A stretch of DNA of 64,000 bases, taken from the NCBI GenBank assembly GCA_026018925.1, contig JAKSZU010000273.1, forward strand, positions 124,001-188,000, in the 5' to 3' direction. Position 1 is the first letter of the stretch. Each line of letters starts with the position of its first letter. A program made the translations under genes and the position numbers. This DNA is from Tupaia tana (taxonomy: Eukaryota; Chordata; Mammalia; Scandentia; Tupaiidae). This document shows, one piece after another, positions 1 through 64,000 of this stretch. The notes under the pieces are model-generated. The model was not told where the DNA came from and did no database searches. It saw nothing but the letters and a program-made list of their open reading frames with translations.

Positions 1-593
1 GTCTCTGAGGTCTCTGTTTCTCTCTGCTCCTGTCTCCTCATATTTTTTGGTAATTTTTCTATTTACGATTTTTTTAAAGGTAGAATTTCTCTCTGGCTCT
101 CAGCTCCATCTTTTGTTTTGTTAGTAAGCCTTCTGCTCCTTTCTCCCAGGCAGGAGAGTTGAGCCATTCTCTGAGAAGATTCCACATGGATACTGGGATC
201 TAGATATTTCAGGGCACAGGCGAAATGAAGATTTTCTACTCATAATTCAGCCTCCAGCAAGCAAAGCTATTGTGGTAGGGAGCCCCTCTGGCCTTCTATC
301 CCTGTCTCTGTGTCTCTGAGGTCTCTGTCTCTCTCTGCTCCGGTCTCCTCATTTTTTTTTGGTAATTTACCCTTTTTACGATTTCTTTAAAGGTAGAATT
401 TCTCTCTGGCTCTCAGTTCCATCTTTTGTTTCGTTAATAGGCCCTTCTGCTCCTTTCTCCCCGGCAGTAGAGTTGAGCCATTCTCTAAGAAGATTCCACA
501 TGGATACTGGGAACTAGATATTTCAGGGCACAGGCGAAATGAAGATTTTCTACTCATAATTAGGCCTCCAGCAAGCAAAGCTAATGTGGTAGG

Positions 594-905
594 GAGCCCC
601 TCTGGCCTTCTATCCCTGTCTCTGTGTCTCTGAGGTCTCTGTCTCTCTCTGCTCCTGTCTCCTCATTATTTTGGTAATTTTTCCTTTTTACGATTTTTTT
701 AAAGGTAGAATTTCTCTCTGGCTCTCAGCTCCATCTCTTGTTTAGTTAATAGGCCCTTCTGCTCCTTTCTCCCATGCAGGAGAGTTGAGCCATTCTCTGA
801 GAAGATTCCACATGGATACTGGGAACTAGATATTTCAGGGCACAGGCGAAATGAAGATTTTCTACTCATAATTCAGCCTCCAGCAAGCAAAGCTAGTGTG
901 GTAGG
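594..905 (+). repeat. Representative class B monomer (312 bp)
   Basis: Class B monomers differ from class A at linked positions: 'tcttgtttagttaatagg' replaces 'ttttgttttgttaataag', and 'cccatgcag' replaces 'cccaggcag'. This copy also has a shortened first T-run ('cattattttgg'), a tag that recurs at 9436, 13508, 24165, 28455, 30652, 36193, 38694, 44235, 49246, 52683, 56440 and 61447. Classes A and B are interspersed rather than strictly alternating. Some units combine the 5' part of one class with the 3' part of the other, which indicates exchange within monomers. Confidence 0.85.
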
Positions 906-1913
906 GAGCCCCTCTGGCCTTCTATCCCTGTCTCTGTGTCTCTGAGGTCTCTGTCTATCTCTGCTCCTGTCTCCTCATTTTTTTTGGTAATTTTTCTTTT
1001 TACGATTTTTTTAAAGGTAGAATTTCTCTCTGGCTCTCAGCTCCATCTTTTGTTTTGTTAATAAGCCCTTCTGCTCCTTTCTCCCAGGCAGCAGAGTTGA
1101 GCCATTCTCTGAGAAGTTTCCACATGGATACTGGGAACTAGATATTTCAGGTCACAGGCGAAATGAAGATTTTCTACTCATAAATCAGCCTCCAGCAAGC
1201 AAAGCTAGTGTGGTAGGGAGCCCCTCTGTCCTTCTATACCTGTCTCTGTGTCCCTGAGGTCTTTGTCTATCTCTGCTCCTGTCTCCTCATTTTTTGGTAA
1301 TTTTTCTTTTTACGATTTTTTTAAAGGCAGAATTTCTCTCTGGCTCTCAGCTCCATCTTTTGTTTTGTTAAAAAGCCCTTCTGCTCCTTTCTCCCATGCA
1401 GGAGAGTTGAGCCATTCTCTGAGTAGATTCCACATGGATACTGGGAACTGGATATTTCAGGGCACAGGCGAAATGAAGATTTTCTACTCATAATTCAGCC
1501 TCCAGCAAGCAAAGCTAGTGTGGTAGGGAGCCCCTCTGGCCTTCTATCCCTGTCTCTGTTTCTCTGAGGTCTCTGTCTCTCTCTGCTCCTGTCTCCTCAT
1601 ATTTTTTTGGTAATTTTTCCTTTTTACGATTTTTTTAAAGGTAGAATTTCTCTCTGGCTCTCAGCTCCATCTCTTGTTTAGTTAATAGGCCCTTCTGCTC
1701 CTTTCTCCCATGCAGGAGAGTTGAGCCATTCTCTGAGAAGTTTCCACATGGATACTGGGAACTAGATATTTCAGGGCACAGGCGAAATGAAGATTTTCTA
1801 CTCATAATTCAGCCTCCAGCAAGCAAAGCTAGTGTGGTAGGGAGCCCCTCTGGCCTTCTATCCCTGTCTCTGTGTCTCTGAGGTCTCTGTCTCTCTCTGC
1901 TCCTGTCTCCTCA

Positions 1914-1949
1914 TTTTTTTTGGTAATTTTTCCTTTTTACGATATTTTT
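1914..1949 (+). other. T-tract cluster (exemplar), possible curved DNA
   Basis: Four T-runs (8, 5, 5 and 5-7 nt) lie within about 36 bp, with consensus centres spaced about 11, 7 and 10 bp. Near-helical phasing of A/T-runs is known to favour intrinsic curvature. The first run varies most between monomers (for example 'atattttttt', 'tttgtttgg', 'ttgttttttgg', 'tattttgg'), consistent with slippage. These variants are useful tags for assigning monomers to HOR positions. Curvature itself is inferred. Confidence 0.4.
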
Positions 1950-1953
1950 AAAG

Positions 1954-2028
1954 GTAGAATTTCTCTCTGACTCTCAGCTCCATCTTTTGTTTTGTTAATA
2001 AGCCCTTCTGCTCCTTTCTCCCAGGCAG
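1954..2028 (+). other. GT...AG mini-intron-like segment present in nearly every monomer (exemplar)
   Basis: The segment begins 'aaag|gtagaa', a fair match to a 5' splice donor. It ends in a long pyrimidine run and 'cccaggcag|g', a strong match to a 3' acceptor, with 'gttaata' as a possible branch site about 30 bases upstream. The distance is 75 bp, and the sequence up to the next donor would be a 238 bp exon. The arrangement repeats in almost every full-length monomer. Class B changes the acceptor to 'catgcag|g', and some units to 'catgtag|g', both still valid AG acceptors. This is resemblance only: no transcript evidence exists in the sequence, and CT-rich DNA often mimics acceptors. Confidence 0.25.
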
Positions 2029-3093
2029 GAGAGTAGAGCCATTCTCTGAGAAGATTCCACATGGATACTGGGAACTACATATTTCAGGGCACAGGCGAAA
2101 TGAAGATTTTCTACTCATAATTCAGCCTCCAGCAAGCAAAGCTAGTGTGGTAGGGAGCCCCTCTGGCCTTCTATCCCTGTCTCTGTGTCTCTGATATCTC
2201 TGTCTCACTGCTCCTGTCTACTCATTATTTTTTGGTAATTTTTCCTTTTTACGATTTTTTTAAAGGTAGAATTTCTCTCTGGCTCTCAGCTCCATCTCTT
2301 GTTTAGTTAATAGGCCCTCCTGCTCCTTTCTCCCATGCAGGAGAGTTGAGCCATTCTCTGAGAAGATTCCACATGAATACTGGGAACTACATATTTCAGG
2401 GCACAGGCGAAATGAAGATTTTCTACTCATAATTCAGCCTCCAGCAAGCAAAGCTAGTGTGGTAGGGAGCCCCTCTGGCCTTCTATCCCTGTCTCTGTGT
2501 CTCTGAGGTCTCTGTCTCTCTCTGCTCCTGTCTCCTCATTTTTTTTGGTAATTTTTCCTTTTTGCGATTTTTTTAAACGTAGAATTTCTCTTTGGCTCTC
2601 AGCTCCATCTTTTGTTTTGTTAATAAGCCCTTCTGCTCCTTTCTCCCAGGCAGGAGAGTAGAGCCATTCTCTGAGAAGATTCCACATGGATACTGGGAAC
2701 TACATATTTCAGGGCACAGGCGAAATGAAGATTTTCTACTCATAATTCAGCCTCCAGCAAGCAAAGCTAGTGTGGTAGGGAGCCACTCTGGCCTTCTATC
2801 CCTGTCTCTGTGTCTCTGAGGTCTCTGTCTCTCTCTGCTCCTGTCTCCTCATATTTTTTTGGTAATTTTTCCTATTTACGATTTTATTAAAGGTAGAATT
2901 TCTCTCTGGCTCTCAGCTCCATCTTTTGTTTTGTTAATAAGCCCTTCTGCTCTTTTCTCCCAGGCAGGAGAGTTGAGCCATTCTCTGAGAAGACTCCACA
3001 TGGATACCGGGATCTAGATATTTCAGGGCACAGGCGAAATGAAGATTTTCTACTCATAATTCAGCCTCCAGCAAGCAAAGCTATTGTGGTATG

Positions 3094-5289
3094 GAGCCCC
3101 TCTGGCCTTCTATCCCTGTCTCTGTGTCTCTGAGGTCTCTGTCTCTCTCTGCTCCTGTCTCCTCATTTGTTTTTTGGTAATTTTTCCATTTTACAATTTT
3201 TTTAAGGTAGAATTTCTCTCTGGCTCTCAACTCCATCTTTTGTTTTGTTAATAAGCCCTTCTGTTCCTTTCTCCCAGGCAGGAGAGTTGAGCCATTCTCT
3301 GAGAAGATTCCACATGGATACTGGGAACTAGATATTTCAGAGCACAGGCGAAATGAAGATTTTCTACTCATAATTCAGCCTCCAGCAAGCAAAGCTAGTG
3401 TGGTTGGGAGCCACTCTGGCCTTCTATCCCTGTCTCTGTGTCTCTGAGGTCTCTGTCTCTCTCTGCTCCTGTCTCCTCATATTTTTTTGGTAATTTTTCC
3501 TATTTACGATTTTTTTAAAGATAGAATTTCTCTCTGGCTCTCAGCTCCATGTTTTGTTTTGTTAATAAGCCATTCTGCTCCTTTCTCCCAGGCAGGAGAG
3601 TTGAGCCGTTGTCTGAGAAGATTCCACATGGATACTGGGATCTAGATATTTCAGGGCACAGGCGAAATGAAGATTTTCTACTCATAATTCAGCCTCCAGC
3701 AAGCAAAGCTAGTGTGGTAGGGAGCCCCTCTGGCCTTCTATCCCTGTCTCTGTGTCTCTGAGGTCTCTGTCTCTCTCTGCTCCTGTCTCCTCATTTTTTT
3801 TTGGTAATTTTTCCTTTTTACGATTTTTTTAAAGGTAGAATTTCTCTCTGGCTCTCAGCTCCATCTCTTGTTTAGTTAATAGGCCCTTCTGCTCCTTTCT
3901 CCCATGCAGGAGAGTTGAGCCATTCTCTGAGAAGTTTCCACATGGATACTGGGAACTAGATATTTCAGGGCACAGGCGAAATGAAGATTTTCTACTCATA
4001 ATTCAGCCTCCAGCAAGCAAAGCTAGTGTGGTAGGGAGCCCCTCTGGCCTTCTATCCCTGTCTCTGTGTCTCTGAGGTCTCTGTCTCTCTCTGCTCCTGT
4101 CTCCTCATTTTTTTTGGTAATTTTTCCTTTTTACGATTTTTTTAAAGGTAGAATTTCTCTCTGACTCTCAGCTCCATCTTTTGTTTTGTTAATAAGCCCT
4201 TCTGCTCCTTTCTCCCAGGCAGGAGAGTAGAGCCATTCTCTGAGAAGATTCCACATGGATACTGGGAACTACATATTTCAGGGCACAGGCGAAATGAAGA
4301 TTTTCTACTCATATTTCAGCCTCCAGGAAGCAAAGCTAGTGTGGTAGGGAGCCCCTCTGGCCTTCTATCCCTGTCTCTGTGTCTCTGATATCTCTGTCTC
4401 TCACTGCTCCTCTCTACTCATTTTTTTTGGTAATTTTTCCTTTTTACGATTTTTTTAGAGGTAGAATTTCTCTCTGGCTCTCAGCTCCATCTCTTGTTTA
4501 GTTAATAGGCCCTCCTGCTCCTTTCTCCCATGCAGGAGAGTTGAGCCATTCTCTGAGAAGATTCCACATGGATACTGGGAACTACATATTTCAGGGCACA
4601 GGCTAAATGAAGATTTTCTACTCATAATTCAGCCTCCAGCAAGCAACGCTAGTGTGGTAGGGAGCCCCTCTGGCCTTCTATCCCTGTCTCTGTGTCTCTG
4701 AGGTCTCTGTCTCTCTCTGCTCCTGTCTCCTCATTTTTTTTTGGTATTTTTTCCTTTTTGCGATTTTTTTAAAGGTAGAATTTCTCTCTGGCTCTCAGCT
4801 CCATCTTTTGTTTTGTTAATAAGCCCTTCTGCTCCTTTCTCCCAGGCAGGAGAGTAGAGCCATTCTCTGAGAAGATTCCACATGGATACTGGGAACTACA
4901 TATTTCAGGGCACAGGCGAAATGAAGATTTTCTACTCATAATTCAGCCTCCAGCAAGCAAAGCTAGTGTGGTAGGGAGCCCCTCTGGCCTTCTATCCCTG
5001 TCTCTGTGTCTCTGAGGTCTCTGTCTCTCTCTGCTCCTGTCTCCTCATATTTTTTTGGTAATTTATCCTATTTACGATTTTATTAAAGGTAGAATTTCTC
5101 TCTGGATCTCAGCTCCATCTTTTGTTTTGTTAATAAGCCCTTCTGCTCTTTTCTCCCAGGCAGGAGAGTTGAGCCATTCTCTGAGAAGACTCCACATGGA
5201 TACTGGGATCTAGATATTTCAGGGCACAGGCGAAATGAAGATTTTCTACTCATAATTCAGCCTCCAGCAAGCAAAGCTATTGTGGTATG
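3094..5289 (+). repeat. Seven-monomer sub-block, offset 2,196 bp
   Basis: The tag monomers 'ttgttttttgg'/'ctcaactcc'/'cagagcac' and 'aaagatag'/'ccatgttttg'/'gccgttgt' occur at 3094-3721 and recur 2,196 bp later at 5290-5917. Five further monomers, including the 'ctgatatc' and 'ttttgcgat' types, lie between them. The same subtypes recur in the adjacent 10-monomer block, so this is a shortened neighbour of that block. Confidence 0.75.
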
Positions 5290-8200
5290 GAGCCCCTCTG
5301 GCCTTCTATCCCTGTCTCTGTGTCTCTGAGGTCTCTGTCTCTCTCTGCTCCTGTCTCCTCATTTGTTTTTTGGTAATTTTTCCATTTTAAAATTTTTTTA
5401 AGGTAGAATTTCTCTCTGGCTCTCAACTCCATCTTTTGTTTTGTTAATAAGCCCTTCTGTTCCTTTCTCCCAGGCAGGAGAGTTGAGCCATTCTCTGAGA
5501 AGATTCCACATGGATACTGGGAACTAGATATTTCAGAGCACAGGCGAAATGAAGATTTTCTACTCATAATTCAGCCTCCAGCAAGCAAAGCTAGTGTGGT
5601 TGGGAGCCACTCTGGCCTTCTATCCCTGTCTCTGTGTCTCTGAGGTCTCTGTCTCTCTCTGCTCCTGTCTCCTCATATTTTTTTGGTAATTTTTCCTATT
5701 TACGATTTTTTTAAAGATAGAATTTCTCTCTGGCTCTCAGCTCCATGTTTTGTTTTGTTAATAAGCCCTTCTGCTCCTTTCTCCCAGGCAGGAGAGTTGA
5801 GCCGTTGTCTGAGAAGTTTCCACATGGATACTGGGATCTAGATATTTCAGGGCACAGGCGAAATGAAGATTTTCTACTCATAATTCAGCCTCCAGCAAGC
5901 AAAGCTAGTGTGGTAGGGAGCCCCTCTGGCCTTCTATCCCTGTCTCTGTGTCTCTGAGGTCTCTGTCTCTCTCTGCTCCTGTCTCCTCATTTTTTTTGGT
6001 AATTTTTCCTTTTTACGATTTTTTTAAAGGTAGAATTTCTCTCTGGCTCTCAGCTCCATCTTTTGTTTTGTTAATAAGCCCTTCTGCTCCTTTCTCCCAG
6101 GCAGCAGAGTTGAGCCATTCTCTGAGAAGATTCCACATGTACACTGGGAACTAGATATTTCAGGGCACAGGCGAAATGAAGATATTCTACTCATAATTCA
6201 GCCTCCAGCAAGCAAAGCTAGTATGGTTGGGAGCCCCTCTGGCCTTCTATCCCTGTCTCTCTGTCTCTGAGGTCTCTGTCTCTCTCTGCTCCTGTCTCCT
6301 CATTTTTTTTGGAAATTTTTCCTTTTTACGATTCTTTTAAAGGTAGAATTTCTCTCTGGCTCTCAGCTCCATCTTTTGTTTTGTTAATAAGCCCTTCTGC
6401 TCCTTTCTCCCATGTAGGAGAGTTGAGCCATTCTCTGAGAAGTTTCCACATGGATACTGGGATCTAGATATTTCAGGTCACAGGCGAAATGAAGATTTTC
6501 TACTCATAATTCAGCCTCCAGCAAGCATAGCTAGTGTGGTAGGGAGCCCCTCTGGCCTTCTATACCTGTCTCTGTGTCCCTGAGGTCTTTGTCTCTCTCT
6601 GCTCCTGTCTCCTCATTTTTTTTGGTAATTTTTCTTTTTACGATTTTTTTAAAGGCAGAATTTCTCTCTGGCTCTCAGCTCCATCTTTTGTTTTGTTAAT
6701 AAGCCCTTCTGCTCCTTTCTCCCATGCAGGAGAGTTGAGCCATTCTCTGAGTAGATTCCACATGGATACTGGGAACTGGATATTTCAGGGCACAGGCGAA
6801 ATGAAGATTTTCTACTCATAATTCAGCCTCCAGCAAGCAAAGCTAGTGTGGTAGGGAGCCCCTCTGGCCTTCTATCCCTGTCTCTGTTTCTCTGAGGTCT
6901 CTGTCTCTCTCTGCTCCTCTCTCCTCATTTTTTTTGGTAATTTTTCCTTTTTACGATTTTTTTTAAAGGTAGAATTTCTCTCTGGCTCTCAGCTCCATCT
7001 CTTGTTTAGTTAATAGGCCCTTCTGCTCCTTTCTCCCATGCAGGAGAGTTGAGCCATTCTCTGAGAAGTTTCCACATGGATACTGGGAACTAGATATTTC
7101 AGGGCACAGGCGAAATGAAGATTTTCTACTCATAATTCAGCCTCCAGCAAGCAAAGCTAGTGTGGTAGGGAGCCCCTCTGGCCTTCTATCCCTGTCTCTG
7201 TGTCTCTGAGGTCTCTGTCTCTCTCTGCTCCTGTCTCCTCATTTTTTTTGGTAATTTTTCCTTTTTACGATTTTTTTAAAGGTAGAATTTCTCTCTGACT
7301 CTCAGCTCCATCTTTTGTTTTGTTAATAAGCCCTTCTGCTCCTTTCTCCCAGGCAGGAGAGTAGAGCCATTCTCTGAGAAGATTCCACATGGATACTGGG
7401 AACTACATATTTCAGGGCACAGGCGAAATGAAGATTTTCTACTCATATTTCAGCCTCCAGGAAGCAAAGCTAGTGTGGTAGGGAGCCCCTCTGGCCTTCT
7501 ATCCCTGTCTCTGTGTCTCTGATATCTCTGTCTCTCACTGCTCCTGTCTACTCATTTTTTTTTGGTAATTTTTCCTTTTTACGATTTTTTTAAAGGTAGA
7601 ATTTCTCTCTGGCTCTCAGCTCCATCTCTTGTTTAGTTAATAGGCCCTCCTGCTCCTTTCTCCCATGCAGGAGAGTTGAGCCATTCTCTGAGAAGATTCC
7701 ACATGGATACTGGGAACTACATATTTCAGGGCACAGGCGAAATGAAGATTTTCTACTCATAATTCAGCCTCCAGCAAGCAAAGCTAGTGTGGTAGGGAGC
7801 CCCTCTGGCCTTCTATCCCTGTCTCTGTGTCTCTGAGGTCTCTGTCTCTCTCTGCTCCTGTCTCCTCATTTTTTTTGGTAATTTTTCCTTTTTGCGATTT
7901 TTTTAAAGGTAGAATTTCTCTCTGGCTCTCAGCTCCATCTTTTGTTTTGTTAATAAGCCCTTCTGCTCCTTTCTCCCAGGCAGGAGAGTAGAGCCATTCT
8001 CTGAGAAGATTCCACATGGATACTGGGAACTACATATTTCAGGGCACAGGCGAAATGAAGATTTTCTACTCATAATTCAGCCTCCAGCAAGCAAAGCTAG
8101 TGTGGTAGGGAGCCCCTCTGGCCTTCTATCCCTGTCTCTGTGTCTCTGAGGTCTCTGTCTCTCTCTGCTCCTGTCTCCTCATATTTTTTTGGTAATTTAT

Positions 8201-8423
8201 CCTATTTACGATTTTATTAAAGGTAGAATTTCTCTCTGGATCTCAGCTCCATCTTTTGTTTTGTTAATAAGCCCTTCTGCTCTTTTCTCCCAGGCAGGAG
8301 AGTTGAGCCATTCTCTGAGAAGACTCCACATGGATACTGGGATCTAGATATTTCAGGGCACAGGCGAAATGAAGATTTTCTACTCATAATTCAGCCTCCA
8401 GCAAGCAAAGCTATTGTGGTATG
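5290..8423 (+). repeat. Ten-monomer sub-HOR (3,134 bp), first copy
   Basis: Ten distinguishable subtypes run in order from the 'ttgttttttgg' monomer to the 'cctatttacgattttatt'/'agactcc'/'gatct' monomer. The opening subtypes restart at 8424, 3,134 bp on, before the array diverts at 9052. The block begins where the previous unit ends in 'attgtggtatgg'. Confidence 0.8.
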
Positions 8424-11400
8424 GAGCCCCTCTGGCCTTCTATCCCTGTCTCTGTGTCTCTGAGGTCTCTGTCTCTCTCTGCTCCTGTCTCCTCATTTGT
8501 TTTTTGGTAATTTTTCCATTTTACAATTTTTTTAATGTAGAATTTCTCTCTGGCTCTCAACTCCATCTTTTGTTTTGTTAATAAGCCCTTCTGTTCCTTT
8601 CTCCCAGGCAGGAGAGTTGAGCCATTCTCTGAGAAGACTCCACATGGATACTGGGAACTAGATATTTCAGAGCACAGGCGAAATGAAGATTTTCTACTCA
8701 TAATTCAGCCTCCAGCAAGCAAAGCTAGTGTGGTTGGGAGCCACTCTGGCCTTCTATCCCTGTCTCTGTGTCTCTGAGGTCTCTGTCTCTCTCTGCTCCT
8801 GTCTCCTCTTATTTTTTTGGTAATTTTTCCTATTTACGATTTTTTTAAAGATAGAATTTCTCTCTGGCTCTCAGCTCCATGTTTTGTTTTGTTAATAAGC
8901 CCTTCTGCTCCTTTCTCCCAGGCAGGAGAGTTGAGCCGTTGTCTGAGAAGATTCCACATGGATACTGGGATCTAGATATTTCAGGGCACAGGCGAAATGA
9001 AGATTTTCTACTCATAATTCAGCCTCCAGCAAGCAAAGATAGTGTGGTAGGGAGCCCCTCTGGCCTTCTATCCCTGTCTCTGTGTCTCTGAGGTCTCTGT
9101 CTCTCTCTGCTCCTGTCTCCTCATTTTTTTTGGTAATTTACCCTTTTTACGATTTTTTTAAAGGTAGAATTTCTCTCTGGCTCTCAGCTCCATCTTTTGT
9201 TTCGTTAATAGGCCCTTCTGCTCCTTTCTCCCAGGCAGGAGAGTTGAGCCATTCTCTGAGAAGATTCCACATGGATACTGAGAACTAGATATTTCAGGGC
9301 ACAGGCGAAATGAAGATTTTCTACTCATAATTCAGCCTCCAGCAAGCAAAGCTAATGTGGTAGGGAGCCCCTCTGGCCTTCTATCCCTGTCTCTGTGTCT
9401 CTGAGGTCTCTGTCTCTCTCTGCTCCTGTCTCCTCATTATTTTGGTAATTTTTCCTTTTTACGATTTTTTTAAAGGTAGAATTTCTCTCTGGCTCTCAGC
9501 TCCATCTTTTGTTTTGTTAATAAGCCCTTCTGCTCCTTTCTCCCAGGCAGGAGAGTTGAGCCATTCTCTGAGAAGATTCCACATGGATACTTGGAACAAG
9601 ATATTTCAGGGCATAGGTGAAATGAAGATTTTCTACTCATAATTCAGCCTCCAGCGAGCAAAGCTAGTGTGGTAGGGAGCCCCTCTGGCCTTCTATCCCT
9701 GTCTCTGTCTCTCTGAGGTCTCTGTCGCTCTCTGCTCCTGTCTCCTCATTTTTTTTTGGTAATTTTTCCTTTTTATGATTTTTTTAAAGGTAGAATTTCT
9801 CTCTGGCTCACAGCTCCATCTTTTTTTTGTTAATAAGCACTTCTGCTCCTTTCTTCCAGGCAGGAGAGTTGAGCCATTCTCTGAGAAGTTTCCACATGGA
9901 TACTGGGAACTAGATATGTCAGGGCACAGGCTAAATGAAGATTTTCTACTCATAATTCAGCCTCCAGCAAGCAAAGCTAGTGTGGTAGGGAGCCCCTCTG
10001 GCCTTCTATTCCTGTCTCTGTTTCTCTGAGGTCTCTGTCTCTCTGTGCTCCTTTCTCCTAAATTTTTTTGGTAATTTTTCCTTTTTATGATTTTTTTAAA
10101 GGTAGAATGTCTCTCTGGCTCTCAGCTCCATCTTTTGTTTTGTTAATAAGCCCTTCTGCTCCTTTCTCCCTGGCAGGAGATTTGAGCCATTCTCTGAGAA
10201 GATTCCACATGGATACTGGGAACTAGCTATTTCAGGGCACAGGCCAAATGAAGATTTTCTACTCATAATTCAGCCTCCAGCAAGCAAAGCTAGTGTGGTA
10301 GGGAGCCCCTCTGGCCTTCTATCCCTGTCTCTGTGTCTCTGAGGTCTCTGTCTCTCTCTACTCCTGTCTCCTCATTTTTTTTTGGTAATTTTTCCTTTTT
10401 ACAATTATTTTAAAGGTGGAATTTCTCTCTGGCTCTCAGCTCCATCTTTTGTTTTGTTAATAAGCCCTTCTGCTCCTTTCTCCCAGGCAGGAGAGTTGAG
10501 CCATTCTCTGAGAAGATTCCACATGGACACTGGGAACAAGATGTTTCAGGGCACAGGCGAAATGAAGATTTTCTACTCATAATTCAGCCTCCAGCAAGCA
10601 AAGCTAGTGTGGTAGGGAGCCCCTCTGGCCTTCTATTCCTGTCTCTGTCTCTCTGAGGTCTCTGTCGCTCTCTGCTCCTGTCTCCTCATATTTTTTTGGT
10701 AATTTTTCCTTTTTACAATTATTTTAAAGGTGGAATTTCTCTCTGGCTCTCAGCTCCATCTTTTGTTTTGTTAATAAGCCCTTCTGCTCCTTTCTCCCAG
10801 GCAGGAGAGTTGAGCCATTCTCTGAGAAGATTCCACATGGATACTGGGAACTAGATATTTCAGGGCACAGGCGAAATGAAGATTTTCTACTCATAATTCA
10901 GCATCCAGCAAGCAATGCTAGTGTGGTAGGGAGCCCCTCTGGCCTTCTATCCCTGTCTCTGTGTCTCTGAGGTCTCTGTCTCTCTCTGATCCTGTCTCCT
11001 CATTTTTTTTGGTAACTTTTCCTTTTTACGATTTTTTTAAAGGCAGAATTACTCTCTGGCTCTCAGCTCCATCTTTTGTTTTGTTAATAAGCCCTTCTGC
11101 TCCTTTCTCCCATGCAGGAGAGTTGAGCCATTCTCTGAGAAGATTCCACATGGATACTGGGAACTAGATATTTCAGGGCACAGGCGAAATGAAGATTTTC
11201 TACTCATAATTCAGCCTCCAGCAAGCAAAGCTTGTGTGGTAGGGAGCCCCTCTGGCCTTCTATCCCTGTCTCTGTGTCTCTGAGGTCTCTGTCTCTCTCT
11301 GCTCCTGTCTCCTCATATTTTTTTGGTAATTTTTCCTTTTTACGATTTTTTTAAAGGTAGAATTTCTCTCTGGTTCTCAGCTCCATCTCTTGTTTAGTTA

Positions 11401-14400
11401 ATAGGCCTTATTGCTCCTTTCTCCCATGCAGGAGAGTTGAGCCATTCTCTGAGAAGATTCCACATGGATACTGGGATCTAGATATTTCAGGGCACAGGCG
11501 AAATGAAGATTTTCTACTCATAATTCAGCCTCCAGCAAGCAAAGCTATTGTGGTAGGGAGCCCCTCTGGCCTTCTATCCCTGTCTCTGTGTCTCTGAGGT
11601 CTCTGTCTCTCTCTGCTCTTGTCTCCTCATTTTTTTTTGGTAATTTACCACTTTTACGATTTCTTTAAAGGTAGAATTTCTCTCTGGCACTCAGCTCCAT
11701 CTTTTGTTTCGTTAATAGGCCCTTCTGCTCCTTTCTCCCAGGCAGGAGAGTTGAGCCATTCTCTGAGAAGATTCCACATGGATACTGGGAACTAGATATT
11801 TCAGGGCACAGGCGAAATGAAGATTTTCTACTCATAATTCAGAATCCACCAAGCAAAGCTAGTGTGGTAGGGAGCCCCTCTGGTCTTCTATCCCTGTCTC
11901 TGTGTCTCTGATGTCTCTGTCTCTCTCTGCTCCTGTCTCCTCATATTTTTTTGGTAATTGTTCCTATTTACGATTTTTTTAAAGTTAGAATTTCTCTCTG
12001 GCTCTCAGCTCCATCTTTTGTTTTGTTAATAAGCCCTTCTGCTCCTTTCTCCCAGGCAGCAGAGTTGAGCCATTCTCTGAGATGTTTCCACATGGACACT
12101 GGGAACAAGATATTTCAGGGCACAGGCGAAATGAAGATTTTCTACTCATAATTCAGCCTCCAGCAAGCAAAGCTAGTGTGGTAGGGAGCCCCTCTGGCCT
12201 TCTATCCCTGTCTCTGTGTCTCTGAAGTCTCTGTCTCTCTCTGCTCATGTCTCCTCATTTTGTTTGGTAATTTTTCTTTTTACGATTTTTTTAAAGGCAG
12301 AATTTCTCTCTGGCTCTCAGCTCCATCTTTTGTTTTGTTAATAAGCCCTTCTGCTCCTTTCTCCCATGCAGGAGAGTTGAGCCATTCTCTGAGAAGATTC
12401 CACATGGATACTGGGAACTAGATATTTCAGGGCACAGGCGAAATGAAGATTTTCTACTCATAATTCAGCCTCCAGCAAGCAAAGCTAGTGTGGTAGGGAG
12501 CCCCTCTGGCCTTCTATACCTGTCTCTGTGTCTCTGAGGTCTCTGTCGCTCTCTGCTCCTGTCTCCTCATTTTTTTTGGTAATTTTTCCTTTTTACGATT
12601 TTTTTAAAGGTAGAATTTCTCTCTGGCTCTCAGCTCCATCTTTTGTTTTGTTAATAAGCCCTTCTGCTCCTTTCTCCCAGGCAGGAGAGTAGAGCCATTC
12701 TCTGAGAAGATTCCACATGGATACTGGGAACTACCTATTTCAGGGCACAGGCGAAATGAAGATTTTCTACTCATTATTCAGCCTCCAGCAAGCAAAGCTA
12801 GTGTGGTAGGGAGCCCCTCTGGCCTTCTATCCCTGCCTCTCTGTCTCTGAGGTCTCTGTCTCTCTCTGCTCCTGTCTCCTCATATTTTTTGGTAATTTTT
12901 CTATTTACGATTTTTTTAAATGTAGAATTTCTCTCTGGCTCTCAGCTCCATCTTTTGTTTTGTTAATAAGCCCTTCTGCTCCTTTCTCCCAGGCAGGAGA
13001 GTTGAGCCATTCTCTGAGAAGATTCCACATGGATACTGGGATCTAGATATTTCAGGGCACAGGCGAAATGAAGATTTTCTACTCATAATTCAGCCTCCAG
13101 CAAGCAAAGCTATTGTGGTAGGGAGCCCCTCTGGCCTTCTATCCCTGTCTCTGTGTCTCTGAGGTCTCTGTCTCTCTCTGCTCCGGTCTCCTCATTTTTT
13201 TTTGGTAATTTACCCTTTTTACGATTTCTTTAAAGGTAGAATTTCTCTCTGGCTCTCAGTTCCATCTTTTGTTTAGTTAATAGGCCCTTCTGCTCCTTTC
13301 TCCCCGGCAGTAGAGTTGAGCCATTCTCTGAGAAGATTCCACATGGATACTGGGAACTAGATATTTCAGGGCACAGGCGAAATGAAGATTTTCTACTCAT
13401 AATTAGGCCTCCAGCAAGCAAAGCTAATGTGGTAGGGAGCCCCTCTGGCCTTCTATCCCTGTCTCTGTGTCTCTGAGGTCTCTGTCTCTCTCTGCTCCTG
13501 TCTCCTCATTATTTTGGTAATTTTTCCTTTTTACGATTTTTTTAAAGGTAGAATTTCTCTCTGGCTCTCAGCTCCATCTCTTGTTTAGTTAATAGGCCCT
13601 TCTGCTCCTTTCTCCCATGCAGGAGAGTTGAGCCATTCTCTGAGAAGATTCCACATGGATACTGGGAACTAGATATTTCAGGGCACAGGCGAAATGAAGA
13701 TTTTCTACTCATAATTCAGCCTCCAGCAAGCACAGCTAGTGTGGTAGGGAGCCCCTCTGGCCTTCTATCCCTGTCTCTGTGTCTCTGAGGTCTCTGTCTA
13801 TCTCTGCTCCTGTCTCCTCATTTTTTTTGGTAATTTTTCTTTTTACGATTTTTTTAAAGGTAGAATTTCTCTCTGGCTCTCAGCTCCATCTTTTGTTTTG
13901 TTAATAAGCCCTTCTGCTCCTTTCTCCCAGGCAGCAGAGTTGAGCCATTCTCTGAGAAGTTTCCACATGGATACTGGGAACTAGATATTTCAGGTCACAG
14001 GCGAAATGAAGATTTTCTACTCATAATTCAGCCTCCTGCAAGCAAAGCTAGTGTGGTAGGGAGCCCCTCTGGCCTTCTATACCTGTCTCTGTGTCCCTGA
14101 GGTCTTTGTCTATCTCTGCTCCTGTCTCCTCATTTTTTTTGGTAATTTTTCTTTTTACGATTTTTTTAAAGGCAGAATTTCTCTCTGGCTCTCAGCTCCA
14201 TCTTTTGTTTTGTTAATAAGCCCTTCTGCTCCTTTCTCCCATGCAGGAGAGTTGAGCCATTCTCTGAGTAGATTCGACATGGATACTGGGAACTGGATAT
14301 TTCAGGGCACAGGCGAAATGAAGATTTTCTACTCATAATTCAGCCTCCAGCAAGCAAAGCTAGTGTGGTAGGGAGCCCCTCTGGCCTTCTATCCCTGTCT

Positions 14401-17400
14401 CTGTTTCTCTGAGGTCTCTGTCTCTCTCTGCTCCTGTCTCCTCATTTTTTTTTGGTAATTTTTCCTTTTTACGATTTTTTTAAAGGTAGAATTTCTCTCT
14501 GGCTCTCAGCTCCATCTCTTGTTTAGTTAATAGGCCCTTCTGCTCCTTTCTCCCATGCAGGAGAGTTGAGCCATTCTCTGAGAAGTTTCCACATGGATAC
14601 TGGGAACTAGATATTTCAGGGCACAGGCGAAATGAAGATTTTCTACTCATAATTCAGCCTCCAGCAAGCAAAGCTAGTGTGGTAGGGAGCCCCTCTGGCC
14701 TTCTATCCCTGTCTCTGTGTCTCTGAGGTCTCTGTCTCTCTCTGCTCCTGTCTCCTCATTTTTTTTGGTAATTTTTCCTTTTTACGATATTTTTAAAGGT
14801 AGAATTTCTCTCTGACTCTCAGCTCCATCTTTTGTTTTGTTAATAAGCCCTTCTGCTCCTTTCTCCCAGGCAGGAGAGTAGAGCCATTCTCTGAGAAGAT
14901 TCCACATGGATACTGGGAACTACATATTTCAGGGCACAGGCGAAATGAAGATTTTCTACTCATAATTCAGCCTCCAGCAAGCAAAGCTAGTGTGGTAGGG
15001 AGCCCCTCTGGCCTTCTATCCCTGTCTCTGTGTCTCTGATATCTCTGTTTCTCACTGCTCCTGTCTACTCATTATTTTTTGGTAATTTTTTCTTTTTACG
15101 ATTTTTTTAAAGGTAGAATTTCTCTCTGGCTCTCAGCTCCATCTCTTGTTTAGTTAATAGGCCCTCCTGCTCCTTTCTCCCATGCAGGAGAGTTGAGCCA
15201 TTCTCTGAGAAGATTCCACATGAATACTAGGAACTACATATTTCAGGGCACAGGCGAAATGAAGATTTTCTACTCATAATTCAGCCTCCAGCAAGCAAAG
15301 CTAGTGTGGTAGGGAGCCCCTCTGGCCTTCTATCCCTGTCTCTGTGTCTCTGAGGTCTCTGTCTCTCTCTGCTCCTGTCTCCTCATTTTTTTTGGTAATT
15401 TTTCCTTTTTGCGATTTTTTTAAAGGTAGAATTTCTCTTTGGCTCTCAGCTCCATCTTTTGTTTTGTTAATAAGCCCTTCTGCTCCTTTCTCCCAGGCAG
15501 GAGAGTAGAGCCATTCTCTGAGAAGATTCCACATGGATACTGGGAACTACATATTTCAGGGCACAGGCGAAATGAAGATTTTCTACTCATAATTCAGCCT
15601 CCAGCAAGCAAAGCTAGTGTGGTAGGGAGCCACTCTGGCCTTCTATCCCTGTCTCTGTGTCTCTGAGGTCTCTGTCTCTCTCTGCTCCTGTCTCCTCATA
15701 TTTTTTTGGTAATTTTTCCTATTTACGATTTTATTAAAGGTAGAATTTCTCTCTGGCTCTCAGCTCCATCTTTTGTTTTGTTAATAAGCCCTTCTGCTCT
15801 TTTCTCCCAGGCAGGAGAGTTGAGCCATTCTCTGAGAAGACTCCACATGGATACCGGGATCTAGATATTTCAGGGCACAGGCGAAATGAAGATTTTCTAC
15901 TCATAATTCAGCCTCCAGCAAGCAAAGCTATTGTGGTATGGAGCTCCTCTGGCCTTCTATCCCTGTCTCTGTGTCTCTGAGGTCTCTGTCTCTCTCTGCT
16001 CCTGTCTCCTCATTTTTTTTTGGTAATTTTTCCTTTTTACGATTTTTTTTAAAGGTAGAATTTCTCTCTGGCTCTCAGCTCCATCTCTTGTTTAGTTAAT
16101 AGGCCCTTCTGCTCCTTTCTCCCATGCAGGAGAGTTGAGCCATTCTCTGAGAAGTTTCCACATGGATACTGGGAACTAGATATTTCAGGGCACAGGCGAA
16201 ATGAAGATTTTCTACTCATAATTCAGCCTCCAGCAAGCAAAGCTAGTGTGGTAGGGAGCCCCTCTGGCCTTCTATCCCTGTCTCTGTGTCTCTGAGGTCT
16301 CTGTCTCTCTCTGCTCCTGTCTCCTCATTTTTTTTGGTAATTTTTCCTTTTTACGATTTTTTTAAAGGTAGAATTTCTCTCTGACTCTCAGCTCCATCTT
16401 TTGTTTTGTTAATAAGCCCTTCTGCTCCTTTCTCCCAGGCAGGAGAGTAGAGCCATTCTCTGAGAAGATTCCACATGGATACTGGGAACTACATATTTCA
16501 GGGCACAGGCGAAATGAAGATTTTCTACTCATATTTCAGCCTCCAGGAAGCAAAGCTAGTGTGGTAGGGAGCCCCTCTGGCCTTCTATCCCTGTCTCTGT
16601 GTCTCTGATATCTCTGTCTCTCACTGCTCCTGTCTACTCATTTTTTTTGGTAATTTTTCCTTTTTACGATTTTTTTAGAGGTAGAATTTCTTTCTGGCTC
16701 TCAGCTCCATCTCTTGTTTAGTTAATAGGACCTCCTGCTCCTTTCTCCCATGCAGGAGAGTTGAGCCATTCTCTGAGAAGATTCCACATGGATACTGGGA
16801 ACTACATATTTCAGGGCACAGGCTAAATGAAGATTTTCTACTCATAATTCAGCCTCCAGCAAGCAACGCTAGTGTGGTAGGGAGCCCCTCTGGCCTTCTA
16901 TCCCTGTCTCTGTGTCTCTGAGGTCTCTGTCTCTCTCTGCTCCTGTCTCCTCATTTTTTTTGGTAATTTTTACTTTTTGCGATTTTTTTAAAGGTAGAAT
17001 TTCTCTCTGGCTCTCAGCTCCATCTTTTGTTTTGTTAATAAGCCCTTCTGCTCCTTTCTCCCAGGCAGGAGAGTAGAGCCATTCTCTGAGAAGATTCCAC
17101 ATGGATACTGGGAACTACATATTTCAGGGCACAGGCGAAATGAAGATTTTCTACTCATAATTCAGCCTCCAGCAAGCAAAGCTAGTGTGGTAGGGAGCCC
17201 CTCTGGCCTTCTATCCCTGTCTCTGTGTCTCTGAGGTCTCTGTCTCTCTCTGCTCCTGTCTCCTCATATTTTTTTGGTAATTTATCCTATTTACGATTTT
17301 ATTAAAGGTAGAATTTCTCTCTGGATCTCAGCTCCATCTTTTGTTTTGTTAATAAGCCCTTCTGCTCTTTTCTCCCAGGCAGGAGAGTTGAGCCATTCTC

Positions 17401-17508
17401 TGAGAAGACTCCACATGGATACTGGGATCTAGATATTTCAGGGCACAGGCGAAATGAAGATTTTCTACTCATAATTCAGCCTCCAGCAAGCAAAGCTATT
17501 GTGGTATG

Positions 17509-20014
17509 GAGCCCCTCTGGCCTTCTATCCCTGTCTCTGTGTCTCTGAGGTCTCTGTCTCTCTCTGCTCCTGTCTCCTCATTTTTTTTGGTAATTTTTCC
17601 TTTTTACGATTTTTTTAAAGGTAGAATTTCTCTCTGGCTCTCAGCTCCATCTTTTGTTTTGTTAATAAGCCCTTCTGCTCCTTTCTCCCAGGCAGCAGAG
17701 TTGAGCCATTCTCTGAGAAGATTCCACATGGACACTGGGAACTAGATATTTCAGGGCACAGGCGAAATGAAGATATTCTACTCATAATTCAGCCTCCAGC
17801 AAGCAAAGCTAGTATGGTTGGGAGCCCCTCTGGCCTTCTATCCCTGTCTCTCTGTCTCTGAGGTCTCTGTCTCTCTCTGCTCCTGTCTCCTCATTTTTTT
17901 TGGAAATTTTTCCTTTTTACGATTCTTTTAAAGGTAGAATTTCTCTCTGGCTCTCAGCTCCATCTTTTGTTTTGCTAATAAGCCCTTCTGCTCCTTTCTC
18001 CCATGTAGGAGAGTTGAGCCATTCTCTGAGAAGTTTCCACATGGATACTGGGATCTAGATATTTCAGGTCACAGGCGAAATGAAGATTTTCTACTCATAA
18101 TTCAGCCTCCAGCAAGCAAAGCTAGTGTGGTAGGGAGCCCCTCTGGCCTTCTATACCTGTCTCTGTGTCCCTGAGGTCTTTGTCTCTCTCTGCTCCTGTC
18201 TCCTCATTTTTTTTGGTAATTTTTCTTTTTACGATTTTTTTAAAGGCAGAATTTCTCTCTGGCTCTCAGCTCCATCTTTTGTTTTGTTAATAAGCCCTTC
18301 TGCTCCTTTCTCCCATGCAGGAGAGTTGAGCCATTCTCTGAGTAGATACCACATGGATACTGGGAACTGGATATTTCAGGGCACAGGCGAAATGAAGATT
18401 TTCTACTCATAATTCAGCCGCCAGCAAGCAAAGCTAGTGTGGTAGGGAGCCCCTCTGGCCTTCTATCCCTGTCTCTGTTTCTCTGAGGTCTCTGTCTCTC
18501 TCTGCTCCTGTCTCCTCATTTTTTTTTGGTAATTTTTCCTTTTTACGATTTTTTTTAAAGGTAGAATTTCTCTCTGGCTCTCAGCTCCATCTCTTGTTTA
18601 GTTAATAGGCCCTTCTGCTCCTTTCTCCCATGCAGGAGAGTTGAGCCATTCTCTGAGAAGTTTCCACATGGATACTGGGAACTAGATATTTCAGGGCACA
18701 GGCGAAATGAAGATTTTCTACTCATAATTCAGCCTCCAGCAAGCAAAGCTAGTGTGGTAGGGAGCCCCTCTGGCCTTCTATCCCTGTCTCTGTGTCTCTG
18801 AGGTCTCTGTCTCTCTCTGCTCCTGTCTCCTCATTTTTTTTGGTAATTTTTCCTTTTTACGATTTTTTTAAAGGTAGAATTTCTCTCTGACTCTCAGCTC
18901 CATCTTTTGTTTTGTTAATAAGCCCTTCTGCTCCTTTCTCCCAGGCAGGAGAGTAGAGCCATTCTCTGAGAAGATTCCACATGGATACTGGGAACTACAT
19001 ATTTCTGGGCACAGGCGAAATGAAGATTTTCTACTCATATTTCAGCCTCCAGGAAGCAAAGCTAGTGTGGTAGGGAGCCCCTCTGGCCTTCTATCCCTGT
19101 CTCTGTGTCTCTGATATCTCTGTCTCTCACTGCTCCTGTCTACTCATTTTTTTTGGTAATTTTTCCTTTTTACGATTCTTTTAAAGGTAGAATTTCTTTC
19201 TGGCTCTCAGCTCCATCTCTTGTTTAGTTAATAGGCCCTCCTGCTCTTTTCTCCCATGCAGGAGAGTTGAGCCATTCTCTGAGAAGATTCCACATGGATA
19301 CTGGGAACTACATATTTCAGGGCACAGGCTAAATGAAGATTTTCTACTCATATTTCAGCCTCCAGCAAGCAACGCTAGTGTGGTAGGGAGCCCCTCTGGC
19401 CTTCTATCCCTGTCTCTGTGTCTCTGAGGTCTCTGTCTCTCTCTGCTCCTGTCTCCTCATTTTTTTTGGTAATTTTTCCTTTTTGCGATTTTTTTAAAGG
19501 TAGAATTTCTCTCTGGCTCTCAGCTCCATCTTTTGTTTTGTTAATAAGCCCTTCTGCTCCTTTCTCCCAGGCAGGAGAGTAGAGCCATTCTCTGAGAAGA
19601 TTCCACATGGATACTGGGAACTACATATTTCAGGGCACAGGCGAAATGAAGATTTTCTACTCATAATTCAGCCTCCAGCAAGCAAAGCTAGTGTGGTAGG
19701 GAGCCCCTCTGGCCTTCTATCCCTGTCTCTGTGTCTCTGAGGTCTCTGTCTCTCTCTGCTCCTGTCTCCTCATATTTTTTTGGTAATTTATCCTATTTAC
19801 GATTTTATTAAAGGTAGAATTTCTCTCTGGATCTCAGCTCCATCTTTTGTTTTGTTAATAAGCCCTTCTGCTCTTTTCTCCCAGGCAGGAGAGTTGAGCC
19901 ATTCTCTGAGAAGACTCCACATGGATACTGGGATCTAGATATTTCAGGGCACAGGCGAAATGAAGATTTTCTACTCATAATTCAGCCTCCAGCAAGCAAA
20001 GCTAGTGTGGTAGG
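17509..20014 (+). repeat. Eight-monomer partial copy of the ten-monomer sub-HOR
   Basis: This stretch matches 5918-8423 in order and lacks the first two subtypes ('ttgttttttgg' and 'ccatgttttg'). Shared rare tags include 'ttggaaatttt', 'gaagatattc' and 'gtatggttgg'. The reading frame across its start is longer than usual only because a 'tatgg' variant joins a different subtype. Confidence 0.75.
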
Positions 20015-23000
20015 GAGCCCCTCTGGCCTTCTATCCCTGTCTCTGTGTCTCTGAGGTCTCTGTCTCTCTCTGCTCCTGTCTCCTCATTTGTTTTTTGGTA
20101 ATTTTTCCATTTTAAAATTTTTTTAAGGTAGAATTTCTCTCTGGCTCTCAACTCCATCTTTTGTTTTGTTAATAAGCCCTTCTGTTCCTTTCTCCCAGGC
20201 AGGAGAGTTGAGCCATTCTCTGAGAAGATTCCACATGGATACTGGGAACTAGATATTTCAGAGCACAGGCGAAATGAAGATTTTCTACTCATAATTCAGC
20301 CTCCAGCAAGCAAAGCTAGTGTGGTTGGGAGCCACTCTGGCCTTCTATCCCTGTCTCTGTGTCTCTGAGGTCTCTGTCTCTCTCTGCTCCTGTCTCCTCA
20401 TATTTTTTTGGTAATTTTTCCTATTTACGATTTTTTTAAAGATAGAATTTCTCTCTGGCTCTCAGCTCCATGTTTTGTTTTGTTAATAAGCCCTTCTGCT
20501 CCTTTCTCCCAGGCAGGAGAGTTGAGCCGTTGTCTGAGAAGATTCCACATGGATACTGGGATCTAGATATTTCAGGGCACAGGCGAAATGAAGATTTTCT
20601 ACTCATAATTCAGCCTCCAGCAAGCAAAGCTAGTGTGGTAGGGAGCCCCTCTGGCCTTCTATCCCTGTCTCTGTGTCTCTGAGGTCTCTGTCTCTCTCTG
20701 CTCCTGTCTCCTCATTTTTTTTGGTAATTTTTCCTTTTTACGATTTTTTTAAAGGTAGAATTTCTCTCTGGCTCTCAGCTCCATCTTTTGTTTTGTTAAT
20801 AAGCCCTTCTGCTCCTTTCTCCCAGGCAGCAGAGTTGAGCCATTCTCTGAGAAGATTCCACATGGACACTGGGAACTAGATATTTCAGGGCACAGGCGAA
20901 ATGAAGATTTTCTACTCATAATTCAGCCTCCAGCAAGCAAAGCTAGTATGGTTGGGAGCCCCTCTGGCCTTCTATCCCTGTCTCTCTGTCTCTGAGGTCT
21001 CTGTCTCTCTCTGCTCCTGTCTCCTCAATTTTTTTGGTAATTTTTCCTTTTTACGATTCTTTTAAAGGTAGAATTTCTCTCTGGCTCTCAGCTCCATCTT
21101 TTGTTTTGTTAATAAGCCCTTCTGCTCCTTTCTCCCATGTAGGAGAGTTGAGCCATTCTCTGAGAAGTTTCCACATGGATACTGGGAACTAGATATTTCA
21201 GGTCACAGGCGAAATGAAGATTTTCTACTCATAATTCAGCCTCCAGCAAGCAAAGCTAGTGTGGTAGGGAGCCCCTCTGGCCTTCTATACCTGTCTCTGT
21301 GTCCCTGAGGTCTTTGTCTCTCTCTGCTCCTGTCTCCTCATTTTTTTTGGTAATTTTTCTTTTTACGATTTTTTTAAAGGCAGAATTTCTCTCTGGCTCT
21401 CAGCTCCATCTTTTGTTTTGTTAATAAGCCCTTCTGCTCCTTTCTCCCATGCAGGAGAGTTGAGCCATTCTCTGAGTAGATTCCACATGGATACTGGGAA
21501 CTGGATATTTCAGGGCACAGGCGAAATGAAGATTTTCTACTCATAATTCAGCCTCCAGCAAGCAAAGCTAGTGTGGTAGGGAGCCCCTCTGGCCTTCTAT
21601 CCCTGTCTCTGTTTCTCTGAGGTCTCTGTCTCTCTCTGCTCCTGTCTCCTCATTTTTTTTTGGTAATTTTTCCTTTTTACGATTTTTTTTAAAGGTAGAA
21701 TTTCTCTCTGGCTCTCAGCTCCATCTCTTGTTTAGTTAATAGGCCCTTCTGCTCCTTTCTCCCATGCAGGAGAGTTGAGCCATTCTCTGAGAAGTTTCCA
21801 CATGGATACTGGGAACTAGATATTTCAGGGCACAGGCGAAATGAAGATTTTCTACTCATAATTCAGCCTCCAGCAAGCAAAGCTAGTGTGGTAGGGAGCC
21901 CCTCTGGCCTTCTATCCCTGTCTCTGTGTCTCTGAGGTCTCTGTCTCTCTCTGCTCCTGTCTCCTCATTTTTTTTGGTAATTTTTCCTTTTTACGATTTT
22001 TTTAAAGGTAGAATTTCTCCCTGACTCTCAGCTCCATCTTTTGTTTTGTTAATAAGCCCTTCTGCTCCTTTCTCCCAGGCAGGAGAGTAGAGCCATTCTC
22101 TGAGAAGATTCCACATGGATACTGGGAACTACATATTTCAGGGCACAGGCGAAATGAAGATTTTCTACTCATATTTCAGCCTCCAGGAAGCAAAGCTAGT
22201 GTGGTAGGGAGCCCCTCTGGCCTTCTATCCCTGTCTCTTTGTCTCTGATATCTCTGTCTCTCACTGCTCCTGTCTACTCAGTTTTTTTTGGTAATTTTTC
22301 CTTTTTACGATTTTTTCAAAGGTATAATTTCTCTCTGGCTCTCAGCTCCATCTCTTGTTTAGTTAATAGACCCTCCTGCTCCTTTCTCCCATGCAGGAGA
22401 GTTGAGCCATTCTCTGAGAAGATTCCACATGGATACTGGGAACTACATATTTCAGGGCACAGGCGAAATGAAGATTTTCTACTCATAATTCAGCCTCCAG
22501 CAAGCAAAGCTAGTGTGGTAGGGAGCCCCTCTGGCCTTCTATCCCTGTCTCTGTGTCTCTGAGGTCTCTGTCTCTCTCTGCTCCTGTCTCCTCATTTTTT
22601 TTGGTAATTTTTCCTTTTTGCGATTTTTTTAAAGGTAGAATTTCTCTCTGGCTCTCAGCTCCATCTTTTGTTTTGTTAATAAGCCCTTCTGCTCCTTTCT
22701 CCCAGGCAGGAGAGTAGAGCCATTCTCTGAGAAGATTCCACATGGATACTGGGAACTACATATTTCAGGGCACAGGCGAAATGAAGATTTTCTACTCATA
22801 ATTCAGCCTCCAGCAAGCAAAGCTAGTGTGGTAGGGAGCCCCTCTGGCCTTCTATCCCTGTCTCTGTGTCTCTGAGGTCTCTGTCTCTCTCTGCTCCTAT
22901 CTCCTCATATTTTTTTGGTAATTTATCCTATTTACGATTTTATTAAAGGTAGAATTTCTCTCTGGCTCTCAGCTCCATCTTTTGTTTTGTTAATAAGCCC

Positions 23001-23149
23001 TTCTGCTCTTTTCTCCCAGGCAGGAGAGTTGAGCCATTCTCTGAGAAGACTCCACATGGATACTGGGATCTAGATATTTCAGGGCACAGGCGAAATGAAG
23101 ATTTTCTACTCATAATTCAGCCTCCAGCAAGCAAAGATATTGTGGTATG
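20015..23149 (+). repeat. Ten-monomer sub-HOR (3,135 bp), full copy
   Basis: All ten subtypes of 5290-8423 are present in order at an offset of about 14,725 bp. The rare 'ccattttaaaat' variant is found at both 5381 and 20105. The next monomers, 23150 onward, restart the same subtypes and then follow the path seen at 8424 onward. Confidence 0.8.
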
Positions 23150-26100
23150 GAGCCCCTCTGGCCTTCTATCCCTGTCTCTGTGTCTCTGAGGTCTCTGTCT
23201 CTCTCTGCTCCTGTCTCCTCATTTGTTTTTTGGTAATTTTTCCATTTTACAATTTTTTTATGGTAGAATTTCTCTCTGGCTCTCAACTCCATCTTTTGTT
23301 TTGTTAATAAGCCCTTCTGTTCCTTTCTCCCAGGCAGGAGAGTTGAGCCATTCTCTGAGAAGATTCCACATGGATACTGGGAACTAGATATTTCAGGGCA
23401 CAGGCGAAATGAAGATTTTCTACTCATAATTCAGCCTCCAGCAAGCAATGCTAGTGTGGTTGGGAGCCACTCTGGCCTTCTATCCCTGTCTCTGTGTCTC
23501 TGAGGTCTCTGTCTCTCTCTGCTCCTGTCTCCTCATATTTTTTTGTTAATTTTTCCTATTTACGATTTTTTTAAAGATAGAATTTCTATCTGGCTCTCAG
23601 CTCCATGTTTTGTTTTGTTAATAAGCCCTTCTGCTCCTTTCTCCCAGGCAGGAGAGTTGAGCCGTTGTCTGAGAAGATTCCACATGGATACTGGGATCTA
23701 GATATTTCAGGGCACAGGCGAAATGAAGATTTTCTACTCATAATTCAGCCTCCAGCAAGCAAAGCTAGTGTGGTAGGGAGCCCCTCTGGCCTTCTATCCC
23801 TGTCTCTGTGTCTCTGAGGTCTCTGTCTCTATCTGCTCCTGTCTCCTCATTTTATTTTGGTAATTTACCCTTTTTACGATTTTTTTAAAGGTAGAATTTC
23901 TCTCTGGCTCTCAGCTCCATCTTTTGTTTCGTTAATAGGCCCTTCTGCTCCTTTCTCCCAGGCAGGAGAGTTGAGCCATTCTCTGAGAAGATTCCACATG
24001 GATACTGAGAACTAGATATTTCAGGGCACAGGCGAAATGAAGATTTTCTACTCATAATTCAGCCTCCAGCAAGCCAAGCTAATGTGGTAGGGAGCCCCTC
24101 TGGCCTTCTATCCCTGTCTCTGTGTCTCTGAGGTCTCTGTCTCTCTCTGCTCCTGTCTCCTCATTATTTTGGTAATTTTTCCTTTTTACGATTTTTTTAA
24201 AGGTAGAATTTCTCTCTGGCTCTCAGCTCCATCTTTTGTTTTGTTAATAAGCCCTTCTGCTCCTTTCTCCCAGGCAGGAGAGTTGAGCCATTCTCTGAGA
24301 AGATTCCACATGGATACTTGGAACTAGATATTTCAGGGCATAGGTGAAATGAAGATTTTCTACTCATAATTCAGCCTCCAGCGAGCAAAGCTAGTGTGGT
24401 AGGGAGCCCCTCTGGCCTTCTATTCCTGTCTCTGTCTCTCTGAGGTCTCTGTCGCTCTCTGCTCCTGTCTCCTCATTTTTTTTTGGTAATTTTTCCTTTT
24501 TATGATTTTTTTAAAGGTAGAATTTCTCTCTGGCTCACAGCTCCATCTTTTTTTTGTTAATAAGCACTTCTGCTCCTTTCTTCCAGGCAGGAGAGTTGAG
24601 CCATTCTCTGAGAAGTTTCCACATGGATACTGGGAACTAGATATGTCAGGGCACAGGCTAAATGAAGATTTTCTACTCATAATTCAGCCTCCAGCAAGCA
24701 AAGCTAGTGTGGTAGGGAGCCCCTCTGGCCTTCTATTCCTGTCTCTGTTTCTCTGAGGTCTCTGTCTCTCTGTGCTCCTTTCTCCTCAATTTTTTTGGTA
24801 ATTTTTCCTTTTTATGATTTTTTTAAAGGTAGAATGTCTCTCTGGCTCTCAGCTCCATCTTTTGTTTTGTTAATAAGCCCTTCTGCTCCTTTCTCCCTGG
24901 CAGGAGATTTGAGCCATTCTCTGAGAAGATTCCACATGGATACTGGGAACTAGCTATTTCAGGGCACAGGCCAAATGAAGATTTTCTACTCATAATTCAG
25001 CCTCCAGCAAGCAAAGCTAGTGTGGTAGGGAGCCCCTCTGGCCTTCTATCCCCGTCTCTGTGTCTCTGAGGTCTCTGTCTCTCTCTACTCCTGTCTCCTC
25101 ATTTTTTTTTGGTAATTTTTCCTTTTTACAATTATTTTAAAGGTGGAATTTCTCTCTGGCTCTCAGCTCCATCTTTTGTTTTGTTAATAAGCCCTTCTGC
25201 TCCTTTCTCCCAGGCAGGAGAGTTGAGCCATTCTCTGAGAAGATTCCACATGGACACTGGGAACTAGATGTTTCAGGGCACAGGCGAAATGAAGATTTTC
25301 TACTCATAATTCAGCCTCCAGCAAGCAAAGCTAGTGTGGTAGGGAGCCCCTCTGGCCTTCTGTCCCTGTCTCTGTGTCTCTGAGGTCTCTGTCTCTCTCT
25401 GATCCTGTCTCCTCATTTTTTTTGGTAACTTTTCCTTTTTACGATTTTTTTAAAGGCAGAATTTCTCTCTGGCTCTCAGCTCCATCTTTTGTTTTGTTAA
25501 TAAGCCCTTCTGCTCCTTTCTCCCATGCAGGAGAGTTGAGCCATTCTCTGAGAAGATTCCACATGGATACTGGGAACTAGATATTTCAGGGCACAGGCGA
25601 AATGAAGATTTTCTACTCATAATTCAGCCTCCAGCAAGCAAAGCTAGGGTGGTAGGGAGCCCCCCTGACCTTCTATCACTGTCTCTGTGTCTCTGAGGTC
25701 TCTGTCTCTCTCTCCTCCTGTCTCCTCTTTTTTTTGGTAATTTTTCCTTTTTACGATTTTTTTAAAGGTAGAATTTCTCTCTGGCTCTCAGCTCCATCTT
25801 TTGTTTTGTTAATAGCCCTTCTGCTCCTTTCTCCCAGGCAGGAGAGTGAGCCATTCTCTGAGAAGATTCCACATGGATACTGGGAACTTGATATTTCAGG
25901 GCACAGGCGAAATGAAGATTTTCTACTCATAATTCAGCCTCCACCAAGCAAAGCTAGTGTGGTAGGGAGCCCCTCTGGCCTTCTATCCCTGTCTCTGTGT
26001 CTCTGAGGTCTCTGTCTCTCTCTGCTCCTGTCTCCTCATTTTTTTTTTGGTAATTTTTCCTTTTTACGATTCTTTTAAAGGTAGAATTTCTCTCTGGCTC

Positions 26101-26281
26101 TCAGCTCTATCTTTTGTTTTGTTAATAAGCCTTTCTGCTCCTTTCTCCCATGTAGGAGAGTTGAGCCATTCTCTGAGAAGTTTCCACATGGATACTGGGA
26201 ACTAGATATTTCAGGGCACAGGCGAAATGAAGATTTTCTACTCATAATTCAGCCTCCAGCAAGCAAAGCTAGTGTGGTAGG

Positions 26282-26503
26282 GAGCCCCTCTGGCCTTCTA
26301 TCCCTGTCTCTGTGTCTGGCTCTCAGCTCCATCTTTTGTTTTGTTAATAAGCCCTTCTGCTCCTTTCTCCCAGGCAGGAGAGTTGAGCCATTCTCTGAGA
26401 AGATTCCACATGGATACTGGGAACTAGATATTTCAGGGCACAGGCGAAATGAAGATTTTCTACTCATAATTCAGCCTCCAGCAAGCAAAGCTAGTGTGGT
26501 AGG
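26282..26503 (+). repeat. Truncated 222 bp monomer (91 bp internal deletion), copy 1
   Basis: Sequence up to 26317 ('gtgtct') is joined directly to 'ggctctcag' at 26318. This removes the last part of the CT tract, the whole T-tract cluster and the GT site, 91 bp in all by comparison with the consensus. The two sides share a 3 bp 'tct' microhomology. The join fuses normally separate frames and so creates the 89-codon + ORF at 26274. The same deletion junction occurs twice more, which makes it an excellent marker of duplication. Confidence 0.95.
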
Positions 26504-27444
26504 GAGCCCCTCTGGCCTTCTATCCCTGTCTCTGTTTCTCTGAGGTCTCTGTCTCTCTCTGCTCCTGTCTCCTCATTTTTTTTTGGTAATTTTTCCTTTT
26601 TACGATTTTTTAAAGGTAGAATTTCTCTCTGGCTCTCAGCTCCATCTCTTGTTTAGTTAATAGGCCTTTCTGCTCCTTTCTCCCATGCAGGAGAGTTGAG
26701 CCATTCTCTGAGAAGATTCCACATGGATACTGGGATCTAGATATTTCAGGGCAAAGGCGAAATGAAGATTTTCTACTCATAATTCAGCCTCCAGCAAGCA
26801 AAGCTATTGTGGTAGGGAGCCCCTCTGGCCTTCTATCCCTGTCTCTGTGTCTCTGAGGTCTCTGTCTCTCTCTGCTCTTGTCTCCTCATTTTTTTTTGGT
26901 AATTTACCATTTTTACGATTTCTTTAAAGGTAGAATTTCTCTCTGGCACTCAGCTCCATCTTTTGTTTCGTTAATAGGCCCTTCTGCTCCTTTCTCCCAG
27001 GCAGGAGAGTTGAGCCATTCTCTGAGAAGATTCCGCATGGATACTGGGAACTAGATATTTCAGGGCACAGGCGAAATGAAGATTTTCTACTCATAATTCA
27101 GAATCCACCAAGCAAAGCTAGTGTGGTAGGGAGCCCCTCTGGCCTTCTATCCCTGTCTCTGTGTCTCTGAGGTCTCTGTATCTCTCTGCTCCTGTCTCCT
27201 CATATTTTTTTGGTAATTGTTCCTATTTACGATTTTTTTAAAGTTAGAATTTCTCTCTGGCTCTCAGCTCCATCTTTTGTTTTGTTAATAAGCCCTTCTG
27301 CTCCCTTCTCCCAGGCAGCAGAGTTGAGCCATTCTCTGAGATGTTTCCACATGGACACTGGGAACTAGATATTTCAGGGCAGAGGCGAAATGAAGATTTT
27401 CTACTCATAATTCAGCCTCCAGCAAGCAAAGCTAGTGTGGTAGG

Positions 27445-27756
27445 GAGCCCCTCTGGCCTTCTATCCCTGTCTCTGTGTCTCTGAACTCTCTGTCTCTCTC
27501 TGCTCCTGTCTCCTCATTTTGTTTGGTAATTTTTCTTTTTACGATTTTTTTAAAGGCAGAATTTCTCTCTGGCTCTCAGCTCCATCTTTTGTTTTGTTAA
27601 TAAGCCCTTCTGCTCCTTTCTCCCAGGCAGGAGAGTAGAGCCATTCTCTGAGAAGATTCCACATGGATACTGGGAACTACCTATTTCAGGGCACAGGCGA
27701 AATGAAGATTTTCTACTCATTATTCAGCCTCCAGCAAGCAAAGCTAGTGTGGTAGG
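27445..27756 (+). repeat. Hybrid monomer (two neighbouring subtypes fused)
   Basis: The 5' part ('ttttgtttgg', 'tctttttacgat', 'gcagaat') matches the monomer at 12186. The 3' part ('aggcagg', 'agtagagcc', 'ctaccta', 'cattattc') matches the next monomer at 12498. The switch lies within about 27556-27640. The fused form is also present at the equivalent places near 33613 and 41656, so it was made once and then copied. Confidence 0.8.
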
Positions 27757-28695
27757 GAGCCCCTCTGGCCTTCTATCCCTGCCTCTCTGTCTCTGAGGTC
27801 TCTGTCTCACTCTGCTCCTGTCTCCTCATATTTTTTTGGTAATTTTTCCTATTTACGATTTTTTTAAAGGTAGAATTTCTCTCTGGCTCTCAGCTCCATC
27901 TTTTGTTTTGTTAATAAGCCTTCTGCTCCTTTCTCCCAGGCAGGAGAGTTGAGCCATTCTTTGAGAAGATTCCACATGGATACTGGGATCTAGATATTTC
28001 AGGGCACAGGCAAAATGAAGATTTTCTACTCATAATTCAGCCTCCAGCAAGCAAAGCTATTGTGGTAGGGAGCCCCTCTGGCCTTCTATCCCTGTCTCTG
28101 TGTCTCTGAGGTCTCTGTCTCTCTCTGCTCCGGTCTCCTCATTTTTTTTTGGTAATTTACCCTTTTTACGATTTCTTTAAAGGTAGAATTTCTCTCTGGC
28201 TCTCAGTTCCATCTTTTGTTTCGTTAATAGGCCCTTCTGCTCCTTTCTCCCAGGCGGTAGAGTTGAGCCATTCTCTGAGAAGTTTCCACATGGATACTGG
28301 GAACTAGATATTTCAGGGCACAGGCGAAATGAAGATTTTCTACTCATAATTCAGCCTCCAGCAAGCAAAGCTAATGTGGTAGGGAGCCCCTCTGGCCTTC
28401 TATCCCTGTCTCTGTGTCTCTGAGGTCTCTGTCTCTCTCTGCTCCTGTCTCCTCATTATTTTGGTAATTTTTCCTTTTTACGATTTTTTTAAAGGTAGAA
28501 TTTCTCTCTGGCTCTCAGCTCCATCTCTTGTTTAGTTAATAGGCCCTTCTGCTACTTTCTCCCATGCAGGAGAGTTGAGCCATTCTATGAGAAGATTCCA
28601 CATGGATACTGGGAACTAGATATTTCAGGGCACAGGCGAAATGAAGATTTTCTACTCATAATTCAGCCTCCAGCAAGCAAAGCTAGTGTGGTAGG
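27757..28695 (+). repeat. Start of a third left HOR copy, three monomers
   Basis: These monomers repeat the opening of the left unit: 'cctgcctctctg' with the 'catattttttt' run, then the 'ccggtctcc'/'ttacccttttta' monomer, then the 'cattattttgg' class B monomer. After the third, the order jumps to a subtype previously seen at 5918 and 20647 ('gcagcag', 'ggacac', 'gtatggttgg'). So the third copy is interrupted after three units. Confidence 0.7.
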
Positions 28696-29947
28696 GAGCC
28701 CCTCTGGCCTTCTATCCCTGTCTCTGTGTCTCTGAGGTCTCTGTCTCTCTCTGCTCCTGTCTCCTCATTTTTTTTGGTAATTTTTCCTTTTTACGATTTT
28801 TTTAAAGGTAGAATTTCTCTCTGGCTCTCAGCTCCATCTTTTGTTTTGTTAATAAGCCCTTCTGCTCCTTTCTCCCAGGCAGCAGAGTTGAGCCATTCTC
28901 AGAGAAGATTCCACATGGACACTGGGAACTAGATATTTCAGGGCACAGGCGAAATGAAGATTTTCTACTCATAATTCAGCCTCCAGCAAGCAAAGCTAGT
29001 ATGGTTGGGAGCCCCTCTGGCCTTCTATCCCTGTCTCTCTGTCTCTGAGGTCTCTGTCTCTCTCTGCTCCTGTCTCCTCATTTTTTTTGGTAATTTTTCC
29101 TTTTTACGATTCTTTTAAAGGTAGAATTTCTCTCTGGCTCTCAGCTCCATCTTTTGTTTTGTTAATAAGCCCTTTTGCTCCTTTCTCCCATGTAGGAGAG
29201 TTGAGCCATTCTCTGAGAAGTTTCCAAATGGATACTGGGAACTAGATATTTCAGGTCACAGGCGAAATGAAGATTTTCTACTCATAATTCAGCCTCCTGG
29301 AAGCAAAGCTAGTGTGGTAGGGAGCCCCTCTGGCCTTCTATACCTGTCTCTGTGTCCCTGAGGTCTTTGTCTCTCTCTGCTCCTGTCTCCTCATTTATTT
29401 TGGTAATTTTTCTTTTTACGATATTTTGAAAGGCAGAATTTCTCTCTGCCTCTCAGCTCCATCTTTTGTTTTGTTAATAAGCCCTTCTGCTCCTTTCTCC
29501 CATGCAGGAGAGTTGAGCCATTCTCTGAGTAGATTCCACATGGATACTGGGAACTGGATATTTCAGGGCACAGGCGAAATGAAGATTTACTACTCATAAT
29601 TCAGCCCCCAGCAAGCAAAGCTAGTGTGGTAGGGAGCCCCTCTGGCCTTCTATCCCTGTCTCTGTTACTTTGAGGTCTCTGTCTCTCTCTGCTCCTGTCT
29701 CCTCATTTTTTTTTGGTAATTTTTCCTTTTTACGATTTTTTTAAAGGTAGAATTTCTCTCTGGCTCTCAGCTCCATCTCTTGTTTAGTTAATAGGCCCTT
29801 CTGCTCCTTTCTCCCATGCAGGAGAGTTGAGCCATTCTCTGAGAAGTTTCCACATGGATACTGGGAACTAGATATTTCAGGGCACAGGCGAAATGAAGAT
29901 TTTCTACTCATAATTCAGCCTCCAGCAAGCAAAGCTAGTGTGGTAGG

Positions 29948-30260
29948 GAGCCCCTCTGGCCTTCTATCCCTGTCTCTGTGTCTCTGAGGTCTCTGTCTCT
30001 CTCTGCTCCTGTCTCCTCATTTTTTTTGGTAATTTTTCCTTTTTACGATTTTTTTAAAGGTAGAATTTCTCTCTGACTCTCAGCTCCATCTCTTGTTTAG
30101 TTAATAGGCCCTTCTGCTCCTTTCTCCCATGCAGGAGAGTTGAGCCATTCTCTGAGAAGATTCCACATGGATACTGGGAAATACATATTTCAGGGCACAG
30201 ACGAAATGAAGATTTTCTACTCATAATTCAGCCTCCAGCAAGCAAAGCTAGTGTGGTAGG
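29948..30260 (+). repeat. Hybrid monomer joining 'ctgactctc' to class B
   Basis: In the left region 'ctgactctc' units are class A and are followed by a 'ctgatatc' class B unit. Here 'ctgactctc' leads directly into 'tcttgtttagttaatagg' and 'catgcag', followed by the private tags 'gggaaatacat' and 'cagacgaa'. This looks like a fusion of those two units with loss of one repeat length. The same form recurs 8 kb on, near 38000-38300. Confidence 0.7.
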
Positions 30261-31822
30261 GAGCCCCTCTGGCCTTCTATCCCTGTCTCTGTGTCTCTGA
30301 GGTCTCTGTCTCTCTCTGCTCCTGTCTCCTCATATTTTTTTGGTAATTTTTCCTATTTACGATTTTATTAAAGGTAGAATTTCTCTCTGGCTCTCAGCTC
30401 CATCTTTTGTTTTGTTAATAAGCCCTTCTGCTCTTTTCTCCCAGGCAGGAGAGTTGAGCCATTCTCTGAGAAGACTCCACATGGATACTGGGATCTAGAT
30501 ATTTCAGGGCACAGGCGAAATGAAGATTTTCTACTCATAATTCAGCCTCCAGCAAGCAAAGCTATTGTGGTATGGAGCCCCTCTGGCCTTCTATCCCTGT
30601 CTCTGTGTCTCTGAGGTCTCTGTCTCTCTCTGCTCCTGTCTCCTCATTATTTTGGTAATTTTTCCTTTTTACGATTTTTTTAAAGGTAGAATTTCTCTCT
30701 GGCTCTCAGCTCCATCTCTTGTTTAGTTAATAGGCCCTTCTGCTCCTTTCTCCCATGCAGGAGAGTTGAGCCATTCTCTGAGAAGATTCCACATGGATAC
30801 TGGGAACTAGATATTTCAGGGCACAGGCGAAATGAAGATTTTCTACTCATAATTCAGCCTCCAGCAAGCAAACTAGAGTGGTAGGGAGCCCCTCTGGCCT
30901 TCTATCCCTGTCTCTGTGTCTCTGAGGTCTCTGTCTCTCTCTGCTCCTGTCTCCTCATTTTTTGGTAATTTTTCCTTTTTACGATTTTTTTAAAGGTAGA
31001 ATTTCTCTCTGGCTCTCAGCTCCATCTTTTGTTTTGTTAATAAGCCCTTCTGCTCCTTTCTCCCAGGCAGCAGAGTTGAGCCATTCTCTGAGAAGATTCC
31101 ACATGGACACTGGGAACTAGATATTTCAGGGCACAGGCGAAATGAAGATTTTCTACTCGTAATTCAGCCTCCAGCAAGCAAAGCTAGTGTGGTAGGGAGC
31201 CCCTCTGGCCTTCTATCCCTGTCTCTCTGTCTCTGAGGTCTCTGTCTCTCTCTGCTCCTGTCTCCTCATTTTTTTTGGTAATTTTTCCTTTTTATGATTC
31301 TTTTAAAGGTAGAATTTCTCTCTGGCTCTCAGCTCCATCTTTTGTTTTGTTAATAAGCCCTTCTGCTCCTTTCTCCCATGTAGGAGAGTTGAGCCATTCT
31401 CTGAGAAGATTCCACATGGATACTGGGAACTAGATATTTCAGGGCACAGGCGGAATGAAGATTTTCTACTCATAATTCAGCCTCCAGCAAGCAAAGCTAG
31501 TGTGGTAGGGAGCCCCTCTGGCCTTCTATCCCTGTCTCTGTGTCTCTGAGGTCTCTGTCTCTCTCTACTCCTGTCTCCTCATTTTTTTTGGTAATTTTTC
31601 CTTTTTACAATTATTTTAAAGGTGGAATTTCTCTCTGGCTCTCAGCTCCATCTTTTGTTTTGTTAATAAGCCCTTCTGCTCCTTTCTCCCAGGCAGGAGA
31701 GTTGAGCCATTCTCTGAGAAGATTCCACATGGACACTGGGAACTAGATGTTTCAGGGCACAGGCGAAATGAAGATTTTCTACTCATAATTCAGCCTCCAG
31801 CAAGCAAAGCTAGTGTGGTAGG

Positions 31823-32134
31823 GAGCCCCTCTGGCCTTCTATCCCTGTCTCTGTGTCTCTGAGGTCTCTGTCTCTCTCTGATCCTGTCTCCTCATTTTTT
31901 TTTGGTAACTTTTCCTTTTTACGATTTTTTTAAAGGCAGAATTTCTCTCTGGCTCTCAGCTCCATCTTTGTTTTGTTAATAAGCCCTTCTGCTCCTTTCT
32001 CCCAGGCAGGAGAGTGAGCCATTCTCTGAGAAGATTCCACATGGATACTGGGAACTAGATATTTCAGGGCACAGGCGAAATGAAGATTTTCTACTCATAA
32101 TTCAGCCTCCAGCAAGCAAAGCTAGTGTGGTAGG
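31823..32134 (+). repeat. Hybrid monomer with a shortened T-rich core
   Basis: The 5' part ('ctgatcc', 'aacttttcc', 'gcagaat') matches 25344. The 3' part ('aggcagg', 'gagtgagcc') matches the following monomer at 25657. 'catctttgttttg' has lost a T relative to its relatives. This accounts for the change of offset from about 6,480 to 6,168 bp across the 25 kb/31 kb paralogous segments. Confidence 0.75.
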
Positions 32135-32449
32135 GAGCCCCTCTGGCCTTCTATCCCTGTCTCTGTGTCTCTGAGGTCTCTGTCTCTCTCTGCTCCTGTC
32201 TCCTCATTTTTTTTTTGGTAATTTTTCCTTTTTACGATTCTTTTAAAGGTAGAATTTCTCTCTGGCTCTCAGCTCTATCTTTTGTTTTGTTAATAAGCCC
32301 TTCTGCTCCTTTCTCCCATGTAGGAGAGTTGAGCCATTCTCTGAGAAGTTTCCACATGGATACTGGGAACTAGATATTTCAGGGCACAGGCGAAATGAAG
32401 ATTTTCTACTCATAATTCAGCCTCCAGCAAGCAAAGGTAGTGTGGTAGG

Positions 32450-32671
32450 GAGCCCCTCTGGCCTTCTATCCCTGTCTCTGTGTCTGGCTCTCAGCTCCAT
32501 CTTTTGTTTTGTTAATAAGCCCTTCTGCTCCTTTCTCCCAGGCAGGAGAGTTGAGCCATTCTCTGAGAAGATTCCACATGGATACTGGGAACTAGATATT
32601 TCAGGGCACAGGCGAAATGAAGATTTTCTACTCATAATTCAGCCTCCAGCAAGCAAAGCTAGTGTGGTAGG
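32450..32671 (+). repeat. Truncated 222 bp monomer, copy 2
   Basis: The junction at 32485/32486 is identical to that at 26317/26318. It lies 6,168 bp downstream of the first copy, which equals 20 monomer steps with one of them shortened. The preceding monomer ends 'gcaaaggtagtg' here and in copy 3 but 'gcaaagctagtg' before copy 1, so copies 2 and 3 are the closer pair. Confidence 0.95.
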
Positions 32672-33925
32672 GAGCCCCTCTGGCCTTCTATCCCTGTCTC
32701 TGTTTCTCTGAGGTCTCTGTCTCTCTCTGCTCCTGTCTCCTCAATTTTTTTTTGGTAATTTTTCCTTTTTACGATTTTTTAAAGGTAGAATTTCTCTCTG
32801 GCTCTCAGCTCCATCTCTTGTTTAGTTAATAGGCATTTCTGCTCCTTTCTCCCATGCAGGAGAGTTGAGCCATTCTCTGAGAAGATTCCACATGGATACT
32901 GGGATCTAGATATTTCAGGGCAAAGGCGAAATGAAGATTTTCTACTCATAATTCAGCCTCCAGCAAGCAAAGCTATTGTGGTAGGGAGCCCCTCTGGCCT
33001 TCTATCCCTGTCTCTGTGTCTCTGAGGTCTCTGTCTCTCTCTGCTCTTGTCTCCTCATTTTTTTTTGGTAATTTACCATTTTTACGATTTCTTTAAAGGT
33101 AGAATTTCTCTCTGGCACTCAGCTCCATCTTTTGTTTCGTTAATAGGCCCTTCTGCTCCTTTCTCCCAGGCAGGAGAGTTGAGCCATTCTCTGAGAAGAT
33201 TCCACATGGATACTGGGAACTAGATATTTCAGGGCACAGGCGAAATGAAGATTTTCTACTCATAATTCAGAATCCACCAAGCAAAGCTACTGTGGTCGGG
33301 AGCCCCTCTGGCCTTCTATCCCTGTCTCTGTGTCTCTGAGGTCTCTGTCTCTCTCTGCTCCTGTCTCCTCATATTTTTTTGGTAATTGTTCCTATTTACG
33401 ATTTTTTTAAAGTTAGAATTTCTCTCTGGCTCTCAGCTCCATCTTTTGTTTTGTTAATAAGCCCTTCTGCTCCTTTCTCCCAGGCAGCAGAGTTGAGCCA
33501 TTCTCTGAGATGTTTCCACATGGACACTGGGAACTAGATATTTCAGGGCAGAGGCGAAATGAAGATTTTCTACTCATAATTCAGCCTCCAGCAAGCAAAG
33601 CTAGTGTGGTAGGGAGCCCCTCTGGCCTTCTATCCCTGTCTCTGTGTCTCTGAAGTCTCTGTCTCTCTCTGCTCCTGTCTCCTCATTTTGTTTGGTAATT
33701 TTTCTTTTTACGATTTTTTTAAAGGCAGAATTTCTCTCTGGCTCTCAGCTCCATCTTTTGTTTTGTTAATAAGCCCTTCTGCTCCTTTCTCCCAGGCAGG
33801 AGAGTAGAGCCATTCTCTGAGAAGATTCCGCATGGATACTGGGAACTACCTATTTCAGGGCACAGGCGAAATGAAGATTTTCTACTCATTATTCAGCCTC
33901 CAGCAAGCAAAGCTAGTGTGGTAGG

Positions 33926-34239
33926 GAGCCCCTCTGGCCTTCTATCCCTGCCTCTCTGTCTCTGAGGTCTCTGTCTCTCTCTGCTCCTGTCTCCTCATAT
34001 TTTTTTGGTAATTTTTCCTATTTACGATTTTTTTAAAGGTAGAATTTCTCTCTGGCTCTCAGCTCCATCTTTTGTTTTGTTAATAAGCCCTTCTGCTCCT
34101 TTCTCCCAGGCAGCAGAGTTGAGCCATTCTCAGAGAAGATTCCACATGGACACTGGGAACTAGATATTTCAGGGCACAGGCGAAATGAAGATTTTCTACT
34201 CATAATTCAGCCTCCAGCAATCAAAGCTAGTATGGTTGG
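33926..34239 (+). repeat. Hybrid monomer closing a three-monomer deletion
   Basis: The 5' part ('cctgcctctctg', 'catattttttt', 'cctatttacg') matches 27757. The 3' part ('gcagcag', 'ctcagagaag', 'ggacac', 'gtatggttgg') matches the monomer at 28696. The three monomers' worth of sequence between those points is absent. The rare 'ctcagagaag' variant makes the second parent clear. The same hybrid sits at 41969-42281 in the second 8 kb copy. Confidence 0.85.
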
Positions 34240-37200
34240 GAGCCCCTCTGGCCTTCTATCCCTGTCTCTCTGTCTCTGAGGTCTCTGTCTCTCTCTGCTC
34301 CTGTCTCCTCATTTTTTTTTGGTAATTTTTCCTTTTTACGATTCTTTTAAAGGTAGAATTTCTCTCTGGCTCTCAGCTCCATCTTTTGTTTTGTTAATAA
34401 GCCCTTCTGCTCCTTTCTCCCATGTAGGAGAGTTGAGCCATTCTCTGAGAAGTTTCCACATGGATACTGGGAACTAGATATTTCAGGTCACAGGCGAAAT
34501 GAAGATTTTCTACTCATAATTCAGCCTCCAGGAAGCAAAGCTAGTGTGGTAGGGAGCCCCTCTGGCCTTCTGTACCTGTCTCTGTGTCCCTGAGGTCTCT
34601 GTCTCTCTCTGCTCCTGTCTCCTCATTTTTTTTGGTAATTTTTCTTTTTACGATTTTTTGAAAGGCAGAATTTCTCTCTGCCTCTCAGCTCCATCTTTTG
34701 TTTTGTTAATAAGCCCTTCTGCTCCTTTCTCCCATGCAGGAGAGTTGAGCCATTCTCTGAGTAGATTCCACATGGATACTGGGAACTGGATATTTCAGGG
34801 CACAGGCGAAATGAAGATTTCCTACTCATAATTCAGCCTCCAGCAAGCAAAGCTAGTGTGGTAGGGAGCCCCTCTGGCCTTCTATCCCTGTCTCTGTTTC
34901 TCTGAGGTCTCTGTCTCTCTCTGCTCCTGTCTCCTCATTTTTTTTTGGTAATTTTTCCTTTTTACGATTTTTTTAAAGGTAGAATTTCTCTCTGGCTCTC
35001 AGCTCCATCTCTTGTTTAGTTAATAGGCCCTTCTGCTCCTTTCTCCCATGCAGGAGAGTTGAGCCATTCTCTGAGAAGTATCCACATGGATACTGGGAAC
35101 TAGATATTTCAGGGCACAGGCGAAATGAAGATTTTCTACTCATAATTCAGCCTCCAGCAAGCAAATCTAGTGTGGTAGGGAGCCCCTCTGGCCTTCTATC
35201 CCTGTCTCTGTGTCTCTGAGGTCTCTGTCTCTCTCTGCTCCTGTCTCCTCATTTTTTTTGGTAATTTTTCCTTTTTACGATTTTTTTAAAGGTAGAATTT
35301 CTCTCTAACTCTCAGCTCCATCTTTTGTTATGTTAATAAGCCCTTCTGCTCCTTTCTCCCAGGCAGGAGAGTAGAGCCATTCTCTGAGAAGTTTCCACAT
35401 GGATACTGGGAACTAGATATTTCAGGGCACAGGCGAAATGAAGATTTTCTACTCATAATTCAGCCTCCAGCAAGCAAAGCTAGTGTGGTAGGGAGCCCCT
35501 CTGGCCTTCTATCCCTGTCTCTGTGTCTCTGATATCTCTGTCTCTCACTGCACCTGTCTACTCATATTTTTTTGGTAATTTTTCCTTTTTACGATTTTTT
35601 TAAAGGTAGAATTTCTCTCTGACTCTCAGCTCCATCTCTTGTTTAGTTAATAGGCCCTTCTGCTCCTTTCTCCCATGCAGGAGAGTTGAGCCATTCTCTG
35701 AGAAGATTCCACATGGATACTGGGAACTAGATATTTCAGGGCACAGGCGAAATGAAGATTTTCTACTCATAATTCAGCCTCCATCAAGCAAAGCTAGTGT
35801 GGTAGGGAGCCCCTCTGGCCTTCTATCCCTGTCTCTGTGTCTCTGAGGTCTCTGTCTCTCTCTGCTCCTGTCTCCTCATATTTTTTTGGTAATTTTTCCT
35901 ATTTACGATTTTATTAAAGGTAGAATTTCTCTCTGGCTCTCAGCTCCATCTTTTGTTTTGTTAATAAGCACTTCTGTTCTTTTCTCCCAGGCAGGAGAGT
36001 TGAGCCATTCTCTGAGAAGACTCCACATGGATACTGGGATCTAGATATTTCAGGGCACAGGCGAAATGAAGATTTTCTACACATAATTCAGCCTCCAGCA
36101 AGCAAAGCTATTGTGGTATGGAGCCCCTCTGGCCTTCTATCCCTGTCTCTGTGTCTCTGAGGTCTCTGTCTCTCTCTGCTCCTGTCTCCTCATTATTTTG
36201 GTAATTTTTCCTTTTTACGATTTTTTTAAAGGTAGAATTTCTCTCTGGCTCTCAGCTCCATCTCTTGTTTAGTTAATAGGCCCTTCTGCTCCTTTCTCCC
36301 ATGCAGGAGAGTTGAGCCATTCTCTGAGAAGATTCCACATGGATACTGGGAACTAGATATTTCAGGGCACAGGCGAAATGAAGATTTTCTACTCATAATT
36401 CAGCCTCCAGCAAGCAAACTAGAGTGGTAGGGAGCCCCTCTGGCCTTCTATCCCTGTCTCTGTGTCTCTGAGGTCTCTGTCTCTCTCTGCTCCTGTCTCC
36501 TCATTTTTTGGTAATTTTTCCTTTTTACGATTTTTTTAAAGTTAGAATTTCTCTCTGGCTCTCATCTCCATCTTTTGTTTTGTTAATAAGCCCTTCTGCT
36601 CCTTTCTCCCAGGCAGCAGAGTTGAGCCATTCTCTGAGAAGATTCCACATGGACACTGGGAACTAGATATTTCAGGGCACAGGAGAAATGAAGATTTTCT
36701 ACTCGTAATTCAGCCTCCAGCAAGCAAAGCTAGTGTGGTAGGAAGCCCCTCTGGCCTTCTATCCCTGTCTCTCTGTCTCTGAGGTCTCTGTCTCTCTCTG
36801 CTCCTGTCTCCTCATTTTTTTTGGTAATTTTTCCTTTTTATGATTCTTTTAAAGGTAGAATTTCTCTCTGGCTCTCAGCTCCATCTTTTGTTTTGTTAAT
36901 AAGCCCTTCTGCTCCTTTCTCCCATGTAGGAGAGTTGAGCCATTCTCTGAGAAGATTCCACATGGATACTGGGAACTAGATATTTCAGGGCACAGGCGGA
37001 ATGAAGATTTTCTACTCATAATTCAGCCTCCAGCAAGCAAAGCTAGTGTGGTAGGGAGCCCCTCTGGCCTTCTATCCCTGTCTCTGTGTCTCTGAGGTCT
37101 TTGTCTCTCTCTGCTCCTGTCTCCTCATTTTTTTTGGTAATTTTTCTTTTTATGATTTTTTTAAAGGCAGAGTTTCTCTCTGGCTCTCAGCTCCATCTTT

Positions 37201-37367
37201 TGTTTTGTTAATAAGCCCTTCTGCTCCTTTCTCCCATGCAGGAGAGTTGAGCCATTCTCTGAGTAGATTCCACATGGATACTGGGAACTAGATATTTCAG
37301 GGCACAGGCGAAATGAAGATTTTCTACTCATAATTCAGCCTCCTGGAAGCAAAGCTAGTGTGGTAGG

Positions 37368-40300
37368 GAGCCCCTCTGGCCTTCTATACCTGTCTCTGTG
37401 TCCCTGAGGTCTTTGTCTCTCTCTGCTCCTGTCTCCTCATTTATTTTGGTAATTTTTCTTTTTACGATATTTTGAAAGGCAGAATTTCTCTCTGCCTCTC
37501 AGCTCCATCTTTTGTTTTGTTAATAAGCCCTTCTGCTCCTTTCTCCCATGCAGGAGAGTTGAGCCATTCTCTGAGTAGATTCCACATGGATACTGGGAAC
37601 TGGATATTTCAGGGCACAGGCGAAATGAAGATTTACTACTCATAATTCAGCCTCCAGCAAGCAAAGCTAGTGTGGTAGGGAGCCCCTCTGGCCTTCTATC
37701 CCTGTCTCTGTTTCTTTGAGGTCTCTGTCTCTCTCTGCTCCTGTCTCCTCATTTTTTTTTGGTAATTTTTCCTTTTTACGATTTTTTTAAAGGTAGAATT
37801 TCTCTCTGGCTCTCAGCTCCATCTCTTGTTTAGTTAATAGGCCCTTCTGCTCCTTTCTCCCATGCAGGAGAGTTGAGCCATTCTCTGAGAAGTTTCCACA
37901 TGGATACTGGGAACTAGATATTTCAGGGCACAGGCGAAATGAAGATTTTCTACTCATAATTCAGCCTCCAGCAAGCAAAGCTAGTGTGGTAGGGAGCCCC
38001 TCTGGCCTTCTATCCCTGTCTCTGTGTCTCTGAGGTCTCTGTCTCTCTCTGCTCCTGTCTCCTCATTTTTTTTGGTAATTTTTCCTTTTTACGATTTTTT
38101 TAAAGGTAGAATTTCTCTCTGACTCTCAGCTCCATCTCTTGTTTAGTTAATAGGCCCTTCTGCTCCTTTCTCCCATGCAGGAGAGTTGAGCCATTCTCTG
38201 AGAAGATTCCACATGGATACTGGGAAATACATATTTCCGGGCACAGACGAAATGAAGATTTTCTACTCATAATTCAGCCTCCAGCAAGCAAAGCTAGTGT
38301 GGTAGGGAGCCCCTCTGGCCTTCTATCCCTGTCTCTGTGTCTCTGAGGTCTCTGTCTCTCTCTGCTCCTGTCTCCTCATATTTTTTTGGTAATTTTTCCT
38401 ATTTACGATTTTATTAAAGGTAGAATTTCTCTCTGGCTCTCAGCTCCATCTTTTGTTTTGTTAATAAGCCCTTCTGCTCTTTTCTCCCAGGCAGGAGAGT
38501 TGAGCCATTCTCTGAGAAGACTCCACATGGATACTGGGATCTAGATATTTCAGGGCACAGGCGAAATGAAGATTTTCTACTCATAATTCAGCCTCCAGCA
38601 AGCAAAGCTATTGTGGTATGGAGCCCCTCTGGCCTTCTATCCCTGTCTCTGTGTCTCTGAGGTCTCTGTCTCTCTCTGCTCCTGTCTCCTCATTATTTTG
38701 GTAATTTTTCCTTTTTACGATTTTTTTAAAGGTAGAATTTCTCTCTGGCTCTCAGCTCCATCTCTTGTTTAGTTAATAGGCCCTTCTGCTCCTTTCTCCC
38801 ATGCAGGAGAGTTGAGCCATTCTCTGAGAAGATTCCACATGGATACTGGGAACTAGATATTTCAGGGCACAGGCGAAATGAAGATTTTCTACTCATAATT
38901 CAGCCTCCAGCAAGCAAACTAGAGTGGTAGGGAGCCCCTCTGGCCTTCTATCCCTGTCTCTGTGTCTCTGAGGTCTCTGTCTCTCTCTGCTCCTGTCTCC
39001 TCATTTTTTGGTAATTTTTCCTTTTTACGATTTTTTAAAGGTAGAATTTCTCTCTGGCTCTCAGCTCCATCTTTTGTTTTGTTAATAAGCCCTTCTGCTC
39101 CTTTCTCCCAGGCAGCAGAGTTGAGCCATTCTCTGAGAAGATTCCACATGGACACTGGGAACTAGATATTTCAGGGCACAGGCGAAATGAAGATTTTCTA
39201 CTCGTAATTCAGCCTCCAGCAAGCAAAGCTAGTGTGGTAGGGAGCCCCTCTGGCCTTCTATCCCTGTCTCTCTGTCTCTGAGGTCTCTGTCTCTCTCTGC
39301 TCCTGTCTCCTCATTTTTTTTGGTAATTTTTCCTTTTTATGATTCTTTTAAAGGTAGAATTTCTCTCTGGCTCTCAGCTCCATCTTTTGTTTTGTTAATA
39401 AGCCCTTCTGCTCCTTTCTCCCATGTAGGAGAGTTGAGCCATTCTCTGAGAAGATTCCACATGGATACTGGGAACTAGATATTTCAGGGCACAGGCGGAA
39501 TGAAGATTTTCTACTCATAATTCAGCCTCCAGCAAGCAAAGCTAGTGTGGTAGGGAGCCCCTCTGGCCTTCTATCCCTGTCTCTGTGTCTCTGAGGTCTC
39601 TGTCTCTCTCTACTCCTGTCTCCTCAATTTTTTTGGTAATTTTTCCTTTTTACAATTATTTTAAAGGTGGAATTTCTCTCTGGCTATCAGCTCCATCTTT
39701 TGTTTTGTTAATAAGCCCTTCTGCTCCTTTCTCCCAGGCAGGAGAGTTGAGCCATTCTCTGAGAAGATTCCACATGGACACTGGGAACTAGATGTTTCAG
39801 GGCACAGGCGAAATGAAGATTTTCTACTCATAATTCAGCCTCCAGCAAGCAAAGCTAGTGTGGTAGGGAGCCCCTCTGGCCTTCTATCCCTGTCTCTGTG
39901 TCTCTGAGGTCTCTGTCTCTCTCTGATCCTGTCTCCTCATTTTTTTGGTAACTTTTCCTTTTTACGATTTTTTTAAAGGCAGAATTTCTCTCTGGCTCTC
40001 AGCTCCATCTTTGTTTTGTTAATAAGCCCTTCTGCTCCTTTCTCCCAGGCAGGAGAGTGAGCCATTCTCTGAGAAGATTCCACATGGATACTGGGAACTA
40101 GATATTTCAGGGCACAGGCGAAATGAAGATTTTCTACTCATAATTCAGCCTCCAGCAAGCAAAGCTAGTGTGGTAGGGAGCCCCTCTGGCCTTCTATCCC
40201 TGTCTCTGTGTCTCTGAGGTCTCTGTCTCTCTCTGCTCCTGTCTCCTCATTTTTTTTTTGGTAATTTTTCCTTTTTACGATTCTTTTAAAGGTAGAATTT

Positions 40301-43300
40301 CTCTCTGGCTCTCAGCTCTATCTTTTGTTTTGTTAATAAGCCCTTCTGCTCCTTTCTCCCATGTAGGAGAGTTGAGCCATTCTCTGAGAAGTTTCCACAT
40401 GGATACTGGGAACTAGATATTTCAGGGCACAGGCGAAATGAAGATTTTCTACTCATAATTCAGCCTCCAGCAAGCAAAGGTAGTGTGGTAGGGAGCCCCT
40501 CTGGCCTTCTATCCCTGTCTCTGTGTCTGGCTCTCAGCTCCATCTTTTGTTTTGTTAATAAGCCCTTCTGCTCCTTTCTCCCAGGCAGGAGAGTTGAGCC
40601 ATTCTCTGAGAAGATTCCACATGGATACTGGGAACTAGATATTTCAGGGCACAGGCGAAATGAAGATTTTCTACTCATAATTCAGCCTCCAGCAAGCAAA
40701 GCTAGTGTGGTAGGGAGCCCCTCTGGCCTTCTATCCCTGTCTCTGTTTCTCTGAGGTCTCTGTCTCTCTCTGCTCCTGTCTCCTCAATTTTTTTTGGTAA
40801 TTTTTCCTTTTTACGATTTTTTAAAGGTAGAATTTCTCTCTGGCTCTCAGCTCCATCTCTTGTTTAGTTAATAGGCATTTCTGCTCCTTTCTCCCATGCA
40901 GGAGAGTTGAGCCATTCTCTGAGAAGATTCCACATGGATACTGGGATCTAGATATTTCAGGGCAAAGGCGAAATGAAGATTTTCTACTCATAATTCAGCC
41001 TCCAGCAAGCAAAGCTATTGTGGTAGGGAGCCCCTCTGGCCTTCTTTCCCTGTCTCTGTGTCTCTGAGGTCTCTGTCTCTCTCTGCTCTTGTCTCCTCAT
41101 TTTTTTTTGGTAATTTACCATTTTTACGATTTCTTTAAAGGTAGAATTTCTCTCTGGCACTCAGCTCCATCTTTTGTTTCGTTAATAGGCCCTTCTGCTC
41201 CTTTCTCCCAGGCAGGAGAGTTGAGCCATTCTCTGAGAAGATTCCACATGGATACTGGGAACTAGATATTTCAGGGCACAGGCGAAATGAAGATTTTCTA
41301 CTCATAATTCAGAATCCACCAAGCAAAGCTACTGTGGTAGGGAGCCCCTCTGGCCTTCTATCCCTGTCTCTGTGTCTCTGAGGTCTCTGTCTCTCTCTGC
41401 TCCTGTCTCCTCATATTTTTTTGGTAATTGTTCCTATTTACGATTTTTTTTAAAGTTAGAATTTCTCTCTGGCTCTCAGCTCCATCTTTTGTTTTGTTAA
41501 TAAGCCCTTCTGCTCCTTTCTCCCAGGCAGCAGAGTTGAGCCATTCTCTGAGATGTTTCCACATGGACACTGGGATCTAGATATTTCAGGGCAGAGGCGA
41601 AATGAAGATTTTCTACTCATAATTCAGCCTCCAGCAAGCAAAGCTAGTGTGGTAGGGAGCCCCTCTGGCCTTCTATCCCTGTCTCTGTGTCTCTGAAGTC
41701 TCTGTCTCTCTCTGCTCCTGTCTCCTCATTTTGTTTGGTAATTTTTCTTTTTACGATTTTTTTAAAGGCAGAATTTCTCTCTGGCTCTCAGCTCCATCTT
41801 TTGTTTTGTTAATAAGCCCTTCTGCTCCTTTCTCCCAGGCAGGAGAGTAGAGCCATTCTCTGAGAAGATTCCGCATGGATACTGGGAACTACCTATTTCA
41901 GGGCACAGGCGAAATGAAGATTTTCTACTCATTATTCAGCCTCCAGCAAGCAAAGCTAGTGTGGTAGGGAGCCCCTCTGGCCTTCTATCCCTGCCTCTCT
42001 GTCTCTGAGGTCTCTGTCTCTCTCTGCTCCTGTCTCCTCATATTTTTTGGTAATTTTTCCTATTTACGATTTTTTTAAAGGTAGAATTTCTCTCTGGCTC
42101 TCAGCTCCATCTTTTGTTTTGTTAATAAGCCCTTCTGCTCCTTTCTCCCAGGCAGCAGAGTTGAGCCATTCTCAGAGAAGATTCCACATGGACACTGGGA
42201 ACTAGATATTTCAGGGCACAGGCGAAATGAAGATTTTCTACTCATAATTCAGCCTCCAGCAATCAAAGCTAGTATGGTTGGGAGCCCCTCTGGCCTTCTA
42301 TCCCTGTCTCTCTGTCTCTGAGGTCTCTGTCTCTCTCTGCTCCTGTCTCCTCATTTTTTTTTGGTAATTTTTCCTTTTTACGATTCTTTTAAAGGTAGAA
42401 TTTCTCTCTGGCTCTCAGCTCCATCTTTTGTTTTGTTAATAAGCCCTTCTGCTCCTTTCTCCCATGTAGGAGAGTTGAGCCATTCTCTGAGAAGTTTCCA
42501 CATGGATACTGGGAACTAGATATTTCAGGTCACAGGCGAAATGAAGATTTTCTACTCATAATTCAGCCTCCAGGAAGCAAAGCTAGTGTGGTAGGGAGCC
42601 CTCTGGCCTTCTGTACCTGTCTCTGTGTCCCTGAGGTCTCTGTCTCTCTCTGCTCCTGTCTCCTCATTTTTTTTGGTAATTTTTCTTTTTACGATTTTTT
42701 GAAAGGCAGAATTTCTCTCTGCCTCTCAGCTCCATCTTTTGTTTTGTTAATAAGCCCTTCTGCTCCTTTCTCCCATGCAGGAGAGTTGAGCCATTCTCTG
42801 AGTAGATTCCACATGGATACTGGGAACTGGATATTTCAGGGCACAGGCGAAATGAAGATTTCCTACTCATAATTCAGCCTCCAGCAAGCAAAGCTAGTGT
42901 GGTAGGGAGCCCCTCTGGCCTTCTATCCCTGTCTCTGTTTCTCTGAGGTCTCTGTCTCTCTCTGCTCCTGTCTCCTCATTTTTTTTTGGTAATTTTTCCT
43001 TTTTACGATTTTTTTAAAGGTAGAATTTCTCTCTGGCTCTCAGCTCCATCTCTTGTTTAGTTAATAGGCCCTTCTGCTCCTTTCTCCCATGCAGGAGAGT
43101 TGAGCCATTCTCTGAGAAGTATCCACATGGATACTGGGAACTAGATATTTCAGGGCACAGGCGAAATGAAGATTTTCTACTCATAATTCAGCCTCCAGCA
43201 AGCAAAGCTAGTGTGGTAGGGAGCCCCTCTGGCCTTCTATCCCTGTCTCTGTGTCTCTGAGGTCTCTGTCTCTCTCTGCTCCTGTCTCCTCATTTTTTTT

Positions 43301-45410
43301 GGTAATTTTTCCTTTTTACGATTTTTTTAAAGGTAGAATTTCTCTCTAACTCTCAGCTCCATCTTTTGTTATGTTAATAAGCCCTTCTGCTCCTTTCTCC
43401 CAGGCAGGAGAGTAGAGCCATTCTCTGAGAAGTTTCCACATGGATACTGGGAACTAGATATTTCAGGGCACAGGCGAAATGAAGATTTTCTACTCATAAT
43501 TCAGCCTCCAGCAAGCAAAGCTAGTGTGGTAGGGAGCCCCTCTGGCCTTCTATCCCTGTCTCTGTGTCTCTGATATCTCTGTCTCTCACTGCACCTGTCT
43601 ACTCATATTTTTTTGGTAATTTTTCCTTTTTACGATTTTTTTAAAGGTAGAATTTCTCTCTGACTCTCAGCTCCATCTCTTGTTTAGTTAATAGGCCCTT
43701 CTGCTCCTTTCTCCCATGCAGGAGAGTTGAGCCATTCTCTGAGAAGATTCCACATGGATACTGGGAACTACATGTTTCAGGGCACAGGCGAAATGAAGAT
43801 TTTCTACTCATAATTCAGCCTCCATCAAGCAAAGCTAGTGTGGTAGGGAGCCCCTCTGGCCTTCTATCCCTGTCTCTGTGTCTCTGAGGTCTCTGTCTCT
43901 CTCTACTCCTGTCTCCTCATATTTTTTTTGGTAATTTTTCCTATTTACGATTTTATTAAAGGTAGAATTTCTCTCTGGCTCTCAGCTCCATCTTTTGTTT
44001 TGTTAATAAGCACTTCTGTTCTTTTCTCCCAGGCAGGAGAGTTGAGCCATTCTCTGAGAAGACTCCACATGGATACTGGGATCTAGATATTTCAGGGCAC
44101 AGGCGAAATGAAGATTTTCTACACATAATTCAGCCTCCAGCAAGCAAAGCTATTGTGGTATGGAGCCCCTCTGGCCTTCTATCCCTGTCTCTGTGTCTCT
44201 GAGGTCTCTGTCTCTCTCTGCTCCTGTCTCCTCATTATTTTGGTAATTTTTCCTTTTTACGATTTTTTTAAAGGTAGAATTTCTCTCTGGCTCTCAGCTC
44301 CATCTCTTGTTTAGTTAATAGGCCCTTCTGCTCCTTTCTCCCATGCAGGAGAGTTGAGCCATTCTCTGAGAAGATTCCACATGGATACTGGGAACTAGAT
44401 ATTTCAGGGCACAGGCGAAATGAAGATTTTCTACTCATAATTCAGCCTCCAGCAAGCAAACTAGAGTGGTAGGGAGCCCCTCTGGCCTTCTATCCCTGTC
44501 TCTGTGTCTCTGAGGTCTCTGTCTCTCTCTGCTCCTGTCTCCTCATTTTTTGGTAATTTTTTCCTTTTTACGATTTTTTTAAAGTTAGAATTTCTCTCTG
44601 GCTCTCATCTCCATCTTTTGTTTTGTTAATAAGCCCTTCTGCTCCTTTCTCCCAGGCAGCAGAGTTGAGCCATTCTCTGAGAAGATTCCACATGGACACT
44701 GGGAACTAGATATTTCAGGGCACAGGAGAAATGAAGATTTTCTACTCGTAATTCAGCCTCCAGCAAGCAAAGCTAGTGTGGTAGGGAGCCCCTCTGGCCT
44801 TCTATCCCTGTCTCTCTGTCTCTGAGGTCTCTGTCTCTCTCTGCTCCTGTCTCCTCATTTTTTTTGGTAATTTTTCCTTTTTATGATTCTTTTAAAGGTA
44901 GAATTTCTCTCTGGCTCTCAGCTCCATCTTTTGTTTTGTTAATAAGCCCTTCTGCTCCTTTCTCCCATGTAGGAGAGTTGAGCCATTCTCTGAGAAGATT
45001 CCACATGGATACTGGGAACTAGATATTTCAGGGCACAGGCGGAATGAAGATTTTCTACTCATAATTCAGCCTCCAGCAAGCAAAGCTAGTGTGGTAGGGA
45101 GCCCCTCTGGCCTTCTATCCCTGTCTCTGTGTCTCTGAGGTCTTTGTCTCTCTCTGCTCCTGTCTCCTCATTTTTTTTGGTAATTTTTCTTTTTATGATT
45201 TTTTTAAAGGCAGAATTTCTCTCTGGCTCTCAGCTCCATCTTTTGTTTTGTTAATAAGCCCTTCTGCTCCTTTCTCCCATGCAGGAGAGTTGAGCCATTC
45301 TCTGAGTAGATTCCACATGGATACTGGGAACTAGATATTTCAGGGCACAGGCGAAATGAAGATTTTCTACTCATAATTCAGCCTCCAGCAAGCAAAGCTA
45401 GTGTGGTAGG
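37368..45410 (+). repeat. Central 26-monomer HOR (8,043 bp), copy 2
   Basis: This tandem partner of the preceding block has the same order of 26 subtypes. Differences are scattered single bases and T-run lengths, for example 'tttccggg' versus 'tttcaggg' near 38236 and 'gagccctctgg' (one C shorter) at 42596. A new run of subtypes begins at 45411 ('ctccacat', then 'ctctttatctc'), so there is no third copy here. Its last ~2.9 kb was re-used in the 5 kb unit that follows. Confidence 0.85.
40493..40714 (+). repeat. Truncated 222 bp monomer, copy 3
   Basis: The same 91 bp deletion has its junction at 40528/40529, 8,043 bp after copy 2. It shares the preceding 'gcaaaggtagtg' variant with copy 2. 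It marks the second 8 kb HOR copy. Confidence 0.95.
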
Positions 45411-47503
45411 GAGCCCCTCTGGCCTTCTATCCCTGTCTCTGTTTCTCTGAGGTCTCTGTCTCTCTCTGCTCCTGTCTCCACATTTTTTTTTTGGTAATTT
45501 TTCCTTTTTACGATTTTTTTAAAGGTAGAATTTCTCTCTGGCTCTCAGCTCCATCTCTTGTTTAGTTAATAGGCCCTTCTGCTCCTTTCTCCCATGCAGG
45601 AGAGTTGAGCCATTCTCTGAGAAGATTCCACATGGATACTGGGAACTAGATATTTCAGGGCACAGGCGAAATGAAGATTTTCTACTCATAATTCAGCCTC
45701 CAGCAAGCAAAGCTAGTGTGGTAGGGAGCCCCTCTGGCCTTCTATCCCTGTCTCTGTGTCTCTGGGGTCTCTTTATCTCTCTGCTCCTGTCTCCTCATTT
45801 TTTTTGGTAATTTTTCCTTTTTACGATTTTTTTAAAGGTAGAATTTCTCTCTGGCTCTCAGCTCCATCTTTTGTTTTGTTAATAAGCCCTTCTGCTCCTT
45901 TCTCCCAGGCAGCAGAGTTGAACCATTCTCTGAGAAGATTCCACATGGACACTGGGAACTAGATATTTCAGGGCACAGGCGAAATGAAGATTTTCTACTC
46001 ATAATTCAACCTCCAGCAAGCAAAGCTAGTGTGGTAGGGAGCCCCTCTGGCCTTCTATCCCTGTCTTTCTGTCTCTGAGGTCTCTGTCTCTCTCTGCTCC
46101 TGTCTCCTCATTTTTTTTTGGTAATTTTTCCTTTTTACGATTCTTTTAAAGGTAGAATTTATCTCTGGCTCTCAGCTCCATCTTTTGTTTTGTTAATAAC
46201 CCCTTCTGCTCCTTTCTCCCAGGCAGGAGAGTTGAGCCATTCTCTGAGAAGATTCCACATGGATACTGGGAACTAGATATTTCAGGGCACAGGCGAAATG
46301 AAGATTTTCTACTCATAATTCAGCCTCCAGCAAGCAAAGCTAGTGTGGTAGGGAGCCCCTCTGGCCTTCTATCCCTGTCTCTGTGTCTCTGAGGTCTTTG
46401 TCTCTCTCTGCTCCTGTCTCCTCATTTTTTTTGGTAATTTTTCTTTTTACGATTTTTTTAAAGGCAGAATTTCTCTCTGGCTGTCAGCTCTATCTTTTGT
46501 TTTGTTAATAAGCCCTTCTGCTCCTTTCTCCCATGCAGGAGAGTTAAGCCATTCTCTGAGTAGATTCCACATGGATACTGGGAACTACATATTTCAGGGC
46601 ACAGGCGAAATGAAGATTTTCTCCTCATAATTCAGCCTCCAGCAAGCAAAGCTAGTGTGGTAGGGAGCCCCTCTGGCCTTCTATCCCTGTCTCTGTTTCT
46701 CTGAGGTCTCTGTCTCTCTCTGCTCCTGTCTCCTCATTTTTTTTTGGTAATTTACCCTTTTTACGATTTTTTTAAAGGTAGAATTTCTCACTGGCTCTCA
46801 GCTCCATCTCTTGTTTAGTTAATAGGCCCTTCTGCTCCTTTCTCCCATGCAGGAGACTTGAGCCATTCTCTGAGAAGTTTCCACATGGATACTGGGAACT
46901 AGATATTTCAGGTCACAGGCTAAATGAAGATTTTCTACTCATAATTCAGCCTCCAGCAAGCAAAGCTAGTGTGGTAGGGAGCCCCTCTGGCCTTCTATCC
47001 CTGTCTCTGTGTCTCTGAGGTCTTTGTCTCTCTCTGCTCCTGTCTCCTCATTTTTTTGGTAATTTTTCCTTTTTGCGATTTTTTTAAAGGTAGAATTTCT
47101 CTCTGGCTCTCAGCTCCATCTTTTGTTTTGTTAATAAGCCCTTCTGCTCCTTTCTCCCAGGCAGGAGAGTAGAGCCATTCTCTGAGAAGATTCCACATGG
47201 ATACTGGGAACTACATATTTCAGGGCACAGGCGAAATGAAGATTTTCTAGTCATAATTCAGCTACCAGCAAGCAAAGCTAGTGTGGTAGGGAGCCCCTCT
47301 GGCCTTCTATCCCTGTCTCTGTGTCTCTGAGGTCTCTGTCTCTCTCTGCTCCTGTCTCCTCATATTTTTTTGGTAATTTTTCCTATTTACGATTTTATTA
47401 AAGGTAGAATTTCTCTCTGGCTCTCAGCTCCATCTTTTGTTTTGTTAATAAGCCCTTCTGCTCTTTTCTCCCAGGCAGGAGAGTTGAGCCATTCTCTGAG
47501 AAG
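42495..47503 (+). repeat. 16-monomer HOR (~5,009 bp), copy 1
   Basis: Tags recur about 5,007-5,009 bp later: 'gagccctctgg'/'gagcccctctgg' with 'tgtacctg', 'ttatgttaataag', 'gcacctgtctac', 'catgtttcagg', 'ctccacat', 'ctctttatctc', 'ttgaaccatt', 'atttatctctgg', 'ctgtcagctctatc', and 'ctagtcat'/'ctaccagc'. The first ten monomers belong to the preceding 8 kb unit and the last six are new, so this unit was formed after or across the 8 kb duplication. The right boundary lies inside a hybrid monomer. Confidence 0.85.
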
Positions 47504-47604
47504 TTTCCACATGGATACTGGGAACTAGATATTTCAGGTCACAGGCGAAATGAAGATTTTCTACTCATAATTCAGCCTCCAGGAAGCAAAGCTAGTGTGG
47601 TAGG
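47291..47604 (+). repeat. Hybrid monomer at the 5 kb duplication junction
   Basis: The 5' part ('cctatttacgattttatt', 'tgctctttt') matches the monomer at about 52314. The 3' part ('agtttcc', 'aactagat', 'caggtcac', 'tccagg') matches the monomer ending at 42595. The switch falls in or just before 'ctctgagaag' at 47494-47503, so this is the breakpoint of the 5 kb tandem duplication. Confidence 0.85.
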
Positions 47605-50600
47605 GAGCCCCTCTGGCCTTCTGTACCTGTCTCTGTGTCCCTGAGGTCTCTGTCTCTCTCTGCTCCTGTCTCCTCATTTTTTTTGGTAATTTTTCTTTTT
47701 ACGATTTTTTGAAAGGCAGAATTTCTCTCTGCCTCTCAGCTCCATCTTTTGTTTTGTTAATAAGCCCTTCTGCTCCTTTCTCCCATGCAGGAGAGTTGAG
47801 CCATTCTCTGAGTAGATTCCACATGGATACTGGGAACTGGATATTTCAGGGCACAGGCGAAATGAAGATTTCCTACTCATAATTCAGCCTCCAGCAAGCA
47901 AAGCTAGTGTGGTAGGGAGCCCCTCTGGCCTTCTATCCCTGTCTCTGTTTCTCTGAGGTCTCTGTCTCTCTCTGCTCCTGTCTCCTCATTTTTTTTTGGT
48001 AATTTTTCCTTTTTACGATTTTTTTTAAAGGTAGAATTTCTCTCTGGCTCTCAGCTCCATCTCTTGTTTAGTTAATAGGCCCTTCTGCTCCTTTCTCCCA
48101 TGCAGGAGAGTTGAGCCATTCTCTGAGAAGTATCCACATGGATACTGGGAACTAGATATTTCAGGGCACAGGCGAAATGAAGATTTTCTACTCATAATTC
48201 AGCCTCCAGCAAGCAAAGCTAGTGTGGTAGGGAGCCCCTCTGGCCTTCTATCCCTGTCTCTGTGTCTCTGAGGTCTCTGTCTCTCTCTGCTCCTGTCTCC
48301 TCATTTTTTTTGGTAATTTTTCCTTTTTACGATTTTTTTAAAGGTAGAATTTCTCTCTAACTCTCAGCTCCATCTTTTGTTATGTTAATAAGCCCTTCTG
48401 CTCCTTTCTCCCAGGCAGGAGAGTAGAGCCATTCTCTGAGAAGTTTCCACATGGATACTGGGAACTAGATATTTCAGGGCACAGGCGAAATGAAGATTTT
48501 CTACTCATAATTCAGCCTCCAGCAAGCAAAGCTAGTGTGGTAGGGAGCCCCTCTGGCCTTCTATCCCTGTCTCTGTGTCTCTGATATCTCTGTCTCTCAC
48601 TGCACCTGTCTACTCATATTTTTTTGGTAATTTTTCCTTTTTACGATTTTTTTAAAGGTAGAATTTCTCTCTGACTCTCAGCTCCATCTCTTGTTTAGTT
48701 AATAGGCCCTTCTGCTCCTTTCTCCCATGCAGGAGAGTTGAGCCATTCTCTGAGAAGATTCCACATGGATACTGGGAACTACATGTTTCAGGGCACAGGC
48801 GAAATGAAGATTTTCTACTCATAATTCAGCCTCCATCAAGCAAAGCTAGTGTGGTAGGGAGCCCCTCTGGCCTTCTATCCCTGTCTCTGTGTCTCTGAGG
48901 TCTCTGTCTCTCTCTACTCCTGTCTCCTCATATTTTTTTGGTAATTTTTCCTATTTACGATTTTATTAAAGGTAGAATTTCTCTCTGGCTCTCAGCTCCA
49001 TCTTTTGTTTTGTTAATAAGCACTTCTGTTCTTTTCTCCCAGGCAGGAGAGTTGAGCCATTCTCTGAGAAGACTCCACATGGATACTGGGATCTAGATAT
49101 TTCAGGGCACAGGCGAAATGAAGATTTTCTACACATAATTCAGCCTCCAGCAAGCAAAGCTATTGTGGTATGGAGCCCCTCTGGCCTTCTATCCCTGTCT
49201 CTGTGTCTCTGAGGTCTCTGTCTCTCTCTGCTCCTGTCTCCTCATTATTTTGGTAATTTTTCCTTTTTACGATTTTTTTAAAGGTAGAATTTCTCTCTGG
49301 CTCTCAGCTCCATCTCTTGTTTAGTTAATAGGCCCTTCTGCTCCTTTCTCCCATGCAGGAGAGTTGAGCCATTCTCTGAGAAGATTCCACATGGATACTG
49401 GGAACTAGATATTTCAGGGCACAGGCGAAATGAAGATTTTCTACTCATAATTCAGCCTCCAGCAAGCAAACTAGAGTGGTAGGGAGCCCCTCTGGCCTTC
49501 TATCCCTGTCTCTGTGTCTCTGAGGTCTCTGTCTCTCTCTGCTCCTGTCTCCTCATTTTTTGGTAATTTTTCCTTTTTACGATTTTTTTAAAGTTAGAAT
49601 TTCTCTCTGGCTCTCATCTCCATCTTTTGTTTTGTTAATAAGCCCTTCTGCTCCTTTCTCCCAGGCAGCAGAGTTGAGCCATTCTCTGAGAAGATTCCAC
49701 ATGGACACTGGGAACTAGATATTTCAGGGCACAGGAGAAATGAAGATTTTCTACTCGTAATTCAGCCTCCAGCAAGCAAAGCTAGTGTGGTAGGGAGCCC
49801 CTCTGGCCTTCTATCCCTGTCTCTCTGTCTCTGAGGTCTCTGTCTCTCTCTGCTCCTGTCTCCTCATTTTTTTTGGTAATTTTTCCTTTTTATGATTCTT
49901 TTAAAGGTAGAATTTCTCTCTGGCTCTCAGCTCCATCTTTTGTTTTGTTAATAAGCCCTTCTGCTCCTTTCTCCCATGTAGGAGAGTTGAGCCATTCTCT
50001 GAGAAGATTCCACATGGATACTGGGAACTAGATATTTCAGGGCACAGGCGGAATGAAGATTTTCTACTCATAATTCAGCCTCCAGCAAGCAAAGCTAGTG
50101 TGGTAGGGAGCCCCTCTGGCCTTCTATCCCTGTCTCTGTGTCTCTGAGGTCTTTGTCTCTCTCTTCTCCTGTCTCCTCATTTTTTTTGGTAATTTTTCTT
50201 TTTATGATTTTTTTAAAGGCAGAATTTCTCTCTGGCTCTCAGCTCCATCTTTTGTTTTGTTAATAAGCCCTTCTGCTCCTTTCTCCCATGCAGGAGAGTT
50301 GAGCCATTCTCTGAGTAGATTCCACATGGATACTGGGAACTAGATATTTCAGGGCACAGGCGAAATGAAGATTTTCTACTCATAATTCAGCCTCCAGCAA
50401 GCAAAGCTAGTGTGGTAGGGAGCCCCTCTGGCCTTCTATCCCTGTCTCTGTTTCTCTGAGGTCTCTGTCTCTCTCTGCTCCTGTCTCCACATTTTTTTTT
50501 GGTAATTTTTCCTTTTTACGATTTTTTTAAAGGTAGAATTTCTCTCTGGCTCTCAGCTCCATCTCTTGTTTAGTTAATAGGCCCTTCTGCTCCTTTCTCC

Positions 50601-52510
50601 CATGCAGGAGAGTTGAGCCATTCTCTGAGAAGATTCCACATGGATACTGGGAACTAGATATTTCAGGGCACAGGCGAAATGAAGATTTTCTACTCATAAT
50701 TCAGCCTCCAGCAAGCAAAGCTAGTGTGGTAGGGAGCCCCTCTGGCCTTCTATCCCTGTCTCTGTGTCTCTGAGGTCTCTTTATCTCTCTGCTCCTGTCT
50801 CCTCATTTTTTTTGGTAATTTTTCCTTTTTACGATTTTTTTAAAGGTAGAATTTCTCTCTGGCTCTCAGCTCCATCTTTTGTTTTGTTAATAAGCCCTTC
50901 TGCTCCTTTCTCCCAGGCAGCAGAGTTGAACCATTCTCTGAGAAGATTCCACATGGACACTGGGAACTAGATATTTCAGGGCACAGGCGAAATGAAGATT
51001 TTCTACTCATAATTCAACCTCCAGCAAGCAAAGCTAGTGTGGTAGGGAGCCCCTCTGGCCTTCTATCCCTGTCTTTCTGTCTCTGAGGTCTCTGTCTCTC
51101 TCTGCTCCTGTCTCCTCATTTTTTTTGGTAATTTTTCCTTTTTACGATTCTTTTAAAGGTAGAATTTATCTCTGGCTCTCAGCTCCATCTTTTGTTTTGT
51201 TAATAACCCCTTCTGCTCCTTTCTCCCAGGCAGGAGAGTTGAGCCATTCTCTGAGAAGATTCCACATGGATACTGGGAACTAGATATTTCAGGGCACAGG
51301 CGAAATGAAGATTTTCTACTCATAATTCAGCCTCCAGCAAGCAAAGCTAGTGTGGTAGGGAGCCCCTCTGGCCTTCTATCCCTGTCTCTGTGTCTCTGAG
51401 GTCTTTGTCTCTCTCTGCTCCTGTCTCCTCATTTTTTTTGGTAATTTTTCTTTTTACGATTTTTTTAAAGGCAGAATTTCTCTCTGGCTGTCAGCTCTAT
51501 CTTTTGTTTTGTTAATAAGCCCTTCTGCTCCTTTCTCCCATGCAGGAGAGTTAAGCCATTCTCTGAGTAGATTCCACATGGATACTGGGAACTACATATT
51601 TCAGGGCACAGGCGAAATGAAGATTTTCTCCTCATAATTCAGCCTCCAGCAAGCAAAGCTAGTGTGGTAGGGAGCCCCTCTGGCCTTCTATCCCTGTCTC
51701 TGTTTCTCTGAGGTCTCTGTCTCTCTCTGCTCCTGTCTCCTCATTTTTTTTTGGTAATTTACCCTTTTTACGATTTTTTTAAAGGTAGAATTTCTCACTG
51801 GCTCTCAGCTCCATCTCTTGTTTAGTTAATAGGCCCTTCTGCTCCTTTCTCCCATGCAGGAGACTTGAGCCATTCTCTGAGAAGTTTCCACATGGATACT
51901 GGGAACTAGATATTTCAGGTCACAGGCTAAATGAAGATTTTCTACTCATAATTCAGCCTCCAGCAAGCAAAGCTAGTGTGGTAGGGAGCCCCTCTGGCCT
52001 TCTATCCCTGTCTCTGTGTCTCTGAGGTCTTTGTCTCTCTCTGCTCCTGTCTCCTCATTTTTTTGGTAATTTTTCCTTTTTGCGATTTTTTTAAAGGTAG
52101 AATTTCTCTCTGGCTCTCAGCTCCATCTTTTGTTTTGTTAATAAGCCCTTCTGCTCCTTTCTCCCAGGCAGGAGAGTAGAGCCATTCTCTGAGAAGATTC
52201 CACATGGATACTGGGAACTACATATTTCAGGGCACAGGCGAAATGAAGATTTTCTAGTCATAATTCAGCTACCAGCAAGCAAAGCTAGTGTGGTAGGGAG
52301 CCCCTCTGGCCTTCTATCCCTGTCTCTGTGTCTCTGAGGTCTCTGTCTCTCTCTGCTCCTGTCTCCTCATATTTTTTTGGTAATTTTTCCTATTTACGAT
52401 TTTATTAAAGGTAGAATTTCTCTCTGGCTCTCAGCTCCATCTTTTGTTTTGTTAATAAGCCCTTCTGCTCTTTTCTCCCAGGCAGGAGAGTTGAGCCATT
52501 CTCTGAGAAG
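47504..52510 (+). repeat. 16-monomer HOR (~5,007 bp), copy 2
   Basis: The same ordered tags as the preceding copy appear here. Differences seen are few: 'ctgaggtctctttatc' at 50770 against 'ctggggtctctttatc' at 45762, and small T-run changes. At the right end the last monomer continues as 'agactcc'/'gatct' instead of switching to 'agtttcc'/'ggtcac', so the tandem duplication ends there. Confidence 0.85.
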
Positions 52511-53999
52511 ACTCCACATGGATACTGGGATCTAGATATTTCAGGGCACAGGCGAAATGAAGATTTTCTACTCATAATTCAGCCTCCAGCAAGCAAAGCT
52601 ATTGTGGTATGGAGCCCCTCTGGCCTTCTATCCCTGCCTCTGTGTCTCTGAGGTCTCTGTCTCTCTCTGCTCCTGTCTCCTCATTATTTTGGTAATTTTT
52701 CCTTTTTACGATTTTTTTTAAAGGTAGAATTTCTCTCTGGCTCTCAGCTCCATCTCTTGTTTAGTTAATAGGCCCTTCTGCTCCTTTCTCCCATGCAGGA
52801 GAGTTGAGCCATTCTCTGAGAAGATTCCACATGGATACTGGGAACTGGATATTTCAGGGCACAGGCGAAATGAAGATTTTCTACTCATAATTCAGCCTCC
52901 AGCAAGCAAACTAGAGTGGTAGGGAGCCCCTCTGGCCTTCTATCCCTGTCTCTGTGTCTCTGAGGTCTCTGTCTCTCTCTGCTCCTGTCTCCTCATTTTT
53001 TGGTAATTTTTCCTTTTTACGATTTTTTTAAAGGTAGAATTTCTCTCTGGCTCTCAGCTCCATCTTTTGTTTTGTTAATAAGCCCTTCTGCTCCTTTCTC
53101 CCAGGCAGCAGAGTTGAGCCATTCTCTGAGAAGATTCCACATGGACACTGGGAACTAGATATTTCAGGGCACAGGCGAAATGAAGATTTTCTACTCGTAA
53201 TTCAGCCTCCAGCAAGCAAAGCTAGTGTGGTAGGGAGCCCCTCTGGCCTTCTATCCCTGTCTCTCTGTCTCTGAGGTCTCTGTCTCTCTCTGCTCCTGTC
53301 TCCTCATTTTTTTTGGTAATTTTTCCTTTTTATGATTCTTTTAAAGGTAGAATTTCTCTCTGGCTCTCAGCTCCATCTTTTGTTTTGTTAATAAGCCCTT
53401 CTGCTCCTTTCTCCCATGTAGGAGAGTTGAGCCATTCTCTGAGAAGATTCCACATGGATAGTGGGAATTAGATATTTCAGGGCACAGGCGAAATGAAGAT
53501 TTTCTACTCATAATTCAGACTCCAGCAAGCAAAGCTAGTGTGGTAGGGAGCCCCTCTGGCCTTCTATCCCTGTCTCTGTGTCTCTGAGGTCTTTGTCTCT
53601 CTCTGCTCCTGTCTCCTCATTTTTTTTGGTCATTTTTCTTTTTACGATTTTTTTAAAGGCAGAATTTCCCTCTGGCTCTCAGCTCCATCTTTTGTTTTGT
53701 TAATAAGCCCTTCTGCTCCTTTCTCCCATGCAGGAGAGTTGAGCCATTCTCTGAGTAGATTCCACATGGATACTGGGAACTAGATATTTCAGGGCACAGG
53801 CGAAATGAAGATTTTCTACTCGTAATTCAGCCTCCAGCAAGCAAAGCTAGTGTGGTAGGGAGCCCCTCTGGCCTTCTATCCCTGTCTCTCTGTCTCTGAG
53901 GTCTCTGTCTCTCTCTGCTCCTGTCTCCTCATATTTTTGGTAATTTTTCCTTTTTATGATTCTTTTAAAGGTAGAATTTCTCTCTGGCTCTCAGCTCCA
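52511..53999 (+). repeat. Transition stretch between the 5 kb and 4 kb HORs
   Basis: About five monomers follow the central-region order: the 'attgtggtatgg' end, a 'cattattttgg' class B unit ending 'gcaaactagagtgg', a 'gcagcag'/'ctcgtaattc' unit, and a 'tatgattctttt' unit. They carry private changes such as 'ggtcatttttc' near 53629, 'atagtgggaatt' near 53458 and 'cagactcc' near 53516. The 'ctcgtaattc' tag appears twice within 700 bp (53197 and 53819), which points to a local insertion or duplication of two monomers. Confidence 0.7.
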
Positions 54000-54171
54000 T
54001 CTTTTGTTTTGTTAATAAGCCCTTCTGCTCCTTTCTCCCATGCAGGAGAGTTGAGCCATTCTCTGAGTAGATTCCACATGGATACTGGGAACTAGATATT
54101 TCAGGGCACAGGCGAAATGAAGATTTTCTACTCATAATTCAGCCTCCAGCAAGCAAAGCTAGTGTGGTAGG
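53860..54171 (+). repeat. Hybrid monomer at the 13-monomer HOR left edge
   Basis: The 5' part ('ctctctgtctctg', 'catatttttgg', 'tatgattctttt') matches the monomer near 57605. The 3' part ('catgcagg', 'gagtaga') matches the one after it, near 57917. The switch lies between about 53972 and 54043. Confidence 0.75.
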
Positions 54172-57100
54172 GAGCCCCTCTGGCCTTCTATCCCTGTCTC
54201 TGTTTCTCTGAGGTCTCTGTCTCTCTCTGCTCCTGTCTCCTCATTTTTTTTTGGTAATTTTTCCTTTTTACGATTTTTTTAAAGGTAGAATTTCTCTCTG
54301 GCTCTCAGCTCCATCTCTTGTTTAGTTAATAGGCCCTTCTGCTCCTTTCTCCCATGCAGGAGAGTTGAGCCATTCTCTGAGAAGATTCCACATGGATACT
54401 GGGAACTAGATATTTCAGGGCACAGGCGAAATGAAGATTTTCTACTCATAATTCAGCCTCCAGCAAGCAAAGCTAGTGTGGTAGGGAGCCCCTCTGGCCT
54501 TCTATCCCTGTCTCTGTGTCTCTGAGGTCTCTTTATCTCTCTGCTCCTGTCTCCTCATTTTTTTTGGTAATTTTTCCTTTTTACGATTTTTTTAAAGGTA
54601 GAATTTCTCTCTGGCTCTCAGCTCCATCTTTTGTTTTGTTAATAAGCCCTTCTGCTCCTTTCTCCCAGGCAGGAGAGTTGAGCGATTCTCTGAGAAGATT
54701 TCACATGGACACTGGGAACTAGATATTTCAGGGCACAGGCGAAATGAAGATTTTCTACTCATAATTCAGCCTCCAGCAAGCAAAGCTAGTGTGGTAGGGA
54801 GCCCCTCTGGCCTTCTATCCCTGTCTTTCTGTCTCTGAGGTCTCTGTCTCTCTCTGCTCCTGTCTCCTCATTTTTTTTGGTAATTTACCCTTTTTACGAT
54901 TTCTTTAAAGGTAGAATTTCTCTCTTGCTCTCACCTCCATCTCTTGTTTAGTTAATAGGCCCTTCTGCTCATTTCTCCCATGCAGGAGAGTTGAGCCATT
55001 CTCTGAGAAGTATCCACATGGATACTGGGAACTAGATATTTCAGGTCACAGGCGAAATGAAGATTTTCTAATCATAATTCAGCCTCCAGCAAGCAAAGCT
55101 AGTGTGGTAGGGAGCCCCTCTGGCCTTCTATCCCTGTCTCTGTGTCTCTGAGGTCTCTGTCTCTCTCTGCTCCTGTCTCCCCTTTTTTTTTTGGTAATTT
55201 TTCCTTTTTACGATTTTTTTAAAGGTAGAATTTCTCTCTGACTCTCAGCTCCATCTTTTGTTTTGTTAATAAGGCCTTCTGCTCCTTTCTCCCAGGCAGG
55301 AGAGTAGAGCCATTCTCTGAGAAGGTTCCACATGGATACTGGGAACTACATATTTCAGGGCACAGGCGAAATGAAGATTTTCTACTCATAATTCAGCCTC
55401 CAGGAAGCAAAGCTAGTGTGGTAGGGAGCCCCTCTGGCCTTCTATCCCTGTCTCTGTGTCTCTGATATCTCTGTCTCTCACTGCTCCTGTCTACTCCTTT
55501 TTTTTTGGTAATTTTTCCTTTTTACGATTTTTTTAAAGGTAGAATTTCTCTCTGGCTCTCAGCTCTATCTCTTGTTTAGTTAATAGGCCCTCCTGCTCCT
55601 TTCTCCCATGCAGGAGAGTTGAGCCATTCTCTGAGAAGATTCCACATGGATACTGGGAACTACATATTTCAGGGCACAGGCGAAATGAAGATTTTCTACT
55701 CATAATTCAGCCTCCAACAAGCAAAGCTAGTGTGGTAGGGAGCCCCTCTGGCCTTCTATCCCTGTCTCTGTGTCTCTGAGGTCTCTGTCTCTCTCTGCTA
55801 CTGTCTCCTCATTTTTTTTGGTAATTTTTCCTTTTTGCGATTTTTTTAAAGGTAGAATTTCTCTCTGGCTCTCATCTCCATCTTTTGTTTTGTTAATAAG
55901 CCCTTCTGCTCCTTTCTCCCAGGCAGGAGAGTAGAGCCATTCTCTGAGAAGATTCCACATGGATACTGGGAACTACATATTTCAGGGCACAGGCGAAATG
56001 AAGATTTTTCTACTCATAATTCAGCCTCCAGCAAGCAAAGCTAGTGTAGTAGGGAGCCCCTCTGGCCTTCTATCCCTGTCTCTGTGTCTCTGAGGTCTCT
56101 GTCTCTCTCTGCTCCTGTCTCCTCATATTTTTTTGGTAATTTTTCCTATTTACGATTTTATTAAAGGTAGAATTTCTCTCTGGCTCTCAGCTCCATCTTT
56201 TGTTTTGTTAATAAGCCCTTCTGCTCTTTTCTCCCAGGCAGGAGAGTTGAGCCATTCTCTGAGAAGACTCCACATGGATACTGGGATCTAGATATTTCAG
56301 GGCACAGGCGAAATGAAGATTTTCTACTCATAATTCAGCCTCCAGCAAGCAAAGCTATTGTGGTATGGAGCCCCTCTGGCCTTCTATCCCTGTCTCTGTG
56401 TCTCTGAGGTCTCTGTCTCTCTCTGCTCCTGTCTCCTCATTATTTTGGTAATTTTTCCTTTTTACGATTTTTAAAGGTAGAATTTCTCTCTGGCTCTCAG
56501 CTCCATCTTTTGTTTTGTTAATAAGCCCTTCTGCTCCTTTCTCCCATGTAGGAGAGTTGAGGCATTCTCTGAGAAGATTCCACATGGATACTGGGAAATA
56601 GATATTTCAGGGCACAGGCGAAATGAAGATTTTCTACTCATAATTCAGCCTCCAGCAAGCAAAGCTAGTGTGGTAGGGAGCCCCTCTGGCCTTCTATCCC
56701 TGTCTCTGTGTCTCTGAGGTCTTTGTCTCTCTCTGCTCCTGTCTCCTCATTTTTTTTGGTAATTTTTCTTTTTACGATTTTTTTAAAGGCAGAATTTCTC
56801 TCTGGCTCTCAGCTCCATCTTTTGTTTTGTTAATAAGCCCTTCTGCTCCTTTCTCCCATGCAGGAGAGTTGAGCCATTCTATGAGTAGATTCCACATGGA
56901 TACTGGGAACTAGCTATTTCAGGGCACAGGCGAAATGAAGATTTTCTACTCATAATTCAGCCTCCAGCGAGCAAAGCTAGTGTGGTAGGGAGCCCCTCTG
57001 GCCTTCTATCCCTGTCTCTGTGTCTCTGAGGTCTTTGCCTCTCTCTGCTCCTGTCTCCTCATAATTTTTTTGGTAATTTTTACTTTTTACGATTTTTTGA

Positions 57101-58065
57101 AAGGTAGAATTTCTCTCTGGCACTCAGCTCCATCTTTTGTTTTGTTAATAAGCCCTTCTGCTCCTTTCTCCCAGGCAGGAGAGTTGAGCCGTCCTCTGAG
57201 AAGATTCCACATGGATACTGGGAACTAGATATTTCAGGGCACAGGCGAAATGAAGATTTTCTACTCATAATTCAGCCTCCAGCAAGCAAACTAGAGTGGT
57301 AGGGAGCCCCTCTGGTCTTCTATCCCTGTCTCTGTGTCTCTGAGGTCTCTGTCTCTCTCTGCTCCTGTCTCCACATTTTTTGGTAATTTTTCCTTTTTAC
57401 GATTTTTTTAAAGGTAGAATTTCTCTCTGGCTCTCAGCTCCATCTTTTGTTTTGTTAATAAGCCCTTCTGCTCCTTTCTCCCAGGCAGCAGAGTTGAGCC
57501 ATTCTCTGAGAAGATTCCACATGGACACTGGGAACTAGATATTTCAGGGCACAGGCGAAATGAAGATTTTCTACTCGTAATTCAGCCTCCAGCAAGCAAA
57601 GCTAGTGTGGTAGGGAGCCCCTCTGGCCTTCTATCCCTGTCTCTCTGTCTCTGAGGTCTCTGTCTCTCTCTGCTCCTGCCTCCTCATATTTTTGGTAATT
57701 TTTCCTTTTTATGATTCTTTTAAAGGTAGAATTTCTCTCTGGCTCTCAGCTCCATCTTTTGTTTTGTTAATAAGCCCTTCTGCTCCTTTCTCCCATGTAG
57801 GAGAGTTGAGCCATTCTCTGAGAAGATTCCACATGGATACTGGGAACTAGATATTTCAGGGCACAGGCGAAATGAAGATTTTCTACTCATAATTCAGCCT
57901 CCAGCAAGCAAAGCTAGTGTGGTAGGGAGCCCCTCTGGCCTTCTAACCCTGTCTCTGTGTCTCTGAGGTCTTTGTCTCTCTCTGCTCCTGTCTCCTCATT
58001 TTTTTTGGTAATTTTTCTTTTTACGATTTTTTAAAGGCAGAATTTCTCTCTGGCTCTCAGCTCCA
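54000..58065 (+). repeat. 13-monomer HOR (~4,066 bp), copy 1
   Basis: Tags repeat at an offset of 4,066 bp: 'ctctttatctc'/'gagcgatt', 'tctcttgctctcacctcc', 'ctccccttttttttt'/'aaggcctt'/'agaaggttcc', 'ctactccttttttttt'/'ccaacaagc', and 'tgctactg'/'ttttgcgat'/'gtgtagtagg'. The second part (56156-58065) contains the 'gaggcatt'/'gaaatagat', 'ctagctat'/'gcgagc' and 'cataattttttt'/'gccgtcctct' monomers. The left boundary falls in a hybrid monomer. Confidence 0.8.
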
Positions 58066-60221
58066 TCTTTTGTTTTGTTAATAAGCCCTTCTGCTCCTTT
58101 CTCCCATGCAGGAGAGTTGAGCCATTCTCTGAGTAGATTCCACATGGATACTGGGAACTAGATATTTCAGGGCACAGGCGAAATGAAGAATTTCTACTCA
58201 TAATTCAGCCTCCAGCAAGCAAAGCTAGTGTGGTAGGGAGCCCCTCTGGCCTTCTATCCCTGTCTCTGTTTCTCTGAGGTCTCTGTCTCTCTCTGCTCCT
58301 GTCTCCTCATTTTTTTTTGGTAATTTTTCCTTTTTACGATTTTTTTAAAGGTAGAATTTCTCTCTGGCTCTCAGCTCCATCTCTTGTTTAGTTAATAGGC
58401 CCTTCTGCTCCTTTCTCCCATGCAGGAGAGTTGAGCCATTCTCTGAGAAGATTCCACATGGATACTGGGAACTAGATATTTCAGGGCACAGGCGAAATGA
58501 AGATTTTCTACTCATAATTCAGCCTCCAGCAAGCAAAGCTAGTGTGGTAGGGAGCCCCTCTGGCCTTCTATCCCTGTCTCTGTGTCTCTGAGGTCTCTTT
58601 ATCTCTCTGCTCCTGTCTCCTCATTTTTTTTGGTAATTTTTCCTTTTTACGATTTTTTTAAAGGTAGAATTTCTCTCTGGCTCTCAGCTCCATCTTTTGT
58701 TTTGTTAATAAGCCCTTCTGCTCCTTTCTCCCAGGCAGCAGAGTTGAGCGATTCTCTGAGAAGATTCCACATGGACACTGGGAACTAGATATTTCAGGGC
58801 ACAGGCGAAATGAAGATTTTCTACTCATAATTCAGCCTCCAGCAAGCAAAGCTAGTGTGGTAGGGAGCCCCTCTGGCCTTCTATCCCTGTCTTTCTGTCT
58901 CTGAGGTCTCTGTCTCTCTCTGCTCCTGTCTCCTCATTTTTTTTTGGTAATTTACCCTTTTTACGATTTTTTTAAAGGTAGAATTTCTCTCTTGCTCTCA
59001 CCTCCATCTCTTGTTTAGTTAATAGGCCCTTCTGCTCCTTTCTCCCATGCAGGAGAGTTGAGCCATTCTCTGAGAAGTTTCCACATGGATACTGGGAACT
59101 AGATATTTCAGGTCACAGGCGAAATGAAGATTTTCTACTCATAATTCAGCCTCCAGCAAGCAAAGCTAGTGTGGTAGGGAGCCCCTCTGGCCTTCTATCC
59201 CTGTCTCTGTGTCTCTGAGGTCTCTGTCTCTCTCTGCTCCTGTCTCCCCTTTTTTTTTGGTAATTTTTCCTTTTTACGATATTTTTAAAGGTAGAATTTC
59301 TCTCTGACTCTCAGCTCCATCTTTTGTTTTGTTAATAAGGCCTTCTGCTCCTTTCTCCCAGGCAGGAGAGTAGAGCCATTCTCTGAGAAGGTTCCACATG
59401 GATACTGGGAACTACATATTTCAGGGCACAGGCGAAATGAAGATTTTCTACTCATAATTCAGCCTCCAGGAAGCAAAGCTAGTGTGGTAGGGAGCCCCTC
59501 TGGCCTTCTATCCCTGTCTCTGTGTCTCTGATATCTCTGTCTCTCACTGCTCCTGTCTACTCCTTTTTTTTTGGTAATTTTTCCTTTTTACGATTTTTTT
59601 AAAGGTAGAATTTCTCTCTGGCTCTCAGCTCCATCTCTTGTTTAGTTAATAGGCCCTCCTGCTCCTTTCTCCCATGCAGGAGAGTTGAGCCATTCTCTGA
59701 GAAGATTCCACATGGATACTGGGAACTACATATTTCAGGGCACAGGCGAAATGAAGATTTTCTACTCATAATTCAGCCTCCAACAAGCAAAGCTAGTGTG
59801 GTAGGGAGCCCCTCTGGCCTTCTATCCCTGTCTCTGTGTCTCTGAGGTCTCTGTCTCTCTCTGCTACTGTCTCCTCATTTTTTTTGGTAATTTTTCCTTT
59901 TTGCGATTTTTTTAAAGGTAGAATTTCTCTCTGGCTCTCAGCTCCATCTTTTGTTTTGTTAATAAGCCCTTCTGCTCCTTTCTCCCAGGCAGGAGAGTAG
60001 AGCCATTCTCTGAGAAGATTCCACATGGATACTGGGAACTACATATTTCAGGGCACAGGCGAAATGAAGATTTTTCTACTCATAATTCAGCCTCCAGCAA
60101 GCAAAGCTAGTGTAGTAGGGAGCCCCTCTGGCCTTCTATCCCTGTCTCTGTGACTCTGAGGTCTCTGTCTCTCTCTGCTCCTGTCTCCTCATATTTTTTT
60201 GGTAATTTTTCCTATTTACGA
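58066..60221 (+). repeat. 13-monomer HOR, partial copy 2
   Basis: This matches 54000-56155 in order. One difference is 'gcagcag' here (58735) against 'gcaggag' at 54670; another is 'agtttcc' against 'agtatcc' in the following monomer. The match stops near 60222, where the sequence switches from the 'cctatttacg' monomer to a 'gcagaat'/'ctatgagtaga' monomer normally found two units later. Confidence 0.8.
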
Positions 60222-60433
60222 TTTTTTTAAAGGCAGAATTTCTCTCTGGCTCTCAGCTCCATCTTTTGTTTTGTTAATAAGCCCTTCTGCTCCTTTCTCC
60301 CATGCAGGAGAGTTGAGCCATTCTATGAGTAGATTCCACATGGATACTGGGAACTAGCTATTTCAGGGCACAGGCGAAATGAAGATTTTCTACTCATAAT
60401 TCAGCCTCCAGCGAGCAAAGCTAGTGTGGTAGG
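60120..60433 (+). repeat. Hybrid monomer ending 13-monomer copy 2
   Basis: The 5' part ('catattttttt', 'cctatttacg') matches 56054. The 3' part ('gcagaat', 'ctatgagtaga', 'ctagctat', 'gcgagc') matches the monomer at about 56677. The switch is near 60222, and two monomer lengths are skipped. Confidence 0.8.
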
Positions 60434-60748
60434 GAGCCCCTCTGGCCTTCTATCCCTGTCTCTGTGTCTCTGAGGTCTTTGCCTCTCTCTGCTCCTGTCT
60501 CCTCATAATTTTTTTGGTAATTTTTACTTTTTACGATTTTTTGAAAGGTAGAATTTCTCTCTGGCACTCAGCTCCATCTTTTGTTTTGTTAATAAGCCCT
60601 TCTGCTCCTTTCTCCCAGGCAGGAGAGTTGAGCCGTCCTCTGAGAAGATTCCACATGGATACTGGGAACTAGATATTTCAGGGCACAGGCGAAATGAAGA
60701 TTTTCTACTCATAATTCAGCCTCCAGCAAGCAACGCTAGTGTGGTAGG

Positions 60749-62315
60749 GAGCCCCTCTGGCCTTCTATCCCTGTCTCTGTGTCTCTGATGTCTCTGTCTT
60801 TCTCTGCTCCTGTCTCCTCATTTTTTTTTGTAATTTTTCCTTTTTACGATTTTTTTAAAGGTAGAATTTCTCTCTGGCTCTCAGCTCCATCTTTTGTTTT
60901 GTTAATAAGCCCTTCTGCTCCTTTCTCCCAGGCAGGAGAGTAGAGCCATTCTCTGAGAAGATTCCACATGGATACTGGGAACTACATATTTCAGGGCACA
61001 GGCGAAATGAAGATTTTTCTACTCATAATTCAGCCTCCAGCAAGCAAAGCTAGTGTAGTAGGGAGCCCCTCTGGCCTTCTATCCCTGTCTCTGTGTCTCT
61101 GAGGTCTCTGTCTCTCTCTGCTCCTGTCTCCTCATATTTTTTTGGTAATTTTTCCTATTTACGATTTTATTAAAGGTAGAATTTCTCTCTGGCTCTCAGC
61201 TCCATCTTTTGTTTTGTTAATAAGCCCTTCTGCTCTTTTCTCCCAGGCAGGAGAGTTGAGCCATTCTCTGAGAAGACTCCACATGGATACTGGGATCTAG
61301 ATATTTCAGGGCACAGGCGAAATGAAGATTTTCTACTCATAATTCAGCCTCCAGCAAGCAAAGCTATTGTGGTATGGAGCCCCTCTGGCCTTCTATCCCT
61401 GTCTCTGTGTCTCTGAGGTCTCTGTCTCTCTCTGCTCCTGTCTCCTCATTATTTTGGTAATTTTTCCTTTTTACGATTTTTTTAAAGGTAGAATTTCTCT
61501 CTGGCTCTCAGCTCCATCTTTTGTTTTGTTAATAAGCCCTTCTGCTCCTTTCTCCCATGTAGGAGAGTTGAGGCATTCTCTGAGAAGATTCCACATGGAT
61601 ACTGGGAAATAGATATTTCAGGGCACAGGCGAAATGAAGATTTTCTACTCATAATTCAGCCTCCAGCAAGCAAAGCTAGTGTGGTAGGGAGCCCCTCTGG
61701 CCTTCTATCCCTGTCTCTGTGTCTCTGAGGTCTTTGTCTCTCTCTGCTCCTGTCTCCTCATTTTTTTTGGTAATTTTTCTTTTTACGATTTTTTTAAAGG
61801 CAGAATTTCTCTCTGGCTCTCAGCTCCATCTTTTGTTTTGTTAATAAGCCCTTCTGCTCCTTTCTCCCATGCAGGAGAGTTGAGCCATTCTATGAGTAGA
61901 TTCCACATGGATACTGGGAACTAGCTATTTCAGGGCACAGGCGAAATGAAGATTTTCTACTCATAATTCAGCCTCCAGCGAGCAAAGCTAGTGTGGTAGG
62001 GAGCCCCTCTGGCCTTCTATCCCTGTCTCTGTGTCTCTGAGGTCTTTGCCTCTCTCTGCTCCTGTCTCCTCATAATTTTTTTGGTAATTTTTACTTTTTA
62101 CGATTTTTTGAAAGGTAGAATTTCTCTCTGGCACTCAGCTCCATCTTTTGTTTTGTTAATAAGCCCTTCTGCTCCTTTCTCCCAGGCAGGAGAGTTGAGC
62201 CGTCCTCTGAGAAGATTCCACATGGATACTGGGAACTAGATATTTCAGGGCACAGGCGAAATGAAGATTTTCTACTCATAATTCAGCCTCCAGCAAGCAA
62301 CGCTAGTGTGGTAGG
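60749..62315 (+). repeat. Five-monomer unit (1,567 bp) with preceding partial copy
   Basis: The 'cataattttttt'/'ttttacttttt'/'tttgaaagg'/'gccgtcctct' monomer occurs at 56990, 60434 and 62001, and the last two are 1,567 bp apart. Both end in 'gcaacgctagtg', while the first ends in 'gcaaactagagtgg'. The monomers at 61063-62000 also match 56054-56989 at an offset of 5,009 bp. Sequence 60222-60748 repeats as 61789-62315. Confidence 0.75.
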
Positions 62316-62939
62316 GAGCCCCTCTGGCCTTCTATCCCTGTCTCTGTGTCTCTGATATCTCTGTCTCTCACTGCTCCTGTCTACTCATTTTTTTTTGGTA
62401 ATTTTTCCTTTTTACGATTTTTTTAAAGGTAGAATTTCTCTCTGGCTCTCAGCTCCATCTCTTGTTTAGTTAATAGGCCCTTCTGCTCCTTTCTCCCATG
62501 CAGGAGAGTTGAGCCATTCTCTGAGAAGATTCCACATGGATACTGGGAACTAGATATTTCAGGGCACAGGCGAAATGAAGATTTTCTACTCATAATTCAG
62601 CCTCCAGCAAGCAAACTAGAGTGGTAGGGAGCCCCTCTGGCCTTCTATCCCTGTCTCTGTGTCTCTGAGGTCTCTGTCTCTCTCTGCTCCTGTCTCCACA
62701 TTTTTTGGTAATTTTTCCTTTTTACGATTTTTTTGAAGGTAGAATTTCTCTCTGGCTCTCAGCTCCATCTTTTGTTTTGTTAATAAGCCCTTCTGCTCCT
62801 TTCTCCCAGGCAGCAGAGTTGAGCCATTCTCTGAGAAGATTCCACATGGACACTGGGAACTAGATATTTCAGGGCACAGGCGAAATGAAGATTTTCTACT
62901 CGTAATTCAGCCTCCAGCAAGCAAAGCTAGTGTGGTAGG
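62316..62939 (+). repeat. Two linking monomers at the right end
   Basis: The first has a 'ctgatatc'/'ctactcat' 5' part and class B middle, and ends 'gcaaactagagtgg', a combination seen nowhere else. It is a probable hybrid. The second is the 'ctccacattttttgg'/'gcagcag'/'ctcgtaattc' type also seen at 57304-57615, with 'ttttgaagg' replacing 'tttaaagg'. Confidence 0.65.
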
Positions 62940-64000
62940 GAGCCCCTCTGGCCTTCTATCCCTGTCTTTCTGTCTCTGAGGTCTCTGTCTCTCTCTGCTC
63001 CTGTCTCCTCATTTTTTTTTGGTAATTTACCCTTTTTACGATTTTTTTAAAGGTAGAATTTCTCTCTTGCTCTCACCTCCATCTCTTGTTTAGTTAATAG
63101 GCCCTTCTGCTCCTTTCTCCCATGCAGGAGAGTTGAGCCATTCTCTGAGAAGTTTCCACATGGATACTGGGAACTAGATATTTCAGGTCACAGGCGAAAT
63201 GAAGATTTTCTACTCATAATTCAGCCTCCAGCAAGCAAAGCTAGTGTGGTAGGGAGCCCCTCTGGCCTTCTATCCCTGTCTCTGTGTCTCTGAGGTCTCT
63301 GTCTCTCTCTGCTCCTGTCTCCCCTTTTTTTTTTGGTAATTTTTCCTTTTTACGATTTTTTTAAATGTAGAATTTCTCTCTGACTCTCAGCTCCATCTTT
63401 TGTTTTGTTAATAAGGCCTTCTGCTCCTTTCTCCCAGGCAGGAGAGTAGAGCCATTCTCTGAGAAGGTTCCACATGGATACTGGGAACTACATATTTCAG
63501 GGCACAGGCGAAATGAAGATTTTCTACTCATAATTCAGCCTCCAGGAAGCAAAGCTAGTGTGGTAGGGAGCCCCTCTGGCCTTCTATCCCTGTCTCTGTG
63601 TCTCTGATATCTCTGTCTCTCACTGCTCCTGTCTACTCCTTTTTTTTTGGTAATTTTTCCTTTTTACGATTTTTTTAAAGGTAGAATTTCTCTCTGGCTC
63701 TCAGCTCCATCTCTTGTTTAGTTAATAGGCCCTCCTGCTCCTTTCTCCCATGCAGGAGAGTTGAGCCATTCTCTGAGAAGATTCCACATGGATACTGGGA
63801 ACTACATATTTCAGGGCACAGGCGAAATGAAGATTTTCTACTCATAATTCAGCCTCCAACAAGCAAAGCTAGTGTGGTAGGGAGCCCCTCTGGCCTTCTA
63901 TCCCTGTCTCTGTGTCTCTGAGGTCTCTGTCTCTCTCTGCTACTGTCTCCTCATTTTTTTTGGTAATTTTTCATTTTTGCGATTTTTTTAAAGGTAGAAT
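62940..64000 (+). repeat. Third partial copy of the 13-monomer HOR
   Basis: The order 'ctttctgtctctg'/'tctcttgctctcacctcc', 'ctcccctttt'/'aaggcctt'/'agaaggttcc', 'ctactcctttt'/'ccaacaagc' and 'tgctactg'/'ttttgcgat' repeats 58865-59925. The offset is about 4,075 bp. The last monomer, starting 63882, is cut by the window end, so this copy probably continues. Confidence 0.75.

What the first reader, a model, noticed from the sequence alone, without database searches (positions are those of the whole stretch)
1..64000. Higher-order repeat period shifts stepwise along one satellite array
Ordered subtype tags show different HOR periods in adjacent stretches: about 12.84 kb and 3.13 kb (left), 8.045 kb (centre), 5.01 kb, then 4.07 kb and 1.57 kb (right). 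Many satellites have one dominant HOR over long distances. Here each new unit re-uses the end of the previous one, which gives a readable order of local amplifications.
Basis: seen in the sequence. Interest (0 to 1): 0.85.

Follow-up and report, generated by a model that had tools for sequence, protein, structure and literature searches.

The report
Satellite array with patchwork local duplications
This is a stretch of a mammal's abundant satellite DNA in which blocks of several repeat units were copied side by side at different times, so the distance between look-alike copies changes from place to place; this is the expected outcome of ordinary local duplication and not a new kind of structure.

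Summary
The window is one head-to-tail satellite of about 313 bp: 204 monomers, part of an all-satellite 248.5-kb contig (C390, 793 monomers). A 1567-bp period on the right is not supported. These are not higher-order-repeat arrays: the best lag pairs 33 of 178 monomers, no run reaches three full copies, and full tandem runs mostly have length equal to lag (26/26 here; 5/5, 6/6, 9/9, 14/14, 31/31 elsewhere or at the right edge), the mark of single in-register tandem duplications. Ages do not run left to right: right-hand 4.07-kb blocks (0.47%) are older than the central 8.05-kb (0.22%) and 5.0-kb (0.065%) blocks. One step is ordered: 8.05 kb first, then 5.0 kb overlapping its end. A neutral model of random tandem duplication and deletion matches 14 of 17 statistics (16 with mild conversion), and 88.5% of 540 simulated windows also change main period in every third. 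A 91-bp-deleted monomer, 21 exact junctions in the genome, all in three contigs, is a useful lineage marker.

The parts
1..64000 (+). Unbroken head-to-tail satellite array, 204 whole monomers of ~313 bp
29313..37358 (+). Copy 1 of the 26-monomer (8.05 kb) tandem duplication
   Evidence: lag 26, run 26 of 26, 18 differences in 8060 core sites
37359..45401 (+). Copy 2 of the 26-monomer tandem duplication, directly adjoining copy 1
42588..47281 (+). Copy 1 of the 16-monomer (5.0 kb) tandem duplication; begins inside copy 2 of the 8.05-kb unit
   Evidence: 15 whole monomers plus partial ones, base-level length 16.09 monomers, 3 differences in 4650
47596..52288 (+). Copy 2 of the 16-monomer tandem duplication
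1519..3712 (+). 7-monomer block repeated directly after itself (3713-5908); older, 3.1 differences per monomer
   Evidence: lag 7, contig monomers 400-406
3713..5908 (+). 7-monomer block repeated 3134 bp on (6847-9042)
   Evidence: lag 10
17501..20633 (+). 10-monomer (3.13 kb) block repeated directly after itself (20634-23768); older, 30 differences in 3100, 10 of them in one monomer
271..3085 (+). Block repeated 12.84 kb on (13114-15933), interrupted by one more divergent monomer; continues left of the window
   Evidence: lag 41
4653..10607 (+). Block repeated 14.73 kb on (19379-25334), interrupted by one more divergent monomer
   Evidence: lag 47
25958..27747 (+). Six-monomer block with the 222-bp monomer; repeated at 32126-33916 (lag 20, 6168 bp) and 40169-41959 (lag 46 = 20+26)
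26273..26494 (+). Truncated monomer (222 bp), copy 1
32441..32662 (+). Truncated monomer, copy 2, identical to copy 1
40484..40705 (+). Truncated monomer, copy 3, identical to copy 1
54163..56044 (+). Six-monomer block repeated 4066 bp on (58229-60110)
58856..61053 (+). Seven-monomer block repeated 4075 bp on (from 62931, past the window end)
56045..57295 (+). Four-monomer block repeated 5009 bp on (61054-62306)

Best explanation
Part of an abundant satellite of a mammal. SHOWN in the sequence: the array carries in-register tandem duplications of blocks of 5 to 31 monomers (1.6 to 9.7 kb), each usually leaving two adjacent copies, plus shorter remnants, and block boundaries show no preferred place in the monomer. 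INFERRED: the array began as nearly identical monomers; the events are unequal exchange between sister chromatids or break-induced replication re-entering behind the fork, balanced by deletions and neutral in effect, with some short-tract exchange (gene conversion) on top. The 'stepwise period' is the visible result of overlapping, independent two-copy duplications at different sites and times.
For: Run length equals lag in 6 of 7 full tandem runs of the contig: 5, 6, 9, 14, 26, 31 (the seventh is 10 at lag 6); at base level 8 of 193 segments match their lag to within 0.6 monomer. Lags add as insertion of a duplicated block predicts: 26+16=42, 20+26=46, 125+31=156; conversion alone would not shift lags. 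Breakpoints are spread over the monomer (87 left ends p = 0.71, 84 right ends p = 0.13). Near-star history: mean distance to consensus 8.57 and mean pairwise difference 15.99 of 310, the three short monomers left out. Near-identical pairs are about 3% at lags 5-29 and fall to 0.03% at lags of 600 or more. Neutral tandem duplication/deletion model (2297 of 3600 planned simulations ran): the best 15 of 1149 without conversion have a mean duplication of 19 monomers and their 10-90% ranges hold 14 of 17 statistics. 478 of 540 windows (88.5%) simulated from these fits have different main lags in their three thirds.
Against: Without conversion three statistics fall outside the 10-90% range: runs of >=10 monomers (19-40; observed 16), tandem runs (7.4-16.8; observed 7), exact tandem runs (7.4-16.2; observed 6). 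With conversion these fit, but near-identical pairs at lags 1-4 are then too frequent (0.85-2.03%; observed 0.63%). In window-sized simulations the number of tandem runs (observed 1) sits at the 5% point (median 3). These fits were selected for likeness, so they show sufficiency, not proof. Same-type neighbours of the truncated monomer differ 1.7-3.1 per 221 sites between contigs while the marker differs 0.48, so block duplication alone does not explain its spread. Three segments run over two copies, up to about 2.9 (lag 5, 9.46 monomers). No reads were available, so copy order rests on the assembly.
Confidence: 0.85

Rival explanations
1. A true higher-order-repeat array whose unit length was changed stepwise along the array by successive amplification waves moving left to right.
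For: Monomer-type order is shared between neighbouring stretches; the 16-monomer duplication overlaps the end of the older 26-monomer one.
Against: Best lag pairs 18.5% of monomers, no three full copies; age order is not left to right; overlap 9 right, 6 left; the neutral model gives the same look.
Confidence: 0.07
2. Copies are spread mainly by gene conversion (short-tract copying), not by duplication.
For: The marker is more uniform than its same-type neighbours; adding conversion brings the numbers of long and tandem runs into range.
Against: Exact run = lag tandem pairs and additive lags need insertions that change copy number; the best 15 of 1148 fits with conversion have only 0.28-0.68 (10-90%) conversion events per duplication/deletion attempt, near the low end of the range tried, 0.2-10. 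A model with conversion alone was not run.
Confidence: 0.05
3. Assembly artefact: repeated or misordered read paths in an unplaced contig.
For: The whole 248.5-kb contig is satellite; one 5-monomer pair outside the window has 0 differences.
Against: Copies in the window carry private differences and a spread of ages, 3/4650 to 30/3100; similar ordered monomer types and the same truncated monomer recur in two other contigs with different spacing, though these are from the same assembly.
Confidence: 0.03

Closest known systems
Smith (1976) unequal-crossover model of tandem repeats and its break-induced-replication variant, as reviewed in PMC8997354 (passages read; Smith 1976 itself not read)
   Same: In-register duplications and deletions of homologous repeats create local, shifting higher-order periods; neutral
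   Different: A model, not a sequence; here sizes and relative ages of single events can be read from one mammalian array
Local HORs and homogenization in Arabidopsis telomere-adjacent arrays (PMC11406999, passages read); local HORs of Arabidopsis centromeres (recalled)
   Same: Short-range duplicated blocks of several monomers, local homogenization
   Different: About 7-bp telomeric units (178-bp centromeric ones, recalled) against a 313-bp mammalian monomer
Human alpha-satellite HORs and cascading HORs (PMC11050224 and PMC11062924, passages read)
   Same: Tandem monomers; multi-monomer units; new variants arising locally
   Different: Human units are repeated many times (for example 429 copies of a 15mer) with 20-40% divergence between monomers of a unit; here two copies, about 5% between monomers

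Membership tests
Higher-order-repeat (HOR) array | A multi-monomer unit repeated in tandem many times | tested here: not met
   No run >= 2 x lag at 5 thresholds, window and contig; nearest 2.8-2.9 copies, outside the window
Higher-order-repeat (HOR) array | Most monomers near-identical at one period | tested here: not met
   33 of 178 at best (18.5%); synthetic HOR 89%
Higher-order-repeat (HOR) array | Monomers one unit apart much more alike than adjacent ones | tested here: inconclusive
   True only inside individual duplicated blocks
Satellite shaped by unequal exchange (Smith type) | In-register tandem duplications with run length equal to lag | tested here: met
   6 of 7 full tandem runs exactly equal at threshold 4; 8 base-level cases of 193 segments
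Satellite shaped by unequal exchange (Smith type) | Similarity decays with distance along the array | tested here: met
   Near-identical pairs about 3% at lags 5-29, 0.03% at 600 or more; but only 0.63% at lags 1-4
Satellite shaped by unequal exchange (Smith type) | No preferred breakpoint | tested here: met
   p = 0.71 (87 left ends) and 0.13 (84 right ends)
Satellite shaped by unequal exchange (Smith type) | Reciprocal exchange between sister chromatids rather than break-induced replication | not testable with these tools
   Both leave the same two-copy duplication
Centromeric satellite | CENP-A occupancy / kinetochore | not testable with these tools
   No chromatin data; only one interior block on a 199-Mb sequence was probed
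Centromeric satellite | CENP-B box (17-bp motif recalled, not from a call) | tested here: not met
   No match to all 9 core positions in the window; best has 2 mismatches, 1 site. Not a required feature: many mammalian centromeric satellites lack it (recalled)

The most novel reading that the evidence does not exclude
A mammal's abundant satellite keeps no HOR at all in this array and went through one burst followed by slow, size-limited local duplication, with a unique deletion monomer (21 copies, three contigs) whose flanks are older than itself, so that it spreads by short exchange separately from block duplication; the array would be a natural recorder from which duplication and conversion rates could be read separately.
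Probability: 0.25. Interest if true: 0.5.

Novelty: new member of a known kind. Interest (0 to 1): 0.3.

Why it matters
It turns an impression ('HOR period shifts') into countable events: sizes, relative ages and breakpoints of single tandem duplications in a mammalian satellite. Such data can constrain the long-argued balance between unequal exchange, break-induced replication and gene conversion, and they warn that local period peaks in a dot-plot do not by themselves show a higher-order repeat or a directional wave.

Tried and rejected
Rejected: a dominant HOR; a left-to-right amplification wave; a breakpoint hotspot; a dimeric origin of the monomer (best match between the consensus halves 15 bp, apart from the overlap built into the test); a CENP-B box.

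Ungapped base-by-base offsets broke at homopolymer length differences, so all later work was on aligned monomers, with columns more than 5% gapped (mostly the T-runs) left out. A scan for older duplications used an approximate score; above about 9 differences per pair it mostly lists the low-divergence patch at monomers 299-379 and rows holding a short monomer, and these were not used.

Species identification failed. The mitochondrial contig C1198 gives COX1 and ND2; the closest solved ND2 chains (5gpn, 486.9 bits; 5ldw, 464.6) are mammalian complex I (species of these entries recalled), so 'mammal' is safe and 'placental' is my recalled reading of the sequence; the order is open. Literature searches for a ~313-bp mammalian satellite (listings only) gave nothing relevant; the lemur centromere preprint PMC13228423 (passages) has no word beginning 313 or 314 in its main text. 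The search for other copies of the 8.05-kb unit did not complete.
Full report
WHAT IT IS. The window is bases 124001-188000 of contig C390 (248,514 bp) in a 2.95-Gb genome of 1198 contigs. The whole contig is one satellite: 794 anchor sites on the + strand, none on the other, spacing 306-320 bp except three of 222 bp, all three in the window. 793 monomers were aligned; mean pairwise identity is 94.65% over 310 well-filled columns. An exact 35-base piece of the monomer occurs 63,564 + 63,857 times in the genome and 458 times in C390 (793 monomers), which suggests some 220,000 monomers or about 69 Mb (a rough extrapolation from one contig). On one chromosome-scale sequence (C420, 199 Mb) 4 of 11 probes, at 131.60, 131.65, 131.72 and 131.76 Mb, are satellite, and those at 131.50 and 131.85 Mb and beyond are not. 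The mitochondrial contig gives COX1 and ND2 closest to mammalian chains; the species is unresolved.

THE OBSERVATION. Near-identical means <=4 differences in 310 columns. Runs of >=3 consecutive near-identical pairs at a constant lag: 37 in the window and 134 in the contig, with 0 in each of 5 shuffles of the contig and 0-3 in 200 shuffles of the window. The 1567-bp offset on the right is not: of 5 pairs at lag 5, one is on the right and four at 14.4-15.6 kb.

NOT HIGHER-ORDER REPEATS. The best lag in the window (26) pairs 33 of 178 monomers; over the contig the best lag pairs 6.1%. A synthetic 12-mer HOR gives 89%. No run reaches twice its lag at any of five thresholds; the nearest, 2.8-2.9 copies, lie outside the window. 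Instead, run length equals lag in 6 of 7 full tandem runs at threshold 4: 5, 6, 9, 14, 26, 31 (the 14-monomer one starts at the right edge of the window), and at base level in 8 of 193 segments to within 0.6 monomer. That is what one in-register tandem duplication leaves. Older two-copy duplications of 7 and 10 monomers lie on the left (1519-5908 and 17501-23768). The other runs are shorter than their lag; I read them as remnants cut by later events.

ORDER OF EVENTS. Divergence between copies: left blocks (lags 41, 47, 10; six blocks, one reaching left of the window) 98/15810 = 0.62%; 6.17 kb 11/1860 = 0.59%; 8.05 kb 18/8060 = 0.22%; 5.0 kb 3/4650 = 0.065%; 4.07 kb (two blocks) 19/4030 = 0.47%; right-hand 5.0 kb 3/1240 = 0.24%; 14 monomers at the right edge 4/4340 = 0.09%. 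The right 4.07-kb blocks are older than the centre (p = 0.023 and 1.5e-4) and not distinguishable from the left (p = 0.30). In the centre the order is 26-monomer, then 16-monomer (p = 0.040): the shared nine monomers differ by 9 at lag 26, 2 at lag 16 and 9 at lag 42. These Fisher tests treat sites and blocks as independent, several left blocks overlap, most blocks were chosen by a limit of 4 differences per monomer, and conversion is ignored, so the p-values are rough. Over the contig (42 runs of >=5 monomers), younger runs overlap the right end of older ones 9 times and the left end 6 times: no clear direction.

MECHANISM. Lags add as insertion of a block predicts (26+16=42, 20+26=46, 125+31=156). 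Breakpoints spread over the monomer as expected. Monomers are nearly a star: mean distance to consensus 8.57, pairwise 15.99. Simulations start from identical monomers and apply random tandem duplications and deletions plus point mutation; after 14 trial runs, 2297 of 3600 planned ran before the time limit. The best 15 of 1149 without conversion have a mean duplication of 19 monomers (10-90%: 15-31). Their 10-90% ranges hold 14 of the 17 summary statistics; runs of >=10 monomers (observed 16, range 19-40), tandem runs (7; 7.4-16.8) and exact tandem runs (6; 7.4-16.2) fall outside. The best 15 of 1148 with conversion hold 16 of 17; the miss is lags 1-4 (0.63% observed, 0.85-2.03%). Of 540 simulated 204-monomer windows (180 simulations from the 15 fits without conversion), 88.5% have three different main lags in their thirds; 33%, 36% and 38% reach the observed numbers of runs, distinct lags and longest run; tandem runs are low in the real window (1; median 3, 5-95% 1-6). 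The fits assume a star start; other starts were not tried beyond letting time run to 30 units.

A NATURAL MARKER. The three 222-bp monomers of the window lack 91 bp, with a 3-base match at the junction by eye, and are identical. Their exact junction occurs 21 times in the genome, all on one strand, in three contigs: C345 7, C377 11, C390 3. The pieces of C345 and C377 that I read share short ordered runs of monomers with C390, whereas the 31 monomers of a 10-kb piece of C420 share no run. Ten of the 18 markers in C345 and C377 form five pairs 1786-1788 bp apart (five full monomers and the short one), a spacing that C390 lacks. 16 of the 21 were read in context. Markers differ by 0.48-0.54 per 221 sites; neighbours at -1, +1, +2 and +3 of the matching type (12, 13, 13 and 11 of 16; the others left out) by 0.75-2.2 within and 1.7-3.1 between contigs. 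This suggests exchange close to the marker, but numbers are small.

KNOWN OR NEW. [quoted passage not shown] passages read) and resembles local homogenization and HOR formation in Arabidopsis telomere-adjacent arrays (PMC11406999; passages). It lacks the many-copy units of human HORs (PMC11050224, PMC11062924; passages). Three searches aimed at this satellite listed nothing relevant; they cover open-access papers only and none searched by sequence. Verdict: real observation, ordinary mechanism, useful marker.

Noticed in passing
window 26273-26494, 32441-32662, 40484-40705; G000 C345, C377, C390: A 91-bp-deleted monomer whose exact junction is found 21 times in the genome, only in three contigs and on one strand: probably a single-origin lineage marker.
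   Followed up: partly
C390 monomers 299-379 (about 94-119 kb of the contig, left of the window): A patch whose monomers differ by about 10-12 of 310 at many lags up to 40, against about 16 over the contig: a younger or more homogenized stretch.
   Followed up: no
C390 195-11474 and 49069-60343; 14619-20892 and 62854-69130: Large near-identical segments at lags of 154-156 monomers (about 48 kb), compatible with one very large tandem duplication cut by the contig start.
   Followed up: partly
L029 (C420:131685001-131695000): The satellite on a 199-Mb sequence seems to have its own pair of blocks 5328 bp (17 monomers) apart (matching series of scores; not aligned directly) and no runs shared with C390.
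   Followed up: no
G000 C531:156655777-156657117: A second COX1 match with the same score as the mitochondrial contig, inside a long sequence (position 156.7 Mb): a recent nuclear copy of mitochondrial DNA or an assembly join.
   Followed up: no
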